A DNA stretch of 64,000 nt from Corticibacter populi (GTDB lineage Bacteria > Pseudomonadota > Gammaproteobacteria > Burkholderiales > Burkholderiaceae_C). Numbering within the stretch: position 1 is the stretch's first letter; every line of letters begins with the position of its first letter. The notes under the pieces were generated by a model. That model was not told the origin of the DNA. It did not search any database and saw only the letters and a program-made list of their open reading frames with translations. The translations under genes and the position numbers were made by a program. Shown here in pieces: positions 1 to 64,000 of the stretch. The stretch is from assembly GCF_004217315.1 (NCBI RefSeq), contig NZ_SGWR01000001.1, forward strand, positions 1 to 64,000. The letters run 5' to 3'.

Positions 1-587
1 AAGACGATTTCCTCGCCGTGCTTCCACTCCTTGAGCACGAAGGGGCCGCTGCCGATGGGCTTCTCGCCGATTTCCTTGAGGTCGCGGTCCAGCGAAGCCG
101 CCGAATTGATGCCGAAGGCCGGGCTGGAGAGCAGATCGGCCAGCCAGGGCTGTGGCACCGTGGTGTGGAACTCGACCGTGCGCGCGTCGATGACCTTGGC
201 CTCCTTGAAGAAGGAATCCGGCACGGAGGTGGAAATCTTCAGCCAGAAATCGAAGTTCTTGGCCACGGTGGCGGCATCGAGCCGGGAGCCGTCGGTGAAC
301 ACCACGTCATCGCGCAGCGTGAAGGTCCAGACCGTGCCATCCTGCTTCCAGGCGGTGGCGAGCCAAGGCTGCAGCTGCTGCTTTTCATCCAGGAACACCA
401 GGCTGTCGAGGAGCTGGCGGCGCGGGTATTCGGCCTGCGTCCACCATTGGTAGAAGGTTTTGGGCTCGATCGAATGCAGGTAGACCAGGGTGTCCTTGTC
501 GTCTTGTGTCGTGGCCGTGGCCGGCACGCCGGCCAGCAGTCCGAATGCGGCCAGGCCATATGCCATCCATTTTGCTGGAAACGCCAT
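1..587 (-). CDS. ABC transporter substrate-binding protein, peptide (SBP_bac_5) family, 3' end outside window
   Basis: The reverse frame is open from an ATG at 587 to the window edge, giving about 195 N-terminal residues. A hydrophobic signal segment (GLAAFGLLAGVPATA) comes first, then typical family-5 solute-binding features: a statement of where the sites lie (TLVYLHSIEPKTFY), a WTFTLRDDVVFTDGS block and a GSGPFVLKEW block. The family delivers peptides, nickel or other small solutes to an ABC permease from the periplasm; the substrate cannot be told from this fragment. A GAGGT Shine-Dalgarno lies 8 bases before the ATG. A strong hairpin with a T-run ends only about 27 bases upstream of the start. 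The C-terminal two thirds and the cognate permeases lie outside the window. Confidence 0.85.
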   Translation of the reverse strand, partial: MAFPAKWMAYGLAAFGLLAGVPATATTQDDKDTLVYLHSIEPKTFYQWWTQAEYPRRQLLDSLVFLDEKQQLQPWLATAWKQDGTVWTFTLRDDVVFTDGSRLDAATVAKNFDFWLKISTSVPDSFFKEAKVIDARTVEFHTTVPQPWLADLLSSPAFGINSAASLDRDLKEIGEKPIGSGPFVLKEWKHGEEIV

Positions 588-613
588 TGATGATTACCTC
601 GTGGATTGTTGGG

Positions 614-652
614 CAAAAAAAGACTGCACGCGAATGGATATTTCGTGCAGTC
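614..652 (-). terminator. Rho-independent hairpin after the copD operon, or leader attenuator of the downstream gene
   Basis: A perfect 9-bp stem (GACTGCACG at 622-630 paired with CGTGCAGTC at 644-652) is followed on the minus strand by seven T residues (614-620). It has the form of an intrinsic terminator read right to left. It lies about 270 bases past the copD stop and only 27 bases before the next start codon, so it could end the copD transcript or attenuate a transcript that starts in the AT-rich stretch at about 660-890. That stretch contains no gene that I can support. Confidence 0.7.
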
Positions 653-894
653 GGTGATCGGCCTGTCATGGATGGATCAAACCCATTCCGGTATCCCGAT
701 TGACAGGGATCAAAATCTATCAATGAAAATGGCAGTCGATTAAGAATATTTGCTTGTATTGTTATTCGCAGCAGGCATGTACTGCGGTAACCCATTCATA
801 TGGAAAGTATTTTGTGATGCGTGGTTGATTCGATATTCCAGATGGTGATTTATTCATAAGAAAAATGGATGCCGGTTGCAGCTGGATCGGGTGG

Positions 895-924
895 CCCGCG
901 AAAAGATCGCGAACAGGTTCTCAG
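895..924 (-). repeat. Stop-codon repeat, copy 1
   Basis: A 30-bp sequence, CCCGCGAAAAGAYCGYGARC followed by AGGTTCTCAG on the plus strand, supplies the TGA stop of copD. It matches the copy at 50009-50038 at all but three positions. Shorter versions of its right half overlap two other stop codons in the window. Confidence 0.6.
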
Positions 925-2870
925 TGCCGGTGGCCGGCCGCGGCGCGGCCGGGCTGGGGCGTGCTGGCGATGACTTCCAGCTCGCGCCGCCAGTCCGTCG
1001 CCGAGGGCGGCGCGTCTTCCGGCACGATCTGCAGGCGCAGCCAGCCATCGGGGTCGATCAGGAAACCCGTGCCGGCCAATTGCCCAAGGGGGCGCCCGCC
1101 GGCGATGGCCAGCGCCTGCCAGGCATCCGGTCCGTGGGCCGTGCAGTCCACCGCCGGGTTTTCGCCAATGCTTGGCAGCCGTCCGACCCGCACCGTCACG
1201 ACTGCCATGTCGTCGACGGCCGCAGGCAACCAGCCGCTGGCCGGCGCAGCAGCGGACCCCGGGTCCGCCAGCAGATAGACGAAGTGGCCGCGCAGCTGCG
1301 TCAGGCTGCGTTCCGGGCGGTGCGGGCAGTCGATGGCCAGCGCAGGGGGAGGCACGGCATAAGGCCAGCGCTGCGTGCCTTGCACGATGTGGCCCGAGAC
1401 CCGTGCGCGGAAGTAGTCGATCAGCTGCCAGCGCTGGCGCGCATCCAGCGTGGCGATGGTGCCGTGCGCAAAGGGGCTGTGGCCAATGCGGTCGAACACC
1501 CGCGTGAGCCAGTCGAACAGGTCGCCGTCGCTGCGTTGCCAGATGTTGTAGACGCTGAGGTCGGCCGGGTTGTCCTCGCTGCGGGCGCAGGCTTCGGTGC
1601 AGTGGCGTTGCAGCAGTTCCTCGCCGCGGACGATGGCGGCGGCGGTGTAGCCCGTCTCCGAACGGTAGAAACTGCCCGGATGCGCGGGCAGCACGAAGTG
1701 CCGCAGATTGGGCGCCGGCAGCCAGAGCAGCAGCAGGGCGGCCAGCAGCGGGCCCGCCACGCGCGTGCGTCGCCACAGCAGGCTGGCCAGGCCGAGCAGG
1801 AGCACCCCCGCCAGCACGAGGCCGCGCCACACCTCGGTGCGGATCCAGGGCTTCTCCCAGGCGCGCGGATCGGGCTGCCAGGGCAGTGGCCATTGCGGCT
1901 GCAGGTGCAGCGCGGGGGGCTGCGAGGCCAGCAGCACGGCCAGCAGCAGCACCGGCAGGCCGGCCACCGTTTCCCAGCCGATGCTGCGGCGCAGTGCGCT
2001 GGCGCCGGTGTGCGGCAGGCGCGGCGTCAGCACCAGCCGGTGGAAGGCGGCAAAGGCCAGCAGCAGGGCGAAGCCCAGGATCTTGAGCAGTGCCAGCTGC
2101 CCGTAGCGGGTCCCGAGCCAGCCGCCGAGCTGGGTGAGCGGGTTGCCGATCAGGCGTTCGGATTGCCACCAGGCGGTCAGCGCCAGCGTGGCAACGGCGA
2201 GCAGTCCCAGCCAGGAAAAGCGCGTGACGGCCAGACGCGCGGCGGAAGGGCTGGCCAGGCGCAGCCACTGCCGCAGCGGCAGCAGGCCACCCAGCCAGGC
2301 CCCGGCGGCCAGCACGTGCAGCGCCACCAGCCAGGCCAGCGCGCGGTCTTCCAGCGCGGCGGCATGCCCCAGCCGGGCCTGCAGCGCGACGGCAGTGGCG
2401 GCCAGCAGTGCAGCCGGCAGCAGGCGCTGCTGGCTCAGCGTGCTTTGCTGGCTGTCCGAACCTTGAGGCCAGCTACTCACTGCCAGCCATACGGCGGCGA
2501 GCGACAGGCCCGTGCGACCCAGCAGGGCCTGGCCGAACTGCGTCTCTGATGCCACCAACCAGAGCGCCGGCAGGCCGGCCTGCTCGGTCATGGTCATGGC
2601 CTGGGCGGGCAGCCAGACCAGCACCGCCAGCAGTTGGAGACACAGCGCGACCAGCAGGAGGCGCCGCGTCCACTGGCCGAATGCGGTATGGACGAAGCCG
2701 GCCGAGGCGCTGGCGCTATCGGTGGTACCGGTGGTATCGGGGAGTTGCCAGGGCCTGGCGATCCACAGCGCAAACAGCAGGGCACCGAAGATCTGCAGCG
2801 AGGCGATCAGGTCGAGGCCGCGCCCGAGCAGCAGGAGCGGCGGCGCCAGGTCGGAAAAGCTCCAGGGCAT
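921..2870 (-). CDS. copD: CopD-family copper transport membrane protein with degenerate cytochrome c-like C-terminus
   Basis: This is a 649-residue polytopic protein. Residues 1 to about 390 carry around ten hydrophobic helices, including the CopD pattern (LLGRTGLSLAAVWL, HVLAAGAWLGGLLPL, LLKILGFALLLAFAAFHRL). CopD proteins move copper across the inner membrane, usually together with periplasmic CopC. The C-terminal part looks like a c-type cytochrome region (GEELLQRHC ... DLFDWLTRVF ... RQRWQLIDYFRAR), but the expected CxxCH is replaced by CTEACA, so heme attachment is unlikely. A last domain resembles the SCO/thioredoxin tail of related fusions, without a CxxxC. The start at 2870 was chosen because upstream codons are Arg/Pro-rich frame noise and the first helix follows at once. 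It lies 67 bases after copC. Function is inferred from family. Confidence 0.85.
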   Translation of the reverse strand: MPWSFSDLAPPLLLLGRGLDLIASLQIFGALLFALWIARPWQLPDTTGTTDSASASAGFVHTAFGQWTRRLLLVALCLQLLAVLVWLPAQAMTMTEQAGLPALWLVASETQFGQALLGRTGLSLAAVWLAVSSWPQGSDSQQSTLSQQRLLPAALLAATAVALQARLGHAAALEDRALAWLVALHVLAAGAWLGGLLPLRQWLRLASPSAARLAVTRFSWLGLLAVATLALTAWWQSERLIGNPLTQLGGWLGTRYGQLALLKILGFALLLAFAAFHRLVLTPRLPHTGASALRRSIGWETVAGLPVLLLAVLLASQPPALHLQPQWPLPWQPDPRAWEKPWIRTEVWRGLVLAGVLLLGLASLLWRRTRVAGPLLAALLLLWLPAPNLRHFVLPAHPGSFYRSETGYTAAAIVRGEELLQRHCTEACARSEDNPADLSVYNIWQRSDGDLFDWLTRVFDRIGHSPFAHGTIATLDARQRWQLIDYFRARVSGHIVQGTQRWPYAVPPPALAIDCPHRPERSLTQLRGHFVYLLADPGSAAAPASGWLPAAVDDMAVVTVRVGRLPSIGENPAVDCTAHGPDAWQALAIAGGRPLGQLAGTGFLIDPDGWLRLQIVPEDAPPSATDWRRELEVIASTPQPGRAAAGHRH

Positions 2871-2937
2871 GAAACGGTGTGCGCCGGCTGTGGCGTGCCT
2901 TGGCGGCAAGGCCGGCCACGGCGGCTCGCGGCAGGGT

Positions 2938-3303
2938 TCAGGGCGTGACGGTGAAGCGGTACTGGCCCTTGGTGCGGTGGGTGTCCACCGAGGTGATGGC
3001 CCACTCCACCGTGTAGGCGCCGGCCGGCAGGGGCTGCCGCAGGCCGATGCTGAGGATGCGGGTGTCGTCGCTGGAGACCTGCGGCTGGCCGTCGTCCACC
3101 GCCTCGCCGGCGGCATTCTTCACGCTCAGCGCGGCCAGCGCGGGTTCGAGCCGTTCGGTGAAATGGATCTGTACGCGCTCGGGCGCCTGGGCGATGCTGC
3201 CATCGACCGGCGGCTGCGCCGATTCCAGGTGGGCGTGGGCCCACAGCGATGCCGAGCCGAGCAGTGCGGCCAGTGCGATGGCCGCGCGATGCGTTCCTAC
3301 CAT
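2938..3303 (-). CDS. copC: CopC-family periplasmic copper-binding protein
   Basis: The 121-residue product has a signal peptide ending near SLWAHA and a mature N-terminus HLESAQPPVDGS, so His would be residue 1. The second conserved block SVDTHRTKG supplies the Asp and His that, with His1, form the Cu(II) site of CopC proteins. There is no Met-rich Cu(I) motif, so it looks like a Cu(II)-only type. Its ATG overlaps the stop of the upstream permease gene by 7 bases (ATGGTAGG), which implies translational coupling with the ABC transporter. copD follows. Periplasmic location is expected. Confidence 0.92.
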   Translation of the reverse strand: MVGTHRAAIALAALLGSASLWAHAHLESAQPPVDGSIAQAPERVQIHFTERLEPALAALSVKNAAGEAVDDGQPQVSSDDTRILSIGLRQPLPAGAYTVEWAITSVDTHRTKGQYRFTVTP

Positions 3304-4328
3304 TGAATATCCCCTTTGCGGCCAACCACCAGCTTGTTGCGCAGCTTGAAGAGCGCGGTGGTCAGCAGTGAAAAAAGCAGTGCCATCAGGAAAAGACCGG
3401 CGATGAGGTGGCCGTAGGCACCCCAGCTTTGCGACCAGTCGAGGAAGTAGCCCAGACCGGACTTGACGCCGACCATCTCGGCGACGACCAGCACCGAGAG
3501 CGCGCTGCCCAGGCCCATGAAGAGGCCCACGAACACATGCGGCAGGGCGGCCGGCACGGCCACGCGCAGCAACAGGAACCACTGCGAGGACCCCTGGGTG
3601 CGCGCCACGTCGTAGTACTCGGAGGGCACGCTCTCGACGCCGGACCAGGTCAGCACCGCCACCGAGAACCAGGTGGCCAGCGCCACCAGGAACACCCCGG
3701 CGGTGAAGCTGCTGGGAAAGGCGAACAGCGCCACCGGGATCAGCGCCGTCGCTGGCACCGGGCCGATGTAGCGCAGCACCGGGCGCGTCCAGTAGCCGAC
3801 CTTGCGCGACCAGCCGGTCGCCAGGCCCGTCAGGAATCCGGCCGCGGCGCCCAGGCCCACCCCGGTCGCCAGCAGGATCAGCGAGGAACGGATTCCGTCG
3901 AGCAGCCGCGCATATTCCTTGAAGTACACCTCGACGATGGCCTGGGGACCGGGCACGTAGGGTTGCTTCCAGTAGCCGGTCTTGCTCGAAGCCACCTGCC
4001 AGATGGTCAGCAGCACCGCCAGGCCCGCCAGGCGGGGGCCATTGCGCTCGAACCAGCGGCCCGCGGCACCCAGGCGGCCGCGCAGCGGTATGGCCGCCAG
4101 CAGCAGCGCACCGATCAGCACCTGCACGGCGGCGAGGTCGGCGGTGAGGCTGCTGCCGGGCTGCCCGGGCAGGTCCGGCCAGGCGTAGGTGACGAGCCCG
4201 GCCAGCAGCCAGGCCAGCCCGGCCACGCCCAGGCGCAGCAACTGCCGGACGGGCGCTGCCACGTGGTTGGCGCTGGCGGTTGTGATGCCGACGCTCTCCG
4301 GCGTGTGGCTCAGGGCAGTCTGGGTCAT
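3297..4328 (-). CDS. ABC transporter permease, nitrate/sulfonate/taurine (SsuC/TauC) type, copy 1
   Basis: This 343-residue inner-membrane protein has an N-terminal extension with two or three extra helices (residues about 30-110) before the usual six-helix permease core. The core includes the coupling-loop signature EYYDVARTQGSSQWFLLLRVAVPAALP in part (residues around 230-255), which contacts the ATPase. It is paralogous to the permease at 6298-7326; both end in the same pattern of a helix, a basic stretch and a terminal Trp. It sits 25 bases after the binding-protein gene, and its stop overlaps the start of copC. Two permeases suggest a heterodimeric channel. The substrate is unknown. Confidence 0.9.
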   Translation of the reverse strand: MTQTALSHTPESVGITTASANHVAAPVRQLLRLGVAGLAWLLAGLVTYAWPDLPGQPGSSLTADLAAVQVLIGALLLAAIPLRGRLGAAGRWFERNGPRLAGLAVLLTIWQVASSKTGYWKQPYVPGPQAIVEVYFKEYARLLDGIRSSLILLATGVGLGAAAGFLTGLATGWSRKVGYWTRPVLRYIGPVPATALIPVALFAFPSSFTAGVFLVALATWFSVAVLTWSGVESVPSEYYDVARTQGSSQWFLLLRVAVPAALPHVFVGLFMGLGSALSVLVVAEMVGVKSGLGYFLDWSQSWGAYGHLIAGLFLMALLFSLLTTALFKLRNKLVVGRKGDIQW

Positions 4329-4353
4329 GAAGCGCTCCCGGCTCGGGTCTGCA

Positions 4354-5388
4354 TCAGCTCAGCACGTCCACCGAGACCTTGCGCGCCAGCGCATCGACGT
4401 CGGTGCGTCGGCGCAGGATGCCCACTTCCTGCAGGTCCTTGCCATAGGCCGAGAGGTGCTGGACCAGGCGGTCGCCGGCCGGGTAGTGCACGTCGTGTGT
4501 GTGCGAGCGGATGATCTCGGCGAGGATGGGGCGCTCGATCGGCGAGTACTGCGTGAAGATCTCGGCAGCCTCGTCCGGGTTCTCGCTGACCCACTGGGCC
4601 GATTCGAGCAGCGCGCGGGTGAAGGCGGCGGCATCGCCCCGGCGGTTCTGCACGAACTCCTCGCGAACGCCGATGGCGCAGCAGGCCAGCTGCTGGTGCT
4701 CGCCGAAGTGCAGGCCGCCGATTTCGGCGAATTCGTCCTTGTGCTGGCGGAAGGTCACGTAGATGGCCGGATCGACGCCCGAGACCGCCTGCACCTCACC
4801 CTTGGAGAGCGCCTCGCCCAGCAGGTCGTTGGGGAAGACCTTCCACTCCACCTCGTTCTGCGGGTTGATGCCGACCTTCTGCAGCTCCACGCTGAGGAAT
4901 TGCTTGGCCGGGTTGTCGATGCTGGGCACGCCGATCGACTTGCCCTTGAGCGTGGCGTAGTCCACCTCCTGCGCACCGTTCTTGGCCAGCACGCGGATGC
5001 AGCCGCCATGCACCGTGCCGGTGAACTTGACGGCCACGCCTTGTTCCAGCGGCTTGAGGTATTGCAGGATGAAGTTGACGTAAGTGTCCACCTTGCCGGC
5101 CGCCACCGCCTCCACGCCCTGGGCAAAGCCCGAGCCGAAGTTGACGAACTCGACGTTGGCGCCGTGCTTCTCGAAGAAGCCCTTGGCCTGCGCCACCGGC
5201 TGCGAGATCAGGCAGATGCCCGAGCCGTTCCAGCCGACCTTGATGACCTCGCCGGTGGGCTGCTGCGCGCGAGAGAGGCTGGGCAGGCCCACGCCGATGA
5301 GCGGCGCGCCCACGGCCAGCGCGGCGGCGCCGCGCAGCAGCCTGCGGCGGGAGGGATCGATGGTGCGGTGATGGAGGGAATGGGTCAT
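4354..5388 (-). CDS. ABC transporter substrate-binding protein, NrtA/SsuA/TauA-like, Tat signal
   Basis: The 344-residue protein starts MTHSLHHRTIDPSRRRLLRG, a twin-arginine signal, and cleaves near SLSRAQQ. The body is a periplasmic binding protein of the nitrate/taurine class: VIKVGWNGSGICLISQPVAQ, then AQAKGFFEKHGANVEFV, and later ATLKGKSIGVPSIDNPAKQF. These proteins capture oxoanions, sulfonates, riboflavin- or thiamine-precursor-like compounds. Export through Tat can indicate folding or cofactor/metal loading in the cytoplasm. The alternative upstream Met (5472) would add a Pro/His-rich tail that breaks the signal peptide, so the start at 5388 is preferred. It lies between the ATPase and permease 1 genes. 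Confidence 0.9.
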   Translation of the reverse strand: MTHSLHHRTIDPSRRRLLRGAAALAVGAPLIGVGLPSLSRAQQPTGEVIKVGWNGSGICLISQPVAQAKGFFEKHGANVEFVNFGSGFAQGVEAVAAGKVDTYVNFILQYLKPLEQGVAVKFTGTVHGGCIRVLAKNGAQEVDYATLKGKSIGVPSIDNPAKQFLSVELQKVGINPQNEVEWKVFPNDLLGEALSKGEVQAVSGVDPAIYVTFRQHKDEFAEIGGLHFGEHQQLACCAIGVREEFVQNRRGDAAAFTRALLESAQWVSENPDEAAEIFTQYSPIERPILAEIIRSHTHDVHYPAGDRLVQHLSAYGKDLQEVGILRRRTDVDALARKVSVDVLS

Positions 5389-5458
5389 GGCATGCCTTTC
5401 AGTCTTGCAGCGAGTGACGGGTTGGATAGGGGGCGGACATGGAGGGGAAGGGTGGGGC

Positions 5459-6304
5459 CTACCAGCTGGCATCCAGCCCCAGCAGCGCCAGGCTCTCGCG
5501 CCGCAGTTCGGCCAGGCGCGGATCGCCGCGGTGGCGCGGGTAGGGCAGATCCACCTGGAAATCGGCCTTCACGGCGGCCGGGCGCGGACTGAATACCACC
5601 ACGCGGGTGGCCATGAACAAGGCTTCCTCCACGTCGTGCGTGACCAGGATCGCGGTGAAGCCCTTGGCGCGCCAGAGCGAGACGATCTCCGCCTGCATGC
5701 GCAGGCGCGTGAGCGAATCGAGCTTGCCCAGCGGCTCGTCGAGCAGCAGGATGGACGGGTCATTGACCAGTGCGCGCGCCAGCGAGACGCGTTGCGCCAT
5801 GCCGCCCGAGAGCTGGTGCGGATAGGCCTTGCCGAACTGGGTCAGGCCCACCAGGTCGATGGCCTGGTCAACCCGCTCGCGCTGTTGCCGCAGGGTGCCC
5901 TGTGCCTCCGGGCCCAGCGCCACATTGCGCCAGACGGTGCGCCAGGGAAACAGCGTCGGGTCCTGGAACACCACCACGCGCGACGGATCCGGCCCGGTGA
6001 TGGGGCGGCCGTTCTCGCCGAGTGCACCTGCGCTGGGTGGCTCCAGGCCCGCGATCAGCCGCAGCAGCGTGGACTTGCCGCAACCCGATGGCCCCAGCAG
6101 CGCGACGAACTCGCCCGGCTGGACATCCAGGCTGACCTGGTCGAGCACCGGCAGCACCGCGCCGTCGAGGTCGAAGGCGTGACTGACCTGCTCGATGGCC
6201 AGCGATGCCCCGGCGCCCGTTGCCTGAGGCCGGGCGTCTTCCCCGCCGTATGCCCCTGCCCCGATGTCCGGCGCCAGCTCGGGCTTGCGTGCCAGTCCTA
6301 CCAT
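5459..6304 (-). CDS. ABC transporter ATP-binding protein, nitrate/sulfonate type
   Basis: The 281-residue cytoplasmic ATPase has a Walker A GPSGCGKST (71-79), a Q-loop FQDPTLFPW, a signature LSGGM (165-169), a Walker B ILLLDEP (185-191) and a switch His in LVTHDVEEAL. This pattern (PWRTVWRNVALG, VTHDVEEALF) is typical of SsuB/TauB/NrtD. It powers the flanking permeases. The start at 6304 overlaps the stop of the upstream permease by 7 bases (ATGGTAGG), exactly the arrangement seen at the permease 1/copC junction. An in-frame extension further upstream exists but lies inside the permease gene. Confidence 0.93.
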   Translation of the reverse strand: MVGLARKPELAPDIGAGAYGGEDARPQATGAGASLAIEQVSHAFDLDGAVLPVLDQVSLDVQPGEFVALLGPSGCGKSTLLRLIAGLEPPSAGALGENGRPITGPDPSRVVVFQDPTLFPWRTVWRNVALGPEAQGTLRQQRERVDQAIDLVGLTQFGKAYPHQLSGGMAQRVSLARALVNDPSILLLDEPLGKLDSLTRLRMQAEIVSLWRAKGFTAILVTHDVEEALFMATRVVVFSPRPAAVKADFQVDLPYPRHRGDPRLAELRRESLALLGLDASW

Positions 6305-7326
6305 TTGACCAATCCTTTCTGCCAGGACAGCCAGTGGTCCCGGATCTTGAACAACAGCGTGATGGAGCCCGAGCACACCAGCGCCAGCACCAGAATCGTG
6401 GTCCAGACATTGGCGTAGGCCGCCCAGCCCTGCGACCATTGGATGTAGAACGCCATGCCTGCCTTGACGCCGATCAGCTCGGCCACCATCAATGCCGAGA
6501 AGGCCGCGCCCAGGGCCATGAAAAGCCCGACGAAGACATTGGGCAGTGCCGCTGGAATGGCCACCTTGGTGATCAGGCCCCAGTTGCCCAGCCCCTGCGT
6601 GCGGGCGACGTCGTAGAGCGCCTGGTCAACGTTGGCCACGCCCGACCAGGTCAGGATCGCCACCGGAAAACCCGCCGCCAGCGCGATCAGGAAGATGCTG
6701 GCGCTCCAGCTCGTCGGAAACGCCAGGAAGACGATGGGCAGCAGGGCCGTGGCCGGCAGCGGGCCGATGAAGCGCAGCACCGGATGCACCCAATAGCCGA
6801 TGTGGGTGGACCAGCCGATCGCCACCCCCAGCACGAAGCCGGCCAGCGCGCCCAGCGCGAAGCCGACCGTCACCAGCTGCAGCGAGGCCCAGAGGTGTTT
6901 GAGCAGTTCATCCCATTCCCACACCAGCACCTCCAGCAGCGCCTGCGGCGGCGGGAAGAAGGGCTGCGGCAGCCAGCCCAGCTTGGCCGCCGTCAGTTGC
7001 CAGACGGTGAGAAACAGACCCGAGACGATCAGCCACGGGGCGCGTCGCGCCAGAAACTGCCCGAGGCGCGGCAGCCACGGCGAGAGCAGGGCGCCGAGCA
7101 CCAGCAGCGCGGCCAGCACACCGGTGCCGATCACCCATGTACCGGTCTCGCTCCAGTCGCCCACGTCCTCGAAGGCGGCGGCGCTGATGGATGCCAGCGC
7201 CCATGCCGCACCGGCAGCCAGGCTGGGCAGGGCAATCTGTCGCCAGCGCCCGATGGGCGCGGCATGCGCGCTTGCGGGCAGCAAGCCGCCCGGGCCGGCT
7301 GGATGGGAGGCAAGTGTCGAGGCCAT
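6298..7326 (-). CDS. ABC transporter permease, SsuC/TauC type, copy 2; first gene of the operon
   Basis: The product is 342 residues: a variable N-terminal region with extra helices and then the six-helix permease core with the coupling loop ALYDVARTQGLGNWGLITKV. Clear similarity to the permease at 3297-4328 (for example ELIGVKAGMAF versus EMVGVKSGLGY) shows an old duplication with both copies kept. As the first gene it is preceded by a 550-base region without a supported gene, where the promoter must lie. Order in the operon: permease, ATPase, binding protein, permease, copC, copD. Confidence 0.9.
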   Translation of the reverse strand: MASTLASHPAGPGGLLPASAHAAPIGRWRQIALPSLAAGAAWALASISAAAFEDVGDWSETGTWVIGTGVLAALLVLGALLSPWLPRLGQFLARRAPWLIVSGLFLTVWQLTAAKLGWLPQPFFPPPQALLEVLVWEWDELLKHLWASLQLVTVGFALGALAGFVLGVAIGWSTHIGYWVHPVLRFIGPLPATALLPIVFLAFPTSWSASIFLIALAAGFPVAILTWSGVANVDQALYDVARTQGLGNWGLITKVAIPAALPNVFVGLFMALGAAFSALMVAELIGVKAGMAFYIQWSQGWAAYANVWTTILVLALVCSGSITLLFKIRDHWLSWQKGLVKW

Positions 7327-7883
7327 GGGAGTGACAGGGACTTTGGTGGCAGAACTGGGGTTGAAACAGGGCCTGTTGCGTGAAGCCGCGCACAGAAACG
7401 AAGCCGGATGATGCTGCAGAATCCTGATTCTGTAAGCGAATACTTTGAAATATGCAAATGAGGTTTCAGTGGAATGGCCGGGGATTCATTGGTGATGTGA
7501 TATTTGAATATGATGAAAAGTTTTTAGGAAAATTGAATATATATTGAATGGTGAGTCATATCAGTTGGTTGCATGCATGTCCGGGATGGCCTGGGAAAAG
7601 GGAGTTTCGGATTGGCTGGACGCAGGCACCGGCTTTTGGGGGGTGAAATGGAACATGCGTCCATATAAAAGTTTGAAATGAGTTGATGCAGGGCGCCATG
7701 GTTGTGGCGCCTGGTATTGGTTGCGAGAGAAACCTCTGAATCGAGGGGGGCGATGAAATCGATGAAATCGATGGAGTCGACAGGGTCCGGCGGTTTCCCT
7801 CGGTCTTGGCGGACGGCAGGGAAAGGGCGCAATGGAGCCTGCGGCGCGGCGCAGGCTCCGGACCTTGGCGGATGGCGCGCCGA
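7327..7883. other. Gene-poor AT-richer region upstream of the ABC-copCD operon
   Basis: No ORF here has credible coding features. Bases 7430-7560 are unusually AT-rich for this window and could hold the promoter of the operon read leftwards. A short tandem repeat (GATGAAATC twice, then GATGGAGTC) lies at about 7752-7779. The right end borders gene fragments, so the region is probably decayed sequence. Confidence 0.5.
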
Positions 7884-7988
7884 TCAGGCTGTGGTCGGCG
7901 CCTGCGTCAGGTCGGTCAGCAGGTCATCGATGTGTTCGATGTCGATGGACAGGCGCACCGTTTCCTCCTTGACGCCAAAGATCGGCAC
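7884..7988 (-). pseudogene. 3' remnant of a Cys/Met-metabolism PLP enzyme (MetY/MegL-like)
   Basis: The last 34 codons of this frame read GVKEETVRLSIDIEHIDDLL then TDLTQA, which is the characteristic C-terminus of the cystathionine/homocysteine lyase and O-acetylhomoserine sulfhydrylase family. Nothing upstream in this frame (from 7989 rightwards) resembles the rest of the roughly 400-residue enzyme. It is therefore only a tail fragment. It abuts, tail to tail and with a few bases of overlap, the monooxygenase fragment on the plus strand. Recognition is by motif memory only. Confidence 0.6.
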
Positions 7989-8170
7989 GCCAGAGCAGGT
8001 GGCCGATGACATCGAGCATTGGTTCAAGGCCCCAGCGCGGCCGATGGCTTCAAGCGGATGCCCGGCGTGCTGTCCGAGGGCCTGCAGGCGTTCGTCGATG
8101 AGACTGTGCCCATCCTGCGGCGGCGGGGCCTGTTTGGAGGGGCCTGTTTCGCACCGAGCATGAGGGCAGT
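7981..8170 (+). pseudogene. 3' remnant of an FMN-dependent NtaA/SnaA/DszA-type monooxygenase, frameshifted
   Basis: Bases from 7981 encode IGTPEQVADDIEHWFK. After a frame change near 8028 they encode AADGFKRMPGVLSEGLQAFV, then DETVPILRRRGLF. Joined, these match the C-terminus of the two-component flavin monooxygenase family (GTPEQVAD... AADGF... P.LP.GL..FVD.VVP.L..RGLF). The first about 350 residues are absent. The single-base shift plus the missing N-terminus make it a pseudogene. Such enzymes desulfonate or oxidise amino-polycarboxylates and often sit beside SsuABC-type transporters such as the one to the left. Confidence 0.65.
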
Positions 8171-8294
8171 GCCGTACGCCACCGCGTGGGTCTGGCCCGG
8201 CCGGGCCAGGCACTGCGCGCGGCGGTGTGATTGAATGGCGGGTGCATGCCGATGTCCCATCCATTCATTCCAGGCAGCGCTCGCCCAGGCAGGC

Positions 8295-8645
8295 TCAGTG
8301 GCTGATCATCCACGGCCGCTTGGCGGGCGCGAACTTGGCGCCTTCCGGCGTGGTGACGGTGGCCCTGGATTTGCCGGACTGCCCGCTGCAGCAGCCGCAG
8401 CCGGCCGGGTGCTTGTAGCGCTGGTAGTCCTTGGAGCGGATGGGTTCGTGGCGCGCGCGTTCGTTGATTTCGGTGGCCCGGCGGGCATTGCGGGCCATCA
8501 CGCCCAGGCGCGGTGCGGAGGCAAAGATGCGTCCGCAGTCGCTGTCGCCACATGCGGGGCAGGTAGCAGGCGCGTCGCGCAGTTCGTAGCTGCGCATGGC
8601 GTCGAAGCCGCCGCAGCCGTTGCAGTGGTACTCGTAGGTGGGCAT
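8295..8645 (-). CDS. fmdB: FmdB-family zinc-ribbon protein
   Basis: The 116-residue protein begins MPTYEYHCNGCGGFDAMRSY and contains CxxC (residues 8-11) followed by CPACGDSDC (29-37), the zinc-ribbon of the FmdB/CxxC_CXXC_SSSS family. A third Cys cluster (CGCC, 82-85) lies near the C-terminus. FmdB was named as a regulator beside formamidase in Methylophilus; the molecular role in other bacteria is unsettled. Here it follows formamidase by 65 bases as the last gene of the urt-fmd operon, which agrees with that context. The longer in-frame ORF up to 8948 runs into fmdA and is not used. Confidence 0.88.
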   Translation of the reverse strand: MPTYEYHCNGCGGFDAMRSYELRDAPATCPACGDSDCGRIFASAPRLGVMARNARRATEINERARHEPIRSKDYQRYKHPAGCGCCSGQSGKSRATVTTPEGAKFAPAKRPWMISH

Positions 8646-8710
8646 GGCCGGTCCTCGGTTGGGCTGGGGTGCGGGGCGAGCCGCAGCTGCGGCGGCGTGC
8701 CCCACAAGGT

Positions 8711-9943
8711 TCAGAGATCCGGCGAGATCGGCATGTCGATGCTGCCGTCGAGGTACTTGACCGGGCCGTTCGGGCTGAGGTTGATGTCGAAGTCGAAGAT
8801 CTGCGTCGGCAGCCACAGCGTGGCGCAGGAGTTCGGGATGTCGACCACGCCGCTGAGGTGGCCTTGCACGGGCGCCGAGCCGAGGATGGCATAGCCCTGC
8901 GCGCCGGAGTAGCCGAACTTCTTCAGGTACTCGATGGCGTTGAGGCAAGCGTTCTTGTAGGCGATGTTGGCGTCCAGGTAGTGCTGGGTGCCGCTCTGGT
9001 CGACCGAGATGCCCTCGAAGATCAGGTAGTCGTTGTAGTTGGGCACCAGCGGGCTGGGCTTGAAGACCGGGTTCTTGATGCCGTACTTCTCCACGCCGCC
9101 CTTGATGAGCTGCACTTTCATGTGCACCCAGCCGGCGGCCATTTCGATGGCCCCGCAGAAGGTGATCTCGCCGTCGCCCTGCGCGAAGTGCAGGTCGCCC
9201 ACCGAAAGGCCAGCGCCATCGACGTAGACCGGGAAGTAGATGCGCGAGCCGCGCGAGAGGTCCTTGATGTCGCAGTTGCCGCCATGCTCGCGCGGCGGCA
9301 CGGTGCGCGCGCCTTCGGCCGCGGCCTTGTCGCGCGCCTCGCCCTGGAGCTTGCCCATGTGCGCGGTGTCGGCCTTGGGCGGGTTGGCCAGCGGCGGCAC
9401 GCGCGTGGGGTTGGTGTCGATCAGCGCCTGCTCGCGGCTGTTCCAGGTGTCCAGCAGTTCTTTCGAGGGCAGGCAGCCGATCAGGCCGGGGTGGATCTGG
9501 CCGGCAAAGCGCACGCCGGGAATGTGGCGCGAGCTGGTGTAGATGCCATGAAAATCCCAGATGGCTTTTTGTGCCGACGGGAATTCATCGGTCAGGAAGC
9601 CGCCACCGTTGGTTTTGGAGAAAAAGCCGTTGAAGCCCCACGGCGCCTCTTCCTTGGCGCCGAGGTCGAGCAGGTCGACCACCAGCAGGTCGCCCGGCTC
9701 GGCACCCTTGACGCCGACGGGGCCGGAGAGGTAGTGCACGATGGACAGATCCAGGTCGCGGATGTCGTCGGCGCTCTCGTTGTTGCCGATGGCTCCGGCC
9801 GTCCAATCATAGGTTTCGAGGATGAAGTCGTCGCCGGGGTTGACCCAGGTGGCCATCGGGATGTCCGGGTGCCAGCGGTTGTGCACCTGTTCGTTCTGCG
9901 TGGCGGGCTGGTTCAGATCGACCTTGATGAGGGTTTCGGCCAT
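8711..9943 (-). CDS. fmdA: Formamidase (acetamidase/formamidase family)
   Basis: The 410-residue enzyme hydrolyses formamide, and possibly other short amides, to ammonia and the acid. The sequence has the family blocks MAETLIKVDLNQPATQNEQV at the start, then HPDIPMATWVNPGDDF, GAEPGDLLVVDLLDLG, HPGLIGCLPS, GGNCDIKDLSRGSRIYFPVY and DLHFAQGDGEITFCGAIEM. Length and blocks match Methylophilus-type FmdA. The start at 9943 has GAGCTC-type upstream purines (GGAGCTC, on the minus strand) and upstream codons in the same frame are Arg/Pro-rich noise. It lies about 200 bases after urtE, across a copy of an intergenic repeat, and supplies the catabolic step for substrates imported by UrtABCDE. Confidence 0.95.
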   Translation of the reverse strand: MAETLIKVDLNQPATQNEQVHNRWHPDIPMATWVNPGDDFILETYDWTAGAIGNNESADDIRDLDLSIVHYLSGPVGVKGAEPGDLLVVDLLDLGAKEEAPWGFNGFFSKTNGGGFLTDEFPSAQKAIWDFHGIYTSSRHIPGVRFAGQIHPGLIGCLPSKELLDTWNSREQALIDTNPTRVPPLANPPKADTAHMGKLQGEARDKAAAEGARTVPPREHGGNCDIKDLSRGSRIYFPVYVDGAGLSVGDLHFAQGDGEITFCGAIEMAAGWVHMKVQLIKGGVEKYGIKNPVFKPSPLVPNYNDYLIFEGISVDQSGTQHYLDANIAYKNACLNAIEYLKKFGYSGAQGYAILGSAPVQGHLSGVVDIPNSCATLWLPTQIFDFDINLSPNGPVKYLDGSIDMPISPDL

Positions 9944-10037
9944 GGTGAGCTCCTTGTGGGCTGGGGTGAAGAATCGGCAGGGTGAGGTTCGGTTGCTCAG
10001 GCGCGACCGCGGAGCAGGCGCGGCCCGGGCCAGGCCC

Positions 10038-10104
10038 CCCCGCGGAACGGGCTTTGCCAGGCCGCTGGGGGTGTACCCTTTCCCGCGCAGCGCGGCGAGA
10101 GAAG
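10038..10104. repeat. Intergenic repeat copy A, between fmdA and urtE
   Basis: This stretch (CCCGCGGAACGGGCTTTGCC ... CCCGCGCAGCGCGGCG ... GAGAAG) is repeated with few changes at 10913-10983. Both copies lie just past a urt gene end, and both stops are followed on the minus strand by CATGGMGCATCCCC. It contains GC-rich self-complementary segments and may act as a processing or stability element in the operon mRNA. Confidence 0.6.
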
Positions 10105-10141
10105 GGGGGAGGCGGCGCAGCCGCACGGGGGATGCGCCATG

Positions 10142-10852
10142 TCAGACCGAGAGATAGGACTTGATGTGCGCCTGGTCGGTGTCGGCCCGGGCGGTCTCGT
10201 GCACGAAGCGGCCGCCCTCGATGACGAACAAGCGGTCGGCCACGTCCATCGCGAACGACAGCACCTGCTCGGAGACGACGATGGTGAGCTTGCGCATCTC
10301 GCGGATCTCGTTGAGCGCCTTGGCGATGTCCTTGATGATGGAGGGCTGGATGCCCTCGGTCGGCTCGTCGAGCAGCAGCACCTTCGGGTCGGTCACCAGC
10401 GCGCGGGCAATCGCCAGCTGCTGCTGCTGGCCGCCGGAGAGGTTGCCGCCCTTGCGCCGGCGCATCTCGAAGAGCACCGGGAACAGCGCGTAGATCTCGT
10501 CGGGCACGCTCTTGCTCCTGGCATTCTCCAGCCCGGTCTGGATGTTCTCCTCGACGGTGAGGGTGGGGAAGATCATGCGGCCCTGCGGCACGTAGGCGAT
10601 GCCCTTGGCCACGCGCCGGAAGGGCTCGTCGCGGCTGACGTCATGCCCGGCCACCCGCACCTGGCCGCTCTTGAGCGGCAGAATGCCCATCAGGCTCTTG
10701 AACAGCGTGGTCTTGCCCATGCCGTTGCGGCCCATGATGGCCACGGTCTCGTTCGGCAGGGCATCGAAGGAGATGCCGTGCAGCGCTTCGCTCTGGCCGT
10801 AGGCGGTGTGCACGTCCTGCACGGAAAGATTGGCGTTGGTGGCGTTGTTCAT
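10142..10852 (-). CDS. urtE: Urea/short-amide ABC transporter ATP-binding protein UrtE
   Basis: The 236-residue LivF-type ATPase has Walker A GRNGMGKTT (41-49), signature LSGGQ (138-142) and Walker B VLLLDEP (158-164), followed by TEGIQPSIIKDI, a pattern characteristic of UrtE. It forms the ATPase pair with UrtD. The start at 10852 is preferred over a GTG-type extension because MNNATNANLS leads straight into the conserved N-terminus. It is separated from urtD by about 170 bases that contain repeat copy B, unlike the tight spacing elsewhere in the operon. Confidence 0.93.
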   Translation of the reverse strand: MNNATNANLSVQDVHTAYGQSEALHGISFDALPNETVAIMGRNGMGKTTLFKSLMGILPLKSGQVRVAGHDVSRDEPFRRVAKGIAYVPQGRMIFPTLTVEENIQTGLENARSKSVPDEIYALFPVLFEMRRRKGGNLSGGQQQQLAIARALVTDPKVLLLDEPTEGIQPSIIKDIAKALNEIREMRKLTIVVSEQVLSFAMDVADRLFVIEGGRFVHETARADTDQAHIKSYLSV

Positions 10853-10912
10853 TGGGGCTCTCCGGTGCCGCGGCATGTGCGGCTTGAAGGGGGCGCGTTG
10901 AAACAGGCAGGG

Positions 10913-10983
10913 CCCGCGGAACTGGCTTTGGCAGGCCGCTGCGGGAGCCCCCCTTCCCGCGCAGCGCAGCGCGGCGGGAGAAG
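10913..10983. repeat. Intergenic repeat copy B, between urtE and urtD
   Basis: It corresponds to copy A at 10038-10104 (CCCGCGGAACTGGCTTTGGC ... CCCGCGCAGCGCAGCGCGGC ... GAGAAG), with a 4-base expansion in the GCGCA run. Together the two copies flank urtE, so the gene is bracketed by a direct repeat in the same orientation. Confidence 0.6.
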
Positions 10984-11020
10984 TTGGGCGCGGCGAAGAC
11001 GTTCGAGGGGATGCTCCATG

Positions 11021-11767
11021 TCAGTGCCCCAGGTAGACATCGATGACCTTCGGGTCGGATTGCACCTTCTCCATGGAGCCTTCGGCCAGAATCCTGCCCT
11101 GGTGCATCACCGTCACCTTGTGGGCGATGCGCTTGACGAACTCCATGTCGTGCTCGATGACGATGACGGCGCGGTTCCGGCAGATGCGGTTCAGCAAGTC
11201 GGCGGTGAGGTCCCGCTCGCTGGCGCTCATGCCGGCAATCGGCTCGTCGAGCATCAGCAGTTCCGGGTCCTGCATCAGCAGCATGCCGATCTCCAGCCAT
11301 TGTTTCTGGCCGTGCGAGAGCAGGCCGGCCTCCACCTCCAGCCGGTCGGCCAGGCCAATGTCGCTTGCCACCTCCTGCACGCGGGCCTTGACGGCGTCGG
11401 TGCACTGGAAGGCCAGCGCGCCGAACACCGAGCGGCCTTCCGGGTAGGAGACCTCCAGGTTCTTGAAGACCGACAGGTTCTCGTAGATCGACGGTGTCTG
11501 GAACTTGCGGCCCAGGCCCAGGCGCACGCGCTTGAATTCGGGGATGCGGGTGATCTCCTGGTTCTTGAACTTGATGGAACCGGAGCTGGCGCGGGTCTTG
11601 CCGCAGATCAGGTCCAGCAGCGTGGTCTTGCCCGCGCCATTGGGGCCGATGATCACGCGCAACTCGTTCCTGTCGATGTAGAGAGTCAGGTTGTCGATGG
11701 CCTTGAAGCCGTCGAAGGAGACCGTGAGATCTTCCACGGCCAGGGCGAAGTCGGTGTTGGTGCTCAT
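11021..11767 (-). CDS. urtD: Urea/short-amide ABC transporter ATP-binding protein UrtD
   Basis: The 248-residue LivG-type ATPase has Walker A GPNGAGKTT (41-49), a Q-loop GRKFQTPSIYENLSV, the variant signature LSHGQ (150-154) that is typical of UrtD, and Walker B LLMLDEP (170-176). It works with UrtE to energise UrtBC. Its ATG overlaps the urtC stop by four bases (ATGA), so translation is coupled. Confidence 0.94.
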   Translation of the reverse strand: MSTNTDFALAVEDLTVSFDGFKAIDNLTLYIDRNELRVIIGPNGAGKTTLLDLICGKTRASSGSIKFKNQEITRIPEFKRVRLGLGRKFQTPSIYENLSVFKNLEVSYPEGRSVFGALAFQCTDAVKARVQEVASDIGLADRLEVEAGLLSHGQKQWLEIGMLLMQDPELLMLDEPIAGMSASERDLTADLLNRICRNRAVIVIEHDMEFVKRIAHKVTVMHQGRILAEGSMEKVQSDPKVIDVYLGH

Positions 11768-12924
11768 GCGGCACTCCCTTCTTTGGCATCCCGTGCGGTG
11801 GTGGCAGGCGCGGAGTCGGCTTCGGCCTTCGCCACCGCGGTGGCGGCCCGGCGCCTGAAGAGGCGTGGCTTGATGTGTTCCTCCCACACCCCGGCCAGAC
11901 CCATCGGGAAGGCCATGGTCACGCCGATGAAGAGCGCGGCCATCAGGAACAGCCAGGCGTCGGGGAAGCTCTCGGAAAAGGCGGTCTTGCCGGCGTTGAT
12001 GAGCAGCGTGCCGTAGACCGCGCCCACCAGGCTCATGCGTCCGCCCACGGCGGCGTAGATGACCATCTCGATCGAAGGCACGATGCCCACGAACGAGGGA
12101 GACATGAAACCCACCTGCAGCGTGAAGAGCGCGCCGCCGATGCCCGAGAGCGCCGCGGCCAGGCAAAAGGCGAAGATCTGGAAGCTCGCCACGTCATAGC
12201 CGGAGAAGCGCACCCGGTCCTCCTTGTCGCGCATGGCCAGCAGCAGCGTGCCCAGCTTGCTGGTCTGGATCCAGCGGCACAGCACGATGGCGCCGATCAG
12301 CAGCGCGCAGCAGACGAAGTAGAGGATGTGCTTGGCCTCGTCGGTGCGGATGTCCCAGCCCAGCAGGGTCTTGAGGTCGGTGATGCCGTTGACGCCGCCG
12401 GTATAGCCCTGCTGGCCGATGATGAGCACCGTCAGGATCAGCGCCACCGCCTGCGTGATGATGGCGAAGTAGACGCCGCTGACGCGCCGCTTGAACATCG
12501 CATAGCTCACCAGCCAGGCCAGCGCCATGGGCACCAGGATCACCGCGATCAGCGCCAGCGGCAGACTCTTGAAGGGCAGCCAGATCCACGGCAGCTCGGT
12601 GATCTGGTTCCAGTCCATGAAGTCGGGAATGCCCGGCGTGGACTGGATCTTGGTGGCTTCCGGGTCGGAAGCCTCGAGCTTGAGGAACATCGCCATGGCA
12701 TAGCCGCCGAGGCCGAAGAACACGCCCTGGCCGAGACTGAGAATGCCGCCGTAGCCCCACAGCATCACCAGCCCCACCGCGACGAAGGCGTAGCACAGGT
12801 ACTTGCCGATCAGGTTGAGGCGGAAGATGTCCAGCGTCATCGGCAGTACCAGCAACAGCAGTGCGCTGAGGATCAGCAGGCTGACGAGCTGGTAGCGCCC
12901 GATCCATTGTTTGATTGCGTTCAT
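11764..12924 (-). CDS. urtC: Urea/short-amide ABC transporter permease UrtC
   Basis: The 386-residue LivM-type permease has about ten hydrophobic helices and conserved blocks YGGILSLGQGVFFGLGGYAM and RVSGVYFAIITQAVALI. Beyond the core it carries a charged C-terminal tail (residues about 355-386, Arg/Ala-rich). It pairs with UrtB in the inner membrane. It starts 28 bases after urtB. Confidence 0.94.
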   Translation of the reverse strand: MNAIKQWIGRYQLVSLLILSALLLLVLPMTLDIFRLNLIGKYLCYAFVAVGLVMLWGYGGILSLGQGVFFGLGGYAMAMFLKLEASDPEATKIQSTPGIPDFMDWNQITELPWIWLPFKSLPLALIAVILVPMALAWLVSYAMFKRRVSGVYFAIITQAVALILTVLIIGQQGYTGGVNGITDLKTLLGWDIRTDEAKHILYFVCCALLIGAIVLCRWIQTSKLGTLLLAMRDKEDRVRFSGYDVASFQIFAFCLAAALSGIGGALFTLQVGFMSPSFVGIVPSIEMVIYAAVGGRMSLVGAVYGTLLINAGKTAFSESFPDAWLFLMAALFIGVTMAFPMGLAGVWEEHIKPRLFRRRAATAVAKAEADSAPATTARDAKEGSAA

Positions 12925-12952
12925 GGAAATCGCTCCTTGCTTAGCGGGGCCT

Positions 12953-13867
12953 TCAGCGGCGCACCTTGCTGGCGAACAGGCCTTGCGGGCGGATCATCAG
13001 GATCACCACGATCAGCGACAGCGTCAGCACCTTGGCCATCGAACCGCTGAGGAAGAACTCGGCAATCGACTGGGTCTGGGCGATGCCGAAGGCCGAGGCG
13101 ACGGTGCCCAGCAGGCTGGCGGCGCCGCCGAAGGTGACGACCAGGAACGAATCGACGATGTAGAGCGAGCCCGAGGTCGGCCCGGTCGAGCCGATGGTGG
13201 TGAAGGCCGCGCCGGCGACGCCGGCGATGCCGCAGCCGATGGCGAAGGTGAGGCGGTCGGTTTTCTTGGTGTCGATGCCGATGGCATTGGCCATCATCCG
13301 GTTGCTGACGGTGGCGCGCACCCGCAGGCCCCAGCGGCTCTTGTAGAGCGCGAGCATCACCAGGCCCGTGACCAGGATGGTCAGGGCCAGCACGAACATG
13401 CCGTTGATGGGGATGTCCAGGCCCTCGGCGGGTGCCCAGGAACCCATCAGCCAGTCGGGCAGCGTCGGGCTGACTTCCTTGGGGCCGATGAAGGTGCGAA
13501 AGCATTGCTGCAGCGCCAGACTCACGCCCCAGGTGGCCAGCAGGGTATCGAGCGGGCGCTTGTAGAGGTGGCGGATCAGCGCCCATTCGAGCAGCCAGCC
13601 GGCGATGAAGGCCACGATGAAGGCCAGCCCGATGGCGACCGGGAAGTAGGCTGACATCAGATTGGGCATGTGGTTCTGCGTGAGCACCGAGGCCATGAAG
13701 ATGACGTAGGAGCCGATCGTCATGAACTCGCCGTGCGCCATGTTGATGACGCCCATCTGGCCGAAGATGATGGCCAGCCCGAGCCCCATCAGCAGCAGCA
13801 CGGCAAACAGCGAGAGGCCGGCGAAGCCCTGCATCAGGGTGATGTTCCAAATGTCTGTCCAGGTCAT
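12953..13867 (-). CDS. urtB: Urea/short-amide ABC transporter permease UrtB
   Basis: The 304-residue LivH-type permease has the signatures GLAIIFGQMGVINMAHGEFM and TVSNRMMANAIGIDTKKTDR. The start at 13867 (MTWTDIWNITLMQGFAG) follows a clear purine-rich AAAAGGAGCAGGCC on the minus strand; the long upstream frame is noise. About 195 bases separate it from urtA, a usual gap for a highly expressed binding-protein gene. Confidence 0.94.
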   Translation of the reverse strand: MTWTDIWNITLMQGFAGLSLFAVLLLMGLGLAIIFGQMGVINMAHGEFMTIGSYVIFMASVLTQNHMPNLMSAYFPVAIGLAFIVAFIAGWLLEWALIRHLYKRPLDTLLATWGVSLALQQCFRTFIGPKEVSPTLPDWLMGSWAPAEGLDIPINGMFVLALTILVTGLVMLALYKSRWGLRVRATVSNRMMANAIGIDTKKTDRLTFAIGCGIAGVAGAAFTTIGSTGPTSGSLYIVDSFLVVTFGGAASLLGTVASAFGIAQTQSIAEFFLSGSMAKVLTLSLIVVILMIRPQGLFASKVRR

Positions 13868-14061
13868 GGCCTGCTCCTTTTCATGGCCCGCCGGGCGGCG
13901 CCGGAAACCGCGCGGGTAGGGCGCTGGCTGCGTTGTCGTTGAAGGGGATGATCGGATGGGGTGAGGGAAGGCGGGGGCAGGCGCATGCGGATGCGGATGC
14001 GGCACGCAGCGGTCGCCGGCATTGCCGGGCGACCGCTGGCGGGCCGCCGCCCGCCGGGGCT

Positions 14062-15333
14062 TTACTGGTAGCCGGCCGGGAACGGATCGGGCTTGATCAG
14101 CTCGGCCGATTCGGCCACCACCTTGAAGGTGCCATCGGGCTGGCCCTGGCCGATGCGTGCCTTGCTCCACAGGTGGTGGTTTTCGTCGATCTTGACGTAG
14201 CCTTCCGGCGCGGTGGTCAGCTCGATGCCCGGCGAGGCCGCCACCACCTTGTCGATGTCGAAGCTGCCGGCCTTCTCGACGGCGGCCTTCCACAGCCACG
14301 GGCCGAGGTAGGCGGCCTGCGTGACGTCGCCGATGACGGCGTTGGGGCCGTACTTGGCCTTGAAGGCCGCGACGAACTTCTGGTTGTTCTCGTTCTCGAG
14401 GGACTGGAAGTACTTCATCGACGAGTAGAAGCCGGCGAAGTTCTCGCCGCCCACGCCGGTCATCTCGTCCTCGGTGACCGACAGCGTCAGCAGGAACTGC
14501 TTGTCACCGGTGATGCCGGCGGCCTTGAGCTGCTTGTAGAAGGCCACGTTGGAGCCGCCCACCACGGCGCAGAAAATGCAGTCGGGCTTGGCGATCTTGA
14601 TCTTGTTGATCAGCGAGTTGAAGTTGGTGTGGCTCAGCGGGTAGTATTCCTCGCCGACCACCTTGCCGAGCTTGCCCACGCTTTCAATGTGTTTGCGCGC
14701 GATCTTCATCGAGGTGCGCGGCCAGATGTAGTCGGAGCCGACCAGGAAGAAGGTCTTGGCGGCCTTCTCCTTGGCGCCCCAGTCGAGGCTCCAGATGATC
14801 TGCTGGGTGGCTTCCTGGCCTGTATAGATGACGTTCTTCGACTGTTCCAGGCCTTCGTAGAAGGTGGGGTAGTAGAGCAGGCCGTTTTCCTTCTCGAAAA
14901 TCGGCAGCACGGCCTTGCGCGAGGCGCTGGTCCAGCAGCCGAACACGGTGGCGACCTTGTCGCCCACCAGCAGCTTGCGGGCCTTCTCGGCGAAGGTCGG
15001 CCAGTCGGAGGCACCGTCTTCCTTGATGACCTTGATCTTGCGGCCGAGGATCCCGCCCATCTCGTTGATCTGGTCGATGGCGAGCTGTTCGGCCTGGATC
15101 GAGCCGGTCTCGGAGATCGCCATGGTGCCGGTGGCCGAGTGCAGCTGGCCGACGGTGACTTCGGTATCGGTAATGGCCAGGCCGGTAGTGTTGACCTGGG
15201 CGGTCGGCGGTGTCTGGCCATAGCCAAGCCTGCCAAGGCCCAGTCCCATCAATGGCAGTGCCGCGGCGCCCTGGAGCAGACGACGGCGACGCAGGGCCAG
15301 CAGTTCGGGCGGAAGTTGGGGTTTGTTGGACAT
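14062..15333 (-). CDS. urtA: Urea/short-amide-binding protein UrtA, Tat signal
   Basis: The 423-residue periplasmic receptor starts MSNKPQLPPELLALRRRRLL and has a twin-arginine-like signal ending near GRLGYG. The body is UrtA-like: VTVGQLHSATGTMAISETG, INEMGGILGRKIKVIKEDGA, VFGCWTSASRKAVLPIFE and GLLYYPTFYEGLEQSKNVIY, the last two being hallmarks of the urea/amide-binding UrtA/FmdD group. An alternative ATG four codons upstream (15345) exists, but GGAG sits 6 bases before the ATG at 15333. As first gene it faces the kinase gene across about 300 bases that contain a perfect palindrome. Confidence 0.95.
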   Translation of the reverse strand: MSNKPQLPPELLALRRRRLLQGAAALPLMGLGLGRLGYGQTPPTAQVNTTGLAITDTEVTVGQLHSATGTMAISETGSIQAEQLAIDQINEMGGILGRKIKVIKEDGASDWPTFAEKARKLLVGDKVATVFGCWTSASRKAVLPIFEKENGLLYYPTFYEGLEQSKNVIYTGQEATQQIIWSLDWGAKEKAAKTFFLVGSDYIWPRTSMKIARKHIESVGKLGKVVGEEYYPLSHTNFNSLINKIKIAKPDCIFCAVVGGSNVAFYKQLKAAGITGDKQFLLTLSVTEDEMTGVGGENFAGFYSSMKYFQSLENENNQKFVAAFKAKYGPNAVIGDVTQAAYLGPWLWKAAVEKAGSFDIDKVVAASPGIELTTAPEGYVKIDENHHLWSKARIGQGQPDGTFKVVAESAELIKPDPFPAGYQ

Positions 15334-15460
15334 CGTTGACTCCATGCAAGGTTGAGGAAGGGGGGGCCATCAGTCCGGCTCGGCAATCCGTGGGCCGGCA
15401 GGTGCTCCATCAGGGAAATCACCATGGCCGAGATGGTGCGGGGCGGGCTTCTCTTCGCCA

Positions 15461-15478
15461 ATACGTCATTTGACGTAT
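15461..15478. promoter_or_regulatory. Perfect 18-bp palindrome, candidate operator of the urt and kinase promoters
   Basis: ATACGTCATTTGACGTAT is an 8+2+8 perfect inverted repeat midway between urtA (start 15333) and the kinase gene (start 15633). A copy with one change lies upstream of amiE at 33298-33315. The 8-bp arms around a 2-bp centre suit a dimeric LuxR-type HTH protein. The obvious candidate is the response regulator at 19071-20012. The rest of the 15334-15632 interval shows no gene. Confidence 0.75.
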
Positions 15479-15632
15479 CGGGAGCGGCGGCCATGCCGCC
15501 GAGAATCCGCTGGACCGGTCCGCCACAGCAGGATGTCGTGGCGCGGGTACGGTTTTTGCGTATCCTGCCGACCGGCCGTTCACGCGGTGCCGGCACCTGC
15601 TTCCTGCCTCTTGTCACTCACCCATCACCCAC

Positions 15633-18600
15633 ATGTCCGCCGCAAGCCCACAGAAAATCCTGCGCATCCGGCGGGACTACAACACCTGGGTGGCCAACGA
15701 AACCCTGGAGGATTTCGCGCTGCGCTACACGCCGCGCAGCTTCCGGCAATGGTCCGAGTTCCGCGTGGGCAACACGGCCTTTGGCGCCACGTCGTTCCTG
15801 GCGCTGGAGGCGATCGGCGCGGCGGTGGCGCTGAGCTATGGCTTCACCAACGCGGTGTGGACCATCCTCGCGGTGGGGCTGATCATCTTCCTGACGGGGC
15901 TGCCGATCTCCTATTACGCTGCGCGCTATGGCGTCGACATGGACCTGCTCACGCGCGGCGCGGGCTTTGGCTACCTGGGCTCGACCTTCACCTCGCTGAT
16001 CTACACGACCTTCACCTTCATCTTCTTTGCGCTGGAGGCGGCCATCCTGGCGCTGGCCCTGCGGCTCTACCTCAACTGGCCGCTGCATTGGCTGTACCTG
16101 CTGTCGTCGCTGGCGATCATCCCGCTGGTGATGCGCGGCATCACCCTGATCTCGCGGCTGCAGCTGTGGACGCAGCCGATCTGGATCGTGCTGTTCCTGC
16201 TGCCCTTCATCGGCATCTGGGCGCAAAGTCCGCACCTGTATGCCGAATTTACCGGCCTGGTCGGGCGCATTTCCGGCAGCAGCGGTTTCGACCTGCTGAT
16301 GTTCGGGGCCGGCAGCACGGTGATCCTGGCGCTGATCGTGCAGATCGGCGAGCAGGTGGACTACCTGCGCTTCCTGCCGGAGAAGACGCCGCAGAGCCGC
16401 TGGCGCTGGTGGACGGCGGTGGTGGTGGCCGGGCCGGGCTGGATCGTGCCGGGTGTGATCAAGATGCTTGGCGGCGCCTTTCTCGCCTTCGTGGCGCTGC
16501 AGCACGAAATCCCGCCCGAGCAAGCCATGGAGCCCACCCGCATGTACCTGGCCGGCTTTGCCTATGTCTTCGGCGATCCGGCCGTGGTGGTGGCCGTGAC
16601 GGTGCTGTTCGTCATCGTCTCGCAGATGAAGATCAACCTCACCAACGCCTATGCCGGCTCGCTGGCCTGGTCGAACGTGTTCGCGCGTCTGACGCACAGC
16701 CATCCGGGGCGCGTGGTGTGGCTGGTCTTCAACGTCATGATCGCGGTGCTGCTGATGTGGCTGGGCGTCTTCAAGGCGCTCGAGCATGTGCTGGGCATCT
16801 ACGCCAACATCGCCATCGCCTGGGTTGGCGCGTTGGTGGCCGATCTGGTCATCAACAAGCCCCTGGGCCTGAGCCCGCGGGGCATCGAGTTCAAGCGCGC
16901 CTACCTCTACGACATCAACCCGGTCGGCATCGTCTCCATGCTGGCGGCGGCCGTGCTCTCCATGACCGCCTATACCGGCGTGCTGGGCGCATGGGCCAGC
17001 GCCTTCTCGTCCTTCATCGCCCTGGGCACGGCGCTGCTGCTGGCGCCGCTGCTGGCCTGGGCGACGCGCGGGCGCTACTACCTGGCGCGCCGGGACGCAC
17101 CCCGCTGGCGGGCCGGCGAGCACGTCACCTGCTCGATCTGCGACAACGTCTTCGAGTCCGAGGACATGGCCTGGTGCCCCGCCTATGGCGCGCCGATCTG
17201 CTCCTTGTGCTGCACGCTCGAATCGCGGTGCCACGACCGTTGCAAGACCGGCTCGCGCGCCCCCGAGCAGGTGCGCGCCTGGGTGCAGCACTGGCTGCCG
17301 GCGCGTCTTGCGGCGCGCTTCAACTTCCGTGTCGCCCACTACCTCGGGGTGGCCTGCGGCATGGTGGTATTGGTGGCCATCATCCTGGGCATCATCTACG
17401 CGCAGGAAGTGCTCAGCGGCAAGGGCGTGATGTTCCGCCAGGATGAGTTGCGCACGCTGTTCCTGAAGGTTTTCGCGATCTTCTCGGTCATCGCCGCGGT
17501 GGTGGCCTGGTGGGTGGTGCTGGCCAGCGAGAGCCGCAAGATGGCGCAGGACGAGTCCAATCGCCACAACGTCCTGCTCAGCCAGGAAGTCGAGGCGCAC
17601 CGCCGCACCGACGCGGCGCTGCAATCGGCCAAGGAGGCGGCCGAGGCCGCCAACCAGGCCAAGACCCGCTACGTGGCAGGCATGACGCACGAGTTGCGCA
17701 CCCCGCTCAACAGCATCCTGGGCTACACGCAGATCCTGCTGCGCGGCGATGGCGAGGCCCCGCTGCCGCCGCGCGAGGCAATCCGCACCATCCACCACAG
17801 TGGCGAGCACATGCTTGGCCTGATCGACGGCTTGCTGGACCTGGCCCGCATCGAGGCCGGCCGCCTGCAGCTCGACCGCCAGCCGCTGGCCTTCGCCGCC
17901 TTCATGGACGACGTGGTGCAGATGATCGCACCGCAGGCCCAGGCCAAGGGCCTGGCCTTCCACTACACGCATGCCGGGCGGCTGGCGCGCTGGGTCAATG
18001 CCGATGCCAAGCGGCTGCGCCAGGTGCTCATCAACCTGCTTTCCAACGCCGTCAAGTTCACCGACAGCGGCAGCGTCACGCTGCACGTGGACAGTCAGCG
18101 CGAAGTCATGCAGTTCGATATCATCGATACAGGTCCCGGGGTGGCGCTGCAGGACCGCCAACGCATCTTCCTGCCGTTCGAGCGAGGCGCCGCCGGGCGC
18201 CGCAATGGTGCGCCCGGCACCGGCCTGGGCCTGACCATCACGGCCTTGCTGACCTCCCTGATGGGCGGCGAGCTGCAGCTGGTGGCCAGCAGTGGTTCCG
18301 GCAGTACCTTCCGCTTGCGGCTCTACCTCCCGGAAGTGGCCGATCCCGGCATCAGGACCGCGGTGCCGCGCGCCATCACCGGCTACACCGGCAGACGGCG
18401 CACGCTGCTGGTCGTGGACGACCAGCCGGTGCAGCGCCAGATGCTGGCCGGCATGCTGCTGCCGCTGGGCTTCGAGGTGCGCGAGGCCGCCAGCGGCACC
18501 GAATGCCTGGAGCTGCTGCAGGCGTTGGTGCCGGATGCCATACTGCTGGACTTGAGCATGGACGACATGGATGGCTGGCGCACCGCCGATGCCATCCGGC

Positions 18601-19055
18601 AGGCCGGTTTTCAGGCACTGCCCATCATCATCGTTTCGGCCAACCTGTTCGAGAACCAGCCCGAGCGCCTGCGGGCGCACGATTGCCAGGCTTTCGTCGG
18701 CAAGCCGGTGATGGAGTCGGAACTGCTCAAGACCCTGCATGCGCAGCTGGACTGCGAATGGATTTTCCAGAGCGTGCCCGCGCCGGTGGTGGAGACTGTC
18801 CAGGTCGATTTCTCGCTCCTGCAGGAACCAGAGCGCCTGGAATTGCTGCAGCTGGCACAGATGGGGCATGTCCGCGGGCTGCATCGCGCCGCCGAACGGA
18901 TCGAGCGTGCCGATGCGGCCATGACTCCCCTGTGCGACTGGATCCGGGAGCGGCTCGATGCCTTCGATCTGGAGGTGCTGATCGAGATCCTGGGCAAGTC
19001 GGGTGGACCTGCGCCACCCGCCATTCCCGTGATGACCAGCCATGAAAAGCATTGA
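15633..19055 (+). CDS. NCS1 permease / hybrid histidine kinase fusion sensor
   Basis: This 1140-residue protein joins a transporter to a two-component sensor. Residues about 40-480 form a purine-cytosine permease (NCS1) with some twelve helices. Residues 500-537 hold eight cysteines (C500, C503, C515, C523, C526, C527, C533, C537), a likely metal-binding insert. Two more helices (about 570-590 and 610-630) and a short coiled coil lead to a HisKA domain with H686 in THELRTPLNS. The HATPase has NLLSNAVKF, DTGPGV and GTGLGL. A receiver follows with acceptor D973 (LLDLSMDDMDG), then about 100 residues of unassigned tail. It is divergent from urt-fmd and 15 bases before a LuxR-type regulator. Sensing of urea, amides or purines through the permease domain is inference. 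Confidence 0.93.
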   Translation: MSAASPQKILRIRRDYNTWVANETLEDFALRYTPRSFRQWSEFRVGNTAFGATSFLALEAIGAAVALSYGFTNAVWTILAVGLIIFLTGLPISYYAARYGVDMDLLTRGAGFGYLGSTFTSLIYTTFTFIFFALEAAILALALRLYLNWPLHWLYLLSSLAIIPLVMRGITLISRLQLWTQPIWIVLFLLPFIGIWAQSPHLYAEFTGLVGRISGSSGFDLLMFGAGSTVILALIVQIGEQVDYLRFLPEKTPQSRWRWWTAVVVAGPGWIVPGVIKMLGGAFLAFVALQHEIPPEQAMEPTRMYLAGFAYVFGDPAVVVAVTVLFVIVSQMKINLTNAYAGSLAWSNVFARLTHSHPGRVVWLVFNVMIAVLLMWLGVFKALEHVLGIYANIAIAWVGALVADLVINKPLGLSPRGIEFKRAYLYDINPVGIVSMLAAAVLSMTAYTGVLGAWASAFSSFIALGTALLLAPLLAWATRGRYYLARRDAPRWRAGEHVTCSICDNVFESEDMAWCPAYGAPICSLCCTLESRCHDRCKTGSRAPEQVRAWVQHWLPARLAARFNFRVAHYLGVACGMVVLVAIILGIIYAQEVLSGKGVMFRQDELRTLFLKVFAIFSVIAAVVAWWVVLASESRKMAQDESNRHNVLLSQEVEAHRRTDAALQSAKEAAEAANQAKTRYVAGMTHELRTPLNSILGYTQILLRGDGEAPLPPREAIRTIHHSGEHMLGLIDGLLDLARIEAGRLQLDRQPLAFAAFMDDVVQMIAPQAQAKGLAFHYTHAGRLARWVNADAKRLRQVLINLLSNAVKFTDSGSVTLHVDSQREVMQFDIIDTGPGVALQDRQRIFLPFERGAAGRRNGAPGTGLGLTITALLTSLMGGELQLVASSGSGSTFRLRLYLPEVADPGIRTAVPRAITGYTGRRRTLLVVDDQPVQRQMLAGMLLPLGFEVREAASGTECLELLQALVPDAILLDLSMDDMDGWRTADAIRQAGFQALPIIIVSANLFENQPERLRAHDCQAFVGKPVMESELLKTLHAQLDCEWIFQSVPAPVVETVQVDFSLLQEPERLELLQLAQMGHVRGLHRAAERIERADAAMTPLCDWIRERLDAFDLEVLIEILGKSGGPAPPAIPVMTSHEKH

Positions 19056-19070
19056 AGCAGAGGAACAGCC

Positions 19071-20012
19071 ATGATGCCAGGTGGAGACAAGTCCGTCGGG
19101 GCGGGTACCGGCCCGGACATTCTGCTGGGTGGGGCAGCAAGCCGCCGCCCGTCCCCGGTGGTGCTGGTGGTCGATGATGACCCCGCCAGCCTGCGCATGC
19201 TGTGCGACGCGCTGGAGGCCGGCGGCTACACCGTGCTGATCGCCACCAGCGGCGAGGCCGCGCTGCAACGGCTGGCGCATGCGGCGCCCGATGCCATCCT
19301 GCTCGATGGTGTCATGCCTGGCCTCTCGGGCTTCGAGACCTGCCGGCGCATCAAGGCCGATCCGCGCAGCGCGCACATTCCGGTGCTGTTCATGACCGGC
19401 CTGGGCGAAACCACCGACGTCGTGCAGGGCTTCGAGAGCGGCGGGGTCGACTACGTCGTCAAGCCCATCCGCATCGCCGAAGTGCTGGCGCGGCTGCAAA
19501 CCCACACCCGCAACGCGCGCATGGCCCAGTTTGCCCATGCCGCGGTGGATGTCGCCGGCATGGGCGTGCTGTTCGTCGACCTGGACGGCAGCGTGGTCTG
19601 GCTATCCCCGCAGGCGACGCAGTGGCTCCAGCAGGCCGGTGGCGTCAGCCAGTTGCCGCCGGCCTGGCAGGCGGCGCGACAGGCCGGTGCCAGCCTGCAG
19701 CTGCCCTGGGACGAGCGCCATGTCATGCACATCCGCAGCATCGGCGCGCCCAGCGCCGGCGAGCTGATGCTGCTGCTGCGCCTGGAGGCGCAGAACGCGG
19801 AGACCGGCTCACGGCTGCGCGATGCGGCCCTGACGGCGCGCGAGACCGAAGTGCTCTCCTGGGTCGCCAAGGGCAAGACCAACCGCGACATCGCCGAGAT
19901 CCTGCAACTGAGCCCGCGCACGGTCAACAAGCATCTGGAGCATGTCTTCGAGAAGCTGGGCGTCGAGACACGCGCGGCGGCGGCGGCCCTGGCCAGCCGG
20001 GAACTGGCCTGA
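19071..20012 (+). CDS. Response regulator with LuxR-type DNA-binding domain
   Basis: The 313-residue protein has a receiver domain (residues about 28-145; acidic pair in VVDDDP, acceptor D79 in ILLDGVMPG, Lys in YVVKPIR), a middle segment of about 90 residues that may be a small PAS-like module, and a C-terminal LuxR helix-turn-helix (LTARETEVLSWVAKGKTNRD, then IAEILQLSPRTVNKHLEHVF). It follows the kinase by 15 bases, so both are one transcription unit and very likely cognate. The likely targets are the palindromes at 15461 and 33298. An additional ATG one codon in (19074) is equally possible. Confidence 0.92.
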   Translation: MMPGGDKSVGAGTGPDILLGGAASRRPSPVVLVVDDDPASLRMLCDALEAGGYTVLIATSGEAALQRLAHAAPDAILLDGVMPGLSGFETCRRIKADPRSAHIPVLFMTGLGETTDVVQGFESGGVDYVVKPIRIAEVLARLQTHTRNARMAQFAHAAVDVAGMGVLFVDLDGSVVWLSPQATQWLQQAGGVSQLPPAWQAARQAGASLQLPWDERHVMHIRSIGAPSAGELMLLLRLEAQNAETGSRLRDAALTARETEVLSWVAKGKTNRDIAEILQLSPRTVNKHLEHVFEKLGVETRAAAAALASRELA

Positions 20013-20381
20013 GCGCCTGTTTCCGACTCTTGCGGCGCGGTGCACCGCAGCGCAGTCAGGCGGAACGAGGACGCGGCCGCCTCGGCATGTCCTGCAATGG
20101 CAATGGATACCGGCGGATGGTTCCCATCGGCCATCTGGCAGACCCCATCTTCATACGGCCTGACCGCACCATCCCGGCGCATTCGCACCATTGGATGGCA
20201 TGCCCGGCTGGCGTGAACGCCCCCATTCGGCGCGCCATACCGCCGACAGTGCGTTGTGGTGCCGACTTTCCCGTCTTCCTTTTCCTCTCCTGCTGATGCC
20301 GGTGCCCGGTTTGGGCTGGCATGGATTCTGCTTGAGGTGGATAACTGTATCCAATTATCCAGTCATCCAGTTTCACGTTTC
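20013..20381. other. Intergenic region upstream of the GntR gene
   Basis: No gene is supported here. The last 45 bases turn AT-rich, and ATAACTGTATCCAATTATCC with the following AGTCATCCAGTTT contains three ATCCA/TCCAGT-like repeats and imperfect symmetry. That is a plausible site for autoregulation by the adjacent GntR protein. No terminator hairpin was seen after the response regulator gene. Confidence 0.4.
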
Positions 20382-21101
20382 ATGTCGAATCCTATGCTGC
20401 CCGGTCAGGACATCTACCACTTCGCCTCCACGGCCGAGGAGGATGCCTACCGCCACATCCACGCCGCGATTCGCCTGGGGCGCTACCAGGCGGGACAGCG
20501 CCTGGTGCCCGAGACCATTGCCGCCGAGATCGGCACCAGCCGCATGCCGGTGCGCGAGGCTTTCCGGCGCCTGGCGGCGGAGGGGCTGGTGACGATCCGT
20601 CCCAACCGCGGCGCAGTGGTAACCGGGCTGGACGTTGCCGACATGCAGGAGATCTTCGAGATGCGCGCGGTGCTGGAAGGCCTGGCCGTGCGGCTGGCCT
20701 TGCCCAACGTCACGCGTGCAGTGCTGCAGACGCTCGATGAGCTGCTCGACCGCATCGACGACCGCGATGAGAACCTGGCCGACTGGACCACTGCGCACCG
20801 CCATTTCCACGAGACGCTGTGCCGTCTCAGTGGTCGCCCGCGCCTGGTGCGCCAGATCGCCAGCCTGCATTCGCTGGTGGAGCCGCACATGCGGCTGTGG
20901 ATCAACCAGGTCGAGTCGCGCCCGAGCGCTCGCGGCGATCACCAGCATCTGCTCGACGCGCTGCGCGATGGCGACCCGCTGTTGTGCGAGCAGGCCATGC
21001 GCGCGCACGTGCTCGACACCGTTCCCGACTTGCTGGCGCTGCTGCCGCCTGCCGTTACCAGCCGCCATGTCGTGACCAAGCCTTTTTCTTCCAACTTCTG
21101 A
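20382..21101 (+). CDS. GntR-family transcriptional regulator, FCD (FadR) subfamily
   Basis: The 239-residue protein has an N-terminal winged helix (residues about 18-82: AYRHIHAAIRLGRYQAGQRL, ETIAAEIGTSRMPVREAFRR, LAAEGLVTIRPNRGAVV) and an all-helical FCD ligand domain (MQEIFEMRAVLEGLAVRLAL ... HRHFHETLCRLSG ... EHQ-type histidines in GDHQHLLDALRDGD). FCD domains bind small carboxylates, often through a metal held by such His/Asp residues. It lies 14 bases before the peptide transporter genes in the same direction, so it probably regulates them and itself. The start at 20382 fits the onset of the HTH domain. Confidence 0.9.
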   Translation: MSNPMLPGQDIYHFASTAEEDAYRHIHAAIRLGRYQAGQRLVPETIAAEIGTSRMPVREAFRRLAAEGLVTIRPNRGAVVTGLDVADMQEIFEMRAVLEGLAVRLALPNVTRAVLQTLDELLDRIDDRDENLADWTTAHRHFHETLCRLSGRPRLVRQIASLHSLVEPHMRLWINQVESRPSARGDHQHLLDALRDGDPLLCEQAMRAHVLDTVPDLLALLPPAVTSRHVVTKPFSSNF

Positions 21102-21115
21102 TGAGGAGTGACCCC

Positions 21116-22765
21116 ATGTCCATGACCGATTCCAAAGGCAATTCCGCCACCGACCACAAGGCCCTGCTGGCCGAGAAGATGGCCACCGATTTCCGCCGCC
21201 GGGACCTGTTCAAACTGGCCGCCGCCGGCACCGGACTGCTGGCCGCCTCGGCGTTCGGCGTGGGCAAAGCGCATGCGCAGGCCAAGCGTGGCGGCACGCT
21301 GACGCTGGCATGGCTGGATGCGATCGACACGCTCGATCCGCACTTCACGATGTCGGGCGGCTCGATCAAGGTGATCAACAACGTCTTCAACGGCCTGCTC
21401 AAGGTCGCCTACGACGGCCAGAAGGTCAGCTTCGCGCCGGACCTGGCCGAGTCTTGGGACATGGTCAGCGAGACCGAGCACGTCTTCAAGCTGCGCAAGG
21501 ACGTGACCTTCCACAACGGCGATGCCTGCGATGCCGAGGCGGTCAAGTGGAGTCTGCTGCGCGTGGCCGATCCGGAAGTGAAGTCGCCCCATGCCTGGAA
21601 GTTCGCGCAGCTCGATGGCATCGACATCGTCGATCCGCTCACCATCCGCCTGCGTTTCAAGAAGCCGTTCGCCTTCCTGCCAGTCGCATTGACGGGCAGC
21701 ACCGGCCGGGCCGGCACCATCGTCTGTCCGCGCGCGGTGCAGGAGTCGGGCAAGGGCTTTGGCCGCAAGCCGGTGGGCACCGGGCCCTTCAAGTTCGTGA
21801 GCTGGCGCGAGAACGATTCGATCGAGCTGGCGCGCAACGCTGCGTATTTCGAGAATGGCCTGCCATATCTGGACCGGGTGGTGATCCGCCTCATCAAGGA
21901 ACCCAGCGCGGGCGTGGCTGCCGTGATGGCCGGCCAGGTCGATGGGCTGTCAGTGTGCCCCTTCCAGTTCATCCCGCAACTGCGCAAGAACCCCAACCTC
22001 AGCATCTACGGCCAGGTCGAGGGCAATTACTCCTTCCTCGGCATGAACAACAGGCGTGCGCCGTTCGACGACAAGCTGCTGCGCCAGGCCGTGGCTTTTG
22101 CCATCAACCGCGACGTGATCGTCGAGCAGAGCTACTTCGGCGAGGCCATTCCGGCCTTCACCGCCATCTCGCCGCCGATGACGGATTTCTACGACCCCAA
22201 CATCGCCAAGAGCGGCAGGGGCCAGTTCTTCGATCTGGAGAAAGCCAAGGCCTTGCGTGCCCAGTCCAAGGTGCAGGGCGAGATCAACCCGGTCTACATC
22301 GTCACCGATGGTTTCACCGGCTCGGGCGGCATGGGCACCCGCAATGCGCAGCTGATTGCGCCGATGCTCGAGCAAATCGGCATCAAGCCCAAGATCGAGC
22401 TGGTCGATCGGGCCGTGTGGGCGCAGCGCCGCAACGCGGGCGACTTCGACCTGTATGACGAAGCCTGGATCGCCGACCTCGACCCGGACGAGACCATCAC
22501 CCCCGAATGGTCGACCGGCAAGCCCTGGAATTTCGTCGGTTACAGCAATCCGGCCTTCGACCAGGCGGCTGCGGCCGCCGGCGAGACCATGGACACCGCG
22601 CGGCGTCGGCAACTCTACATCGAGGCCGAGGACATTCTGATGGCCGACGCGCCGCTGGCGGTGCTGGCGCACATGAAGGTGTTCAAGATCCTGGCCAAGA
22701 AGGTGCAGGGCTTCGAGTACATCCCGGCCGACCTGCTGGACCTGCACCGCGTGTCGCTGGCCTGA
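21116..22765 (+). CDS. Peptide-type ABC transporter substrate-binding protein, Tat signal
   Basis: The 549-residue periplasmic protein carries a twin-arginine signal (FRRRDLFKLAAAGTGLLAAS ... AHAQA). The family-5 body has GGTLTLAWLDAIDTLDPHFT, WDMVSETEHVFKLRKDVTFH, GTGPFKFVSWRENDSIEL and LLRQAVAFAINRDVIVEQSY. Family members bind di- and oligopeptides, glutathione or opine-like compounds. The start at 21116 has a GAGGAG Shine-Dalgarno. Neighbours are the two permeases, two ATPases and a gamma-glutamyltransferase-like enzyme, which points to gamma-glutamyl or other peptides. Confidence 0.92.
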   Translation: MSMTDSKGNSATDHKALLAEKMATDFRRRDLFKLAAAGTGLLAASAFGVGKAHAQAKRGGTLTLAWLDAIDTLDPHFTMSGGSIKVINNVFNGLLKVAYDGQKVSFAPDLAESWDMVSETEHVFKLRKDVTFHNGDACDAEAVKWSLLRVADPEVKSPHAWKFAQLDGIDIVDPLTIRLRFKKPFAFLPVALTGSTGRAGTIVCPRAVQESGKGFGRKPVGTGPFKFVSWRENDSIELARNAAYFENGLPYLDRVVIRLIKEPSAGVAAVMAGQVDGLSVCPFQFIPQLRKNPNLSIYGQVEGNYSFLGMNNRRAPFDDKLLRQAVAFAINRDVIVEQSYFGEAIPAFTAISPPMTDFYDPNIAKSGRGQFFDLEKAKALRAQSKVQGEINPVYIVTDGFTGSGGMGTRNAQLIAPMLEQIGIKPKIELVDRAVWAQRRNAGDFDLYDEAWIADLDPDETITPEWSTGKPWNFVGYSNPAFDQAAAAAGETMDTARRRQLYIEAEDILMADAPLAVLAHMKVFKILAKKVQGFEYIPADLLDLHRVSLA

Positions 22766-22787
22766 GGCCTGTGAGCGGGAATCGACA

Positions 22788-23777
22788 ATGACAGCCACCA
22801 CGATGAATGCCCCCTGGACGGGCAACCCCTGGCTGCGACGGGCCCTGGCGGCCATTGGACAGACCGTGCTGGTGCTGTTCGTGGTCTCCGTCGTGAGCTT
22901 CGTGTTCCTCAAGCTCACGCCGGGCGATCCGGTGACGGTGATGCTGGGTTCGGACTTCTCGCAGGAGTCCTACGACAAGCTCTACCACGACCTCGGGCTG
23001 GATCTGCCCTGGGCGCTGCAATACTGGCACTGGCTGCTGAATTTCGTGCAGGGCGACTGGGGCCAGTCCTACGTGAGCCACCAGGACATCTTCGACCTGG
23101 CGGTCAAGGAAGCCCTGCCGGTGACGCTGACGCTGGCGGGTCTGTCGCTGCTGATTGCGCTGGTGGTGGGCATTCCGCTGGGCGTGGTTGCGGCGGTGCG
23201 TCGCAACAGCTGGGCGGATGTGCTCGCCAGCGTCACGGCCATTGGCGGCAACGCCTTTCCCAGTTTCTTCCTGGGGGTGGTGCTGATCTGGGTGTTCGGC
23301 GTCTGGCTGGGCTGGTTCCCGACCATGGGCTATGTCTCGCCCTGGCAGGACTTCCGTGCGGGCCTCTGGCATCTGGCGCTGCCGGCGCTGACGCTGGGCG
23401 CCTGGTACGTGGGGCTGATCGCCGCGGTGACGCGCTCGAGCCTGCTGGAGGTGCTGGGCCAGCCCTACATGGCGGCCGCCCGTGCCCGTGGCGAGCCGCA
23501 GTGGCGCGTGATCTGGGTGCACGGCATGCGCAACGTGCTGATGCCGCTGGTGACGGTGATCGGCCTGCAGCTCGGCGGCATGCTGCGCGGCGCCGTGATG
23601 ACCGAGGTGGTGTTCACGCTGCCGGGCCTGGGCATGATGATCACGCAGGCCGTGCAGACGCGTGAATACACCGTGGTGCAGGCCGGCATCATGATGACGG
23701 CGCTGCTCTTCGTGCTGGTCAATTTCGTCGTCGACCAGACCTATGTTCTGCTGGACCCGAGGCTGCGCAAGAAATGA
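22788..23777 (+). CDS. Peptide ABC transporter permease, DppB-type
   Basis: The 329-residue inner-membrane protein has the DppB/OppB layout: an N-terminal helix (IGQTVLVLFVVSVVSFVFLK), then KLTPGDPVTVMLG, a periplasmic segment, and five further helices with the coupling loop PYMAAARARGEPQWRVIWVH. Its final stretch VDQTYVLLDPRLRKK is the usual end of this family. Its stop overlaps the start of the second permease gene by four bases. Confidence 0.93.
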   Translation: MTATTMNAPWTGNPWLRRALAAIGQTVLVLFVVSVVSFVFLKLTPGDPVTVMLGSDFSQESYDKLYHDLGLDLPWALQYWHWLLNFVQGDWGQSYVSHQDIFDLAVKEALPVTLTLAGLSLLIALVVGIPLGVVAAVRRNSWADVLASVTAIGGNAFPSFFLGVVLIWVFGVWLGWFPTMGYVSPWQDFRAGLWHLALPALTLGAWYVGLIAAVTRSSLLEVLGQPYMAAARARGEPQWRVIWVHGMRNVLMPLVTVIGLQLGGMLRGAVMTEVVFTLPGLGMMITQAVQTREYTVVQAGIMMTALLFVLVNFVVDQTYVLLDPRLRKK

Positions 23778-24691
23778 CCCATTCCACGACATCTTCAATG
23801 AGCACGTCCGGCACGGCACGCCCGGCGGCAGTACCGGTGGCGGCTTCGCGCGGGCGGCGCTTCTGGCGCGCACTGCGCGGCCAGCACAAGGCCATGGCCG
23901 GGGGCAGCATCGTGCTGCTGTTCATCCTCGCAGCCCTCCTGGCACCCTGGCTGGCGACACACCCGCCCGCCGCGCAGGACCTGATGGCGGCCATGCAGGC
24001 CCCCTCGGCCGCGCATTGGTTCGGCACCGACTCGTTCGGGCAGGACATTTACTCGCGGGTGTTGTATGGCGCACGCTCGGCGCTGTGGGTTGGCTTCGCG
24101 TCGGTGGCGCTCGGCCTGGTGGGCGGCGTGGCCATCGGCCTGATCGCCGGGCTCAAGGGCGGGCGCACCGAATGGGCGCTGATGCGAGTGGTCGACGGCT
24201 TGCTGGCGTTCCCCGAGCTCATCATGGCCATGGCTTTCATGGCCGTGCTGGGCCTGGGTGTGGGCAACGTCATCTACGCGCTGGCGCTGTCCTTCGTCGG
24301 GCCGTTCGCGCGCATGGTGCGGGCCGATGTGCTGCAGGTCAAGCAGCGCCCCTTCGTCGAGGCGGCGCGCCTGATGGGCGTGCCGCAGCGTGACATCGTG
24401 GTGCGGCACGTGCTTCCCAACATCGTCTCGCCGATTCTGATCCAGGCCGGCATGCGAGTCTCGATCGCCATCCTGCTGGGTTCGGGTCTGTCTTTCCTCG
24501 GATTGGGGGTGGTTCCGCCGACGCCCGATTGGGGGCTGATGATCTCGGAAGGGCGCGGCTTCATCATGATGGCGCCGTGGATGTCGGGTATTCCGGGCGT
24601 GGTGCTGGCGGTGTTGCTGGTGGGCCTGAACCTGGCTGCCGAAGGCTTGCGCGACGCGCTCGATCCGCGCACACGGGGAGGCCACGCATGA
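23774..24691 (+). CDS. Peptide ABC transporter permease, DppC-type
   Basis: The 305-residue protein has the DppC pattern: a Ser/Thr/Arg-rich cytoplasmic start, one helix (GGSIVLLFILAALLAPWLAT), the HWFGTDSFGQDIYSRVLYGA block, and then five helices with the coupling loop RPFVEAARLMGVPQRDIVVR. The conserved LNLAAEGLRDALDPR lies at the end. It forms the channel with the DppB-type partner. Confidence 0.94.
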   Translation: MTHSTTSSMSTSGTARPAAVPVAASRGRRFWRALRGQHKAMAGGSIVLLFILAALLAPWLATHPPAAQDLMAAMQAPSAAHWFGTDSFGQDIYSRVLYGARSALWVGFASVALGLVGGVAIGLIAGLKGGRTEWALMRVVDGLLAFPELIMAMAFMAVLGLGVGNVIYALALSFVGPFARMVRADVLQVKQRPFVEAARLMGVPQRDIVVRHVLPNIVSPILIQAGMRVSIAILLGSGLSFLGLGVVPPTPDWGLMISEGRGFIMMAPWMSGIPGVVLAVLLVGLNLAAEGLRDALDPRTRGGHA

Positions 24692-25674
24692 CCACCACTG
24701 CCATTTCTACCCGAGACACGGCCGTGAACGTCGCGCCTGGTGCCTTGCCGTTGCAGGCCGAGAACTTCACGCTAAGGCGCGGCCGTGTGGCGGTGCTGGA
24801 CGCCGTGTCGCTGACGCTGGGCGAGGGGCAGACGCTGGCACTGATCGGCGAGAGCGGCGCTGGCAAGTCCACGCTGGCCTTTGCCGCGATGGGTTTGTTG
24901 CAGGAACGCGGCGTCAGCATGGAAGGCATGCTGCGCGTGGGTGGCGACGATGTCGCACATGCCCCCGAAAAGCAGCTGCGCCAGTGGCGCGGCACGCGCA
25001 TGGGGTTGATCTTCCAGGATGCATCGGCGGCGCTCAATCCCTGCTTCACGGTGCTCGAACACCTGAGCGAACCGCTGCGCCGCCACCGCGGCTACAACCG
25101 CGCGCAATGCCGCGAGCGCGCGCTGGCGCTGCTGGACAGCGTTGGCATCGCTGACCCCGAAGCGCGTCTCAAGGCCTACCCGCACGAACTCTCGGGCGGC
25201 ATGCAGCAGCGGGTGATGATCGCTATCGCGCTGGCCTGCGAGCCGCGCCTCTTGCTGGCCGATGAACCCACCAGCGCGCTGGACGTGACCATCCAGGCGC
25301 AGATCATGGCGCTGATCCTGGAACGGGTGCATGCATTGGGTGCCTCGGCCGTGTTCGTGCTGCACGATCTGGCGTTGGCCACCCAGGTGGCCGACCGGGT
25401 CGCGGTGATGTATGCCGGCCAGATTGTCGAGGAAGGACCGGCCGGGGAGGTGCTCAATCATCCCCGCCATCCCTACACGCAGGGCCTGCGCGCCAGCGCG
25501 GTGGAGTTTGGCGCCGAGCGCCTGCATCCGATCGCCGGTGTGGTGCCGGCGCTGGCAGACATGCCGCAGGGCTGCCGGTTTGCGCCGCGCTGCCCGCGCG
25601 CGACGGCTCAGTGCGGCGAGCGCCCGGTGCCACGCGCGTTTGGCGATGTGATGGTGGCGTGCTGGAACCTGTGA
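24688..25674 (+). CDS. Peptide ABC transporter ATP-binding protein, DppD-type
   Basis: The 328-residue ATPase has Walker A GESGAGKS (54-61), a Q-loop [15 protein letters not shown], signature LSGGM, Walker [13 protein letters not shown] and switch [10 protein letters not shown]. The C-terminal oligopeptide extension with its Cys cluster ([18 protein letters not shown]) is present; in DppD homologues such cysteines can hold an iron-sulfur cluster. The start overlaps the DppC-type gene by four bases. Confidence 0.93.
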
Positions 25675-25687
25675 GGACGATGCAAAG

Positions 25688-26743
25688 ATGACAACGAGCA
25701 TGATGAATCCGGCGCCTGCCAGCGCCCGCGCGGCGGCTGCGTCGCCGCTGTTCTCGCTGCTGGACGTGGAAAAGGTTTTCCCCATTGACAGTGGACGGCG
25801 CCAGCTCAAGGCGCTCGACGGTATCCGGCTTGAACTGCGGCCGGGCGAATCGCTGGCGCTGGTGGGCGAGAGCGGCTCGGGCAAGTCCACGCTGGTGCGT
25901 GTGATGCTGGGGCTGGAGCCGGCCAGCAACGGCCGGGTGATCGTCGGCACGCAGGACCTGGCCAGCCTGGACCGCGCCGGCCGCCAGAAGTTCGCCCGCG
26001 AAGTGGCCTACATCTACCAGGATGCGCGCGGTTCGCTGAACCCGCGGATGACGGTGGGCGCGCTGCTGGCCGAGCCGATCCGCCTGCATCGCCTGCGCGA
26101 GAGCCGGGAGGTGGATGGCCGCGTCGATGAGCTGCTCGCGCAGGTCGGCCTGCCGGAGGCAACGCGCTACCGTTACCCGAGCGAGCTCTCCGGCGGGCAG
26201 GTGCGCCGCGTCGCGGTGGCGCGCGCCCTGGCCAGCGAGCCGCGTGTGATCGTTGCTGACGAATCGGTGGCGGGCCTGGATGTCTCGGTACAGGCGCAAC
26301 TGCTGAACCTGCTGCGCGACCTGCAGCGCGACACTGGTCTGGCCATGGTTTTCGTCACGCACGACCTGGGCGTGGCCGCCTATCTGTGCGAGCGGGTGGC
26401 GGTGATGTACCTGGGGCGCATCATGGAGCTGGGGCCCTCGCAGGACATCCTGCGCGCGCCGCGCCACCCATACACGCAAGGGCTGCTGCAGGCCTTTCCG
26501 CGTTTTGATGCGCCGCTCACCGTCAGCCTCAAGGGGGAGATTCCCAGTCCGGCCAATCTGCCGCAGGGTTGCCGCTTCCAGAGCCGCTGCCAATGGGTGC
26601 AGGAGGACTGCCGGCAGACCGATCCGGTACAGCGGCCGCTGCCGGGCCGGCAGGTGGCCTGCTTGCATCCGCTGCCGGTGCCGGAGTCCGGTATCCTGCA
26701 CGCTGCATCACCTGGCGCCGCGCCGCGTGGTCGCAGAGCCTGA
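25688..26743 (+). CDS. Peptide ABC transporter ATP-binding protein, DppF-type
   Basis: The 351-residue ATPase has Walker A GESGSGKST (60-68), a Q-loop YIYQDARGSLNPRMTV, signature LSGGQ (with VRRVAVARAL), Walker B VIVADESVAGLD and switch VTHDLGVAAYL. The Walker B carries Ser where DEPT is usual (DESV), as in some DppF relatives. A C-terminal Cys motif (LPQGCRFQSRCQW) is kept. It ends at TGATG, one base into a possible start of the next gene. Confidence 0.92.
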   Translation: MTTSMMNPAPASARAAAASPLFSLLDVEKVFPIDSGRRQLKALDGIRLELRPGESLALVGESGSGKSTLVRVMLGLEPASNGRVIVGTQDLASLDRAGRQKFAREVAYIYQDARGSLNPRMTVGALLAEPIRLHRLRESREVDGRVDELLAQVGLPEATRYRYPSELSGGQVRRVAVARALASEPRVIVADESVAGLDVSVQAQLLNLLRDLQRDTGLAMVFVTHDLGVAAYLCERVAVMYLGRIMELGPSQDILRAPRHPYTQGLLQAFPRFDAPLTVSLKGEIPSPANLPQGCRFQSRCQWVQEDCRQTDPVQRPLPGRQVACLHPLPVPESGILHAASPGAAPRGRRA

Positions 26744-26784
26744 TGTATCCAGAAATTCAGAAAGATAGACAAGGAGATCCGATC

Positions 26785-28404
26785 TTGGCTTCCAGCTTCA
26801 CCCCCAACCCGGCGCGCGGTGTGCGCGGCATGGTCACGGCACCGCATTCACTGGCCAGCCAGAGCGCGCTGGCAGTGCTGCGCGAAGGCGGCAACGCCGT
26901 CGAGGCGATGGTGGCCGCCGCGTCCACCATCGCGGTGGTCTACCCGCACATGAACAGCATCGGCGGCGACGGCTTCTGGCTGATTTCGCAACCGGGCCAG
27001 GCGCCGCGCGGCCTGGAGGCCTGCGGCGCGACGGCGCAGGCGGCCAGCATCGAAGCCTATCGTGCCGCCGGCTTGCAAAGCATTCCGTTCCGTGGCGGCA
27101 TGGCGGCCAACACGGTGGCCGGCACGATTTCCGGCTGGGATGCGGCACTGCGCTATTCGCGCGAGGCACTGGGCGGGCGGCTGCCGCTGGCACGCCTGCT
27201 GGGCGACGCCATCGACTATGCGCAAGGGGGCATCCCGGTCACCGGCAGCCAGTCGGTCTGCACCGCCCAGCGCATTGCACAGCTGGCGCCCATTGCCGGT
27301 TACGCCAGCACCTTCCTGAACGCGGACGGCAGCGCGCCCGCGCCCGGTAGCCTGTTCCGCCAGCCGCGCCTGGCGGCCACGCTGCAGCATCTGGTTGCAG
27401 ATGGGCTGGACGACTTCTACCGCGGCGAACTGGCACGCAGCATGGCCGCCGACTTGCAGGCGGTTGGGAGCCCGCTGGCGCTGGCCGACCTGCAGGCGCA
27501 TCAGGCGGTGTGGAAGACGCCGCTGGCACTGTCGCATTCGCTGGGCACCATCTACAACATGCCGCCGCCCACGCAGGGGCTGGTGTCCCTGCTGATTCTC
27601 GGTCAGCTCGACCGCCTGCTCGACGCCGCCAGCATGTCGCCGCTGGGGGCCAGCTATGTGCACGCCTGCGTGGAGGCGACCAAGCAGGCCTTTGCGATCC
27701 GCGATCGCCACATCACCGATCCGGCATACATGCGCGTCGACCCGCAGGATTTCCTGCAGGCCGCCAAGCTGGATGAGATGGCTTCGCGCATCTCGCCCGC
27801 GCAGGCGTTGCCATGGGGCAATGGCCAGGGCCCGGCCGATACCATCTGGATGGGCGTGATCGATGGCAATGGCGTGGCCGTGAGCTTCATCCAGAGCATT
27901 TACCACGAGTTCGGCAGCGGCGTGGTGCTGGCCAACTCCGGCGTGAACTGGCAAAACCGCGGTTGCAGCTTCTCGCTCGACCCTGAGGCGCTCAATCCGC
28001 TGACGCCGGGGCGAAAGCCTTTCCACACGCTCAATCCGGCGATGGCGCGGTTCGCCGATGGCCGCACCATGGTCTACGGCAACATGGGCGGCGACGGGCA
28101 GCCGCAGTCGCAGTCGGCGGTGTTCAGCCGCATCGCGGTGTTCGGCATGAACCCGCAAGCGGCCATCGCCGCGCCGCGCTGGCTGCTGGGCCGCACCTGG
28201 GGCGAGAGCAGCGATTCGCTCAAGCTGGAAGCGCGCTTCCCGGCCGAGACGGTGGAGGCACTGCGGCGCATGGGCCATGTGGTGGACGTGCTGCAGCCGT
28301 TCGACGAAAGCATGGGGCATGCCGGCGCCATCGTGCGCCATGCCGATGGCAGCTTCGAGGGCGGCAACGACCCGCGCAGCGACGGCGTGGCGCTGGGCTG
28401 GTGA
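26785..28404 (+). CDS. Gamma-glutamyltransferase-like (Ntn-hydrolase) enzyme
   Basis: The protein is a GGT-family enzyme of about 539 residues without a signal peptide, so it probably acts in the cytoplasm on imported gamma-glutamyl compounds. N-terminal blocks (GVRGMVTAPHSLASQSALAV, LREGGNAVEAMVAAA, HMNSIGGDGFWLI) are typical. The autoprocessing Thr is in ADTIWMGVIDGNG (codon at 27841), followed by VAVSFIQSIYHEFGSGVVL and the NMGGDGQPQSQ block. A TTG start at 26785 is preferred because AAGGAG lies 8 bases before it. The alternative ATG at 26743 overlaps the previous stop and has no clear Shine-Dalgarno; it would add 14 polar residues. Association with a peptide importer supports glutathione or gamma-glutamyl peptide use. 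Confidence 0.88.
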   Translation: MASSFTPNPARGVRGMVTAPHSLASQSALAVLREGGNAVEAMVAAASTIAVVYPHMNSIGGDGFWLISQPGQAPRGLEACGATAQAASIEAYRAAGLQSIPFRGGMAANTVAGTISGWDAALRYSREALGGRLPLARLLGDAIDYAQGGIPVTGSQSVCTAQRIAQLAPIAGYASTFLNADGSAPAPGSLFRQPRLAATLQHLVADGLDDFYRGELARSMAADLQAVGSPLALADLQAHQAVWKTPLALSHSLGTIYNMPPPTQGLVSLLILGQLDRLLDAASMSPLGASYVHACVEATKQAFAIRDRHITDPAYMRVDPQDFLQAAKLDEMASRISPAQALPWGNGQGPADTIWMGVIDGNGVAVSFIQSIYHEFGSGVVLANSGVNWQNRGCSFSLDPEALNPLTPGRKPFHTLNPAMARFADGRTMVYGNMGGDGQPQSQSAVFSRIAVFGMNPQAAIAAPRWLLGRTWGESSDSLKLEARFPAETVEALRRMGHVVDVLQPFDESMGHAGAIVRHADGSFEGGNDPRSDGVALGW

Positions 28405-28416
28405 GCAGGTTCTCAG
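28402..28416 (+). repeat. Stop-codon repeat, copy 3 (short)
   Basis: TGAGCAGGTTCTCAG begins with the TGA stop of the gamma-glutamyltransferase-like gene. It is the near-palindromic right half of the 30-bp repeat at 895 and 50009, here in opposite orientation relative to the gene it ends. Confidence 0.45.
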
Positions 28417-28517
28417 CGCCTCTGCACGGCTTCTGAGACAATGCCGGCCGGCCTGCCATCGCGGGTGGCCGGCTCTGAGCCGGTTCCCGGACCATGCAAC
28501 CAAGAAAGAAGAGATCC

Positions 28518-29504
28518 ATGCCGCGTTTGCGCTTTCTCCCCGACCGCTTCGTGCTGGTGCTGCTGGGCACCGTGCTGCTGGCCTCGCTGCTGCCGCCCAG
28601 CGGGCGTGCGGCGATCGGCTTTGAGTGGCTGACCAATGCGGCCATCGCACTGCTGTTCTTCATGCACGGTGCCAAGCTCTCGCGCGAGAGCATCATCGCC
28701 GGGGTGTCGCACTGGCGGTTGCACCTGCTAGTGTTCGCCTTCACGTTCGCGCTGTTCCCGCTGCTCGGGCTGCTGATGCGGCCGATGCTGGAGCCGCTGA
28801 TCGGCCCCGAGCTGATGCTGGGCATGCTGTACCTGTGCGCGCTGCCGGCCACGGTGCAGTCGGCGATCGCCTTCACCTCGATGGCGCGGGGCAACATCCC
28901 GGCGGCCATCTGCAGCGCGGCGGCTTCGAGCCTGCTGGGTGTGTTCATCACGCCCATCCTGGTGCTGTGGCTGATGGGCGTGCAAGGCGGCGATGCCGCG
29001 GGCTCGGTGGCCGATGCCATCGGCAAGATCACCCTGCAACTGCTGGTGCCCTTCATTGCCGGGCAGATCGCGCGGCGCTGGATCGGCGGCTGGGTGGCGC
29101 GCAACAAACAGTGGCTCAAGTATGTGGACCAGGGCTCGATCCTGCTGGTCATCTACACCGCGTTCGGCCGCGCCGTGCACGAGGGGCTGTGGCAGCAGGT
29201 GCCGCTGGCGAGCCTGCTTTTGCTGCTGCTGGCCTGTGCGCTGCTGTTGGCGCTGGTGCTGGCCATCGTGTGGTGGGGCAGCAAGGCGCTGGGTTTTGAC
29301 TTGCCGGACCGCATCACCATCCTGTTCTGCGGCTCCAAGAAGAGCCTGGCCACTGGCGTGCCGATGGCGCAGGTGCTGTTTGCCGGTGGCGCCATCGGCG
29401 CCATGATCCTGCCGGTGATGCTGTTCCACCAGATCCAGCTGATGGTGTGCGCCTACCTTGCGCAGCGTTTTGCGCAGCGCAAGGACGTCGCCGAAGACGC
29501 CTGA
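28518..29504 (+). CDS. SLC10/bile acid:sodium symporter family protein (YfeH type)
   Basis: The 328-residue membrane protein has about ten helices and the family patterns AAIALLFFMHGAKLSRESII, LPATVQSAIAFTSMARGN (crossover motif) and CGSKKSLATGVPMAQVLF. It belongs to the SLC10A7-like branch, whose substrates in bacteria are mostly unknown; some take up organic anions. The ATG at 28518 (MPRLRFLPDRF) has GAAGAG just upstream and is preferred to the ATG at 28494. It lies about 115 bases after the gamma-glutamyltransferase-like gene and converges with the vWA gene downstream. Confidence 0.88.
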   Translation: MPRLRFLPDRFVLVLLGTVLLASLLPPSGRAAIGFEWLTNAAIALLFFMHGAKLSRESIIAGVSHWRLHLLVFAFTFALFPLLGLLMRPMLEPLIGPELMLGMLYLCALPATVQSAIAFTSMARGNIPAAICSAAASSLLGVFITPILVLWLMGVQGGDAAGSVADAIGKITLQLLVPFIAGQIARRWIGGWVARNKQWLKYVDQGSILLVIYTAFGRAVHEGLWQQVPLASLLLLLLACALLLALVLAIVWWGSKALGFDLPDRITILFCGSKKSLATGVPMAQVLFAGGAIGAMILPVMLFHQIQLMVCAYLAQRFAQRKDVAEDA

Positions 29505-29546
29505 CGATTTATCTGCTGTCGGGCGTGGAATAGGTGCGGGATGTCG

Positions 29547-31367
29547 TCACGCGCCGAGCAATCCGCGCAATGCCTGCGGCAACTGCTCGGGGTGCTGTAC
29601 GCGGCGCCACTGATGCATGCCCCAGAGCCGGTCGAGTGCCGCCGTGGCATCACTGGCCGCACACAGACAGGCCACGCGCACACCCGCCTGCCGCAACTCG
29701 CGCAGTGCCTGCCGGGTGTCGTGTTCAAGGTAATGGGGGGCATGGACGTCGATGTCGTGCACCTCGGCATCGCCGAGCACGATCAGCAGCCGCTGGCTTT
29801 CGGGGCGCTGACCCAGCAAGGAGCCGGCGTGACGGAGCACGGCGCCGAGCCGGGTCGAATAGCCGCTTTGCAGGCTGCCCAGGCGCCGCTGCAGGCGCGC
29901 ATCCACCGCATCATCGAAATCCTTGAGGCAGCCCATGCGCACGGCATGGCGGCCGTCGGAGCAAAAACCGTGGGCGGCGCTGCGCCAGCCGGCCTGCTGC
30001 ATGCCGGCCAGCAGGCTGCTGGCGAGCTGGCGGTGCATGTCCAGGATGGTGCCGCCATCGCCATCGCCATCGCCATCGCTGACCAGGCGCGTGGCCGTGG
30101 AGGCCGAGTGATCCAGCAGCACCAGCGCCGCCGTGGAGGCAATGCCGTGCTGGCGTTCGAAGATGCGCCAATCACCGTCATGGCCGCTGCGGCGCTGCAC
30201 GCCGGCCTGCACGGCGGCGTCGAGCTGCAGGGCATCGCCCTCGTGGTGCAGGTCATGCCGGCGCGCCAGTGTCAGCCAGTGGGGGCGCTGGTTGCGCAGA
30301 ATGCCCGTCAATGCCTGCACCAGCAGCGGGGGCGGTGCCCGCCATGGCTGGCCTTCGGCAGCCGCGAAAGTATGCACCGAACACCAGTTGCGCCGTAGCT
30401 GGCGGATGCGGGCATCCCATTCGGGGTGGCGTGTCTGCGTGGCGTCGGGAGCGTCGGTGGCGTTTGGGGATGGCCCTGGCTGATGGCGCGGTGGGGGTGG
30501 CGCAGGCGGCTGGGCGATGGTCTTTTCGGCGCCGGACTGGTACCACAGCCAATGGTTGTCGTCCCGGTACAGTGGCAGCGGCCGGTAGCTGCGCGGATTG
30601 AGGGCGCGGCGCATTTGCCCGAGCTCGTTGCCCAGCTCGGAGGCGAGCCTGCGCAGCGCCACCGGATCCTGGGTGAAGTCGTGGTGTTCCTGCATGCGCT
30701 GCCTGAACAAGGCCTGGCCCTTGCGCACCCAGGGGTGCGGGTCTTCGACGGCCGGGTCGGCCAGCGCATGTGCGAGCCGGCGCAGCAGCGCCTCCAGAGA
30801 AGCATCATCGGCAGGCGCCCGGGCGGCCGCCTGTGCATGCCAATGGCACCACAGTCGTTGCAGGCCGGGCAACTCGCGCGCGGCCAGTTGTTCGATGCGG
30901 GCGTCTTCCAGCACGCCCAGCAGCACCTGGGTGATCGGAGGTACGCCGGCGGTGTCGTAGCGGTGGCGTGAATGCACCAGGTGTGCGGCGGCGTGGGCGC
31001 TCGCGGCGAGGTACCAGCGGGTGAGATCGACCAGCACTGTGTCGGTGGTGGGGTGGTGATCCTGGTCCTGCCGGGCCAGCGTGTCCAGACCATGCAGTCC
31101 GTGGCGTTCGTGCTGCAGTTTATGCCAGAGCTGCCCGGCCCCGAGCTGCGCCGGCAGCAGCAGACCCGAGGGCAGGATTTGCGGCGCGGCGGGAAGCGGC
31201 GATGCGCCCGCCGAGGCATCTGCGGCCGTCTGCAGTGGTGGTGCTTGGTTCCACAGCAGGCGCAGCCAGGCCTGCAGCAGGGTGCGCAGCTCTGCCAGGC
31301 GGACCTGCGCTGCCTGCGGGCTCTGGCTTGAATCGAATGCCAGGGGCAAAGAGTCAGAAGCTCGCAT
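29547..31367 (-). CDS. NorD/CbbO-like protein with von Willebrand factor A domain
   Basis: The 606-residue protein has a helical N-terminal part with an HDxTH-free, Asp/His-rich region (residues about 95-150) and a C-terminal vWA domain (about 420-606) with a MIDAS motif DHSAS in VLLDHSASTATRL and a later GDAEVHDIDVH. A low-complexity DGDGDGDGG run sits just after the MIDAS loop. NorD/CbbO/CobT-type vWA proteins act with a MoxR AAA+ ATPase to remodel or metal-load an enzyme. The start overlaps the AAA+ gene end by 14 bases. Being third in an operon with amiE, it is likely to serve the amidase; that is inference. Confidence 0.85.
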   Translation of the reverse strand: MRASDSLPLAFDSSQSPQAAQVRLAELRTLLQAWLRLLWNQAPPLQTAADASAGASPLPAAPQILPSGLLLPAQLGAGQLWHKLQHERHGLHGLDTLARQDQDHHPTTDTVLVDLTRWYLAASAHAAAHLVHSRHRYDTAGVPPITQVLLGVLEDARIEQLAARELPGLQRLWCHWHAQAAARAPADDASLEALLRRLAHALADPAVEDPHPWVRKGQALFRQRMQEHHDFTQDPVALRRLASELGNELGQMRRALNPRSYRPLPLYRDDNHWLWYQSGAEKTIAQPPAPPPPRHQPGPSPNATDAPDATQTRHPEWDARIRQLRRNWCSVHTFAAAEGQPWRAPPPLLVQALTGILRNQRPHWLTLARRHDLHHEGDALQLDAAVQAGVQRRSGHDGDWRIFERQHGIASTAALVLLDHSASTATRLVSDGDGDGDGGTILDMHRQLASSLLAGMQQAGWRSAAHGFCSDGRHAVRMGCLKDFDDAVDARLQRRLGSLQSGYSTRLGAVLRHAGSLLGQRPESQRLLIVLGDAEVHDIDVHAPHYLEHDTRQALRELRQAGVRVACLCAASDATAALDRLWGMHQWRRVQHPEQLPQALRGLLGA

Positions 31368-32190
31368 CGATGGCGGCGGCCAGGGCCTGTTGCATGTCGG
31401 CCGCGTCGCTCAAGGGCGTGGCAATGGCCATCTGGCAGGCGGCGCGCGGTGCCATGCCTTGCGCGACGAACTGGGCTGCGCGCACCAGCATGCGGGTGGA
31501 GGCGCCTTCGTCAAGGCCGTTGCCAACCAGCCGCCGCGTGCGCGTGCCCAAGGCCACCAGCGGTCTGGCTTGCGCGGCATCGATGCCTGCCTCGTGCATG
31601 AGAATGGCCGCTTCCAGCTCGGGTGGCGGGTAGTGGCATTCCAGTCCGCAGAAGCGCTGGCGTGTGGACGTCTTGAGCAGGCGGCCGCCGCCGGGGTTGT
31701 ACGACACCACCAGCATGAAATCCGGGTGGGCGTGGACAAGCTCGCCGTGGCGGTCCAGCGGCAGCATGCGGCGGGTGTCGGACAGCGGGTGGATGGCCAC
31801 CAGCGTATCCGGCCGCGCCTCGACTACTTCGTCCAGGTAGCAGATGGCGCCGTGGCGCGCCGCCAGCGTCAGCGGGCCGTCCTGCCAGCGCGTGCCGTCT
31901 GCATCGAGCAGCCAGCGGCCCAGCAGGTCGCCGGCAGTGGTGTCCTCGTTGCAGGCGACGGTGACCAGCGGCAGGCCCAGGCGCCAGGCCATGTGCTCGA
32001 CCAGCCGCGTCTTGCCGCAGCCGGTCGGGCCCTTGAGCAGCAGCGGAGTGCGTTGATGGAAGGCGGCTTCGAACTGCTCGATCTCGCCGCCGGCCGGAGC
32101 GTAGTAGGGCTGCGCATCGAGCCGCCACTCGTCCAGCGCGTGGCTGCCTGTATCTGCTGCCATGCCCATGCCACCGATCATGGCGCTCAT
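31354..32190 (-). CDS. MoxR/NorQ/CbbQ-type AAA+ ATPase
   Basis: The 278-residue ATPase has Walker A GPTGCGKT (residues about 53-60), Walker [14 protein letters not shown], a sensor stretch [10 protein letters not shown] and the NorQ/CbbQ block [20 protein letters not shown]. These ATPases mature partner enzymes together with a vWA protein, such as CbbQO for Rubisco and NorQD for nitric oxide reductase. Its ATG overlaps the stop of amiE (CAATGAGC), so it is translationally coupled to the amidase. In Pseudomonas the amidase operon also carries an ATPase gene (amiB), which supports a link. Confidence 0.9.
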
Positions 32191-33230
32191 TGGTGGACCT
32201 GGGCGGTGTCCTCGTTGGGCAGGCCTTCGATGGGCGCTTCGGCGGTGCCGATGGTGCTGCGGGTGAACGATTCGACCATCTTGCGCGTGCCCTCCGGATC
32301 GTTGACCCATTTGCCGTAGAACTCATACGGGCACTCGGCCACGCCCTTGTCGCCGTCGTGCGAGTTGATCACGCCGGTGTAGCCGCGGTGCACCAGCTTG
32401 AAGAGGTGGTTCTCGCTCTGGCCGTTCTTGCGGAAGTCGCGGATCAGGCTCTTGGAGAGGGCCGCGTACTGGATGCCCATTTCCTCTTCGCCGCACTCGC
32501 CCAGCGTGCGGCCATCGAAGCCGATCAGCGCCGAGTGGCCGAAGTACGAATACACGCCGTCGAAGCCCGCCGCGTTGGCCACGGCCACGTAGGTGTTGTT
32601 GGCAAAGGCCATGGCCTTGCTGATGAGGATCTGCTGCTCCTTGGCCGGGTACATGTAGCCCTGGCAGCGCACGATCAGCTCGGCGCCCTTCATCGCGCAG
32701 TCGCGCCAGATCTCGGGGTAGTTGCCGTCGTCGCAGATGATCAGGCTGATCTTCATGCCCTTGGGGCCGTCGCTGACGTAGGTGCAGTTGCCCGGGTACC
32801 AGCCCTCGATGGGTACCCAGGGCATGATCTTGCGGTACTTCTGCACGATCTCGCCCTGGTCGTTCATCAGGATCAGCGTGTTGTAGGGCGCCTTGTTCGG
32901 GTGCTCCTCGTGGCGCTCGCCGGTCAGCGAAAACACGCCCCAGACCTTGGCCTTGCGGCAGGCCTCGGCGAAGATCTCGGTCTCGAAGCCGGGGCAGCTC
33001 GCGGCGTTCTCGTACATTTCGGCACTGTCGTACATGATGCCGTGGGTGCTGTACTCGGGAAAGATCACCAGATCCATGCCGGGCAGGCCGGACTTCATGC
33101 CGACCACCATGTCGGCAATGCGGCGGCAGTTCTCGACGACCTCGGCCTTGGTGTGCAGGCGCGGCATCTTGTAGTTGACGACGGCCACGCCGACGGTGTC
33201 GCGGCTGCTGGAAATATCACCATGAATCAT
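32187..33230 (-). CDS. amiE: Aliphatic amidase AmiE
   Basis: The 347-residue cytoplasmic nitrilase-superfamily enzyme hydrolyses acetamide, propionamide and similar amides to ammonia and acid. The catalytic triad is exactly placed: E59 in [11 protein letters not shown]134 in [10 protein letters not shown] and C166 in [14 protein letters not shown]. Length and sequence match the Pseudomonas AmiE type, not AmiF formamidase. An 18-bp palindrome lies 68-85 bases upstream of the start, matching the one before urtA. Two chaperone-like genes follow with overlaps. Confidence 0.97.
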
Positions 33231-33297
33231 GTGGCACTCCTGAAGGCGGTTCGCAGAATCGATGGAGAAATTCTAGGAACCGCCCCGGCAGCGGCCA

Positions 33298-33315
33298 ATA
33301 CGTCATTTGACGTAC
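33298..33315. promoter_or_regulatory. 18-bp palindrome upstream of amiE, candidate operator
   Basis: ATACGTCATTTGACGTAC differs in one base from the perfect palindrome at 15461-15478. It sits in the 98-base gap between guaD (stop 33329) and amiE (start 33230), at a distance suited to an activator site. Two occurrences only, both in front of amide-use genes, argue for a shared regulator. Confidence 0.75.
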
Positions 33316-33328
33316 AGGGGAGCGAGCG

Positions 33329-34660
33329 TCAGTCGGCGGGCCGTGCGGCGATGTGGCTGCGCACGACGAGGCGGTCGTCGCCGAGCACGATCATTGCGAA
33401 CAGCAGTTCTTCGAGATTGGCTGCCAGCGCGGTGCGGCGCGCCAGCAGCGGCGTGGCCTGCGGATCGAGCACGATGAAGTCGGCCTCGCAGCCCGGCTGC
33501 AGGTTGCCGACCACGCCTTCGAGGCCCAGCGCAGCCGCGGCCGCGCCGGTGTGGTGCCACCACAGCGCGGAGGGGCGCAGCGACAGCCCCGGCTTGGTCT
33601 GGCCCTCGCGGCCGACGTAATAGGCCGCCAGCATGGTGTGGAACGGGCTGAAGCTGGTGCCGCCGCCGACATCGCTGGCCAGGCCCCAGGCCATGCCGGT
33701 GCGGGCAGCGGCCTCGAAGTCGAAGAATCCGCTGCCGAGAAACAGGTTGCTGGTGGGGCTGACGGCGGCGGCGCTCCCGCACTCGCGCATCAGCGCGCGG
33801 TCGGCATCGTCGAGGTGGATGCAGTGGGCATAGACGGCGCGCGGGCGCAGCAGGCCGGCGCGTGCATACACGTCCAGGTAGGAGCGTGCCTCGGGGAACA
33901 GCTCCCGGACCCAGCGGGTCTCGTCGAGGTTCTCGGCCACGTGGCTCTGGATCCAGGTGTCCGGATAGAAGGCCGCCAGTTCGCCGGCGCCTCGCAACTG
34001 GGCATCGCTGCTGGTGGGCGCAAAGCGTGGCGTGATGGCATAGCCCAGCCGCTCGCGCAGGTGCCACTCGTCGATGAGTTCCTCGGAGTCAACGAGGCCT
34101 TGCTCGGTGTCGTCGCGCACGCCGTCCGGGCAGTGGCGGTCCTGCAGCACCTTGCCGGTGATGAGGCGCAGCCCGCGCAGCCAGGCGGCGTTGAACAGGG
34201 CCTGGACCGACTCCGGATGCGAACTGGCAAAGACCAGCGCGGTGGTGACGCCGTGGCGCGTCAATTCGTTCAGGAAAAACCCGGCCACCTCGGCGGCATG
34301 GCCGGCATCGGCAAAGCGGCTCTCGGCCGGGAAGGTGTAGGTCTCCAGCCAGGGCAGCAGGCCATCGGCGGGGGCACCGATGATGTCGGTCTGCGGGTAG
34401 TGCAGGTGCAGGTCGATGAAGCCCGGGGCGATGAGCTTGCCAGGCCAGTGCGTCACTGCCAGGCCGGGATGGCGCGCCAGCACGGCCTGGTGGCTGCCGA
34501 CATCGACGATGCGCGCGCACCGCCCGCCGGCCCCGGCCGTCTCGACGACCAGCAGGCCGTCGCTCTCGTACAGCGGCGACCCCTGCGCGTCAAAGCGCAG
34601 GATGGCGGCTCGGTGGCCATGGAGAACGGGGGCGGGCTCTTTGGGAGGAGTGAAGGGCAT
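33329..34660 (-). CDS. guaD: Guanine deaminase
   Basis: The 443-residue amidohydrolase converts guanine to xanthine and ammonia. Metal-binding signatures are PGFIDLHLHYPQTDIIG, the HVAENLDE block (IQSHVAEN), AHCIHLDD and GLASDVGGGTSFSPF, all as in GuaD. The ATG at 34660 is used; a GTG at 34675 directly after the grxD stop (TAAGTG) would add five residues and cannot be excluded. It fits the purine/amide nitrogen theme and lies just before the amiE operator. Confidence 0.93.
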   Translation of the reverse strand: MPFTPPKEPAPVLHGHRAAILRFDAQGSPLYESDGLLVVETAGAGGRCARIVDVGSHQAVLARHPGLAVTHWPGKLIAPGFIDLHLHYPQTDIIGAPADGLLPWLETYTFPAESRFADAGHAAEVAGFFLNELTRHGVTTALVFASSHPESVQALFNAAWLRGLRLITGKVLQDRHCPDGVRDDTEQGLVDSEELIDEWHLRERLGYAITPRFAPTSSDAQLRGAGELAAFYPDTWIQSHVAENLDETRWVRELFPEARSYLDVYARAGLLRPRAVYAHCIHLDDADRALMRECGSAAAVSPTSNLFLGSGFFDFEAAARTGMAWGLASDVGGGTSFSPFHTMLAAYYVGREGQTKPGLSLRPSALWWHHTGAAAAALGLEGVVGNLQPGCEADFIVLDPQATPLLARRTALAANLEELLFAMIVLGDDRLVVRSHIAARPAD

Positions 34661-34675
34661 GCCGTGGCCAAGCAC

Positions 34676-34993
34676 TTACTGTGCCAGCAGCTTCTGCAGT
34701 TCGCCCGATTCGTACATTTCCATCATGATGTCCGAGCCGCCGATGAATTCGCCGTTGACGTAGAGCTGCGGGATGGTCGGCCAGTGGCTGTACTCCTTGA
34801 TGCCTTGGCGGATCTCCGGGTCTTCCAGCACGTTGACGGTGGTCAGCGTCTTGAGGTCGACGCCGGAGGCCTTGAGGATCTGCGTGGCGCGGCCGGAGAA
34901 GCCGCACATCGGAAAGCTCGCGCTGCCCTTCATGAACAGCACGATGGGGTGGGACTTGACCAGTTGGTCGATGCGTTGTTGTACGTCGCTCAT
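34676..34993 (-). CDS. grxD: Monothiol glutaredoxin, Grx4 family
   Basis: The 105-residue protein has the monothiol active site in MCGFS (residues about 29-33; Cys-Gly-Phe-Ser), the [12 protein letters not shown] lead-in, the [20 protein letters not shown] block and the usual length. Grx4 proteins bind and transfer [2Fe-2S] clusters with glutathione, often with BolA partners; a bolA-type gene lies at 52152. The start at 34993 follows GGACACTCCCC (minus strand), and upstream in-frame codons are noise. Confidence 0.95.
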
Positions 34994-35153
34994 GGGGAGT
35001 GTCCTGTGGAGACCCTGTCGGGGAGAAATGGAAAAGAGCGGGCGGGCGGGCCGCGCCGGAGGAGTGAAATTGTGACGAATTTTGCCCCAGCTTGCGCGGT
35101 GCGTCTGCCATTTCCGCATGGCCCGGAGCCGACTCGACATCCTTCGCAGGGTT

Positions 35154-36233
35154 TCAAGGCCGGCGTGGCGGCACGAACAGGTCGGGGCCAAGCTCGCAGG
35201 TGAGGGTGATGGGCGCATCTGTCAAGGGGTGGCTGAACTGCAGCCGCCAGGCGTGCAGGAACATGCGTGGCAGGCCGTGGCGCGCCAGCCGGCGGTTCCA
35301 GTCGAAATCCCCGTACTTGTCGTCGCCGGCGATCGGGTGGCCGCCGCTGGCGGTGTGCACGCGGATCTGGTGGGTGCGGCCGGTCTTGATGGTCACCTCC
35401 AGCAGGCTGGTGGCCGGCAGGCCCTGCTCGGGCACCGGTGGAAAGCTCTCGCGCACCCGCATCAGCGAGAGCGCGCGCATCCCCTCGGCGTCGTCCTTTC
35501 CGGTGGGGCGCACGCGCCGCTCGCCGTCGGGCAGCAGGTACTTGCGCAGCGGCGTGTCCACCACCTTGCGGTTGGCCGGCCACTGGCCCTTGACCAGCGC
35601 CAGGTAGGTCTTGCCGGTGCTGCGGGCGCGGAACTGGTCCTGCAGGCGGGTGAGGGCGCTGCGTTTCTTGGCGATCAGCAGGATGCCGGAGGTTTCGCGG
35701 TCGAGCCGGTGCACCAGTTCCAGAAAGCGCGCCTCGGGCCGTGCCGCGCGCAGTTGCTCGATGACGCCAAAGCTCACGCCGCTGCCGCCATGCACGGCCA
35801 CACCGGCGGGTTTGTCGATGGCGATCAGCGCCTCGTCCTCATAAAGGATCGGGAAGCTGCGCGCCGGCGCGCTGGAAGCGGTCTCGGCGGGCGGGGTGGT
35901 GTCGGCGCTGCCGCGCACCGGCGGCACGCGCACCACGTCGCCGGTGGCCAGCCGGGTGTCGGCCTGGGCGCGGCCCTTGTTGACGCGCACCTGGCCGCTG
36001 CGGATGAGCCGGTAGACGTGGGTCTTGGGCACGCCCTTGACTTCCCGGAACAGGAAATTGTCGAGGCGCTGGCCTTCCCATTCGTCCCCCACGGTCAGCA
36101 GGCGTGCCGGGCTGGGGGCTTTCGGCGCCTTGGCGCTGCCCAGGATGGCATCGGGGGCGGCATCGGCCATGGCGGCAGGAGCCGCGGGGGCGCGCGGCGG
36201 ACGGGGGCGGGAGGACATCGGGCCTTGTTTCAT
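35154..36233 (-). CDS. rluC: 23S rRNA pseudouridine synthase, RluC type
   Basis: The 359-residue protein has an Ala/Pro-rich leader, an S4 domain (residues about 50-105: [34 protein letters not shown]) and an RsuA/RluA catalytic domain with the active Asp in [12 protein letters not shown]. RluC modifies uridines 955, 2504 and 2580 in E. coli 23S rRNA. It is divergent from rne, the arrangement found in many proteobacteria. A second ATG five codons in (36218) is also possible. Confidence 0.93.
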
Positions 36234-37051
36234 AGATCAGGCCAGAGTGTACGCGGCGCAGGGCTGGATCGCGCCGGTGTCCGCCTGGGGTTGAAAATCC
36301 GGTGGGCGTGTCAACGCGTGTGTCAATGCGCGGATGTTGCCCTTATAATCATCCGGTTCATGCATCTTCGGTTCGGATGCGCCCCGCGCCAAAGCGCGGC
36401 GCGCTCCGCCCGCTGTCCGCCCCAGGCCTGTCCGGGGAGCCGGGCAGATGCCGTGAACGAACATGCCTGCCAGACCGGCCGCAAGCCCGCCAATTCGAGA
36501 AAAACGTGGCTTGTGTACCGTCTGATGGGGTCTTGAACAGATTCGAACCGGAAATTCTTGCCAGACGACCGCAAGGCGCGTGCCTTCCGCTGGCGCAGGG
36601 ACCGTACCTGCGCGACGGGTCGTCTGGGGACGCAAGCGAAACCATGCTGGTCATTTTCCTGATGCTCTCCACGGCGCTGCTGTGGCTGCTGTGGCAGTCG
36701 CAGCAGCTTCGTGTGCGCGTGTTGCACGCCGACCGGGAGCCGCCAGCATGCGAACAGGTGGGAGAGGGGGTGGCTCGGCATGGACCGGTGGCCGCCAGCG
36801 ACAACCCCGCCGTCGCCTTCATCCAGGTGCTCCCTCCACCCGATCAGCCCGCACGGCCATGAATGTTCATGGCGCGCGCCGCTGCTGGTGAGCCAGAAGC
36901 CCCGCATGCTTTCTTCGATGGAAATCTGTTCGAGCCTGCCCAAGGCATAGGCGGCCCTTTGTCGGGCCGGTTGTCAAGAACAGAGACTTCGGTGCCACCC
37001 GCCCGAGAGGCGGTGCGGCAGTCCGGAGGAAACCACTGAAGGAATGCTCCC
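36234..37051 (+). other. Long leader region of rne with a candidate promoter
   Basis: The 818-base divergent region holds a candidate sigma-70 promoter: TGTCAA at 36321-36326, a 17-base spacer and TATAAT at 36344-36349. That would give rne a 5' UTR of about 690 bases. In E. coli a long rne leader mediates autoregulation by RNase E cleavage; the same is plausible here. A small ORF with a hydrophobic start lies within it at 36644-36862. Confidence 0.6.
36644..36862 (+). CDS. Possible small membrane protein encoded in the rne leader
   Basis: A 72-codon frame starts MLVIFLMLSTALLWLLWQSQ, one strong hydrophobic helix, followed by a soluble tail rich in Pro, Glu and Ala. Third positions are GC-rich as in real genes of the window. 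There is no convincing Shine-Dalgarno, and I recognise no family. It may be a real small protein, or chance coding within the leader. Confidence 0.3.
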   Translation: MLVIFLMLSTALLWLLWQSQQLRVRVLHADREPPACEQVGEGVARHGPVAASDNPAVAFIQVLPPPDQPARP

Positions 37052-40000
37052 ATGAAGCGGATGCTGATCAATGCCACGCAGGCCGAGGAACGCCGGCTGG
37101 CCATCGTCGACGGACAGAAACTGCTCGACTACGAAATCGAGATCGAGGGGCGCGAACAGCGCAAGGGCAACATCTACAAGGCGGTCGTCACCCGCATCGA
37201 GCCCAGCCTCGAAGCCTGCTTCGTCGACTACGGCGAAGAACGCCACGGCTTCCTGCCGTTCAAGGAAATCTCGCGTCAGTATTTCGCCGAGGGCATCTCG
37301 GTCAGCCAGGCCAAGATCAACGAGGCCATTCGCGAAGGCCAGGAACTGCTGGTGCAGGTCGAAAAGGAAGAGCGCGGCAACAAGGGCGCGGCGCTGACCA
37401 CCTTCATCAGCCTGGCCGGCCGTTACGTGGTGCTGATGCCCAACAATCCGCGCGGCGGCGGCGTTTCGCGCCGCATCGAGGGCGACCAGCGCACCGAGCT
37501 CAAGGAGGCGATGGACCAGCTCGAGTACCCCAAGGGCATGTCCATCATCGCGCGCACCGCCGGCATCGGCCGCACGGCCGAAGAGCTGCAGTGGGATCTG
37601 AATTACCTGCTCAAGCTGTGGACCGCCATCGAGGAAGCCGCTGGCGGCGGCAAGGGCGCATTCCTGATCTACCAGGAATCGAACCTGGTGATTCGCGCCA
37701 TCCGTGATTATTTCAACGCCGACATCGGCGAAATTCTGATCGACACCGACGACATCTACGAGCAGGCCTCGCAGTTCATGGCGTACGTGATGCCCGAGAA
37801 CGCGCCCCGCGTCAAACGCTACCGCGACCCGGCTGCGCTGTTCTCGCGCTTCCAGATCGAGCACCAGATCGAGTCGGCCTATGCCCGCACCGTGCAACTG
37901 CCGTCGGGCGGCGCCATCGTGATCGACCAGACCGAGGCGCTGGTGGCGGTGGACGTCAATTCGGCCCGTTCCATCAAGGGCGGAGACATCGAGGAGACGG
38001 CCACGCGCACGAACCTCGAGGCGGCCGAGGAAGTGGCCCGCCAGTTGCGCCTGCGCGACCTGGGCGGCCTGATCGTGATCGACTTCATCGACATGGAGGA
38101 GAGCAAGAACCGCCGCGACGTCGAGAACCGTCTGCGCGATTCGCTGCGCCAGGACCGGGCCCGCGTGCAGTTCGGCTCGATCAGCAAGTTCGGCCTGATG
38201 GAGATGAGCCGCCAGCGCCTCAAGCCTGCGCTCTCCGAAGGCGCTTCCATCCCGTGCCCGCGCTGCGGCGGCACCGGCCATGTGCGCGACACCGAAAGCT
38301 CGGCACTGCAAATCCTGCGCGTCATCCAGGAAGAGTCCATGAAGGACAACACCGCCGCCGTGCACTGCCAGGTGCCGGTCGAGGTGGCCAGCTTCCTGCT
38401 CAACGAAAAGCGCGCCGAGGTCGCGAAGATCGAGATCCAGCAGCGCGTGAGCGTGCTGGTGGTGCCCAACAAGGCGCTGGAGACGCCGAATTACCGACTT
38501 GAACGCCTCAAGCCCGACGACAGCCGCCTCGACGACCTGCAGGCAAGTTACAAGCTGGCCGAGGACATCGAGGATCCGCTGGCGAACACGCGCCGCTCCA
38601 AAGAACCGACCAACCGCCAGACGGCGGTGCTCAAGGGCCTGCTGCCCGATGCGCCGCCACCGGTGGTCGCACCCAAGCCCGAACCCGTTGCCCAGGCACC
38701 CGCCGCAGTTGCAGCGGCTGCCCCGGCATCCGTGGCTGCTCCGCGGCCGCTGGGTTTCTTCGAGCGCATCAAGATCTTCTTTGGCCTGGCTCCTGCGCCT
38801 GTCGCGCAGCCAGTGGCACCGGTCGCCGAGCCGGAGAAGGGCGATTCGCGTGGCGGCAATCGCCGCAAGCCGGGCACATCTGAAGCCAATCGCAATGGCC
38901 GAGGCAGCCGGGATGGCCGCAATGGCCGCGGTGGCGACAGCCGGCAGCAGCCGCGCGAGGCCCGCGAAGGTCGGGAGGGGCGTGAATCGGGGACAGCCAA
39001 CCTCGCCGCAGGCCGCACCGAGCGCGGCGAGCGTGCCGAAGGCAGTCAATCCGGACGCAGCCGCCGCAATGGCGAGCCGCGCGCGCCACGTCAGGAAGGC
39101 AATGGCCAGCCATCGGGCCGCGCCCGCGACAGGAGCCGGGAGGAAAGGGAGACCGACGCCGGCAACGAGGCCGTGCGTGAAGCACGCGAGGCACGTGAGC
39201 CCCGCGAGTCGCGTGACTCCGGCCGCAGCGGTGAAGGCCGCGAGGACGGTCAGGGCCGCAGCCGCCAGCGTGGCCGCCGCAACCTCGAGCAGGCCGAGCG
39301 CAATGAGCGCGGTGTGGAGGTGACCGACGAGCGCACCAGTCCAGCCGGTGGCGCCGACAAGGCTGGCGATGGTCAGGCACCGCAGCGCGAGCCGCGCCGT
39401 GGCCGCCACTCGGCGCCAGTCGCCGGCGAGGCGACACAGGCCCAGCGCGATGCCAATCTGGAGGCCCCGGTGGGCCTGGCGGACGAGCAGGGTGCCGAAG
39501 GTGCCGGCGAAGAGGCGCGTGAGGAGCGCCGCGAACGCCGCTCGCGCGACCGTTATGGACGTGACCGTCGTCGCCAGGATCGCGACGTCGCCGCCGGCCA
39601 GAATGACGGAGCCGAGGCGACGGACCTTGCCGACGATGCACAGGCATCCCGCCCGGACCTTGCCGCAGCGGACGATGTCCAGCCGCGCCGCCGCAGCTAT
39701 TTCGAGACGGCGCAGCAGCCCCAGCCGCTGCAGGAATCGGCGTTGGCCGCCGTGAGCGAACTCGTCGAGGAGCCGGTCGAGCAACCGATCCGGCACACGG
39801 CCGAGCCGGTCAGCTCAGCCGTGGCCGTCAAGCTGCAGCCCGAGGCCGTACCCGCCGAGGACCGCAAGACCAGCGTGAACGCTGGAGCCGCCAAGGTCTT
39901 CGTGCTCGATGTGGCGACCCTGGCCGCCGTGGCTGAGCAGGCTGGCCTGCAGTGGGTGCATTCCGATGCCGACAAGGTCGCCGCCGTCCAGGCAGCCATT

Positions 40001-40129
40001 GCCGCAACGCCCAAGCCGGTGCATGTGCCGCGCGAGCGGCCGGCCCCCATCGTCATCGATGAGCAGCCGCTGGTGCTGGTGGAAACTCGCAAGGACCTGG
40101 CCCAGGCCCAGTGGCCCTTCGATCGCTGA
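37052..40129 (+). CDS. rne: Ribonuclease E
   Basis: This 1025-residue endoribonuclease is the scaffold of the RNA degradosome. It begins [20 protein letters not shown], has an S1 domain (about 35-120), a DNase I-like catalytic domain with D301 (VDVNSARS) and D344 (VIDFIDMEE) in the same spacing as E. coli D303/D346, and the zinc-link CPRC at 402-405. From about 540 the non-catalytic half is disordered: an [15 protein letters not shown] amphipathic segment (possible membrane anchor), then about 250 residues rich in Arg, Gly, Glu and Asn (RGG-like, RNA-binding), and a conserved-looking end. AAGGA lies 8 bases before the ATG. Confidence 0.96.
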
Positions 40130-40348
40130 TACCTCTGCCGTGCCGGCGGCATGGCTGGCGGCCAGCGCCAGCCGGCCATGCCATACTCGGCATTGCTTGA
40201 TGAGAGAAGGCTGGGCCAGCGTGTTGGTGGCAGCAGTTGCGTCTGCGGGCCAGGCGGGTCGTCAACGCCGCAGCGTGCTGGCGGCCAGATCTCTTGTGGC
40301 ATCAGGCGATACCAGACGACATCAGAACAAGTCCCTCAAGGAGTTTGC

Positions 40349-41128
40349 ATGCTGTTTCTGCTTTCCCCGGCCAAGTCGCTCGATTACGACAGTCCGGTCG
40401 ATCCGACCCTGCCGGCCACCGAGCCTCGGTTCATCGATCAATCGGCCCGCATCATCGAGGTGATGCGCACCAAGTCGCCGGCCGAGCTGTCGGCGCTGAT
40501 GGACATCAGTGCCAAGCTTGCCGATCTCAACGCCAGGCGCAACCAGGCCTGGAGTCGCCACTTCACCCCCGACAATTCGCGCCAGGCCGTGCTGGCCTTC
40601 AATGGCGATGTCTATGAGGGCCTGCAGGCCGCATCGCTCAAGGAGGGCGAACTGCAGTGGGCACAGGATCACATGGTCATCCTCAGTGGCCTCTATGGCG
40701 CGCTGCGGCCGCTCGACCGGCTGCAGCCCTACCGGCTCGAGATGGGTACCCGTCTGCCGGTCGGTGCGGCCGAGAACCTCTATCAGTTCTGGCAGGCCAC
40801 GCTAGCCGATTACCTCAACGAACGGCTGGCCGCGCAGAAGACGCCGGTGGTGGTCAATCTCGCTTCCAACGAATACTTCAAGGCCGTCGACACGCGCCGC
40901 CTCAAGGCGCGTGTGATCGACTGCGTGTTCCAGGACGAGAAGAACGGCCAGTACAAGATCATCAGCTTCTATGCCAAGCGCGCGCGCGGCCTGATGGCGC
41001 GCTATGCCATCGAACATCGGCTCGAACACCCCGAGAAGCTGCAGGGCTTCGATCTGGACGGCTACGCCTTCCATGCCGCGGGCTCCAGCGAGGATCGGCT
41101 GGTGTTCCGCCGCCGCGAGGCGCACTGA
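40349..41128 (+). CDS. yaaA: YaaA family (UPF0246) peroxide-stress protein
   Basis: The 259-residue cytoplasmic protein starts MLFLLSPAKSLDYDSPVDPT and has the family blocks AVLAFNGDVYEGL, ILSGLYGALRPLDRLQPYRL, EMGTRLPVG and VVVNLASNEYFKAVD. YaaA lowers free iron during peroxide stress in E. coli and has a DNA-binding helix-hairpin-helix fold. AAGGAG sits 7 bases before the ATG. The 219-base gap after rne contains a GC-rich hairpin (about 40150-40182, GGCATGGCTGGC pairing with GCCAGCCGGCCATGCC) without a T-run, and nothing else. Confidence 0.95.
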   Translation: MLFLLSPAKSLDYDSPVDPTLPATEPRFIDQSARIIEVMRTKSPAELSALMDISAKLADLNARRNQAWSRHFTPDNSRQAVLAFNGDVYEGLQAASLKEGELQWAQDHMVILSGLYGALRPLDRLQPYRLEMGTRLPVGAAENLYQFWQATLADYLNERLAAQKTPVVVNLASNEYFKAVDTRRLKARVIDCVFQDEKNGQYKIISFYAKRARGLMARYAIEHRLEHPEKLQGFDLDGYAFHAAGSSEDRLVFRRREAH

Positions 41129-41166
41129 GCATGCGGGGCATCCGTGTCCCGCCGACCGGTTGTTGC

Positions 41167-41331
41167 TAGTGTCGCGAATCAGAAGTTCATTGAATAAATG
41201 AAGATGTCGAAATCGTTGTCAGGCAAGGCGCAAACCGCAGTGATAGCCATAGCTATCATGAGGATTTGTAACGCAGCATGGCGGCGATTCTCGGCATCTT
41301 TATGAGACGAACTTCTGATTCACGACACCAG
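41167..41331. mobile_element. MITE-like element with 23-bp terminal inverted repeats
   Basis: The 165-bp non-coding element starts CTAGTGTCGCGAATCAGAAG and ends with the reverse complement of CTGGTGTCGTGAATCAGAAG; 21 of 23 terminal bases match. It is AT-richer than its surroundings and has an internal hairpin (GATAGC, CATA, GCTATC). No transposase is encoded and no clear target duplication was seen. It lies 14 bases before the oxygenase start codon, so it may carry that gene's promoter or RBS-proximal sequence. Confidence 0.8.
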
Positions 41332-41345
41332 GGAGCAGGCCCGCC

Positions 41346-42296
41346 ATGTCCAACATCTTCACGAACCCGCATCTGACATCCGTTACGCCGGAACTGCGTG
41401 ACTGGATCATCACCCAGGCCAAGGCCGGTGTCTCGGCACCCCGGGCCCTTCAGGCCATGCTCGACGCCGGCTGGCAGGAGGAGGTGGCGATGGCCGCGCT
41501 GGAATCGGCGCTGCTGGACCACCTGCAGGGTGGCCTGGCGCATGCGCAAACTGGCAGCACCGGTGGCAATGCGCAAGCTGCCGCCGTTGCAGTGGCGGCG
41601 CAGCCCGGCGCCGACGGGCAAGGGCAGGGCGCATCGCCGATGCCGGATCTGGCGCTGGACGGAGCGCCTGCCGAGCTCGATGCCGGGGATCGCCGGGTGC
41701 GCGTCATCATGAACCTGCAAAAGCCCCGTGTCGTGGTGCTCGATGGGCTGCTCGATGCGACCGAATGTGCCGAGCTGGTGAGTCTGGCCAAACCTCATAT
41801 GAAGCGTTCGCTGACGGTGGACAGCCGCAGCGCCAGCGGTGGCGATGAACTCAATGCAGACCGCACCAGCGAGGGCATGTTCTTCGAGCGTGGCCAGCAT
41901 CCGGTGGTGGCTGCGCTCGAAGCGCGCATCGCCCACCTGCTGGGCTGGCCCGTCGAGAACGGCGAAGGCCTGCAGGTGCTGCGCTACGGACCGGGTGCCG
42001 AATACAAGCCGCATTACGATTACTTCGAGCCGGGTTTGCCGAGCACGCCGACGCTGCTGCGGCGCGGCGGCCAGCGCCTGGCGACCATGCTGGTCTACCT
42101 GAACACGCCCGCGCAAGGTGGCGGCACCATCTTCCCGAATGCCGCGCTGGAGGTCTGTGCCCAACAGGGCATGGCCGTGTTCTTCAGCTACGACCGGCCC
42201 GACCCCGGCACCTTGTCTCTGCATGGCGGCTCGCCCGTGATCAGCGGCGAGAAATGGGTGGCCACCAAATGGCTGCGTGAACGCCAATTCCAGTAA
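41346..42296 (+). CDS. Prolyl 4-hydroxylase-like 2-oxoglutarate/Fe(II) oxygenase
   Basis: The 316-residue protein has a helical N-terminal region (about 1-60, LRDWIITQAKAGVSAPRALQ), an Ala/Gln-rich linker, and a P4Hc domain (about 120-316). Iron ligands are H223 and D225 (YKPHYDYFEPG) and H293 (LSLHGGSPV); K303 or so in SGEKWVATKW binds 2-oxoglutarate. Bacterial members hydroxylate proline in proteins such as EF-Tu. The MITE-like element sits directly upstream, so the native promoter may have been altered. Confidence 0.9.
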   Translation: MSNIFTNPHLTSVTPELRDWIITQAKAGVSAPRALQAMLDAGWQEEVAMAALESALLDHLQGGLAHAQTGSTGGNAQAAAVAVAAQPGADGQGQGASPMPDLALDGAPAELDAGDRRVRVIMNLQKPRVVVLDGLLDATECAELVSLAKPHMKRSLTVDSRSASGGDELNADRTSEGMFFERGQHPVVAALEARIAHLLGWPVENGEGLQVLRYGPGAEYKPHYDYFEPGLPSTPTLLRRGGQRLATMLVYLNTPAQGGGTIFPNAALEVCAQQGMAVFFSYDRPDPGTLSLHGGSPVISGEKWVATKWLRERQFQ

Positions 42297-42342
42297 AGCA
42301 ATGGCCAAAAGCTCGCGTTGCCGTTGCCAATAGCTGCGCCAT

Positions 42343-43062
42343 TCAGCGAGGCGAACTGCCGTCGTTCTCCGGTATGCCGGCCCTGCCCAGCCATTGCCCG
42401 ACCAGCCGGGGCACGGCCTCGGTGGCGTTGGTGCGCCAGAAGGCAAAGCCTTCGGGGCGGCGCTGCACGTCCAGCGCCACCAGCACGCGCTCGGCATCAT
42501 CCGGCGTATATTGCAGCAGGCCCGCTGCCGGGAAGACCGACAGCGAGGTGCCGACCACCAGCACCTTGTCGGCCTGCGCAAAGGCTTCGGCTGCTTCATC
42601 GAGGCGCAGCACGGCTTCGCCGAACCAAACCACGTGCGGGCGCATCTGGCTGCCATCGGGTGCCAGTTCGCCCGGCAGGATCTCCGGTTTTTGGAGCGGC
42701 AGCACCAGTGAGGCGTCGCGAGAGCTTTGGCCCTTGAGCAACTCGCCATGCAGGTGGATCACGCGGCTGGAGCCGGCACGCTCGTGCAGATCGTCGATGT
42801 TCTGGGTGATCACGCTCACCGTGAAGCGCTCTTCCAGGGCGGCAATCGCCCGGTGGGCGGCATTCGGCTGGGCGGCCAGCACCTCGCGGCGGCGCTGGTT
42901 GTAGAAGTCGAGTACCAACTGCGGGTTGGCGGAAAAACCTTCGGGCGTGGCCACGTCCTCGATGCGGTGCTCGTGCCAGTAGCCACCCATGTCGCGGAAA
43001 GTCTTGAGGCCACTCTCGGCGCTGATGCCGGCGCCGGTGAAGACAATGATGTGTTCGGACAT
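42343..43062 (-). CDS. NAD-dependent protein deacylase (sirtuin), cysteine-free
   Basis: The 239-residue protein has the sirtuin core: FTGAGISAESGLKTFRD, the catalytic TQNIDDLHERAGSSRVIHLH with its His, VWFGEAV and VVGTSLSVFPAAGLL. Tyr and Arg in DFYNQRRREV match the motif that lets class III sirtuins remove succinyl or malonyl groups. There is no cysteine at all, so the usual four-Cys zinc site is absent; the segment after LHGELLKG lacks both CxxC pairs. The ATG at 43062 is chosen over a TTG four codons upstream. It lies 44 bases after mntP. Confidence 0.92.
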   Translation of the reverse strand: MSEHIIVFTGAGISAESGLKTFRDMGGYWHEHRIEDVATPEGFSANPQLVLDFYNQRRREVLAAQPNAAHRAIAALEERFTVSVITQNIDDLHERAGSSRVIHLHGELLKGQSSRDASLVLPLQKPEILPGELAPDGSQMRPHVVWFGEAVLRLDEAAEAFAQADKVLVVGTSLSVFPAAGLLQYTPDDAERVLVALDVQRRPEGFAFWRTNATEAVPRLVGQWLGRAGIPENDGSSPR

Positions 43063-43106
43063 GCTCGCTCGCAAAAATGGTGGATGCGGTGGTGGTACGG
43101 GCCGGC

Positions 43107-43673
43107 CTACTTCAGATGCTCATAGAGGATCAGTGCACCGACGATCATGAGGATCAGGCCGCCGGCGATCTCGGCACGCTTGCCAAGCACCGTGCCGACC
43201 ACTTTCCCGGCCAGCACGCCCAAAGTCACCATCACGAAGGTGCACAGCCCGATGACGGCGGCCACCACTGCAATGTTCACCGTGGTGAAGGCCAGACCGA
43301 CACCCACAGCCATGGCATCGATGCTGGTGGCCAAGCCGGTCAAGGCGGTCGAGAGCAGCGAATTGGAGCCCGGGTTTTCGCTCATGTCCCTGTCACCATC
43401 CTCGCCGACGGCGGCATAGATGGTGTGGATGCCGAGGCCGACCAGCAGAATGAATGCCACCCAGTGATCGTATTCCTCGATCAGCTCGGAGGCCACGGAT
43501 CCGATCAGCCAGCCGATGACAGGCGTGACGGCCTCGATACAGCCGAAGATCAAGCCGATTTTCAGCGCATCGGACAGCCGTGTCCTGGCCATGCCGGCAC
43601 CACGGGCCAGGGCGGCGGCGAATGCGTCGGTGGACATGGCCATGCCGAGCATCAGAATGGAGATGGGATTCAT
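43107..43673 (-). CDS. mntP: Manganese efflux pump MntP
   Basis: The 188-residue inner-membrane protein has six helices and the MntP patterns MAMSTDAFAAALARGAGM and TGLATSIDAMAVGVGLAF, the two Asp-bearing repeats used for Mn2+. It exports manganese. A yybP-ykoY type manganese riboswitch lies in its leader at about 43746-43866, so expression should rise with Mn2+. The start at 43673 is set by the conserved MNPISILMLGMAMS. Confidence 0.95.
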   Translation of the reverse strand: MNPISILMLGMAMSTDAFAAALARGAGMARTRLSDALKIGLIFGCIEAVTPVIGWLIGSVASELIEEYDHWVAFILLVGLGIHTIYAAVGEDGDRDMSENPGSNSLLSTALTGLATSIDAMAVGVGLAFTTVNIAVVAAVIGLCTFVMVTLGVLAGKVVGTVLGKRAEIAGGLILMIVGALILYEHLK

Positions 43674-43745
43674 ATGGGGATGGTTCTGCAGGCCGGACGA
43701 GATGCAACGATGACACCCATGTCGGCCAGGCCCATGTGGTGCAAT

Positions 43746-43866
43746 CATTGGTCTCGCCTACCCAAGAACACAGGTTCAGAACCAGGTTGCCAGCGCCACG
43801 GCCTGGACGGGCCGAATGTGTTGACGCGGGCGCCTCATGCATGAAGCCGGCTACTCCCCAAAGAGG
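43746..43866 (-). promoter_or_regulatory. yybP-ykoY manganese riboswitch in the mntP leader
   Basis: On the minus strand the leader contains the hallmarks of this class in order: CTTTGGGGAGTAGCC, then GGCGCCCGCGTCAACACA, and finally GGCGAGACCAATG, which closes the first stem (TTGG with CCAA). The middle hairpin is variable. These RNAs bind Mn2+ and switch on efflux genes. The element ends about 70 bases before the mntP start. The promoter should lie near 43870-43900. Confidence 0.85.
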
Positions 43867-43936
43867 CCCGAATGCTAACACAAGCGGGCGCTGCTGCGCC
43901 CGGGAGTGGGCAAAGGCCGGCAGGGCGCCTGTCGGC

Positions 43937-43973
43937 AGAAAAAAACGCACCGGTCTGCCATGACGGGTGCGTT
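43937..43973 (-). terminator. Rho-independent terminator of tRNA-Thr
   Basis: AACGCACC (43944-43951) pairs with GGTGCGTT (43966-43973), and the minus strand continues with a run of seven T (43939-43945, partly shared with the stem). It lies 14 bases past the tRNA 3' end. Confidence 0.85.
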
Positions 43974-43986
43974 CTTCAGGGAAGTC

Positions 43987-44062
43987 TGGTGCCGGATAGA
44001 GGAGTCGAACCCCCGACCTTCTCATTACGAATGAGCTGCTCTACCAACTGAGCTAATCCGGC
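43987..44062 (-). tRNA. tRNA-Thr (anticodon CGT)
   Basis: The minus strand folds as a complete tRNA: acceptor GCCGGAT with ATCCGGC, D-arm GCTC...GAGC, anticodon loop TTCGTAA closed by GCTCA/TGAGA-type pairing, variable loop, and T-arm GGGGG TTCGACT CCTCT region. The anticodon CGT reads ACG (Thr). The CCA end is encoded (ACCA at 43987-43990). Promoter and terminator flank it closely, so it is a single-gene unit. Confidence 0.95.
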
Positions 44063-44077
44063 GTCTGTAAACCGCAG

Positions 44078-44083
44078 ATTATA
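44078..44083 (-). promoter_or_regulatory. -10 element of the tRNA-Thr promoter
   Basis: TATAAT on the minus strand (ATTATA on plus) sits 15 bases before the tRNA 5' end, the right distance for a start just upstream. The -35 region (near 44100-44106) is weak. Confidence 0.6.
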
Positions 44084-44200
44084 GCGTGTTCCAGCAGCTC
44101 ATCCAGATTCGATCGGGCATTCGTCATTCCACCTGCCGCTTGCCGCTTGCCGCCTGGCGCTGGGGTTGATGCTGTGCAGTGCTTTGTCGGCACATCCGCG

Positions 44201-45385
44201 TCAGCGCGCCTTGCTGGACCGGTGCAGCATCATGGCCATCACCAGCAGCAGCCCGAGCAGCGCTGCAAGGGCACCGGCCAGGAATACGCGGGCATGGCCG
44301 AAGTGATCGGCGATCAGCCCGGCCAGTGGCCCGGTGGCGCCGTAGGCCAGATCCTGGAAGGCTGCGAAACCGCCGATCGCCGTGCCGCGCAGGTGCATCG
44401 GCACGCGGTTGACGGCCTCCAGGCCCATGGCCGGGAATATCAGCGAGCAGCCGATTCCGGTCAGTGCCGCGCCGGCCATTGCCAGGATGGGCGAAGGCGC
44501 CAGCCAAAGCAGTGCCTGGCCCAGCGTCTCCACCGCCAGCGAGGCCAGCGCCACCGGTATGCCGCCCAGGCGGTCGGGCAGCCCGCCGCCAAAGATGCGC
44601 ACGGCCACGAAGCCCAGACCGAAGCAGGTCAGGCCAAAGCCCGCGCCGTCCCAGCCGTTGGCGATGAAATACAGCGGGAAGAATGCACCCAGCGCAGCAA
44701 AACCAACCCCCTGCAGCAAGACCACCGCGCCGGGCTGCCATATCCGGCCCAGCACCTGTTTGAATGGGGGGCGTGTACCTGCATGGGCCGGTGCAGTGGC
44801 GGGAACGGACGCCAGTATCAGAGCACCGGCCAGTGGCAACAGGCAGCTGACCGCCATCAGCCCGGCAAAACCCAGCAATTGCGAAAGCCACAGCCCGAGC
44901 GGGCCGCCAAGCGCGAATGCACCATACATGGCCATGCCGACCAGGGCCATGACGCGGCCTGAGCGGGCCGGTCCCATCATGGCCATGCCCCAGCCAAGAA
45001 TGCCAACCAGCGCCAGGCTTTCGCCGACACCCAGCAGCAGCCGGCCAGCCAGCAGCACGGCGTAGGCCAACTGCGTCGGCATGGCGGGCAACGCCGAGAG
45101 CAGGCATACCAGCGTGGCTGCCAGGTAGATGGCCAGGCCGAGCAGCAACGTGGGCTTGCCGCCGCGTTCATCGGTCAGGCGTCCGGCCCAGGCCCGGGTG
45201 CATATGGTGGAAAGAAAGGCAATGCCTACGGCCAGGCCGGAGGCGATATTGCCCATGTGCAGGCTGCCCGACACTTGCACGGCCACGGCCGGCAGGGCCA
45301 TTGCCACGGTCAGGTAGCTCAGAAACAGGGCTGCCGCCATCCGGATCAGGTGGCGTAATGGCATGTCATCGGCCAGCCGGGTCAT
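44201..45385 (-). CDS. MFS transporter, YfcJ/YhhS-like
   Basis: The 394-residue protein has twelve hydrophobic helices. The loop motif between helices 2 and 3 is RAWAGRLTDERGGKPTLL, and helix 4 has GRLLLGVGESLALVGILGWG, a pattern I associate with the YfcJ/YhhS group of sugar or drug exporters. Substrate is not evident. AAGGAG lies 7 bases before the ATG at 45385. It stands alone between tRNA-Thr and fbp. Confidence 0.88.
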   Translation of the reverse strand: MTRLADDMPLRHLIRMAAALFLSYLTVAMALPAVAVQVSGSLHMGNIASGLAVGIAFLSTICTRAWAGRLTDERGGKPTLLLGLAIYLAATLVCLLSALPAMPTQLAYAVLLAGRLLLGVGESLALVGILGWGMAMMGPARSGRVMALVGMAMYGAFALGGPLGLWLSQLLGFAGLMAVSCLLPLAGALILASVPATAPAHAGTRPPFKQVLGRIWQPGAVVLLQGVGFAALGAFFPLYFIANGWDGAGFGLTCFGLGFVAVRIFGGGLPDRLGGIPVALASLAVETLGQALLWLAPSPILAMAGAALTGIGCSLIFPAMGLEAVNRVPMHLRGTAIGGFAAFQDLAYGATGPLAGLIADHFGHARVFLAGALAALLGLLLVMAMMLHRSSKAR

Positions 45386-45568
45386 GGTTTGCTCCTTGTG
45401 TGCAAAGAGCGGTCCCACGACCGGAACGATGCAGAGCCGCGCAAGCGAAGCACCGCCCACCGGTCGCGAGGACCGCGGGAGATGCGTTGGTTGACGTGAA
45501 CGCTTACGACGCGGCGGCCGGCTTGAAGCCTGCTCGCCGCGAGGGGGCAGTATAGCGGGTGGCGGTGA

Positions 45569-46591
45569 TTACTGCCCAGCCGTTTCGGCCTCGGCGTAAT
45601 ACTGCGCAACGCGATCGACTTCGTTCTTCGAGCCCATGATGACGCTGACGCGTTGATGCAGGGCCGTCGGCTCCACATCGAGGATGCGTTGGTGGCCGTT
45701 GCTGGCGGCGCCGCCGGCCTGTTCGATCAGCCAGCCCATCGGGTTGGCCTCGTAGAGCAGGCGCAGCTTGCCGGGCTTGTTGGGTTCGCGCTTGTCCCAA
45801 GGGTAGAGGAACACGCCGCCGCGGCTGAGGATGCGATGGATGTCGGCCACCATGGAGGCGATCCAGCGCATGTTGAAGTTCTTGCCGCGCGGGCCTTCCT
45901 CGCCGGCCAGGCATTCATCGATGTAGCGGCGGATGCTGGGATCCCAGTGACGCAGGTTGCTCATGTTGATCGAGAACTCCTTGGTGTCCTCGGGGATGCG
46001 CACGTTCTCGTCGGTGAGGACGAAGGAACCTTGCTCGCGGTCGAGCGTGAACATGGCCACGCCATCGCCGACGGTGAGCGCCAGAATGGTCTGCGGCCCG
46101 TAGATGCAATAGCCGGCCGCGACCTGCTTGGCCCCCGGCTGCAGGAAATCCTCGGTGGTCACGCCGGGGTGGTCATGAGGCTTGAGCAGCACGCTGAAGA
46201 TGGTGCCGATGCTGACGTTGACGTCGATGTTGGAGGAGCCGTCGAGCGGATCGAACAGCAACAGGTATTCGCCCTGCGGGTAGCGGTTGGGCACCACGTA
46301 GATGCCTTCCATTTCCTCGCTGGCCATGGCGGCCAGGTGCCCGCCCCATTCATTGGCCTCGATCAGCACCTCGTTGGCGATGATGTCGAGCTTCTTCTGC
46401 ACTTCGCCCTGCACGTTCTCGCTGCCGGCACTGCCGAGTACGCCGCCAAGCGCACCCTTGTTGACTTCGAAGCTGATGCGCTTGCAGGCGCGTGCCACCA
46501 CTTCGAGCAGCAGCCGGAGCTGGCCGGGGATCAGACCGTCGACGCGTTGCTGTTCGACGAGATAGCGGGTGAGGGAGATTTTTTTGGACAT
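45569..46591 (-). CDS. fbp: Fructose-1,6-bisphosphatase class 1
   Basis: The 340-residue enzyme has the metal and substrate sites of class I FBPase: [34 protein letters not shown] and the C-terminal [20 protein letters not shown]. It hydrolyses fructose 1,6-bisphosphate in gluconeogenesis. It starts [16 protein letters not shown]. About 180 bases separate it from the MFS gene and 80 from a small upstream ORF. Confidence 0.97.
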
Positions 46592-46672
46592 GGAGTTCAG
46601 GGTTGTCTACAGGAACGGAGGACGCAATCAGTTGCGGGCATTGTGATGGCAGCAACCGGGGATTTCTTGGTG

Positions 46673-46960
46673 TTAGCGTATCGCAGCCGCCTCTTCAGTG
46701 CGGACGGCAGCAGCTGGGGCCGCTGCTGCAACGGGCTCGGCTACTGGCGTCGCAAGTCGTGCTGGAGACTGCGTGCGCGCGTTGCCAGGCGTGGTGGAGT
46801 GTGAACCGCGTGGCCCGTAGGGGCTGACGGCCGTCAAGGCCATCATGGCGATGGCGAACCACCAGCGTGAAAGCGGCTCGCCCCCGGTTATCTGGCTGAG
46901 CAAGCGCGGCCTGAACAGGCAAGCCAGCACCGCGATGAACAGAACGTTAAAGGCAATCAT
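46673..46960 (-). CDS. Small hypothetical membrane protein
   Basis: A 95-residue frame between pepN and fbp starts MIAFNVLFIAVLACLFRPRL and has a second hydrophobic stretch (WWFAIAMMALTAVSP), followed by an Ala/Pro/Thr-rich tail. Same strand and spacing as its neighbours make it a plausible gene in a pepN-x-fbp unit. I recognise no family, and the Shine-Dalgarno is weak. Confidence 0.45.
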   Translation of the reverse strand: MIAFNVLFIAVLACLFRPRLLSQITGGEPLSRWWFAIAMMALTAVSPYGPRGSHSTTPGNARTQSPARLATPVAEPVAAAAPAAAVRTEEAAAIR

Positions 46961-47004
46961 GTGAGTTGCTTAGACCGACGTATGCCGGGCGGCATAGGGC
47001 ATGG

Positions 47005-49731
47005 CTATACCAGTGCCTTTTCAATGATCTCCCTCACATCCTTGCTGAGCTTGTCCTGCGCGGCAACGCGGCGCAGGGCGGCTTCGGCATGGTGGCGGAA
47101 GGGCTCGTCGAGCTTGCGCCAGGCATCGAGCGCGCGCGCCAGGCGGGCGGCGACCTGGGCGTTGATGGCGTTCAGGGCGATCACCTGATCGGCCCAGAAC
47201 TGGTAGCCGGCGCCGTCTTCGCGGTGGAAGGCGGCGGGGTTGGCGTTGGTGAAGGCAAAGATCAGGCTGCGGGCGCGGTTGGGATTCTTGAGGTTGAAGT
47301 CGGCGTGCTGCATCAACTGCTGCACTTTGTGCAGGCCTCTGCCGCCTGCGTCGGGTGCCGAGGCCTGCAACTGGAACCATTTATCCAGTACCAGCGCTTC
47401 GTTCTTGAACAGCTGATGGAAGCGGGTCAACGCCGGCTCGGCCAGCGGGTGGCCGGCGTGCACCAGGGCGGTCAGCGCGTTGAGGCGGTCGGTCATGTTG
47501 CCGGCGTCCTTGAAGCGCTGGTAGGCCTTGCCGGGCCAGACCGCGTCGCCGGTCTCGGCGGCCAGCAGGCACAGCATGAACAAGGCCTTGGCGGCGAGCG
47601 CGCGCCGGCCGGCCGACTGGGCGTCGGGACGGTAGGCGCCGGTGTCCTGGTGCGCCTCCCACACGGCCTGCCATTCGGGCGCCAGCGCGCGGGCCAATTG
47701 GCGCTGCGCGGCCTGGCGCACCTGGTGGATGCGCTGCGGGTCGACCACGTCGAGCTGTTCGGCGAGGTAAGCCTCGCTCGGCAGCGTCAGCATCAGGTCC
47801 TGGAAGGCGGCATCGAGCTGCGGATCGCGCAGCACCTGGCGCAGCGCGTCGATGAAGCGTTCGGGCAGCACGGTCGGCGTCGGCGCGGCCTCAGCGCTGG
47901 CATCACCGGCGCCGATGGCCGCCAGCAGCAGGCGCTGGGCCCATTGCTGGCCGGCTTCCCAGCGGTTGAACGGGTCACTGTCATGTTCGAGCAGCACTTC
48001 CAGGGCTTCGTCGCCGAGATTCTGGTGCAGCACCACCGGGGCGCTGAAGCCGCGCAGGATGGAGGGAATCGGGGCCTCCGGAACGTTTGCAAAAGTGAAG
48101 GCCTGCAGGCTGTCGTGCAGCACCAGCGTGTGCTCGGATGCGGCGGGCTCGATGCCTTCGGCGCTTTGCAACTGCAGCTGCAGCGGCTGGCCACTGGCTG
48201 AGAACAGCGCCACGCGAAGCGGAATGACGGCCGGCTGCTTGTCGGGCTGGCCGGGCGTGGGCTTGATCTTCTGGGTGAAGGTCAGCGTGTAGGTCTGGGC
48301 GGCGGCATCGTGCTGGCCCACGGCATAGACATGGGGCGTGCCGGCCTGGCTGTACCAGCGCTTGAATTGCGGCAGCAGGCGTGCCAGTTCGCTCTCGGGA
48401 TTGGCATCGGCAATGGCCTGGGCGAAGTCGTCGCAGGTGACGGCCTGGCCATCGTGGCGTTCGAAGTACAGGCTGACGCCTTTGCGAAAGCCCGCCTCGC
48501 CCACCAGCGTGTGCATCATGCGCACCACTTCCGCACCCTTTTCGTAGATGGTGACGGTATAGAAGTTGTTGATTTCCTGGTAGCTGTCGGGGCGCACCGG
48601 GTGGGCCATCGGGCCGGCATCCTCGGCGAACTGCACGGTGCGCAGGAGGCGCACGTCCTCGATGCGCTTGACGGCGCGGGCGCTGTCGCTGCCGGCCATG
48701 TCCATCGAGAACTCCTGGTCGCGGAATACCGTCAGGCCTTCCTTGAGCGAGAGCTGGAACCAGTCGCGGCAGGTGATGCGGTTGCCGGTCCAGTTGTGGA
48801 AGTACTCGTGTCCGACCACGCTCTCGACGTTGGAGAAGTCGGTGTCGGTGGCTGTGGCCTGGTTGGCCAGCACGTACTTGGTGTTGAAGATGTTCAGGCC
48901 CTTGTTTTCCATCGCGCCCATATTGAAGTCGCTGGTGGCGACGATCATGAAGCGCTCCAGGTCTAGGTGCAGGCCAAAGCGCGTCTCGTCCCAGGCGATG
49001 GAGGCGATCAGCGATTGCATGGCATGCTCGGTCTTCTCCAGGTCGCCGGGCCGCACATAGACCTGCAGCAGGTGCTCGCAGCCGTTGCGCGCCTTGATGT
49101 GCTGCTCGCGCGCGACGAGCTGGCCGGCCACCAGCGCGAACAGGTAGCTGGGCTTGCGGAACGGGTCATGCCACTTGGCATAGTGGCGTCCACCTTCGAG
49201 CTCGCCCTGTTCAACCAGGTTGCCGTTGGAGAGCAGCACCGGGTAGGCGGCCTTGTCGGCGCGCAGCGTGACGGTATAGACGCTCATCACGTCCGGACGG
49301 TCGAGGAAGTAGGTGATGCGGCGAAAGCCCTCGGCCTCGCACTGCGTGAAGAAGGTCCCCTGGCTGACGAACAGGCCCGAGAGCAGGGTGTTCTTGTCGG
49401 GCTGGCAGGTGGTGAATATCTCCAGGTCGAAGCCGGCCTCGTCGTCGGGCAGGTTCGAGAGCACCAGCAGGCCGTCCTCGAGTTTGAAGCTCGCGCCCTG
49501 GCCGTTGACCAGCACGCGCGCCAGATTCAGTGCCTCGCCATGCAGGCGCAGCGGCTGTTCGGGCGCGGCCGGGTTGCGGCGCACGCGCATCTTGTTGAGT
49601 ACACGGGTTTTGGCGGGCTCGAGGTCGAAGCAGAGATCGACGGTATCGATCCAGAACGCGGGGGGCAGGTAGTCCTGCCGGCGCACCACGCTGGGCTCGA
49701 CGGCGGCTGCAATCAATGTGTTGTCGGTCAT
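47005..49731 (-). CDS. pepN: Aminopeptidase N
   Basis: The 908-residue M1 metallopeptidase removes N-terminal residues from peptides in the cytoplasm. It has the exopeptidase motif GAMEN (MGAMENKGLNIF), the zinc site VGHEYFHNWTGNRIT and a downstream SLKEGLTVFRDQEFS Glu ligand, plus the long C-terminal helical domain of PepN. The start is the ATG at 49731 (MTDNTLIAAAVEPS); a TTG three codons earlier is unlikely. Confidence 0.97.
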   Translation of the reverse strand: MTDNTLIAAAVEPSVVRRQDYLPPAFWIDTVDLCFDLEPAKTRVLNKMRVRRNPAAPEQPLRLHGEALNLARVLVNGQGASFKLEDGLLVLSNLPDDEAGFDLEIFTTCQPDKNTLLSGLFVSQGTFFTQCEAEGFRRITYFLDRPDVMSVYTVTLRADKAAYPVLLSNGNLVEQGELEGGRHYAKWHDPFRKPSYLFALVAGQLVAREQHIKARNGCEHLLQVYVRPGDLEKTEHAMQSLIASIAWDETRFGLHLDLERFMIVATSDFNMGAMENKGLNIFNTKYVLANQATATDTDFSNVESVVGHEYFHNWTGNRITCRDWFQLSLKEGLTVFRDQEFSMDMAGSDSARAVKRIEDVRLLRTVQFAEDAGPMAHPVRPDSYQEINNFYTVTIYEKGAEVVRMMHTLVGEAGFRKGVSLYFERHDGQAVTCDDFAQAIADANPESELARLLPQFKRWYSQAGTPHVYAVGQHDAAAQTYTLTFTQKIKPTPGQPDKQPAVIPLRVALFSASGQPLQLQLQSAEGIEPAASEHTLVLHDSLQAFTFANVPEAPIPSILRGFSAPVVLHQNLGDEALEVLLEHDSDPFNRWEAGQQWAQRLLLAAIGAGDASAEAAPTPTVLPERFIDALRQVLRDPQLDAAFQDLMLTLPSEAYLAEQLDVVDPQRIHQVRQAAQRQLARALAPEWQAVWEAHQDTGAYRPDAQSAGRRALAAKALFMLCLLAAETGDAVWPGKAYQRFKDAGNMTDRLNALTALVHAGHPLAEPALTRFHQLFKNEALVLDKWFQLQASAPDAGGRGLHKVQQLMQHADFNLKNPNRARSLIFAFTNANPAAFHREDGAGYQFWADQVIALNAINAQVAARLARALDAWRKLDEPFRHHAEAALRRVAAQDKLSKDVREIIEKALV

Positions 49732-50008
49732 GGTGTTCAATGCTCATGCGGCAGCGCCTGGCGGCGACTGCGCTGAAGAAGGCCGCTTGGCGCACAAGGC
49801 GCGACACGGAAGATGGATACGTGTGGATGGACGGATGGATGTCAACGGGCCTGGGCCCACGGGCTCCATTATCGCCAATGTGCCAGGCGGAGCCGGCCCG
49901 GCGAGAATTTGTCACACCGCAGCGCGCGCCTGCCGGGGCAACCCGACGGGCAAGAGACCAAAAGCGCGCCGGGCGGCGTTGACCACTCATTTTCGACCTC
50001 CACCGCGA

Positions 50009-50038
50009 CCCGCGAAAAGACCGTGAGCAGGTTCTCAG
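50009..50038 (-). repeat. Stop-codon repeat, copy 2
   Basis: The 30-bp repeat (CCCGCGAAAAGACCGTGAGC then AGGTTCTCAG) again supplies a stop codon, the TGA of the Trp-rich protein gene. Orientation relative to the gene is the same as for copy 1 at copD. Confidence 0.6.
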
Positions 50039-50277
50039 CGGCGGTGCTTGGGGCCCAGGCCGAGCCGCTCTTTCTCGCGGGCGATGCGGGAGGCCTTGCG
50101 GGCATCTTCCTTTTCCATCACCTTGCGCTTGGTGTAACCGGAATAGTCCGCCCAGCTCCACCACGCCGCCGTCAGGCCGAAGGGGATCGCAAACCACCAC
50201 CACGGCCAGTCGGCCACCGGACCGACGGCGAAGAACTTCAGGGCAAGCAGCAGGATGGAGAGGCCAAGCAGATACAT
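50035..50277 (-). CDS. Small Trp-rich membrane protein
   Basis: The 80-residue protein starts MYLLGLSILLLALKFFAVGP, has two hydrophobic stretches with the cluster DWPWWWFAIPFGLTAAWWSW, and ends in a basic tail (KRKVMEKEDARKASRIAREK). It matches what I recall of the small Trp-rich protein family (TIGR04438) of Burkholderiales. Function is unknown; the charged tail suggests an inner-membrane protein with a cytoplasmic C-terminus. It is divergent from the cytochrome c gene. Confidence 0.85.
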   Translation of the reverse strand: MYLLGLSILLLALKFFAVGPVADWPWWWFAIPFGLTAAWWSWADYSGYTKRKVMEKEDARKASRIAREKERLGLGPKHRR

Positions 50278-50391
50278 GGTGATCGGTGGTCTGGTGGGAG
50301 GGCTGGCGAAGGCCGGAGGCCTTGCTGCCAGATGGTGCCGGATAATGGCGACAATGATACCCGTGCCCCGCGACCAGAAGGAATCCATGCC

Positions 50392-50715
50392 ATGCGCGCC
50401 ACCATTCGCCACGCCGCTTTGCTCGGCGGCCTGATCGGGCTTGCGGCCCCCGCGCCGGCCCAGCAGGCCGATGCCGCCGCGCTGGCCAAGAGCAAGAACT
50501 GCCTGGCCTGCCATGCCACGCACCGCAATGTGGTCGGGCCGTCATTCAAGGTGGTGTCCGAGAAGTATGCCGGCAAGAGCGATGCCGTGCCGCAGATCGC
50601 CGCGCGCATTGCCGCGGGCAGCTCAGGCATCTGGGGGCCGGTGCCGATGCCGGCCAACCGCGTCAGCGCCGACGAGGCGCGGCAACTGGCCGAGTGGATT
50701 CTGACGATCAAGTAG
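50392..50715 (+). CDS. Small periplasmic c-type cytochrome (class I)
   Basis: The 107-residue protein has a signal peptide ending at APAPAQ, a heme motif CLACH (residues about 37-41) in KSKNCLACHATHRNVVGPS, and a distal Met in WGPVPMPANR. This is the cytochrome c551/c552 pattern; such proteins carry electrons to periplasmic reductases or oxidases. AAGGA lies about 10 bases before the ATG. It converges with murA across a bidirectional terminator. Confidence 0.93.
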   Translation: MRATIRHAALLGGLIGLAAPAPAQQADAAALAKSKNCLACHATHRNVVGPSFKVVSEKYAGKSDAVPQIAARIAAGSSGIWGPVPMPANRVSADEARQLAEWILTIK

Positions 50716-50744
50716 CGCAGTCGGCCAAAGGGCGCGCCAGGCAG

Positions 50745-50780
50745 AAAGAAAAGCGCATGCTCTCCGGCATGCGCTTTCTG
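50745..50780. terminator. Bidirectional terminator between the cytochrome c gene and murA
   Basis: AAAGCGCATG (50750-50759) pairs perfectly with CATGCGCTTT (50768-50777). The minus strand reads on into TTTTCTTTCT, and the plus strand ends with TTTCTGATT, so the hairpin can serve both convergent genes. Confidence 0.85.
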
Positions 50781-50788
50781 ATTGGCCT

Positions 50789-50802
50789 CTGAGCAGGTTC
50801 GT

Positions 50803-50806
<4 letters not shown>
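50789..50806 (-). repeat. Stop-codon repeat, copy 4 (partial)
   Basis: CTGAGCAGGTTCGTTCAG contains TGAGCAGGTTC followed by an insertion before TTCAG, and includes the TGA stop of murA at 50803-50805. It is a diverged version of the repeats at 895, 28402 and 50009. Confidence 0.35.
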
Positions 50807-52098
<1,292 letters not shown>

Positions 52099-52151
52099 GG
52101 TGTCGGACACGGTGTTGGAGGGGACGATGGCAGCGGCGGTGCGGGCCGGGC

Positions 52152-52388
52152 TCAGCGGGCCTGCCACTCGGCGGGCGTGAGGGTCTTCATCGAGAGGGCA
52201 TGCACTTCATCGGTGTGCATGCGGCTGCCCAGCGTGGCGTAGACCTTCTGGTGGCGCTGGATCGGGCGCAGCCCCTCGAACTCGCTGGAGACGATGGTGG
52301 CAAACCAGTGGCGGCCGTCGCCCTGCAATTCGATGTGCTGGCAGGCAAGGCCCTGGGTGATGAGGGTCTGAAGTTCTTCTGCGGTCAT
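52152..52388 (-). CDS. ibaG: BolA/IbaG family protein
   Basis: The 78-residue protein starts [20 protein letters not shown] and has the BolA core [28 protein letters not shown] and a final [13 protein letters not shown]. BolA-type proteins bind monothiol glutaredoxins and iron-sulfur clusters; in E. coli the IbaG gene also precedes murA. The conserved invariant His lies in QRHQKVY. Confidence 0.94.
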
Positions 52389-52536
52389 GGGGTGGTCGGG
52401 AGTGGGGCGGGCAGGAGGCGGCTGTGTGCGTCTTGCGCACCGCCATGCCGGCTCGAACAGGCTGAAACAGGCTCGGACAGGAAAGATGGCAGATTGTCCA
52501 TCCAAAGTGTGAAGTCAGTGAGAAGTGGCGCTACGC

Positions 52537-53346
52537 TCAGCTGCGAATCTTGTAACCCTTCTTCAGCAGCGTGAGGGCCAGCCAGCCGGTTGCCAGCCAG
52601 GCGCCGGCAGTGATTGCCAGGCTGAGCCAGGGCGAAAAATCGCTCTGGCCCAGCAGGCCGTAGCGGAAGCCGTCGATCATGTAGAAGAACGGATTGAGAT
52701 GGCTGATGCCCTGCCACAGGGCCGGCAGCGAATGGATCGAATAGAACACGCCGGAGAGAAAGGTCATCGGCATGATCAGGAAGTTCTGGAAGGCGGCGAG
52801 CTGGTCGAACTTGTCGGCCCAGAGCCCGGCGATCACGCCCAGCGTGCCCAGCAGCCCGGCGCCGATGACGGCGAACAGCAGTGCCCAGAGCGGGTGCTCG
52901 ATGCGCGGCGTGGTAAAGAGCAGCGTCACCAGCAGCACGCCCAGGCCCACCACCAGACCGCGCACGATGGACGAGCCCACGTAGGCGAAGTACCAGGCCC
53001 GGTGCGACAGCGGCGTCAGCAGCAGGAAGACCAGGTTGCCGGTGATCTTGCTCTGGATCAGGCTTGACGAGCTGTTGGCGAAGGCGTTTTGCAGCACGCT
53101 CATCATCACCAGCCCCGGCACCAGGAACTGCGTGTAGCTGAGGTCGCCATAGACCACCACACGGTCTTCGAGGACATGGCCGAAGATCATCAGGTACAGC
53201 AGGGCCGTGAGCACCGGGGCGGCGATGGTCTGGAAGGCCACGCGCCAGAAGCGCTTGATCTCCTTGATGAAGAGCATTTGCCAGCCGCTGGACGGGCTGG
53301 CGGCGGGGCTTTGCAGGGGGCTGGTTTTTATGGGGTTCGTGCTCAT
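52537..53346 (-). CDS. yadH: ABC-2 type transporter permease, YadH-like
   Basis: The 269-residue inner-membrane protein has six helices and the ABC-2 family patterns FIKEIKRFWRVAFQTIAAPV, FLVPGLVMMSVLQNAFANSS and LIMPMTFLSGVFYSIHSLPA. It pairs with the ATPase upstream (start overlaps its stop by four bases, ATGA) to form an exporter of unknown substrate. A 148-base gap separates it from the bolA-type gene. Confidence 0.93.
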   Translation of the reverse strand: MSTNPIKTSPLQSPAASPSSGWQMLFIKEIKRFWRVAFQTIAAPVLTALLYLMIFGHVLEDRVVVYGDLSYTQFLVPGLVMMSVLQNAFANSSSSLIQSKITGNLVFLLLTPLSHRAWYFAYVGSSIVRGLVVGLGVLLVTLLFTTPRIEHPLWALLFAVIGAGLLGTLGVIAGLWADKFDQLAAFQNFLIMPMTFLSGVFYSIHSLPALWQGISHLNPFFYMIDGFRYGLLGQSDFSPWLSLAITAGAWLATGWLALTLLKKGYKIRS

Positions 53347-54272
53347 ACGGCGAAGGGAAGGCTTTCCTGCTGGCCCATGATGTTGACGAATACGTCCTCC
53401 AGGTCGGCGCGGCGGATCTCCATGTCGCTGATCACCACGGCTGCTTCGCGCAGCGCGGCCAGCAGGCGCTCGACCTCGGCGGCGTCGCGTGCTGGTATCT
53501 GCACCACCCGGCCGGTCACGCGCGCCAGCGCTGCCAGCGCATCGGGCAGGCGCTGATCGGTCTTGAACTGCAACACGTTGTGGCTGGCGCTGGCGAGCAG
53601 CCGGGTGGTGTCGTCCAGCGCCACCAGGCTGCCGCGCTTGAGCATGGCGATGCGGTGGCACAGCGCCTCGGCTTCCTCCAGGTAATGCGTGGTCAGCAGC
53701 ACCGTGTGGCCCTCGCGGTTGAGACGGTCGATGAAGTGCCACAGGGTCTGGCGCAGCTCCACGTCGACACCGGCGGTGGGCTCGTCGAGCACGATGATGG
53801 GCGGCTTGTGCACCAGTGCCTGGGCCACCAGCACGCGGCGCTTCATGCCGCCCGAGAGCTGGCGCATGTTGGCATCGGCCTTGTCGGCCAGGCCCAGCTG
53901 GTGCAGCAGTTCATCGATCCACGCATCGTTGTGGCGCAGGCCGAAATAGCCCGACTGGAACTGCAGCGTCTCGCGCACCGAGAAGAACGGGTCGAAGGCC
54001 AGCTCCTGCGGCACGATGCCCAGCCGCTGGCGGGCCTGCGCGTAGTCCTTCTGCACGTCGAAGCCCTGCACCAGCACCTTGCCGCCCGTGGGCCTGGCCA
54101 GGCCCGCGAGAATGGCGATCAGCGAGGTCTTGCCCGCGCCGTTGGGACCCAGCAGGCCGAGGAATTCTCCTTCGCGGATGTCTAGGCTGACGTCGAACAG
54201 CGCCTGGAAGCTGCCGCCTGGCGTCGGGTAGGTCTTGCTGACGGACTGGAAGGAGACAGCGGCTTGGGGCAT
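53343..54272 (-). CDS. yadG: ABC transporter ATP-binding protein, YadG-like
   Basis: The 309-residue ATPase has Walker A GPNGAGKTS, signature LSGGM, Walker B IIVLDEPTAGVD and switch TTHYLEEAEALC, all of the drug/polysaccharide exporter type. The start at 54272 (MPQAAVSFQSVSKTYPTPGG) begins the domain; the long upstream frame is noise. It forms an exporter with YadH. The order yadG-yadH-bolA-murA is common near mla and his genes in related bacteria. Confidence 0.93.
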   Translation of the reverse strand: MPQAAVSFQSVSKTYPTPGGSFQALFDVSLDIREGEFLGLLGPNGAGKTSLIAILAGLARPTGGKVLVQGFDVQKDYAQARQRLGIVPQELAFDPFFSVRETLQFQSGYFGLRHNDAWIDELLHQLGLADKADANMRQLSGGMKRRVLVAQALVHKPPIIVLDEPTAGVDVELRQTLWHFIDRLNREGHTVLLTTHYLEEAEALCHRIAMLKRGSLVALDDTTRLLASASHNVLQFKTDQRLPDALAALARVTGRVVQIPARDAAEVERLLAALREAAVVISDMEIRRADLEDVFVNIMGQQESLPFAV

Positions 54273-54702
54273 GGTGATGGGGCAAGGGGTGCGACGGCGC
54301 CGCCGCGATGCATAAGGGCCCGCCGTGCGAGACGGCGATGGCGATGCGAGGCCGCACGGCCCTGGAGGCATGGCAGCGCGAGGGCGAAGGCCCGCATTGT
54401 AGGGCGGGGCGCCCAAGCATGCATGGCGCGACATGCGGCACCAGCGCGGCACCAGTGCGGCATGTGGCCGCGTGCATGCCGGCCGAGCCCCGATACAATG
54501 CCCTCCATTGCGGTGCAGGGGCATCGGCGCGCGAAATGGCGCGGAACTTCCGCAGACCGATGCGGCAAAGGCCCCGACCTGCAGTTGTTGTTTCCCCTCG
54601 TTCGAAGCGCACATCTGATGTGCCGTTTGCCCTGGCCTGCAGAGCCCACGGGTGAAAGGCATCGTCAAGAATACTGATCATTGGCCCATTCCTGAGATAC
54701 CC

Positions 54703-55770
54703 ATGAAAATTGCCATTCTTCCCGGTGACGGCATCGGCACCGAAATCATTGCCGAGGCGGTCAAAGTCCTCAAGGCGCTGGATCTGACGTTCGAGATGGA
54801 GACTGCGCCGGTGGGCGGTGCGGCCTATGCCGCGCACGGCCATCCGCTGCCCGAGGCCACGCTGGAGCTGGCCAAGGCCGCCGATGCCGTGCTGTTCGGC
54901 GCCGTGGGCGATTTCCAGTACGACAAGCTCGAGCGCGCGCTGCGCCCGGAGCAGGCCATCCTCGGCCTGCGCAAGGAACTGGGCCTGTTCGCCAATTTCC
55001 GCCCGGCGATCTGCTACGAGGAGCTCACGCATGCTTCCAGCCTCAAGCCCGAGCTGGTGGCGGGGCTGGACATCCTGATCATCCGCGAACTCACTGGCGA
55101 CATTTATTTCGGCCAGCCGCGCGGTCGCCGCACTGCGGTCGATGGACATTTCCCCGGTGCCGAGGAAGCCTTCGATACGATGCGTTATTCCCGCCCGGAG
55201 ATCGAGCGCATTGCTCACGTGGCCTTCCAGGCTGCCCGCAAACGCGGCAGGAAGGTGCTTTCGGTGGACAAGGCCAACGTGCTGGAGACCTTCCAGTTCT
55301 GGCGCGACGTGGTCACCGAGGTGCACCAGGCCTATCCGGACGTGCAGCTCGAGCACATGTACGTGGACAATGCCGCGATGCAGCTCGTCAAGGCACCCAA
55401 GAACATCGACGTGCTGGTGACTGGCAACATGTTCGGCGACATCCTCAGTGACGAGGCGGCGATGCTGACGGGCTCGATCGGCATGCTGCCCTCGGCCAGC
55501 CTGAACGAGAAGAACCAGGGTCTCTACGAGCCCAGCCACGGCAGCGCGCCGGACATCGCCGGCAAGGGCATTGCCAATCCGCTGGCGACGATACTCTCGG
55601 CGGCGATGATGCTGCGCTACTCGCTGGGCCAGCCCGAGGCGGCCGACCGGATCGAGCGTGCCGTCAAGAAGGTGCTTGCCAGCGGCCTGCGTACCGTCGA
55701 CATCTACAGCGAAGGCACGAAGAAGGTTGGCACGGTGGAGATGGGCGACGCCGTCGTGGCGGCGTTGTGA
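54703..55770 (+). CDS. leuB: 3-isopropylmalate dehydrogenase
   Basis: The 355-residue enzyme oxidises and decarboxylates 3-isopropylmalate in leucine synthesis. It has the family blocks [34 protein letters not shown], the [14 protein letters not shown] substrate loop, [19 protein letters not shown] and the NAD-binding [18 protein letters not shown]. leuC and leuD are not in the window, so it is a solitary copy here. It begins about 430 bases after the start of the divergent yadG gene; that gap (54273-54702) shows no gene. Confidence 0.96.
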
Positions 55771-55831
55771 ACATTGTGAGCGTTGTGACCGTGCTGCGGC
55801 AGTTTCCCCCCCACCAGCGACACCTTGTACC

Positions 55832-56482
55832 GTGACGAGTCCCGATCCCGACTCCTTCTCGGCACCGCCGCGGAGTGCGGACCTGTCGGCCAGCGAGGTC
55901 ATCGCGCACCTGCTGGCCCGCATGGACAAGCCCTCGTTCAGCGTGCGCGAGCTGATGGCCATGATGGGCGACAAGGGCCTTCTGATGCTGTGCGCGCTGA
56001 TGACGCTGCCGTTCCTGTTTCCGGTCTCGATCCCCGGCGTCTCGACGGTGTTCGGCTGTGCCATCTTGCTGATCGCGCTCTCGATCAGCCTGGGGCGCCT
56101 GCCATGGCTGCCGGGCTTCATTGCCGATCGCCAGCTCGATGCCGCCAAGCTCAAGCCGGTGCTGCTGCGCGGCATCCAGTTCCTGCGCCGGCTCGATCGC
56201 TTCCTGCGCCCGCAGCGCCTGCGGGCACTCACGGGCGGGGTGATGAACCGGCTCAATGGCCTGGCCATCATGGCCTCTGCGGTCTTGCTGATGCTGCCGT
56301 TGGGCCTGGTGCCATTTTCCAACACGCTGCCGGGCGTGGCGATCCTGCTGCTGGCCATGGGCATTTCGCAGCGCGATGGGCTGCTGGTGCTGGGCGGCTA
56401 CCTGATGATGCTCCTGACGGTGGTGTACTTCGCGTTCCTGGCCTGGTCGGCCTGGGCTGCCGGCACGCACTTCTTTGGTTGA
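55832..56482 (+). CDS. ExoD-family membrane protein
   Basis: The 216-residue protein has four hydrophobic helices and the ExoD patterns SVRELMAMMGDKGLLMLCAL, LPFLFPVSIPGVSTVFG and NTLPGVAILLLAMGISQRDG. ExoD was linked to exopolysaccharide and alkaline tolerance in rhizobia; the activity is unknown. The start is uncertain: GTG at 55832 (VTSPDPDSFSAPP) gives the expected length, but no Shine-Dalgarno is clear. It lies 61 bases after leuB. Confidence 0.85.
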   Translation: MTSPDPDSFSAPPRSADLSASEVIAHLLARMDKPSFSVRELMAMMGDKGLLMLCALMTLPFLFPVSIPGVSTVFGCAILLIALSISLGRLPWLPGFIADRQLDAAKLKPVLLRGIQFLRRLDRFLRPQRLRALTGGVMNRLNGLAIMASAVLLMLPLGLVPFSNTLPGVAILLLAMGISQRDGLLVLGGYLMMLLTVVYFAFLAWSAWAAGTHFFG

Positions 56483-56557
56483 GGTTCTCGCAACGAGGGA
56501 CGGCTTGGAACGCACAGGAAAACAACACGCTGGGATTAGGGAAGGGCACTTTGCACC

Positions 56558-57541
56558 ATGAACCGCAGTCTTGAAATGGAGGTCTTCGCGGCCGTCGTCG
56601 ATGCCGGTAGCTTCGTGCGGGCCGGCGAGGCCCTGAACATGTCCAAGGCGGCCGTTTCGCGCCACGTCGATGCGCTCGAGAAACGCCTGGGCGTGCGGTT
56701 GCTGCAGCGCACCACCCGGCGTTTGGCGCTGACCGAGGAGGGCAGCGGCTTCTACCACCACTGCCGCGACATTCTCGCGGCCATGGAGTCGGCCGAGGCC
56801 GAGGTGACTTCGCGCGTGCTCGAGCCCTCGGGCACGCTGCGCATCAACGTGCCGGTGTCCTTTGCGCAGCGCCACCTCGATCCGCTCTGGGGCGAGTTCC
56901 TGCGGCGCTACCCGAAGGTGGGTCTGGACATCACGCTCAACGACCGCGTGGTGGACCTGATCGACGAAGGTTTCGACATGTGCGTGCGCATCGGCAATCT
57001 GAGCAGCTCCTCGCTGGTCAGCCGCCGCTTGGCCAGCACCAGCGTGTTGCTGGTGGCGTCGCCGGAGTACCTGCGCGCGCATGGCACCCCCAGCGAGCCG
57101 GCGGACTTGGCAAGCCACCAGGTCATTGCCTACAGCAACTGGGGCGGCTCCGGTCGCGAGGAGTGGGCCTTCACTCCGGTGGATGGCGGCGAGCCGGTCA
57201 GGGTGCGGCTCGACAGCCGTGTCGTCAGCAACAGTGGCGATCCCTGCCGCCATATCGCGCTGGAGGGCGGCGGCATCGTCATGCAGCCCGATTTCCTGAT
57301 CGGAGATGACCTGCGTGCCGGTCGCCTGGTGACGCTGCTGCCGCAATATGCACCGCGGGAGCTGGGCATCCATGCCGTCTATCCGAGTCGCAAGCAGTTG
57401 CCGCAGAAGGTGCGGGCGATGGTGAACTACCTGGTCGAGTGCTTTGCCGGGGCCTCGTGGGGCTGGTCTGCCGAACAGGCCGGGCAGGCGCCATCTGGTG
57501 GAGCCCGCAAGGCCGGACGGTCGACCGGGAAAAGTTTATAA
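56558..57541 (+). CDS. LysR-family transcriptional regulator
   Basis: The 327-residue protein has an N-terminal HTH (MEVFAAVVDAGSFVRAGEAL, NMSKAAVSRHVDALEKRLGV, RLLQRTTRRLALTEEG) and a type-2 periplasmic-binding-like effector domain (about 95-295: SGTLRINVPVSFAQRHLDPL, YPKVGLDITLNDRVVDL). It is of the CrgA/DsdC-like aromatic-type branch by general look. Its targets are not evident; leuB and exoD lie upstream in the same direction. It ends with a Gly/Ser/Lys-rich tail. Confidence 0.92.
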   Translation: MNRSLEMEVFAAVVDAGSFVRAGEALNMSKAAVSRHVDALEKRLGVRLLQRTTRRLALTEEGSGFYHHCRDILAAMESAEAEVTSRVLEPSGTLRINVPVSFAQRHLDPLWGEFLRRYPKVGLDITLNDRVVDLIDEGFDMCVRIGNLSSSSLVSRRLASTSVLLVASPEYLRAHGTPSEPADLASHQVIAYSNWGGSGREEWAFTPVDGGEPVRVRLDSRVVSNSGDPCRHIALEGGGIVMQPDFLIGDDLRAGRLVTLLPQYAPRELGIHAVYPSRKQLPQKVRAMVNYLVECFAGASWGWSAEQAGQAPSGGARKAGRSTGKSL

Positions 57542-57707
57542 ACAGGTCATTGGGGCCACTGCCGCGTCTTCGCGGGCATGTGCGGGCATGTGCGGGCATG
57601 GTGCGGGCAAGTGTTGTTGCAGGTACTCCCGGGTGTGGAGGCAGCCTTGCCTTAAAATGCCCGCTTGCATGGCCACGCTCTGGCCCGATGCGGAAAGTTG
57701 ACCCAAC

Positions 57708-58352
57708 ATGATGACGCTGGCCCTCTCGAAGGGGCGTATTTTTGACGAGACCCTGCCTCTGCTGGCTGCTGCCGGTATCCAGGTTCTGGAAGATCCCGAA
57801 AAATCCCGCAAGCTGATCCTGCCGACCAACCTGCCCGATGTGCGGGTGGTGCTGGTGCGTGCCAGCGATGTACCGACCTACGTGCAGTTCGGCGGTGCCG
57901 ACATCGGCGTGGCCGGCAAGGACGTGTTGATCGAGCACGGCGGCCAGGGCCTGTACCAGCCGCTCGACTTGCAGATTGCCAAGTGCCATGTCAGCGTGGC
58001 AGTGCCAGCCGGCTTCGACTACGCGCACGCGGTGCGCCAGGGCGCGCGCCTGCGCGTGGCCACCAAGTACACGACCATCGCGCGCGAGTTCTTCGCCCGC
58101 AAGGGTGTGCACGTCGACCTGGTCAAGCTCTATGGCAGCATGGAGCTGGCGCCGCTCACCGGCATGGCCGATGCCATCGTCGATTTGGTCTCCACCGGCA
58201 ACACGCTGCGTGCCAACAACCTCGTCGAGGTCGAGCGCATCATGGAGATCAGCTCGCAACTCGTCGTCAACCAGGCGGCGCTGCGCCTCAAACAGGCGCA
58301 ACTGCGGCCGCTGATCGAGGTGTTCACCCGCGCCACGCGCCTGGCCGCCTGA
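57708..58352 (+). CDS. hisG: ATP phosphoribosyltransferase, short form
   Basis: The 214-residue enzyme performs the first step of histidine synthesis. It has [20 protein letters not shown], the [17 protein letters not shown] block and the PRPP loop [14 protein letters not shown]. The length shows the short form, which needs the regulatory subunit HisZ; hisZ is not in the window. The start can be the first or second Met. The 166-base gap after lysR contains three tandem copies of GTGCGGGCAT/TGCGGGCATG-like repeats (about 57577-57603). Confidence 0.96.
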
Positions 58353-58462
58353 GGTCGCGTGAAGGGGCTGAGGCCCCGTGCGTTTTCCCATGGGCTGACG
58401 TTGCCGCAGCGGCAGCCCGCATCAAAGCGAACCAATGGAGTGGGCCCCGGCCCATTACTGTC

Positions 58463-59785
58463 ATGACATTGCAAGCCCGTCCCCTGCGCCTTTCCACCCA
58501 GAGCGCCGATTTCGAAGCGCGGTTCAGGCAGCGGCTGCACTGGTCGGCCGACACCAACGCCGAGATCGAGCAGCGCGTCGCCGACATCCTGCATGCCGTG
58601 CAGCAAGAGGGTGATGCCGCGGTGTTGCGATTCACCGAACGCTTCGATGGACTGCAGGCGCAGAGCCTCCAGGCACTGGAGCTTACGCAGGATGAACTCA
58701 AGGCGGCCTTCGAGGGCCTGCCCGAGGCCCAGCGCCATGCGCTGGAATTCGCCGCCGCACGCATTCGCAGCTACCACGAGGCGCAGAAGAAGGCCGCCGG
58801 CGAGAGCTGGTCCTACCGCGACGAGGACGGCACACTGCTGGGCCAGAAGGTCACGCCGCTCGACCGCGTCGGCATCTACGTGCCCGGCGGCAAGGCCGCC
58901 TATCCTTCCAGCGTGCTGATGAATGCGCTGCCGGCCCATGTGGCCGGCGTTGGCGAGATCATCATGGTGGTGCCCACACCGCGCGGCGAGAAGAACCCGC
59001 TGGTGCTTGCCGCCGCCCATGTGGCAGGTGTCTCGCGTGCCTTCACCATCGGCGGCGCGCAGGCCGTGGCGGCTCTTGCCTATGGCACCGAGAGCATCCC
59101 GCGCGTCGACAAGATCACCGGCCCGGGTAACGCCTATGTGGCCAGCGCCAAGAAGCGCGTGTTCGGCCAGGTGGGCATCGACATGATTGCCGGACCCAGC
59201 GAGATACTGGTGCTGGCCGATGGCAGCACGCCGGCGGACTGGGTGGCCATGGACCTCTTCAGCCAGGCCGAGCATGACGAGCTGGCGCAAAGCATCCTGC
59301 TCTGCCCCGATGCAGCCTACATCGAGGCGGTGCAGGAAGCCATCGACCGGCTGCTGCCAAGCCTGCCGCGTGCCGAGATCATCGCCAAGAGCCTGAACGG
59401 GCGCGGCGCGCTGATCCACACATGCGACATGGAGGAGGCTTGCGCCATTGCCAACCGCATCGCCCCCGAGCACCTGGAAGTCTCCAGCCGCGAGCCGCAC
59501 CGCTGGGAGCCGCTGTTGCGCCACGCCGGCGCGATTTTCCTGGGCGCCTACACCAGCGAAAGCCTGGGCGATTATTGCGCCGGTCCCAATCACGTGCTGC
59601 CCACCAGTGGCACGGCACGCTTTTCCTCGCCATTGGGCGTGCTGGACTTCCAGAAGCGCAGCAGCATCATCGAGGTCAGCGAGGCGGGCGCCCAGAAGCT
59701 CGGTGCCATCGCCCATGTGTTGGCCGAAGGGGAGGGCCTGCAGGCCCACGGCCAGGCAGCGCTGCTGCGGTTGCGCAAAGCCTGA
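58463..59785 (+). CDS. hisD: Histidinol dehydrogenase
   Basis: The 440-residue zinc enzyme catalyses the last two steps of histidine synthesis. It has [20 protein letters not shown], the [19 protein letters not shown] block, [14 protein letters not shown], the LFSQAEHDE metal and catalytic region, and [20 protein letters not shown]. It follows hisG by 110 bases. A terminator lies 65 bases after its stop, so the his unit here ends with hisD. Confidence 0.97.
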
Positions 59786-59850
59786 AGCTTCATATCTGCA
59801 CAGCCAGCGGCCAGCGGGCGGTTGATGATCGCTTTCAAGTGGCCAAAAGA

Positions 59851-59880
59851 ATGGCGCCCCATATGGGGCGCCATGATTTT
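59851..59880 (+). terminator. Rho-independent terminator after hisD
   Basis: A perfect palindrome of 24 bases (ATGGCGCCCC, ATAT, GGGGCGCCAT) at 59851-59874 is followed by GATTTTTTG. It is a very strong hairpin with a T-run for plus-strand transcription. Confidence 0.92.
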
Positions 59881-60131
59881 TTGTCTCGGTTTTTTGAGCT
59901 TCTTGTACTTTGTTGTTATGGTCCACCGATGTGGTGGCGGACATGGGTGCAAGGGTTTGTCTCCTCGATCCTCTCATTGCAGCCATGGGCTGCTGCGAGT
60001 GAACGAACTATAGGTGGTGGGCGAAGTCGGTGCATCGGGATTAACCCTCGAAAACCGCACCAGATCGGGGCGGGAAGGGCCTTGCCGGTAATTTGCAATG
60101 GATGCGCCTGCTGCGTTGATAATACCGAGCC
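59881..60131. other. Intergenic region before the MCE transport operon
   Basis: No gene is supported. The segment near 59885-59925 (TTTTTTGAGCTTCTTGTACT then TTGTTGTTATGG) is AT-rich and offers a weak sigma-70-like promoter (TTGTAC, then TTATGG). A TTGATAATACC stretch lies just before the first start codon and could be a -10 or spacer element. Confidence 0.4.
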
Positions 60132-61262
60132 ATGCAGTCCATCCAGGCGCCGACCATCGTCGTACAGAACAGCTCCGAAGGGGTACTCCTGCAATTGCAG
60201 GGGCACTGGGGTGCGGCTGCCTTGAGCGACCGCCAGTTGTGGCAGCGCCTGCGTCCGCAGCTTCGCCAGGCCGCCGGGCAGGCCGGTGGCCGCTGGGATC
60301 TGCGGCAGGCCGAGGGGTTCGATCACATTGCCGCGCAGGTTGTCTGGGATAGCTGGGGCGGACGCCTGCCCGAGCACCTGCAGGCCAGTCCCAGCCAGCA
60401 GGCCATCCTCGAGCGCGTGGCCGCCCTCACGGTGCCGGTGCAGGAAGAGCCTCGCCAGAATGGCCTGCTGCGCGCTTTCGAGCAGGTGGGTGACATCACC
60501 TTTGGCGGGTTGGTGCATCTCACCAGCATGGTGCAACTGATGGGGCAGCTGCTGCTTGATGTGTTGCGCCTGCTGCGCCGGCCGCTACGCGGGCCATGGC
60601 ATGATTTCTCTGCCCATGTGTTTCGCATGGGCGCACAGGCGCTGCCGATCACGGCGCTGGTGGGGTTTCTCATCGGTGTCGTGATTGCCTACCTGTTGGC
60701 CTTGCAGCTGCGCCAGTTTGGTGCGGATGCCTTCATCGTCAACGTTCTGGGTATTTCGCTCACGCGTGAGCTGGGGCCGCTGCTGGCCGCCATTCTGGTG
60801 GCCGGGCGCTCCGGTTCGGCCATCACGGCGCAGATCGGCGTGATGCGCGTCAACGAAGAGCTCGATGCCATGCGCGTGATGGGCATTGCGCAGGGCTTCC
60901 GGCTCGTCATGCCGCGCGCGCTGGCGCTGGCGCTGGCGATGCCGCTGGTGAGCGTGTGGACGACGCTGGCGGCGCTGCTGGGCGGCATTGTCGCGGCCGA
61001 CGTGAGCCTGGGCATCACGCCGGCCTATTTCATGCAGGCGCTGCCGGATGCGGTGGACATTGCCAACCTGTGGCTGGCCACGGCCAAGTCGGTCGTGTTC
61101 GGCATTGCGATTGCGCTGATCGCCTGCCACTGGGGACTGTGGGTCAAGCCCAATACCGAAAGCCTGGGCGAGGGCACCACGGCCTCGGTGGTGACGTCGA
61201 TCACCTCGGTGATCATCATCGATGCGGTCTTCGCGATCCTGTTCCGCAGCGTGGGGTTCTAA
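60132..61262 (+). CDS. MlaE-family ABC transporter permease with N-terminal STAS-like region
   Basis: The 376-residue protein has a soluble N-terminal part (about 1-110, STAS-like: VLLQLQGHWGAAALSDRQLW) and a MlaE permease domain (about 150-376) with SLTRELGPLLAAILVAGRSG, SAITAQIGVMRVNEELDAMR, the signature of the family. It belongs to an MCE-type phospholipid or lipophile transporter of the cell envelope. The order permease-ATPase-MCE-lipoprotein differs from canonical mlaFEDCB and resembles the PqiC-associated type. Its stop is three bases before the ATPase start. Confidence 0.93.
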   Translation: MQSIQAPTIVVQNSSEGVLLQLQGHWGAAALSDRQLWQRLRPQLRQAAGQAGGRWDLRQAEGFDHIAAQVVWDSWGGRLPEHLQASPSQQAILERVAALTVPVQEEPRQNGLLRAFEQVGDITFGGLVHLTSMVQLMGQLLLDVLRLLRRPLRGPWHDFSAHVFRMGAQALPITALVGFLIGVVIAYLLALQLRQFGADAFIVNVLGISLTRELGPLLAAILVAGRSGSAITAQIGVMRVNEELDAMRVMGIAQGFRLVMPRALALALAMPLVSVWTTLAALLGGIVAADVSLGITPAYFMQALPDAVDIANLWLATAKSVVFGIAIALIACHWGLWVKPNTESLGEGTTASVVTSITSVIIIDAVFAILFRSVGF

Positions 61263-61265
61263 GCC

Positions 61266-62171
61266 ATGACCATCGACACAACCGGCATCGACACCACGGC
61301 CCGTGAACCCGCCGTGCAGAGCGTGGCGGGCGGCACCGGCACGGCACCCCAGGATGATGTGCTGGTGCGCATCGACAAGCTCTGGACCATATTCGGCCAG
61401 GGGGCCGAGGCCTTCACGGTGCACCAGGATCTGGATCTGGACGTGCGGCGCGGCGAGATCCTTACGCTGGTGGGGGGCTCGGGGACCGGCAAGACGGTGC
61501 TGCTGCGGCATATCCTCGGCCTGACCCGGCCGAGCCGTGGCAGTGTCACCATCAATGGCGTGGCGGCGGCCGATCTGCCTTCGGCCGGCGCCTCGGCGCG
61601 CATGGGCATGCTGTTCCAGCACGGCGCGCTGTTCTCGGCCTTCAACGTCATCGACAACATCGCCTTTCCATTGCGCGAGCAGGACAGTCTGCCCGATGCG
61701 GTGGTGCGCGATGCGGCCATGGTCAAGCTGCAGATGGTCGGCCTCCAGCCCGAGCATGCGCTGCGCATGCCCTCGGATCTCTCGGGCGGCATGATCAAGC
61801 GCGTGGCGCTGGCGCGCGCGCTGATCATGGATCCGCCGCTGCTGCTGCTCGACGAGCCGACCGCAGGGCTGGACCCGCGCGGCTCGGACGAGTTCTGCGA
61901 GCTGCTGCTGGACATGCACCGCGAACTGGGTTTGACGGTGGTGATGGTCACGCACGACCTCGACACCCTGTATGCGCTGAGCACGCGCGTGGCTGTGCTG
62001 GCCGAGAAGCGCGTGATCGTCGTCGGTACGCCCGATGAGGTGGTGCACTTCAAGCATCCCTTCATCGAACAATTCTTTCTGGGCGAGCGCGGCCTGCGCG
62101 CGCTCGAGCCGCTGCAGGCTCCGGCGGCAGCTACCGCTGCACAAGCGCCCCATCCCGCCAGGTCCTGTTAA
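61266..62171 (+). CDS. MlaF-like ABC transporter ATP-binding protein
   Basis: The 301-residue ATPase has an N-terminal extension of about 30 residues, then Walker A GGSGTGKT, the LFQHGALFSAFNVIDNIAFP Q-loop region typical of MlaF, signature LSGGM, Walker B LLLLDEPTAGLD and switch VTHDLDTLYAL. The last three codons and the TAA stop (62163-62171) lie inside the left terminal repeat of an inserted MITE-like element, so the C-terminus has probably been changed from the ancestral one. Confidence 0.93.
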   Translation: MTIDTTGIDTTAREPAVQSVAGGTGTAPQDDVLVRIDKLWTIFGQGAEAFTVHQDLDLDVRRGEILTLVGGSGTGKTVLLRHILGLTRPSRGSVTINGVAAADLPSAGASARMGMLFQHGALFSAFNVIDNIAFPLREQDSLPDAVVRDAAMVKLQMVGLQPEHALRMPSDLSGGMIKRVALARALIMDPPLLLLDEPTAGLDPRGSDEFCELLLDMHRELGLTVVMVTHDLDTLYALSTRVAVLAEKRVIVVGTPDEVVHFKHPFIEQFFLGERGLRALEPLQAPAAATAAQAPHPARSC

Positions 62172-62427
62172 CACGCTGCAAGGAGTCGCGAAGGCATGAA
62201 GAATTTGTCCCATCAAGGCGCACGTCGCAGTGCGTATGTCGATACATACAAGAGCGCAACGCCGAGTGGGCGAATTTTTCATGCCCTCCCCCAAGGGTTG
62301 GAGCCAGAAGAGGCTGCCCGCGGCGTTGCCAATGCTCGCAAGGCATCAAGCCTTGCTGCGCTTGGCGTCTTGCGCTCGGCCTCTTCTGGCTCCAACGCGA
62401 TCTCCTTGCATCGTGTCAACAGGACCT
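62160..62427. mobile_element. MITE-like element inside the MCE operon, 26-bp terminal inverted repeats
   Basis: The 268-bp insertion starts AGGTCCTGTTAACACGCTGC (62160) and ends with the complement of AGGTCCTGTTGACACGATGC (62427); 24 of 26 terminal bases match. It codes for no convincing protein. The left repeat provides the end of the ATPase gene, and the right one stops 14 bases before the MCE gene, leaving the GGGAGAAG Shine-Dalgarno intact. A second nested inverted repeat lies inside (62297-62396). Confidence 0.8.
62297..62396. repeat. Nested 100-bp inverted repeat with inner hairpin
   Basis: GTTGGAGCCAGAAGAGGC (62297-62314) is the perfect reverse complement of 62379-62396. Between them lies a 7-bp hairpin (GCAAGGC at 62338-62344 with GCCTTGC at 62350-62356). 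As RNA this would form a large branched stem in the operon transcript. Confidence 0.75.
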
Positions 62428-62441
62428 AGGGAGAAGACGTA

Positions 62442-63410
62442 ATGGAAAACAAGTCACATGCAATGGCCGCCGGCATTTTTGTGCTGCTGGTGCTGACGAT
62501 GCTCGGGGGGCTGGCCGTGTGGCTCACGCGCGACCGGGGTCACTACGAAACCTTCGAGATGACGACTCGCCAGGCCGTCACCGGCCTGCAGCCGCAGGCG
62601 GCGGTGCGCTACAAGGGCGTCTCGATCGGCAAGGTCGAGGCGATCGGTTTCGATCCGGAGGAAGCCGGCAGCATCCTGATCCGCATCTCGGTCGACGAGA
62701 CCACGCCGATCACGCAAAACACCTTTGCCTCGCTGGGCTACCAGGGCGTCACGGGCCTGGCCTACATCGACCTCGACGACGCCACGCAGCCCCTGCCATC
62801 GCTGGGCAAGTCGCCGCGCGGCTACCGGCGCCTGGGCATGCGGCCTTCCAATCTGAGCCAGCTCGCGGCCATGGGGCCGGAGGTGATTGGTGACGTGCGC
62901 GAGACCATGGGCCGCATCAATGCCCTGCTGGGTGACGAGAACCAGCAGGTGCTGATGGGCACCATCGGCCGTTTCGGCCAGGCGGCCCAGAGTACCGCCA
63001 GCCTCGCCCAACGCATCGAAGAGAGCTGGACGCGCAATCTCGAGCCCACGCTGACGCAACTGGGGCAGGACATGGGCACGAATATGCAGGCCCTGCAGAA
63101 GGCCGCAGCCAGCCTGGATGCCATGAGCCAGGAGTTTGCCAAGGTGGCCGGGCGCATTAACGAGCGCGATGGCGTCATCGACCAGCTGGCGCAGTCTGCG
63201 CAGGCCTTTGCCGGGGCGGCCGACGAGATCAATGGCAGCATGCTGCCGCGCGTGCAGCGCACGCTCGACGAGGTCAGTACCGCGATGCAGGAGATCGGTT
63301 CCCTCGCGCGGGACGTGGGTAACAATCCCCAGTCGTTCATCTATGGACCCAACACGGCCCGGCCCGGCCCGGGCGAGCAGGGCTATGTGGCGCCGGGCAC
63401 GGGACGATGA
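62442..63410 (+). CDS. MCE/MlaD-domain protein
   Basis: The 322-residue protein has one N-terminal membrane anchor (AMAAGIFVLLVLTMLGGLAV), a single MCE domain (about 38-120: YETFEMTTRQAVTGLQPQAA, VRYKGVSIGKVEAIGFDPEE, YQGVTGLAYIDLDDA) and a long helical, coiled-coil-prone C-terminal part (about 150-300) as in periplasm-spanning MCE proteins. It carries lipids between the permease and an envelope partner. Shine-Dalgarno GGGAGAAG lies 7 bases upstream. Confidence 0.93.
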   Translation: MENKSHAMAAGIFVLLVLTMLGGLAVWLTRDRGHYETFEMTTRQAVTGLQPQAAVRYKGVSIGKVEAIGFDPEEAGSILIRISVDETTPITQNTFASLGYQGVTGLAYIDLDDATQPLPSLGKSPRGYRRLGMRPSNLSQLAAMGPEVIGDVRETMGRINALLGDENQQVLMGTIGRFGQAAQSTASLAQRIEESWTRNLEPTLTQLGQDMGTNMQALQKAAASLDAMSQEFAKVAGRINERDGVIDQLAQSAQAFAGAADEINGSMLPRVQRTLDEVSTAMQEIGSLARDVGNNPQSFIYGPNTARPGPGEQGYVAPGTGR

Positions 63411-63472
63411 GCGTGCGCTCGTCCTCGTGCCCATGACCATGACCCCGAATGCGTGAAAGGAAGAGTGCAGGT

Positions 63473-64000
63473 ATGACAGACATTTCGAAGCGATCGGCTG
63501 CATCCGTGCCGGCCGGTCGCGCCATGACGATGGGCCTGGTGCTGGCAGCGGCCACCCTGGTCGGCTGTTCGGTCCTGCCGGCGCCGCCGACCACGCCGGC
63601 CCTCTACGACTTTGGCCTCGCGACCATGAATGCTGCGGCGTCTAGTGCGCCCGGAGCGCCGGTCGCGCAGCGCCGGACATTGATTCTCGATGAGGTCACG
63701 GCGCAGGGCCTGCCCACGGCCAGCCAGGCCTTGCTCTATCGCTTCAGCTACGCCGACGACCATCAGTTGCGGGCCTACCAGCAGGCACGCTGGAGCCAGC
63801 CGGTGACGCGGTTGCTGGGCCAGCAGTTGCGCGAGCAGCTGGAGCGCCAGGGACCGGTGATGGGCGAGGCTTACAGTCCGTCGCGGCTGCGTGACGGCGA
63901 CCGCCAGGCGCTGGTGCTGCGCGTCGAGCTCGACCGCTTCGAGCAGGTCTTCACCAGCGAGAGCCAGAGCACCGCCCTGGTGCAGTTGCGTGCCACGTTG
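63473..64000 (+). CDS. ABC-type transport auxiliary lipoprotein (PqiC-like), 3' end outside window
   Basis: The first 176 residues are present. A signal with a lipobox (LAAATLVGCSVLPAP, lipidated Cys) marks an outer- or inner-membrane lipoprotein. The body (TPALYDFGLA, RRTLILDEVTAQGL, LLYRFSYADDHQLRAYQQAR, WSQPVTRLLGQQL) is the ABC_trans_aux/PqiC fold that partners MCE proteins. GGAAGAG lies about 10 bases upstream of the ATG. The gene runs off the window. Confidence 0.9.
   Translation, partial: MTDISKRSAASVPAGRAMTMGLVLAAATLVGCSVLPAPPTTPALYDFGLATMNAAASSAPGAPVAQRRTLILDEVTAQGLPTASQALLYRFSYADDHQLRAYQQARWSQPVTRLLGQQLREQLERQGPVMGEAYSPSRLRDGDRQALVLRVELDRFEQVFTSESQSTALVQLRATL

Follow-up and report, generated by a model that had tools for sequence, protein, structure and literature searches.

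A palindrome shared by urea and amide genes of Corticibacter populi as putative operator of a NarL/LuxR-type regulator

The CrbS/CrbR (MxtR/ErdR) system of Pseudomonas and Vibrio acts through the ACTU motif, an imperfect palindrome at -52 to -36 of acs that is needed for activation (PMC5715377, in the passages available). Like that system, the locus considered here has a permease-fused hybrid kinase and a LuxR-type regulator together with genes for taking up and using a single nutrient, and on our own reading of the sites listed in those passages the two share a 7-2-7 layout starting with TAC. The nutrient there is acetate, not urea or amides, and CrbS has an SLC5+STAC domain whereas the membrane domain here is closest to NCS1; the ACTU heptamer TACGAC-, approximately TACGACY in our reading of the same sites, is not the one found, which is TACGTCA (PMC5715377). 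The sites of NarX/NarL in E. coli are also of the 7-2-7 type, two inverted heptamers 2 bp apart, and in the portions of PMC4549865 that deal with them an engineered site, TACCCCTAAAGGGGTA, agrees with the palindrome described below in its length and at both ends. Its regulator likewise has a LuxR-type output domain, but the system is one for nitrate and has other bases at positions 4, 5 and 7 of the heptamer (PMC4549865). RpuS/RpuR, as outlined in part of PMC9100948, is an SLC5/STAC permease-kinase system that controls a transporter; its site is a direct repeat, it is concerned with pyruvate and its domain is of the SLC5 type.

Similar neighborhoods, likened by their annotation alone, are on record for Ectopseudomonas guguanensis, where urtABCDE has a neighboring hybrid kinase and LuxR-type regulator (PMC13296017), and for Dechloromonas aromatica, where a kinase and a receiver protein appear as table rows beside urtA (PMC2907700). 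The relevant passages of PMC13296017 and PMC2907700 describe neither an operator nor a regulon for these two loci.

Genes and palindromes of the locus

The window, the whole stretch of 64,000 nucleotides that was analysed, contains the following features.

15461..15478, no strand: operator 1 (putative), ATACGTCA-TT-TGACGTAT, lying between urtA and the kinase gene, with its 7-2-7 core at 15462-15477
33298..33315, no strand: operator 2 (putative), ATACGTCA-TT-TGACGTAC, core at 33299-33314, in the guaD-amiE gap
14062..15345, minus strand: urtA (TIGR03407, 523 bits, above cutoff), with a Tat-like RRRRLLQG
12953..14299, minus strand: open frame with UrtB permease (PF02653 at residues 160-434), the true start lying well inside the frame, after urtA
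11764..12924, minus strand: urtC (TIGR03408)
11021..12166, minus strand: open frame with UrtD at residues 141-381 (TIGR03411)
10142..10876, minus strand: urtE (TIGR03410)
8711..10126, minus strand: open frame with formamidase FmdA at residues 64-468 (NF045496, 735 bits)
15633..19055, plus strand: hybrid sensor kinase with an NCS1-permease-like membrane domain and a Cys-rich segment, along with HisKA, HATPase_c and a receiver (Pfam)
19071..20012, plus strand: response regulator, the proposed binder (Pfam: receiver, middle region, LuxR/GerE helix-turn-helix), with orthologues
20256-21101: GntR-family gene near the locus
32187..33230, minus strand: amiE, aliphatic amidase (NF009802, 715 bits)
31354..32310, minus strand: AAA/CbbQ-NorQ-type ATPase (PF07728, PF08406), after amiE and possibly on its transcript

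The two palindromes, ATACGTCATTTGACGTAT at 15461-15478 and ATACGTCATTTGACGTAC at 33298-33315, agree at 17 of 18 positions, as the initial annotation had stated, and the stretch common to both in fact reaches 21 bases (GCCAATACGTCATTTGACGTA on the plus strand), the extra bases being a -35-like element towards urtA and amiE. Operator 1 is the perfect 8+2+8 palindrome claimed, its arms of 8 bp enclosing a central TT; operator 2 ends in C, which limits its arms to 7 bp. With inverted heptamers that stand 2 bp from each other (TACGTCA-TT-TGACGTA), the palindromes have the 7-2-7 layout of NarL/FixJ-type operators. Two details differ. The second site does lie in the gap upstream of amiE, at a distance of 67 bases from the start at 33230 and not 68, and the LuxR-type regulator gene, said to be beside the first site, is in the same locus (19071-20012) but with the 3.4-kb kinase gene in between.

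The view that such a match is unlikely by chance in 64 kb held up: with up to 3 mismatches allowed, the window has no further copy, and 100 dinucleotide-preserving shuffles of it gave none at all. A scan of the whole genome (4,198,928 bases, 9 contigs), which the initial annotation had proposed, found it far from full of copies. The exact 16-bp core TACGTCA-NN-TGACGTA occurs only twice, both times before urea or amide genes as had been claimed, and near-matches elsewhere number one with 1 mismatch, two with 2 and 21 with 3. The places with 2 mismatches (C1:630723 and C4:30918) had no link to a urea or amide gene in the frames checked.

The sole 1-mismatch core is about 160 bp before tatA (C1:85571), a link made tempting by the Tat-like signal of UrtA. 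It was rejected as a regulon member, as a congener that has both the regulator and the site (G002) lacks a second core within 2 mismatches and three other genomes have 1-mismatch cores at unrelated places (see below), and it is probably a chance occurrence.

The membrane part of the kinase gave a weak cytosine-permease match in NCBIfam (E 7.8e-6, below the model cutoff), and among 15 members no Pfam match to this part was significant (best E 0.046). The top fold matches of a model of the domain are Mhp1 and CodB, with SLC5-type structures ranking lower. For the membrane domain a CrbS-like identity (SLC5 plus STAC) was consequently rejected, the best matches being NCS1 (Mhp1, CodB) and cytosine permease.

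Occurrence of the core and of the regulator gene

The order-level sample comprised 399 genomes, that is, 398 besides the present one. An orthologue of the regulator is found in 59/398 and the exact core in 9/398, all nine of which have the orthologue, a coincidence with P = 2e-8 if the genomes are independent, which they are not, three of them (G129, G168 and G353) being from one genus. In each of the nine the core is located at the kinase/urtA locus; the reversed pattern, as a control, had 3 matches in the 399 genomes. The 398 other genomes have no clear off-locus exact core, the one copy in G177 being near a contig edge just past a regulator gene. The exact core is absent from 50 of the 59 regulator-positive genomes of the order, degenerate sites having been sought only in 61 urtA-upstream regions.

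Those 61 regions, which are near the regulator gene and come from three proteobacterial classes, have the core exactly in 14 cases and with up to 2 mismatches in 41, compared with 4/1187 control windows at the latter threshold; each of 60 permuted half-sites scored 0/61. No copy within 2 mismatches is present in the remaining 20/61. The proposed comparison of intergenic regions in relatives thus bore out the initial expectation, with the site kept before urtA and tracking the regulator gene across genomes. The regulator, with its receiver and GerE helix-turn-helix, is encoded at the locus and co-occurs with the site. Since these genes are preceded by this sequence in many bacteria that carry the regulator and are only distantly related, the shared palindrome is, on this comparative evidence, very probably the landing site of the regulator.

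Promoter geometry and the recognition helix

Three promoter-like elements flank the palindromes.

33270..33298, minus strand: promoter-like element of amiE, TTGGCC-17-TAGAAT, a consensus match only, with the -35 directly next to the operator 2 core
15433..15461, minus strand: promoter-like element of urtA, TTGGCG-17-CACCAT, spaced as at amiE, the geometry being kept in relatives
15501..15506, plus strand: -10-like hexamer GAGAAT on the opposite side of the core, at a distance of 23 bp and directed towards the kinase gene

The amiE element matches at 9/12 positions, one such element being found compared with a mean of 0.0 in shuffles. The -10 of urtA (CACCAT) is weak. A -10-like hexamer with A2 and T6 lies exactly 23 bp from the core at 35/52 framed sites, the next best offset reaching 10/52. 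In divergent kinase/urtA regions it is present at offset 23 on both sides, in 16/28 and, facing the kinase, 15/28, where the next best offset has 4/28. The palindrome is just upstream of the -35 of these predicted promoters, as with CrbS/CrbR-type sites, and in our reading it would be the site of a class II activator, have its centre near -43 and drive urt-fmd, the kinase operon and the detached amiE.

The fifth base of the heptamer tends to vary with the recognition helix: with Asn286 it is T in both halves in 33/35 cases, with other residues in 3/18. The covariation is mostly clade-wise. Of 4 independent pairs about 2 agree with it and 0 oppose it, which is not significant, and when columns are ranked by mutual information, residue 286 comes sixth after five that lie outside the helix.

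A candidate urea and amide regulon

Both palindromes are read as putative operators of the NarL/LuxR-type regulator encoded at 19071-20012, with a probability of roughly 0.88 covering predicted binding, activation and signal; the basis is the sequence itself, its uniqueness in the genome, its conservation, its co-occurrence with the regulator gene, the promoter geometry and, in part, covariation with the recognition helix. The sensor kinase (15633-19055), which is permease-like, would respond to urea, to a short amide or to some related signal by handing phosphate to the regulator, a dimer of which would bind TACGTCA-NN-TGACGTA with one helix-turn-helix domain per heptamer. Positioned at about -51 to -36 and adjoining the -35, it may act as a class II activator that recruits sigma-70 RNA polymerase. 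A single palindrome would, at site 1, serve the divergent promoters of urtABCDE-fmdA and kinase-regulator, the latter an autoregulation, and at site 2 amiE would be switched on, perhaps along with the ATPase gene behind it. Autoregulation is not general, because in 17/36 named loci with the site at urtA the kinase gene does not adjoin it. The kinase as main target was rejected as a general rule: in those 17 loci a 2-mismatch copy is upstream of the kinase in only 2 (L130 and L145) of 16 scored, L097 being left out.

A site beside a -35 could also block polymerase, and from sequence an activator cannot be told from a repressor, yet repression by the bound response regulator, released on signal, is unlikely: the core is not over the -10 or start, weak -35 elements and a weak urtA -10 resemble those of activator-dependent promoters, and CrbR activates from the same position. 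That some other regulator travelling with the genes, for instance a nitrogen-control protein or a repressor of the GntR or TetR type, uses the palindrome is quite unlikely. There is the GntR-family gene near the locus and another upstream of urtA in the congener (G002, L022:20-718), but the co-occurrence across genomes is with the response regulator, the TAC-N10-GTA layout with its 2-bp centre is that of NarL, and site variants partly track the recognition helix.

For the amiE copy the question is whether it could be chance or a relic beside a real operator 1. At E up to 1e-60 amiE was found in only 2/19 relatives, both times inside the urt-fmd cluster; here it is 18 kb from operator 1 with its own copy of the site. 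In no relative examined is amiE detached, and the nearest parallels to its site are those upstream of fmdA at two Pseudomonas loci and, in Alkanindiges, upstream of amiE. Set against this are the lack of clear off-locus exact cores in the 398 other genomes, the 21-base identity with site 1, -35-like part included, and the 9/12 promoter match abutting the core, all of which make such an accident very improbable. Functionless chance palindromes at both sites are scarcely credible. Three others among 20 genomes (G012, G014 and G015) do have 1-mismatch cores at unrelated places, with no relatives of 27 tested window proteins nearby (that of G014 is at helicase and redoxin genes), but conservation and co-occurrence with the regulator contradict chance. 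One regulon under the LuxR-type regulator, the binder originally predicted, is the reading favoured by conservation, co-occurrence, the 7-2-7 layout and promoter geometry.

Urea and short amides commonly serve as sources of nitrogen. Among the matches listed from the open-licence PMC literature no dedicated operator for urtABCDE-fmdA was found. The odds are about even that this is an undescribed regulon widespread in alpha-, beta- and gamma-proteobacteria, having an NCS1-type-fold sensor kinase and one symmetric operator for two divergent promoters at identical positions, with Asn286 and its neighbors setting the fifth base (TACGT becoming TACGC when the residue is Lys, His, Asp or, in Methylobacterium, Thr). 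The result supplies an exact putative 16-bp operator with the protein predicted to bind it, the geometry of the promoters and a list of genomes. The sensor kinase seems to be built around a permease fold that is not SLC5, and the natural operator and helix variants are a set for reading the DNA-recognition code in NarL-type regulators.

The shared palindrome and its genes

The palindromes at 15461-15478, between urtA and a sensor kinase gene, and at 33298-33315, between guaD and amiE, are present as the initial annotation described, with 21 identical bases on the plus strand (GCCAATACGTCATTTGACGTA), and the recurrence is real. No third place within three mismatches occurs in the whole window, and 100 shuffles of it gave no match. 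The 16-bp core, two inverted heptamers around a 2-bp centre (TACGTCANNTGACGTA), recurs exactly at these two sites only when the whole genome of 4,198,928 bases is scanned; elsewhere in the genome there are one near-core with one mismatch, two with two and 21 with three.

Features around the two sites
Left of the first site: urtABCDE and fmdA
14062-15345: urtA, product with a Tat-like signal
15633-19055, plus strand: hybrid sensor kinase, right of the first site, with a Cys-rich segment between its permease-like domain and kinase part
19071-20012, plus strand: LuxR-type response regulator, right of the first site
31354-32310: AAA/CbbQ-NorQ-type ATPase, directly after amiE
32187-33230, minus strand: amiE, behind the second site
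33329-34675, minus strand: guaD, bounding the gap that holds the second site

The ATPase gene after amiE has a parallel in Pseudomonas, where AmiB follows AmiE. A second ABC transporter (3297-7326; two SsuC/NtrB-like permeases, an ATPase and a substrate-binding protein) adjoins the urt-fmd cluster. UrtA proteins of fmd-type clusters, in the window and in relatives, mostly carry an N-terminal twin-arginine-like RR(R/K)xLxG signal that is mostly absent from the other urtA type (about 37% identity). The one-mismatch core outside the window (TACGTCAAATGACTTA; G000:C1:85571-85586, L003:1501-1516) lies about 160 bp 5′ of tatA; the UrtA signal hints at a link, but the match is probably due to chance.

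Conservation and co-occurrence with the regulator

Among 19 relatives, full-length regulator orthologues are found in the congener G002 (70% identity), G011 (63%), G018 (52%) and G014 (48%), and the site is kept 5′ of urtA in all four, the core being exact in G002, G014 and G018 (the only 3 of the 19 to have it) and with two mismatches in G011. The kinase gene of G002 starts about 10.7 kb from the urtA site. In a fifth relative, G010, whose kinase-regulator pair is more distant (44-47%), the 19 kb read contain no site at two mismatches or fewer. amiE is inside the urt-fmd cluster in G011 and G018 and absent, at E up to 1e-60, from the other 17.

In a sample of 399 genomes of the order including that of the window, the regulator occurs at E up to 1e-60 in 59 of the 398 others and the exact core in nine, all nine regulator-positive; the hypergeometric chance of this overlap, 2e-8, treats genomes as independent, yet three (G129, G168, G353) are of one genus. 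The core lies between the kinase gene and urtA or 5′ of urtA in all nine (seven mapped around the core, plus G014 and G018), and one of them, G177, has a second core just beyond the end of a regulator gene, near a contig edge. The same pattern read backwards, as a control, gave three matches in three of the 399 genomes. The core is thus not randomly scattered but tracks the regulator. Fifty regulator-positive genomes of the order are without the exact core.

For a broader comparison, the best 80 of at least 594 stretches matching the regulator were used; 56 had urtA with enough upstream sequence, the other 24 being left out, and the window and four further relatives brought the set to 61. The best core match upstream of urtA had no mismatch in 14, one in 12, two in 15, three in five, four in seven, five in five and six in three. 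Matches with two mismatches or fewer occurred in 4 of 1187 random windows of the same loci, and each of 60 palindromes with permuted half-sites scored 0 of 61. Exact cores precede urtA in, for example, Marinobacterium, Paraburkholderia, Labrenzia, Ciceribacter and Pseudomonas loci, whose classes we assumed from the genus names. Additional sites with one or two mismatches lie 5′ of fmdA in Pseudomonas gingeri and P. viridiflava and 5′ of amiE in Alkanindiges, in parallel with the amiE site of the window; in the other 18 of 20 fmdA-upstream regions the best match had at least five mismatches.

Promoter geometry and the candidate binder

A −10-like hexamer (A2/T6, TATAAT-like) starts exactly 23 bp past the core in 35 of the 52 sites with intact TAC...GTA ends (10 sites at the next best offset). 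For amiE the promoter scanner gave TTGGCC-17-TAGAAT, with the −35 element directly abutting the core (shuffle mean 0.0), and urtA has TTGGCG and a weak CACCAT at the same spacing. Of 28 divergent kinase/urtA regions, several from close relatives, 16 have the hexamer at offset 23 facing urtA and 15 have it at that offset facing the kinase gene (next best offset, four regions on either side), so that both promoters appear to be served in a symmetric way by a single palindrome. Relative to the predicted starts, the core would span about −51 to −36, and the motif of CrbR, the LuxR-type regulator of the acetate system of Pseudomonas and Vibrio, occupies −52 to −36 in the acs promoter, where it is required for activation (PMC5715377). 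By this analogy, class II activation is favoured.

The output domain of the E. coli nitrate regulator NarL binds, as a dimer, the same 7-2-7 layout as the palindromes here (PMC4549865). NarL is among the LuxR-type domains of known structure that the regulator's helix-turn-helix matches. Helix and site could be compared in the 53 of 61 loci that have a usable site. Where residue 286, which we take to correspond to the base-contacting Lys188 of NarL, is Asn, 33 of 35 loci have T at heptamer position 5 of both halves; where it is Lys, Asp, His or Thr, 3 of 18 do, and the base is mostly C. A tree that leaves out the helix requires at least six changes of the Asn label and five of the site label; an independent-pair test gave four pairs, about two concordant and none opposing, too few to reach significance; and by mutual information residue 286 is sixth, five more variable non-helix columns scoring higher. 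The covariation is thus supportive of, and not proof of, recognition of the palindrome by this helix. In six loci (L117, L135, L138, L139, L140, L111) a related kinase-regulator pair with a helix ATVKKHLE or MTVKKHLE goes with a urtA-upstream palindrome of type TACGCC(A/G) in place of TACGTCA.

The sensor kinase and the candidate regulon

For the kinase membrane domain (about residues 40-480), none of 15 members tested matched a Pfam family significantly (best E 0.046), solved-structure sequences gave nothing relevant, and a cytosine permease model matched weakly (E 7.8e-6), below that model's cutoff. Mhp1 and CodB, both NCS1 transporters, are the nearest structures to the domain's predicted model (mean pLDDT 72, pTM 0.73), with E 1.4e-8 to 2.4e-6 and TM about 0.55; other transporters of related fold, such as Nramp, the sialic acid symporter, SGLT and the urea transporter DUR3, follow at weaker E. 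The kinase is thus probably permease-fused, as is CrbS, but with an NCS1-type domain in place of the SLC5/STAC domain of CrbS. The genes with which it sits suggest that it senses urea or amides. A conserved, metal-site-like Cys-rich segment at about residues 500-540 (C..C..FE..DMA.CPAY..PICSLCC.L..RC.D.CK) matched no family.

Among the matches listed in the open-licence PMC literature none describes such an operator or regulon; a paper on Ectopseudomonas guguanensis lists a similar gene neighbourhood (PMC13296017), and one appears as table rows for Dechloromonas aromatica (PMC2907700). The initial annotation's reading of urt-fmd, the permease-kinase and amiE as one candidate regulon is well supported at the level of sequence, and to it are now added genome-scale co-occurrence, cross-class conservation, a two-sided 23-bp promoter rule and a predicted NCS1-type sensor.
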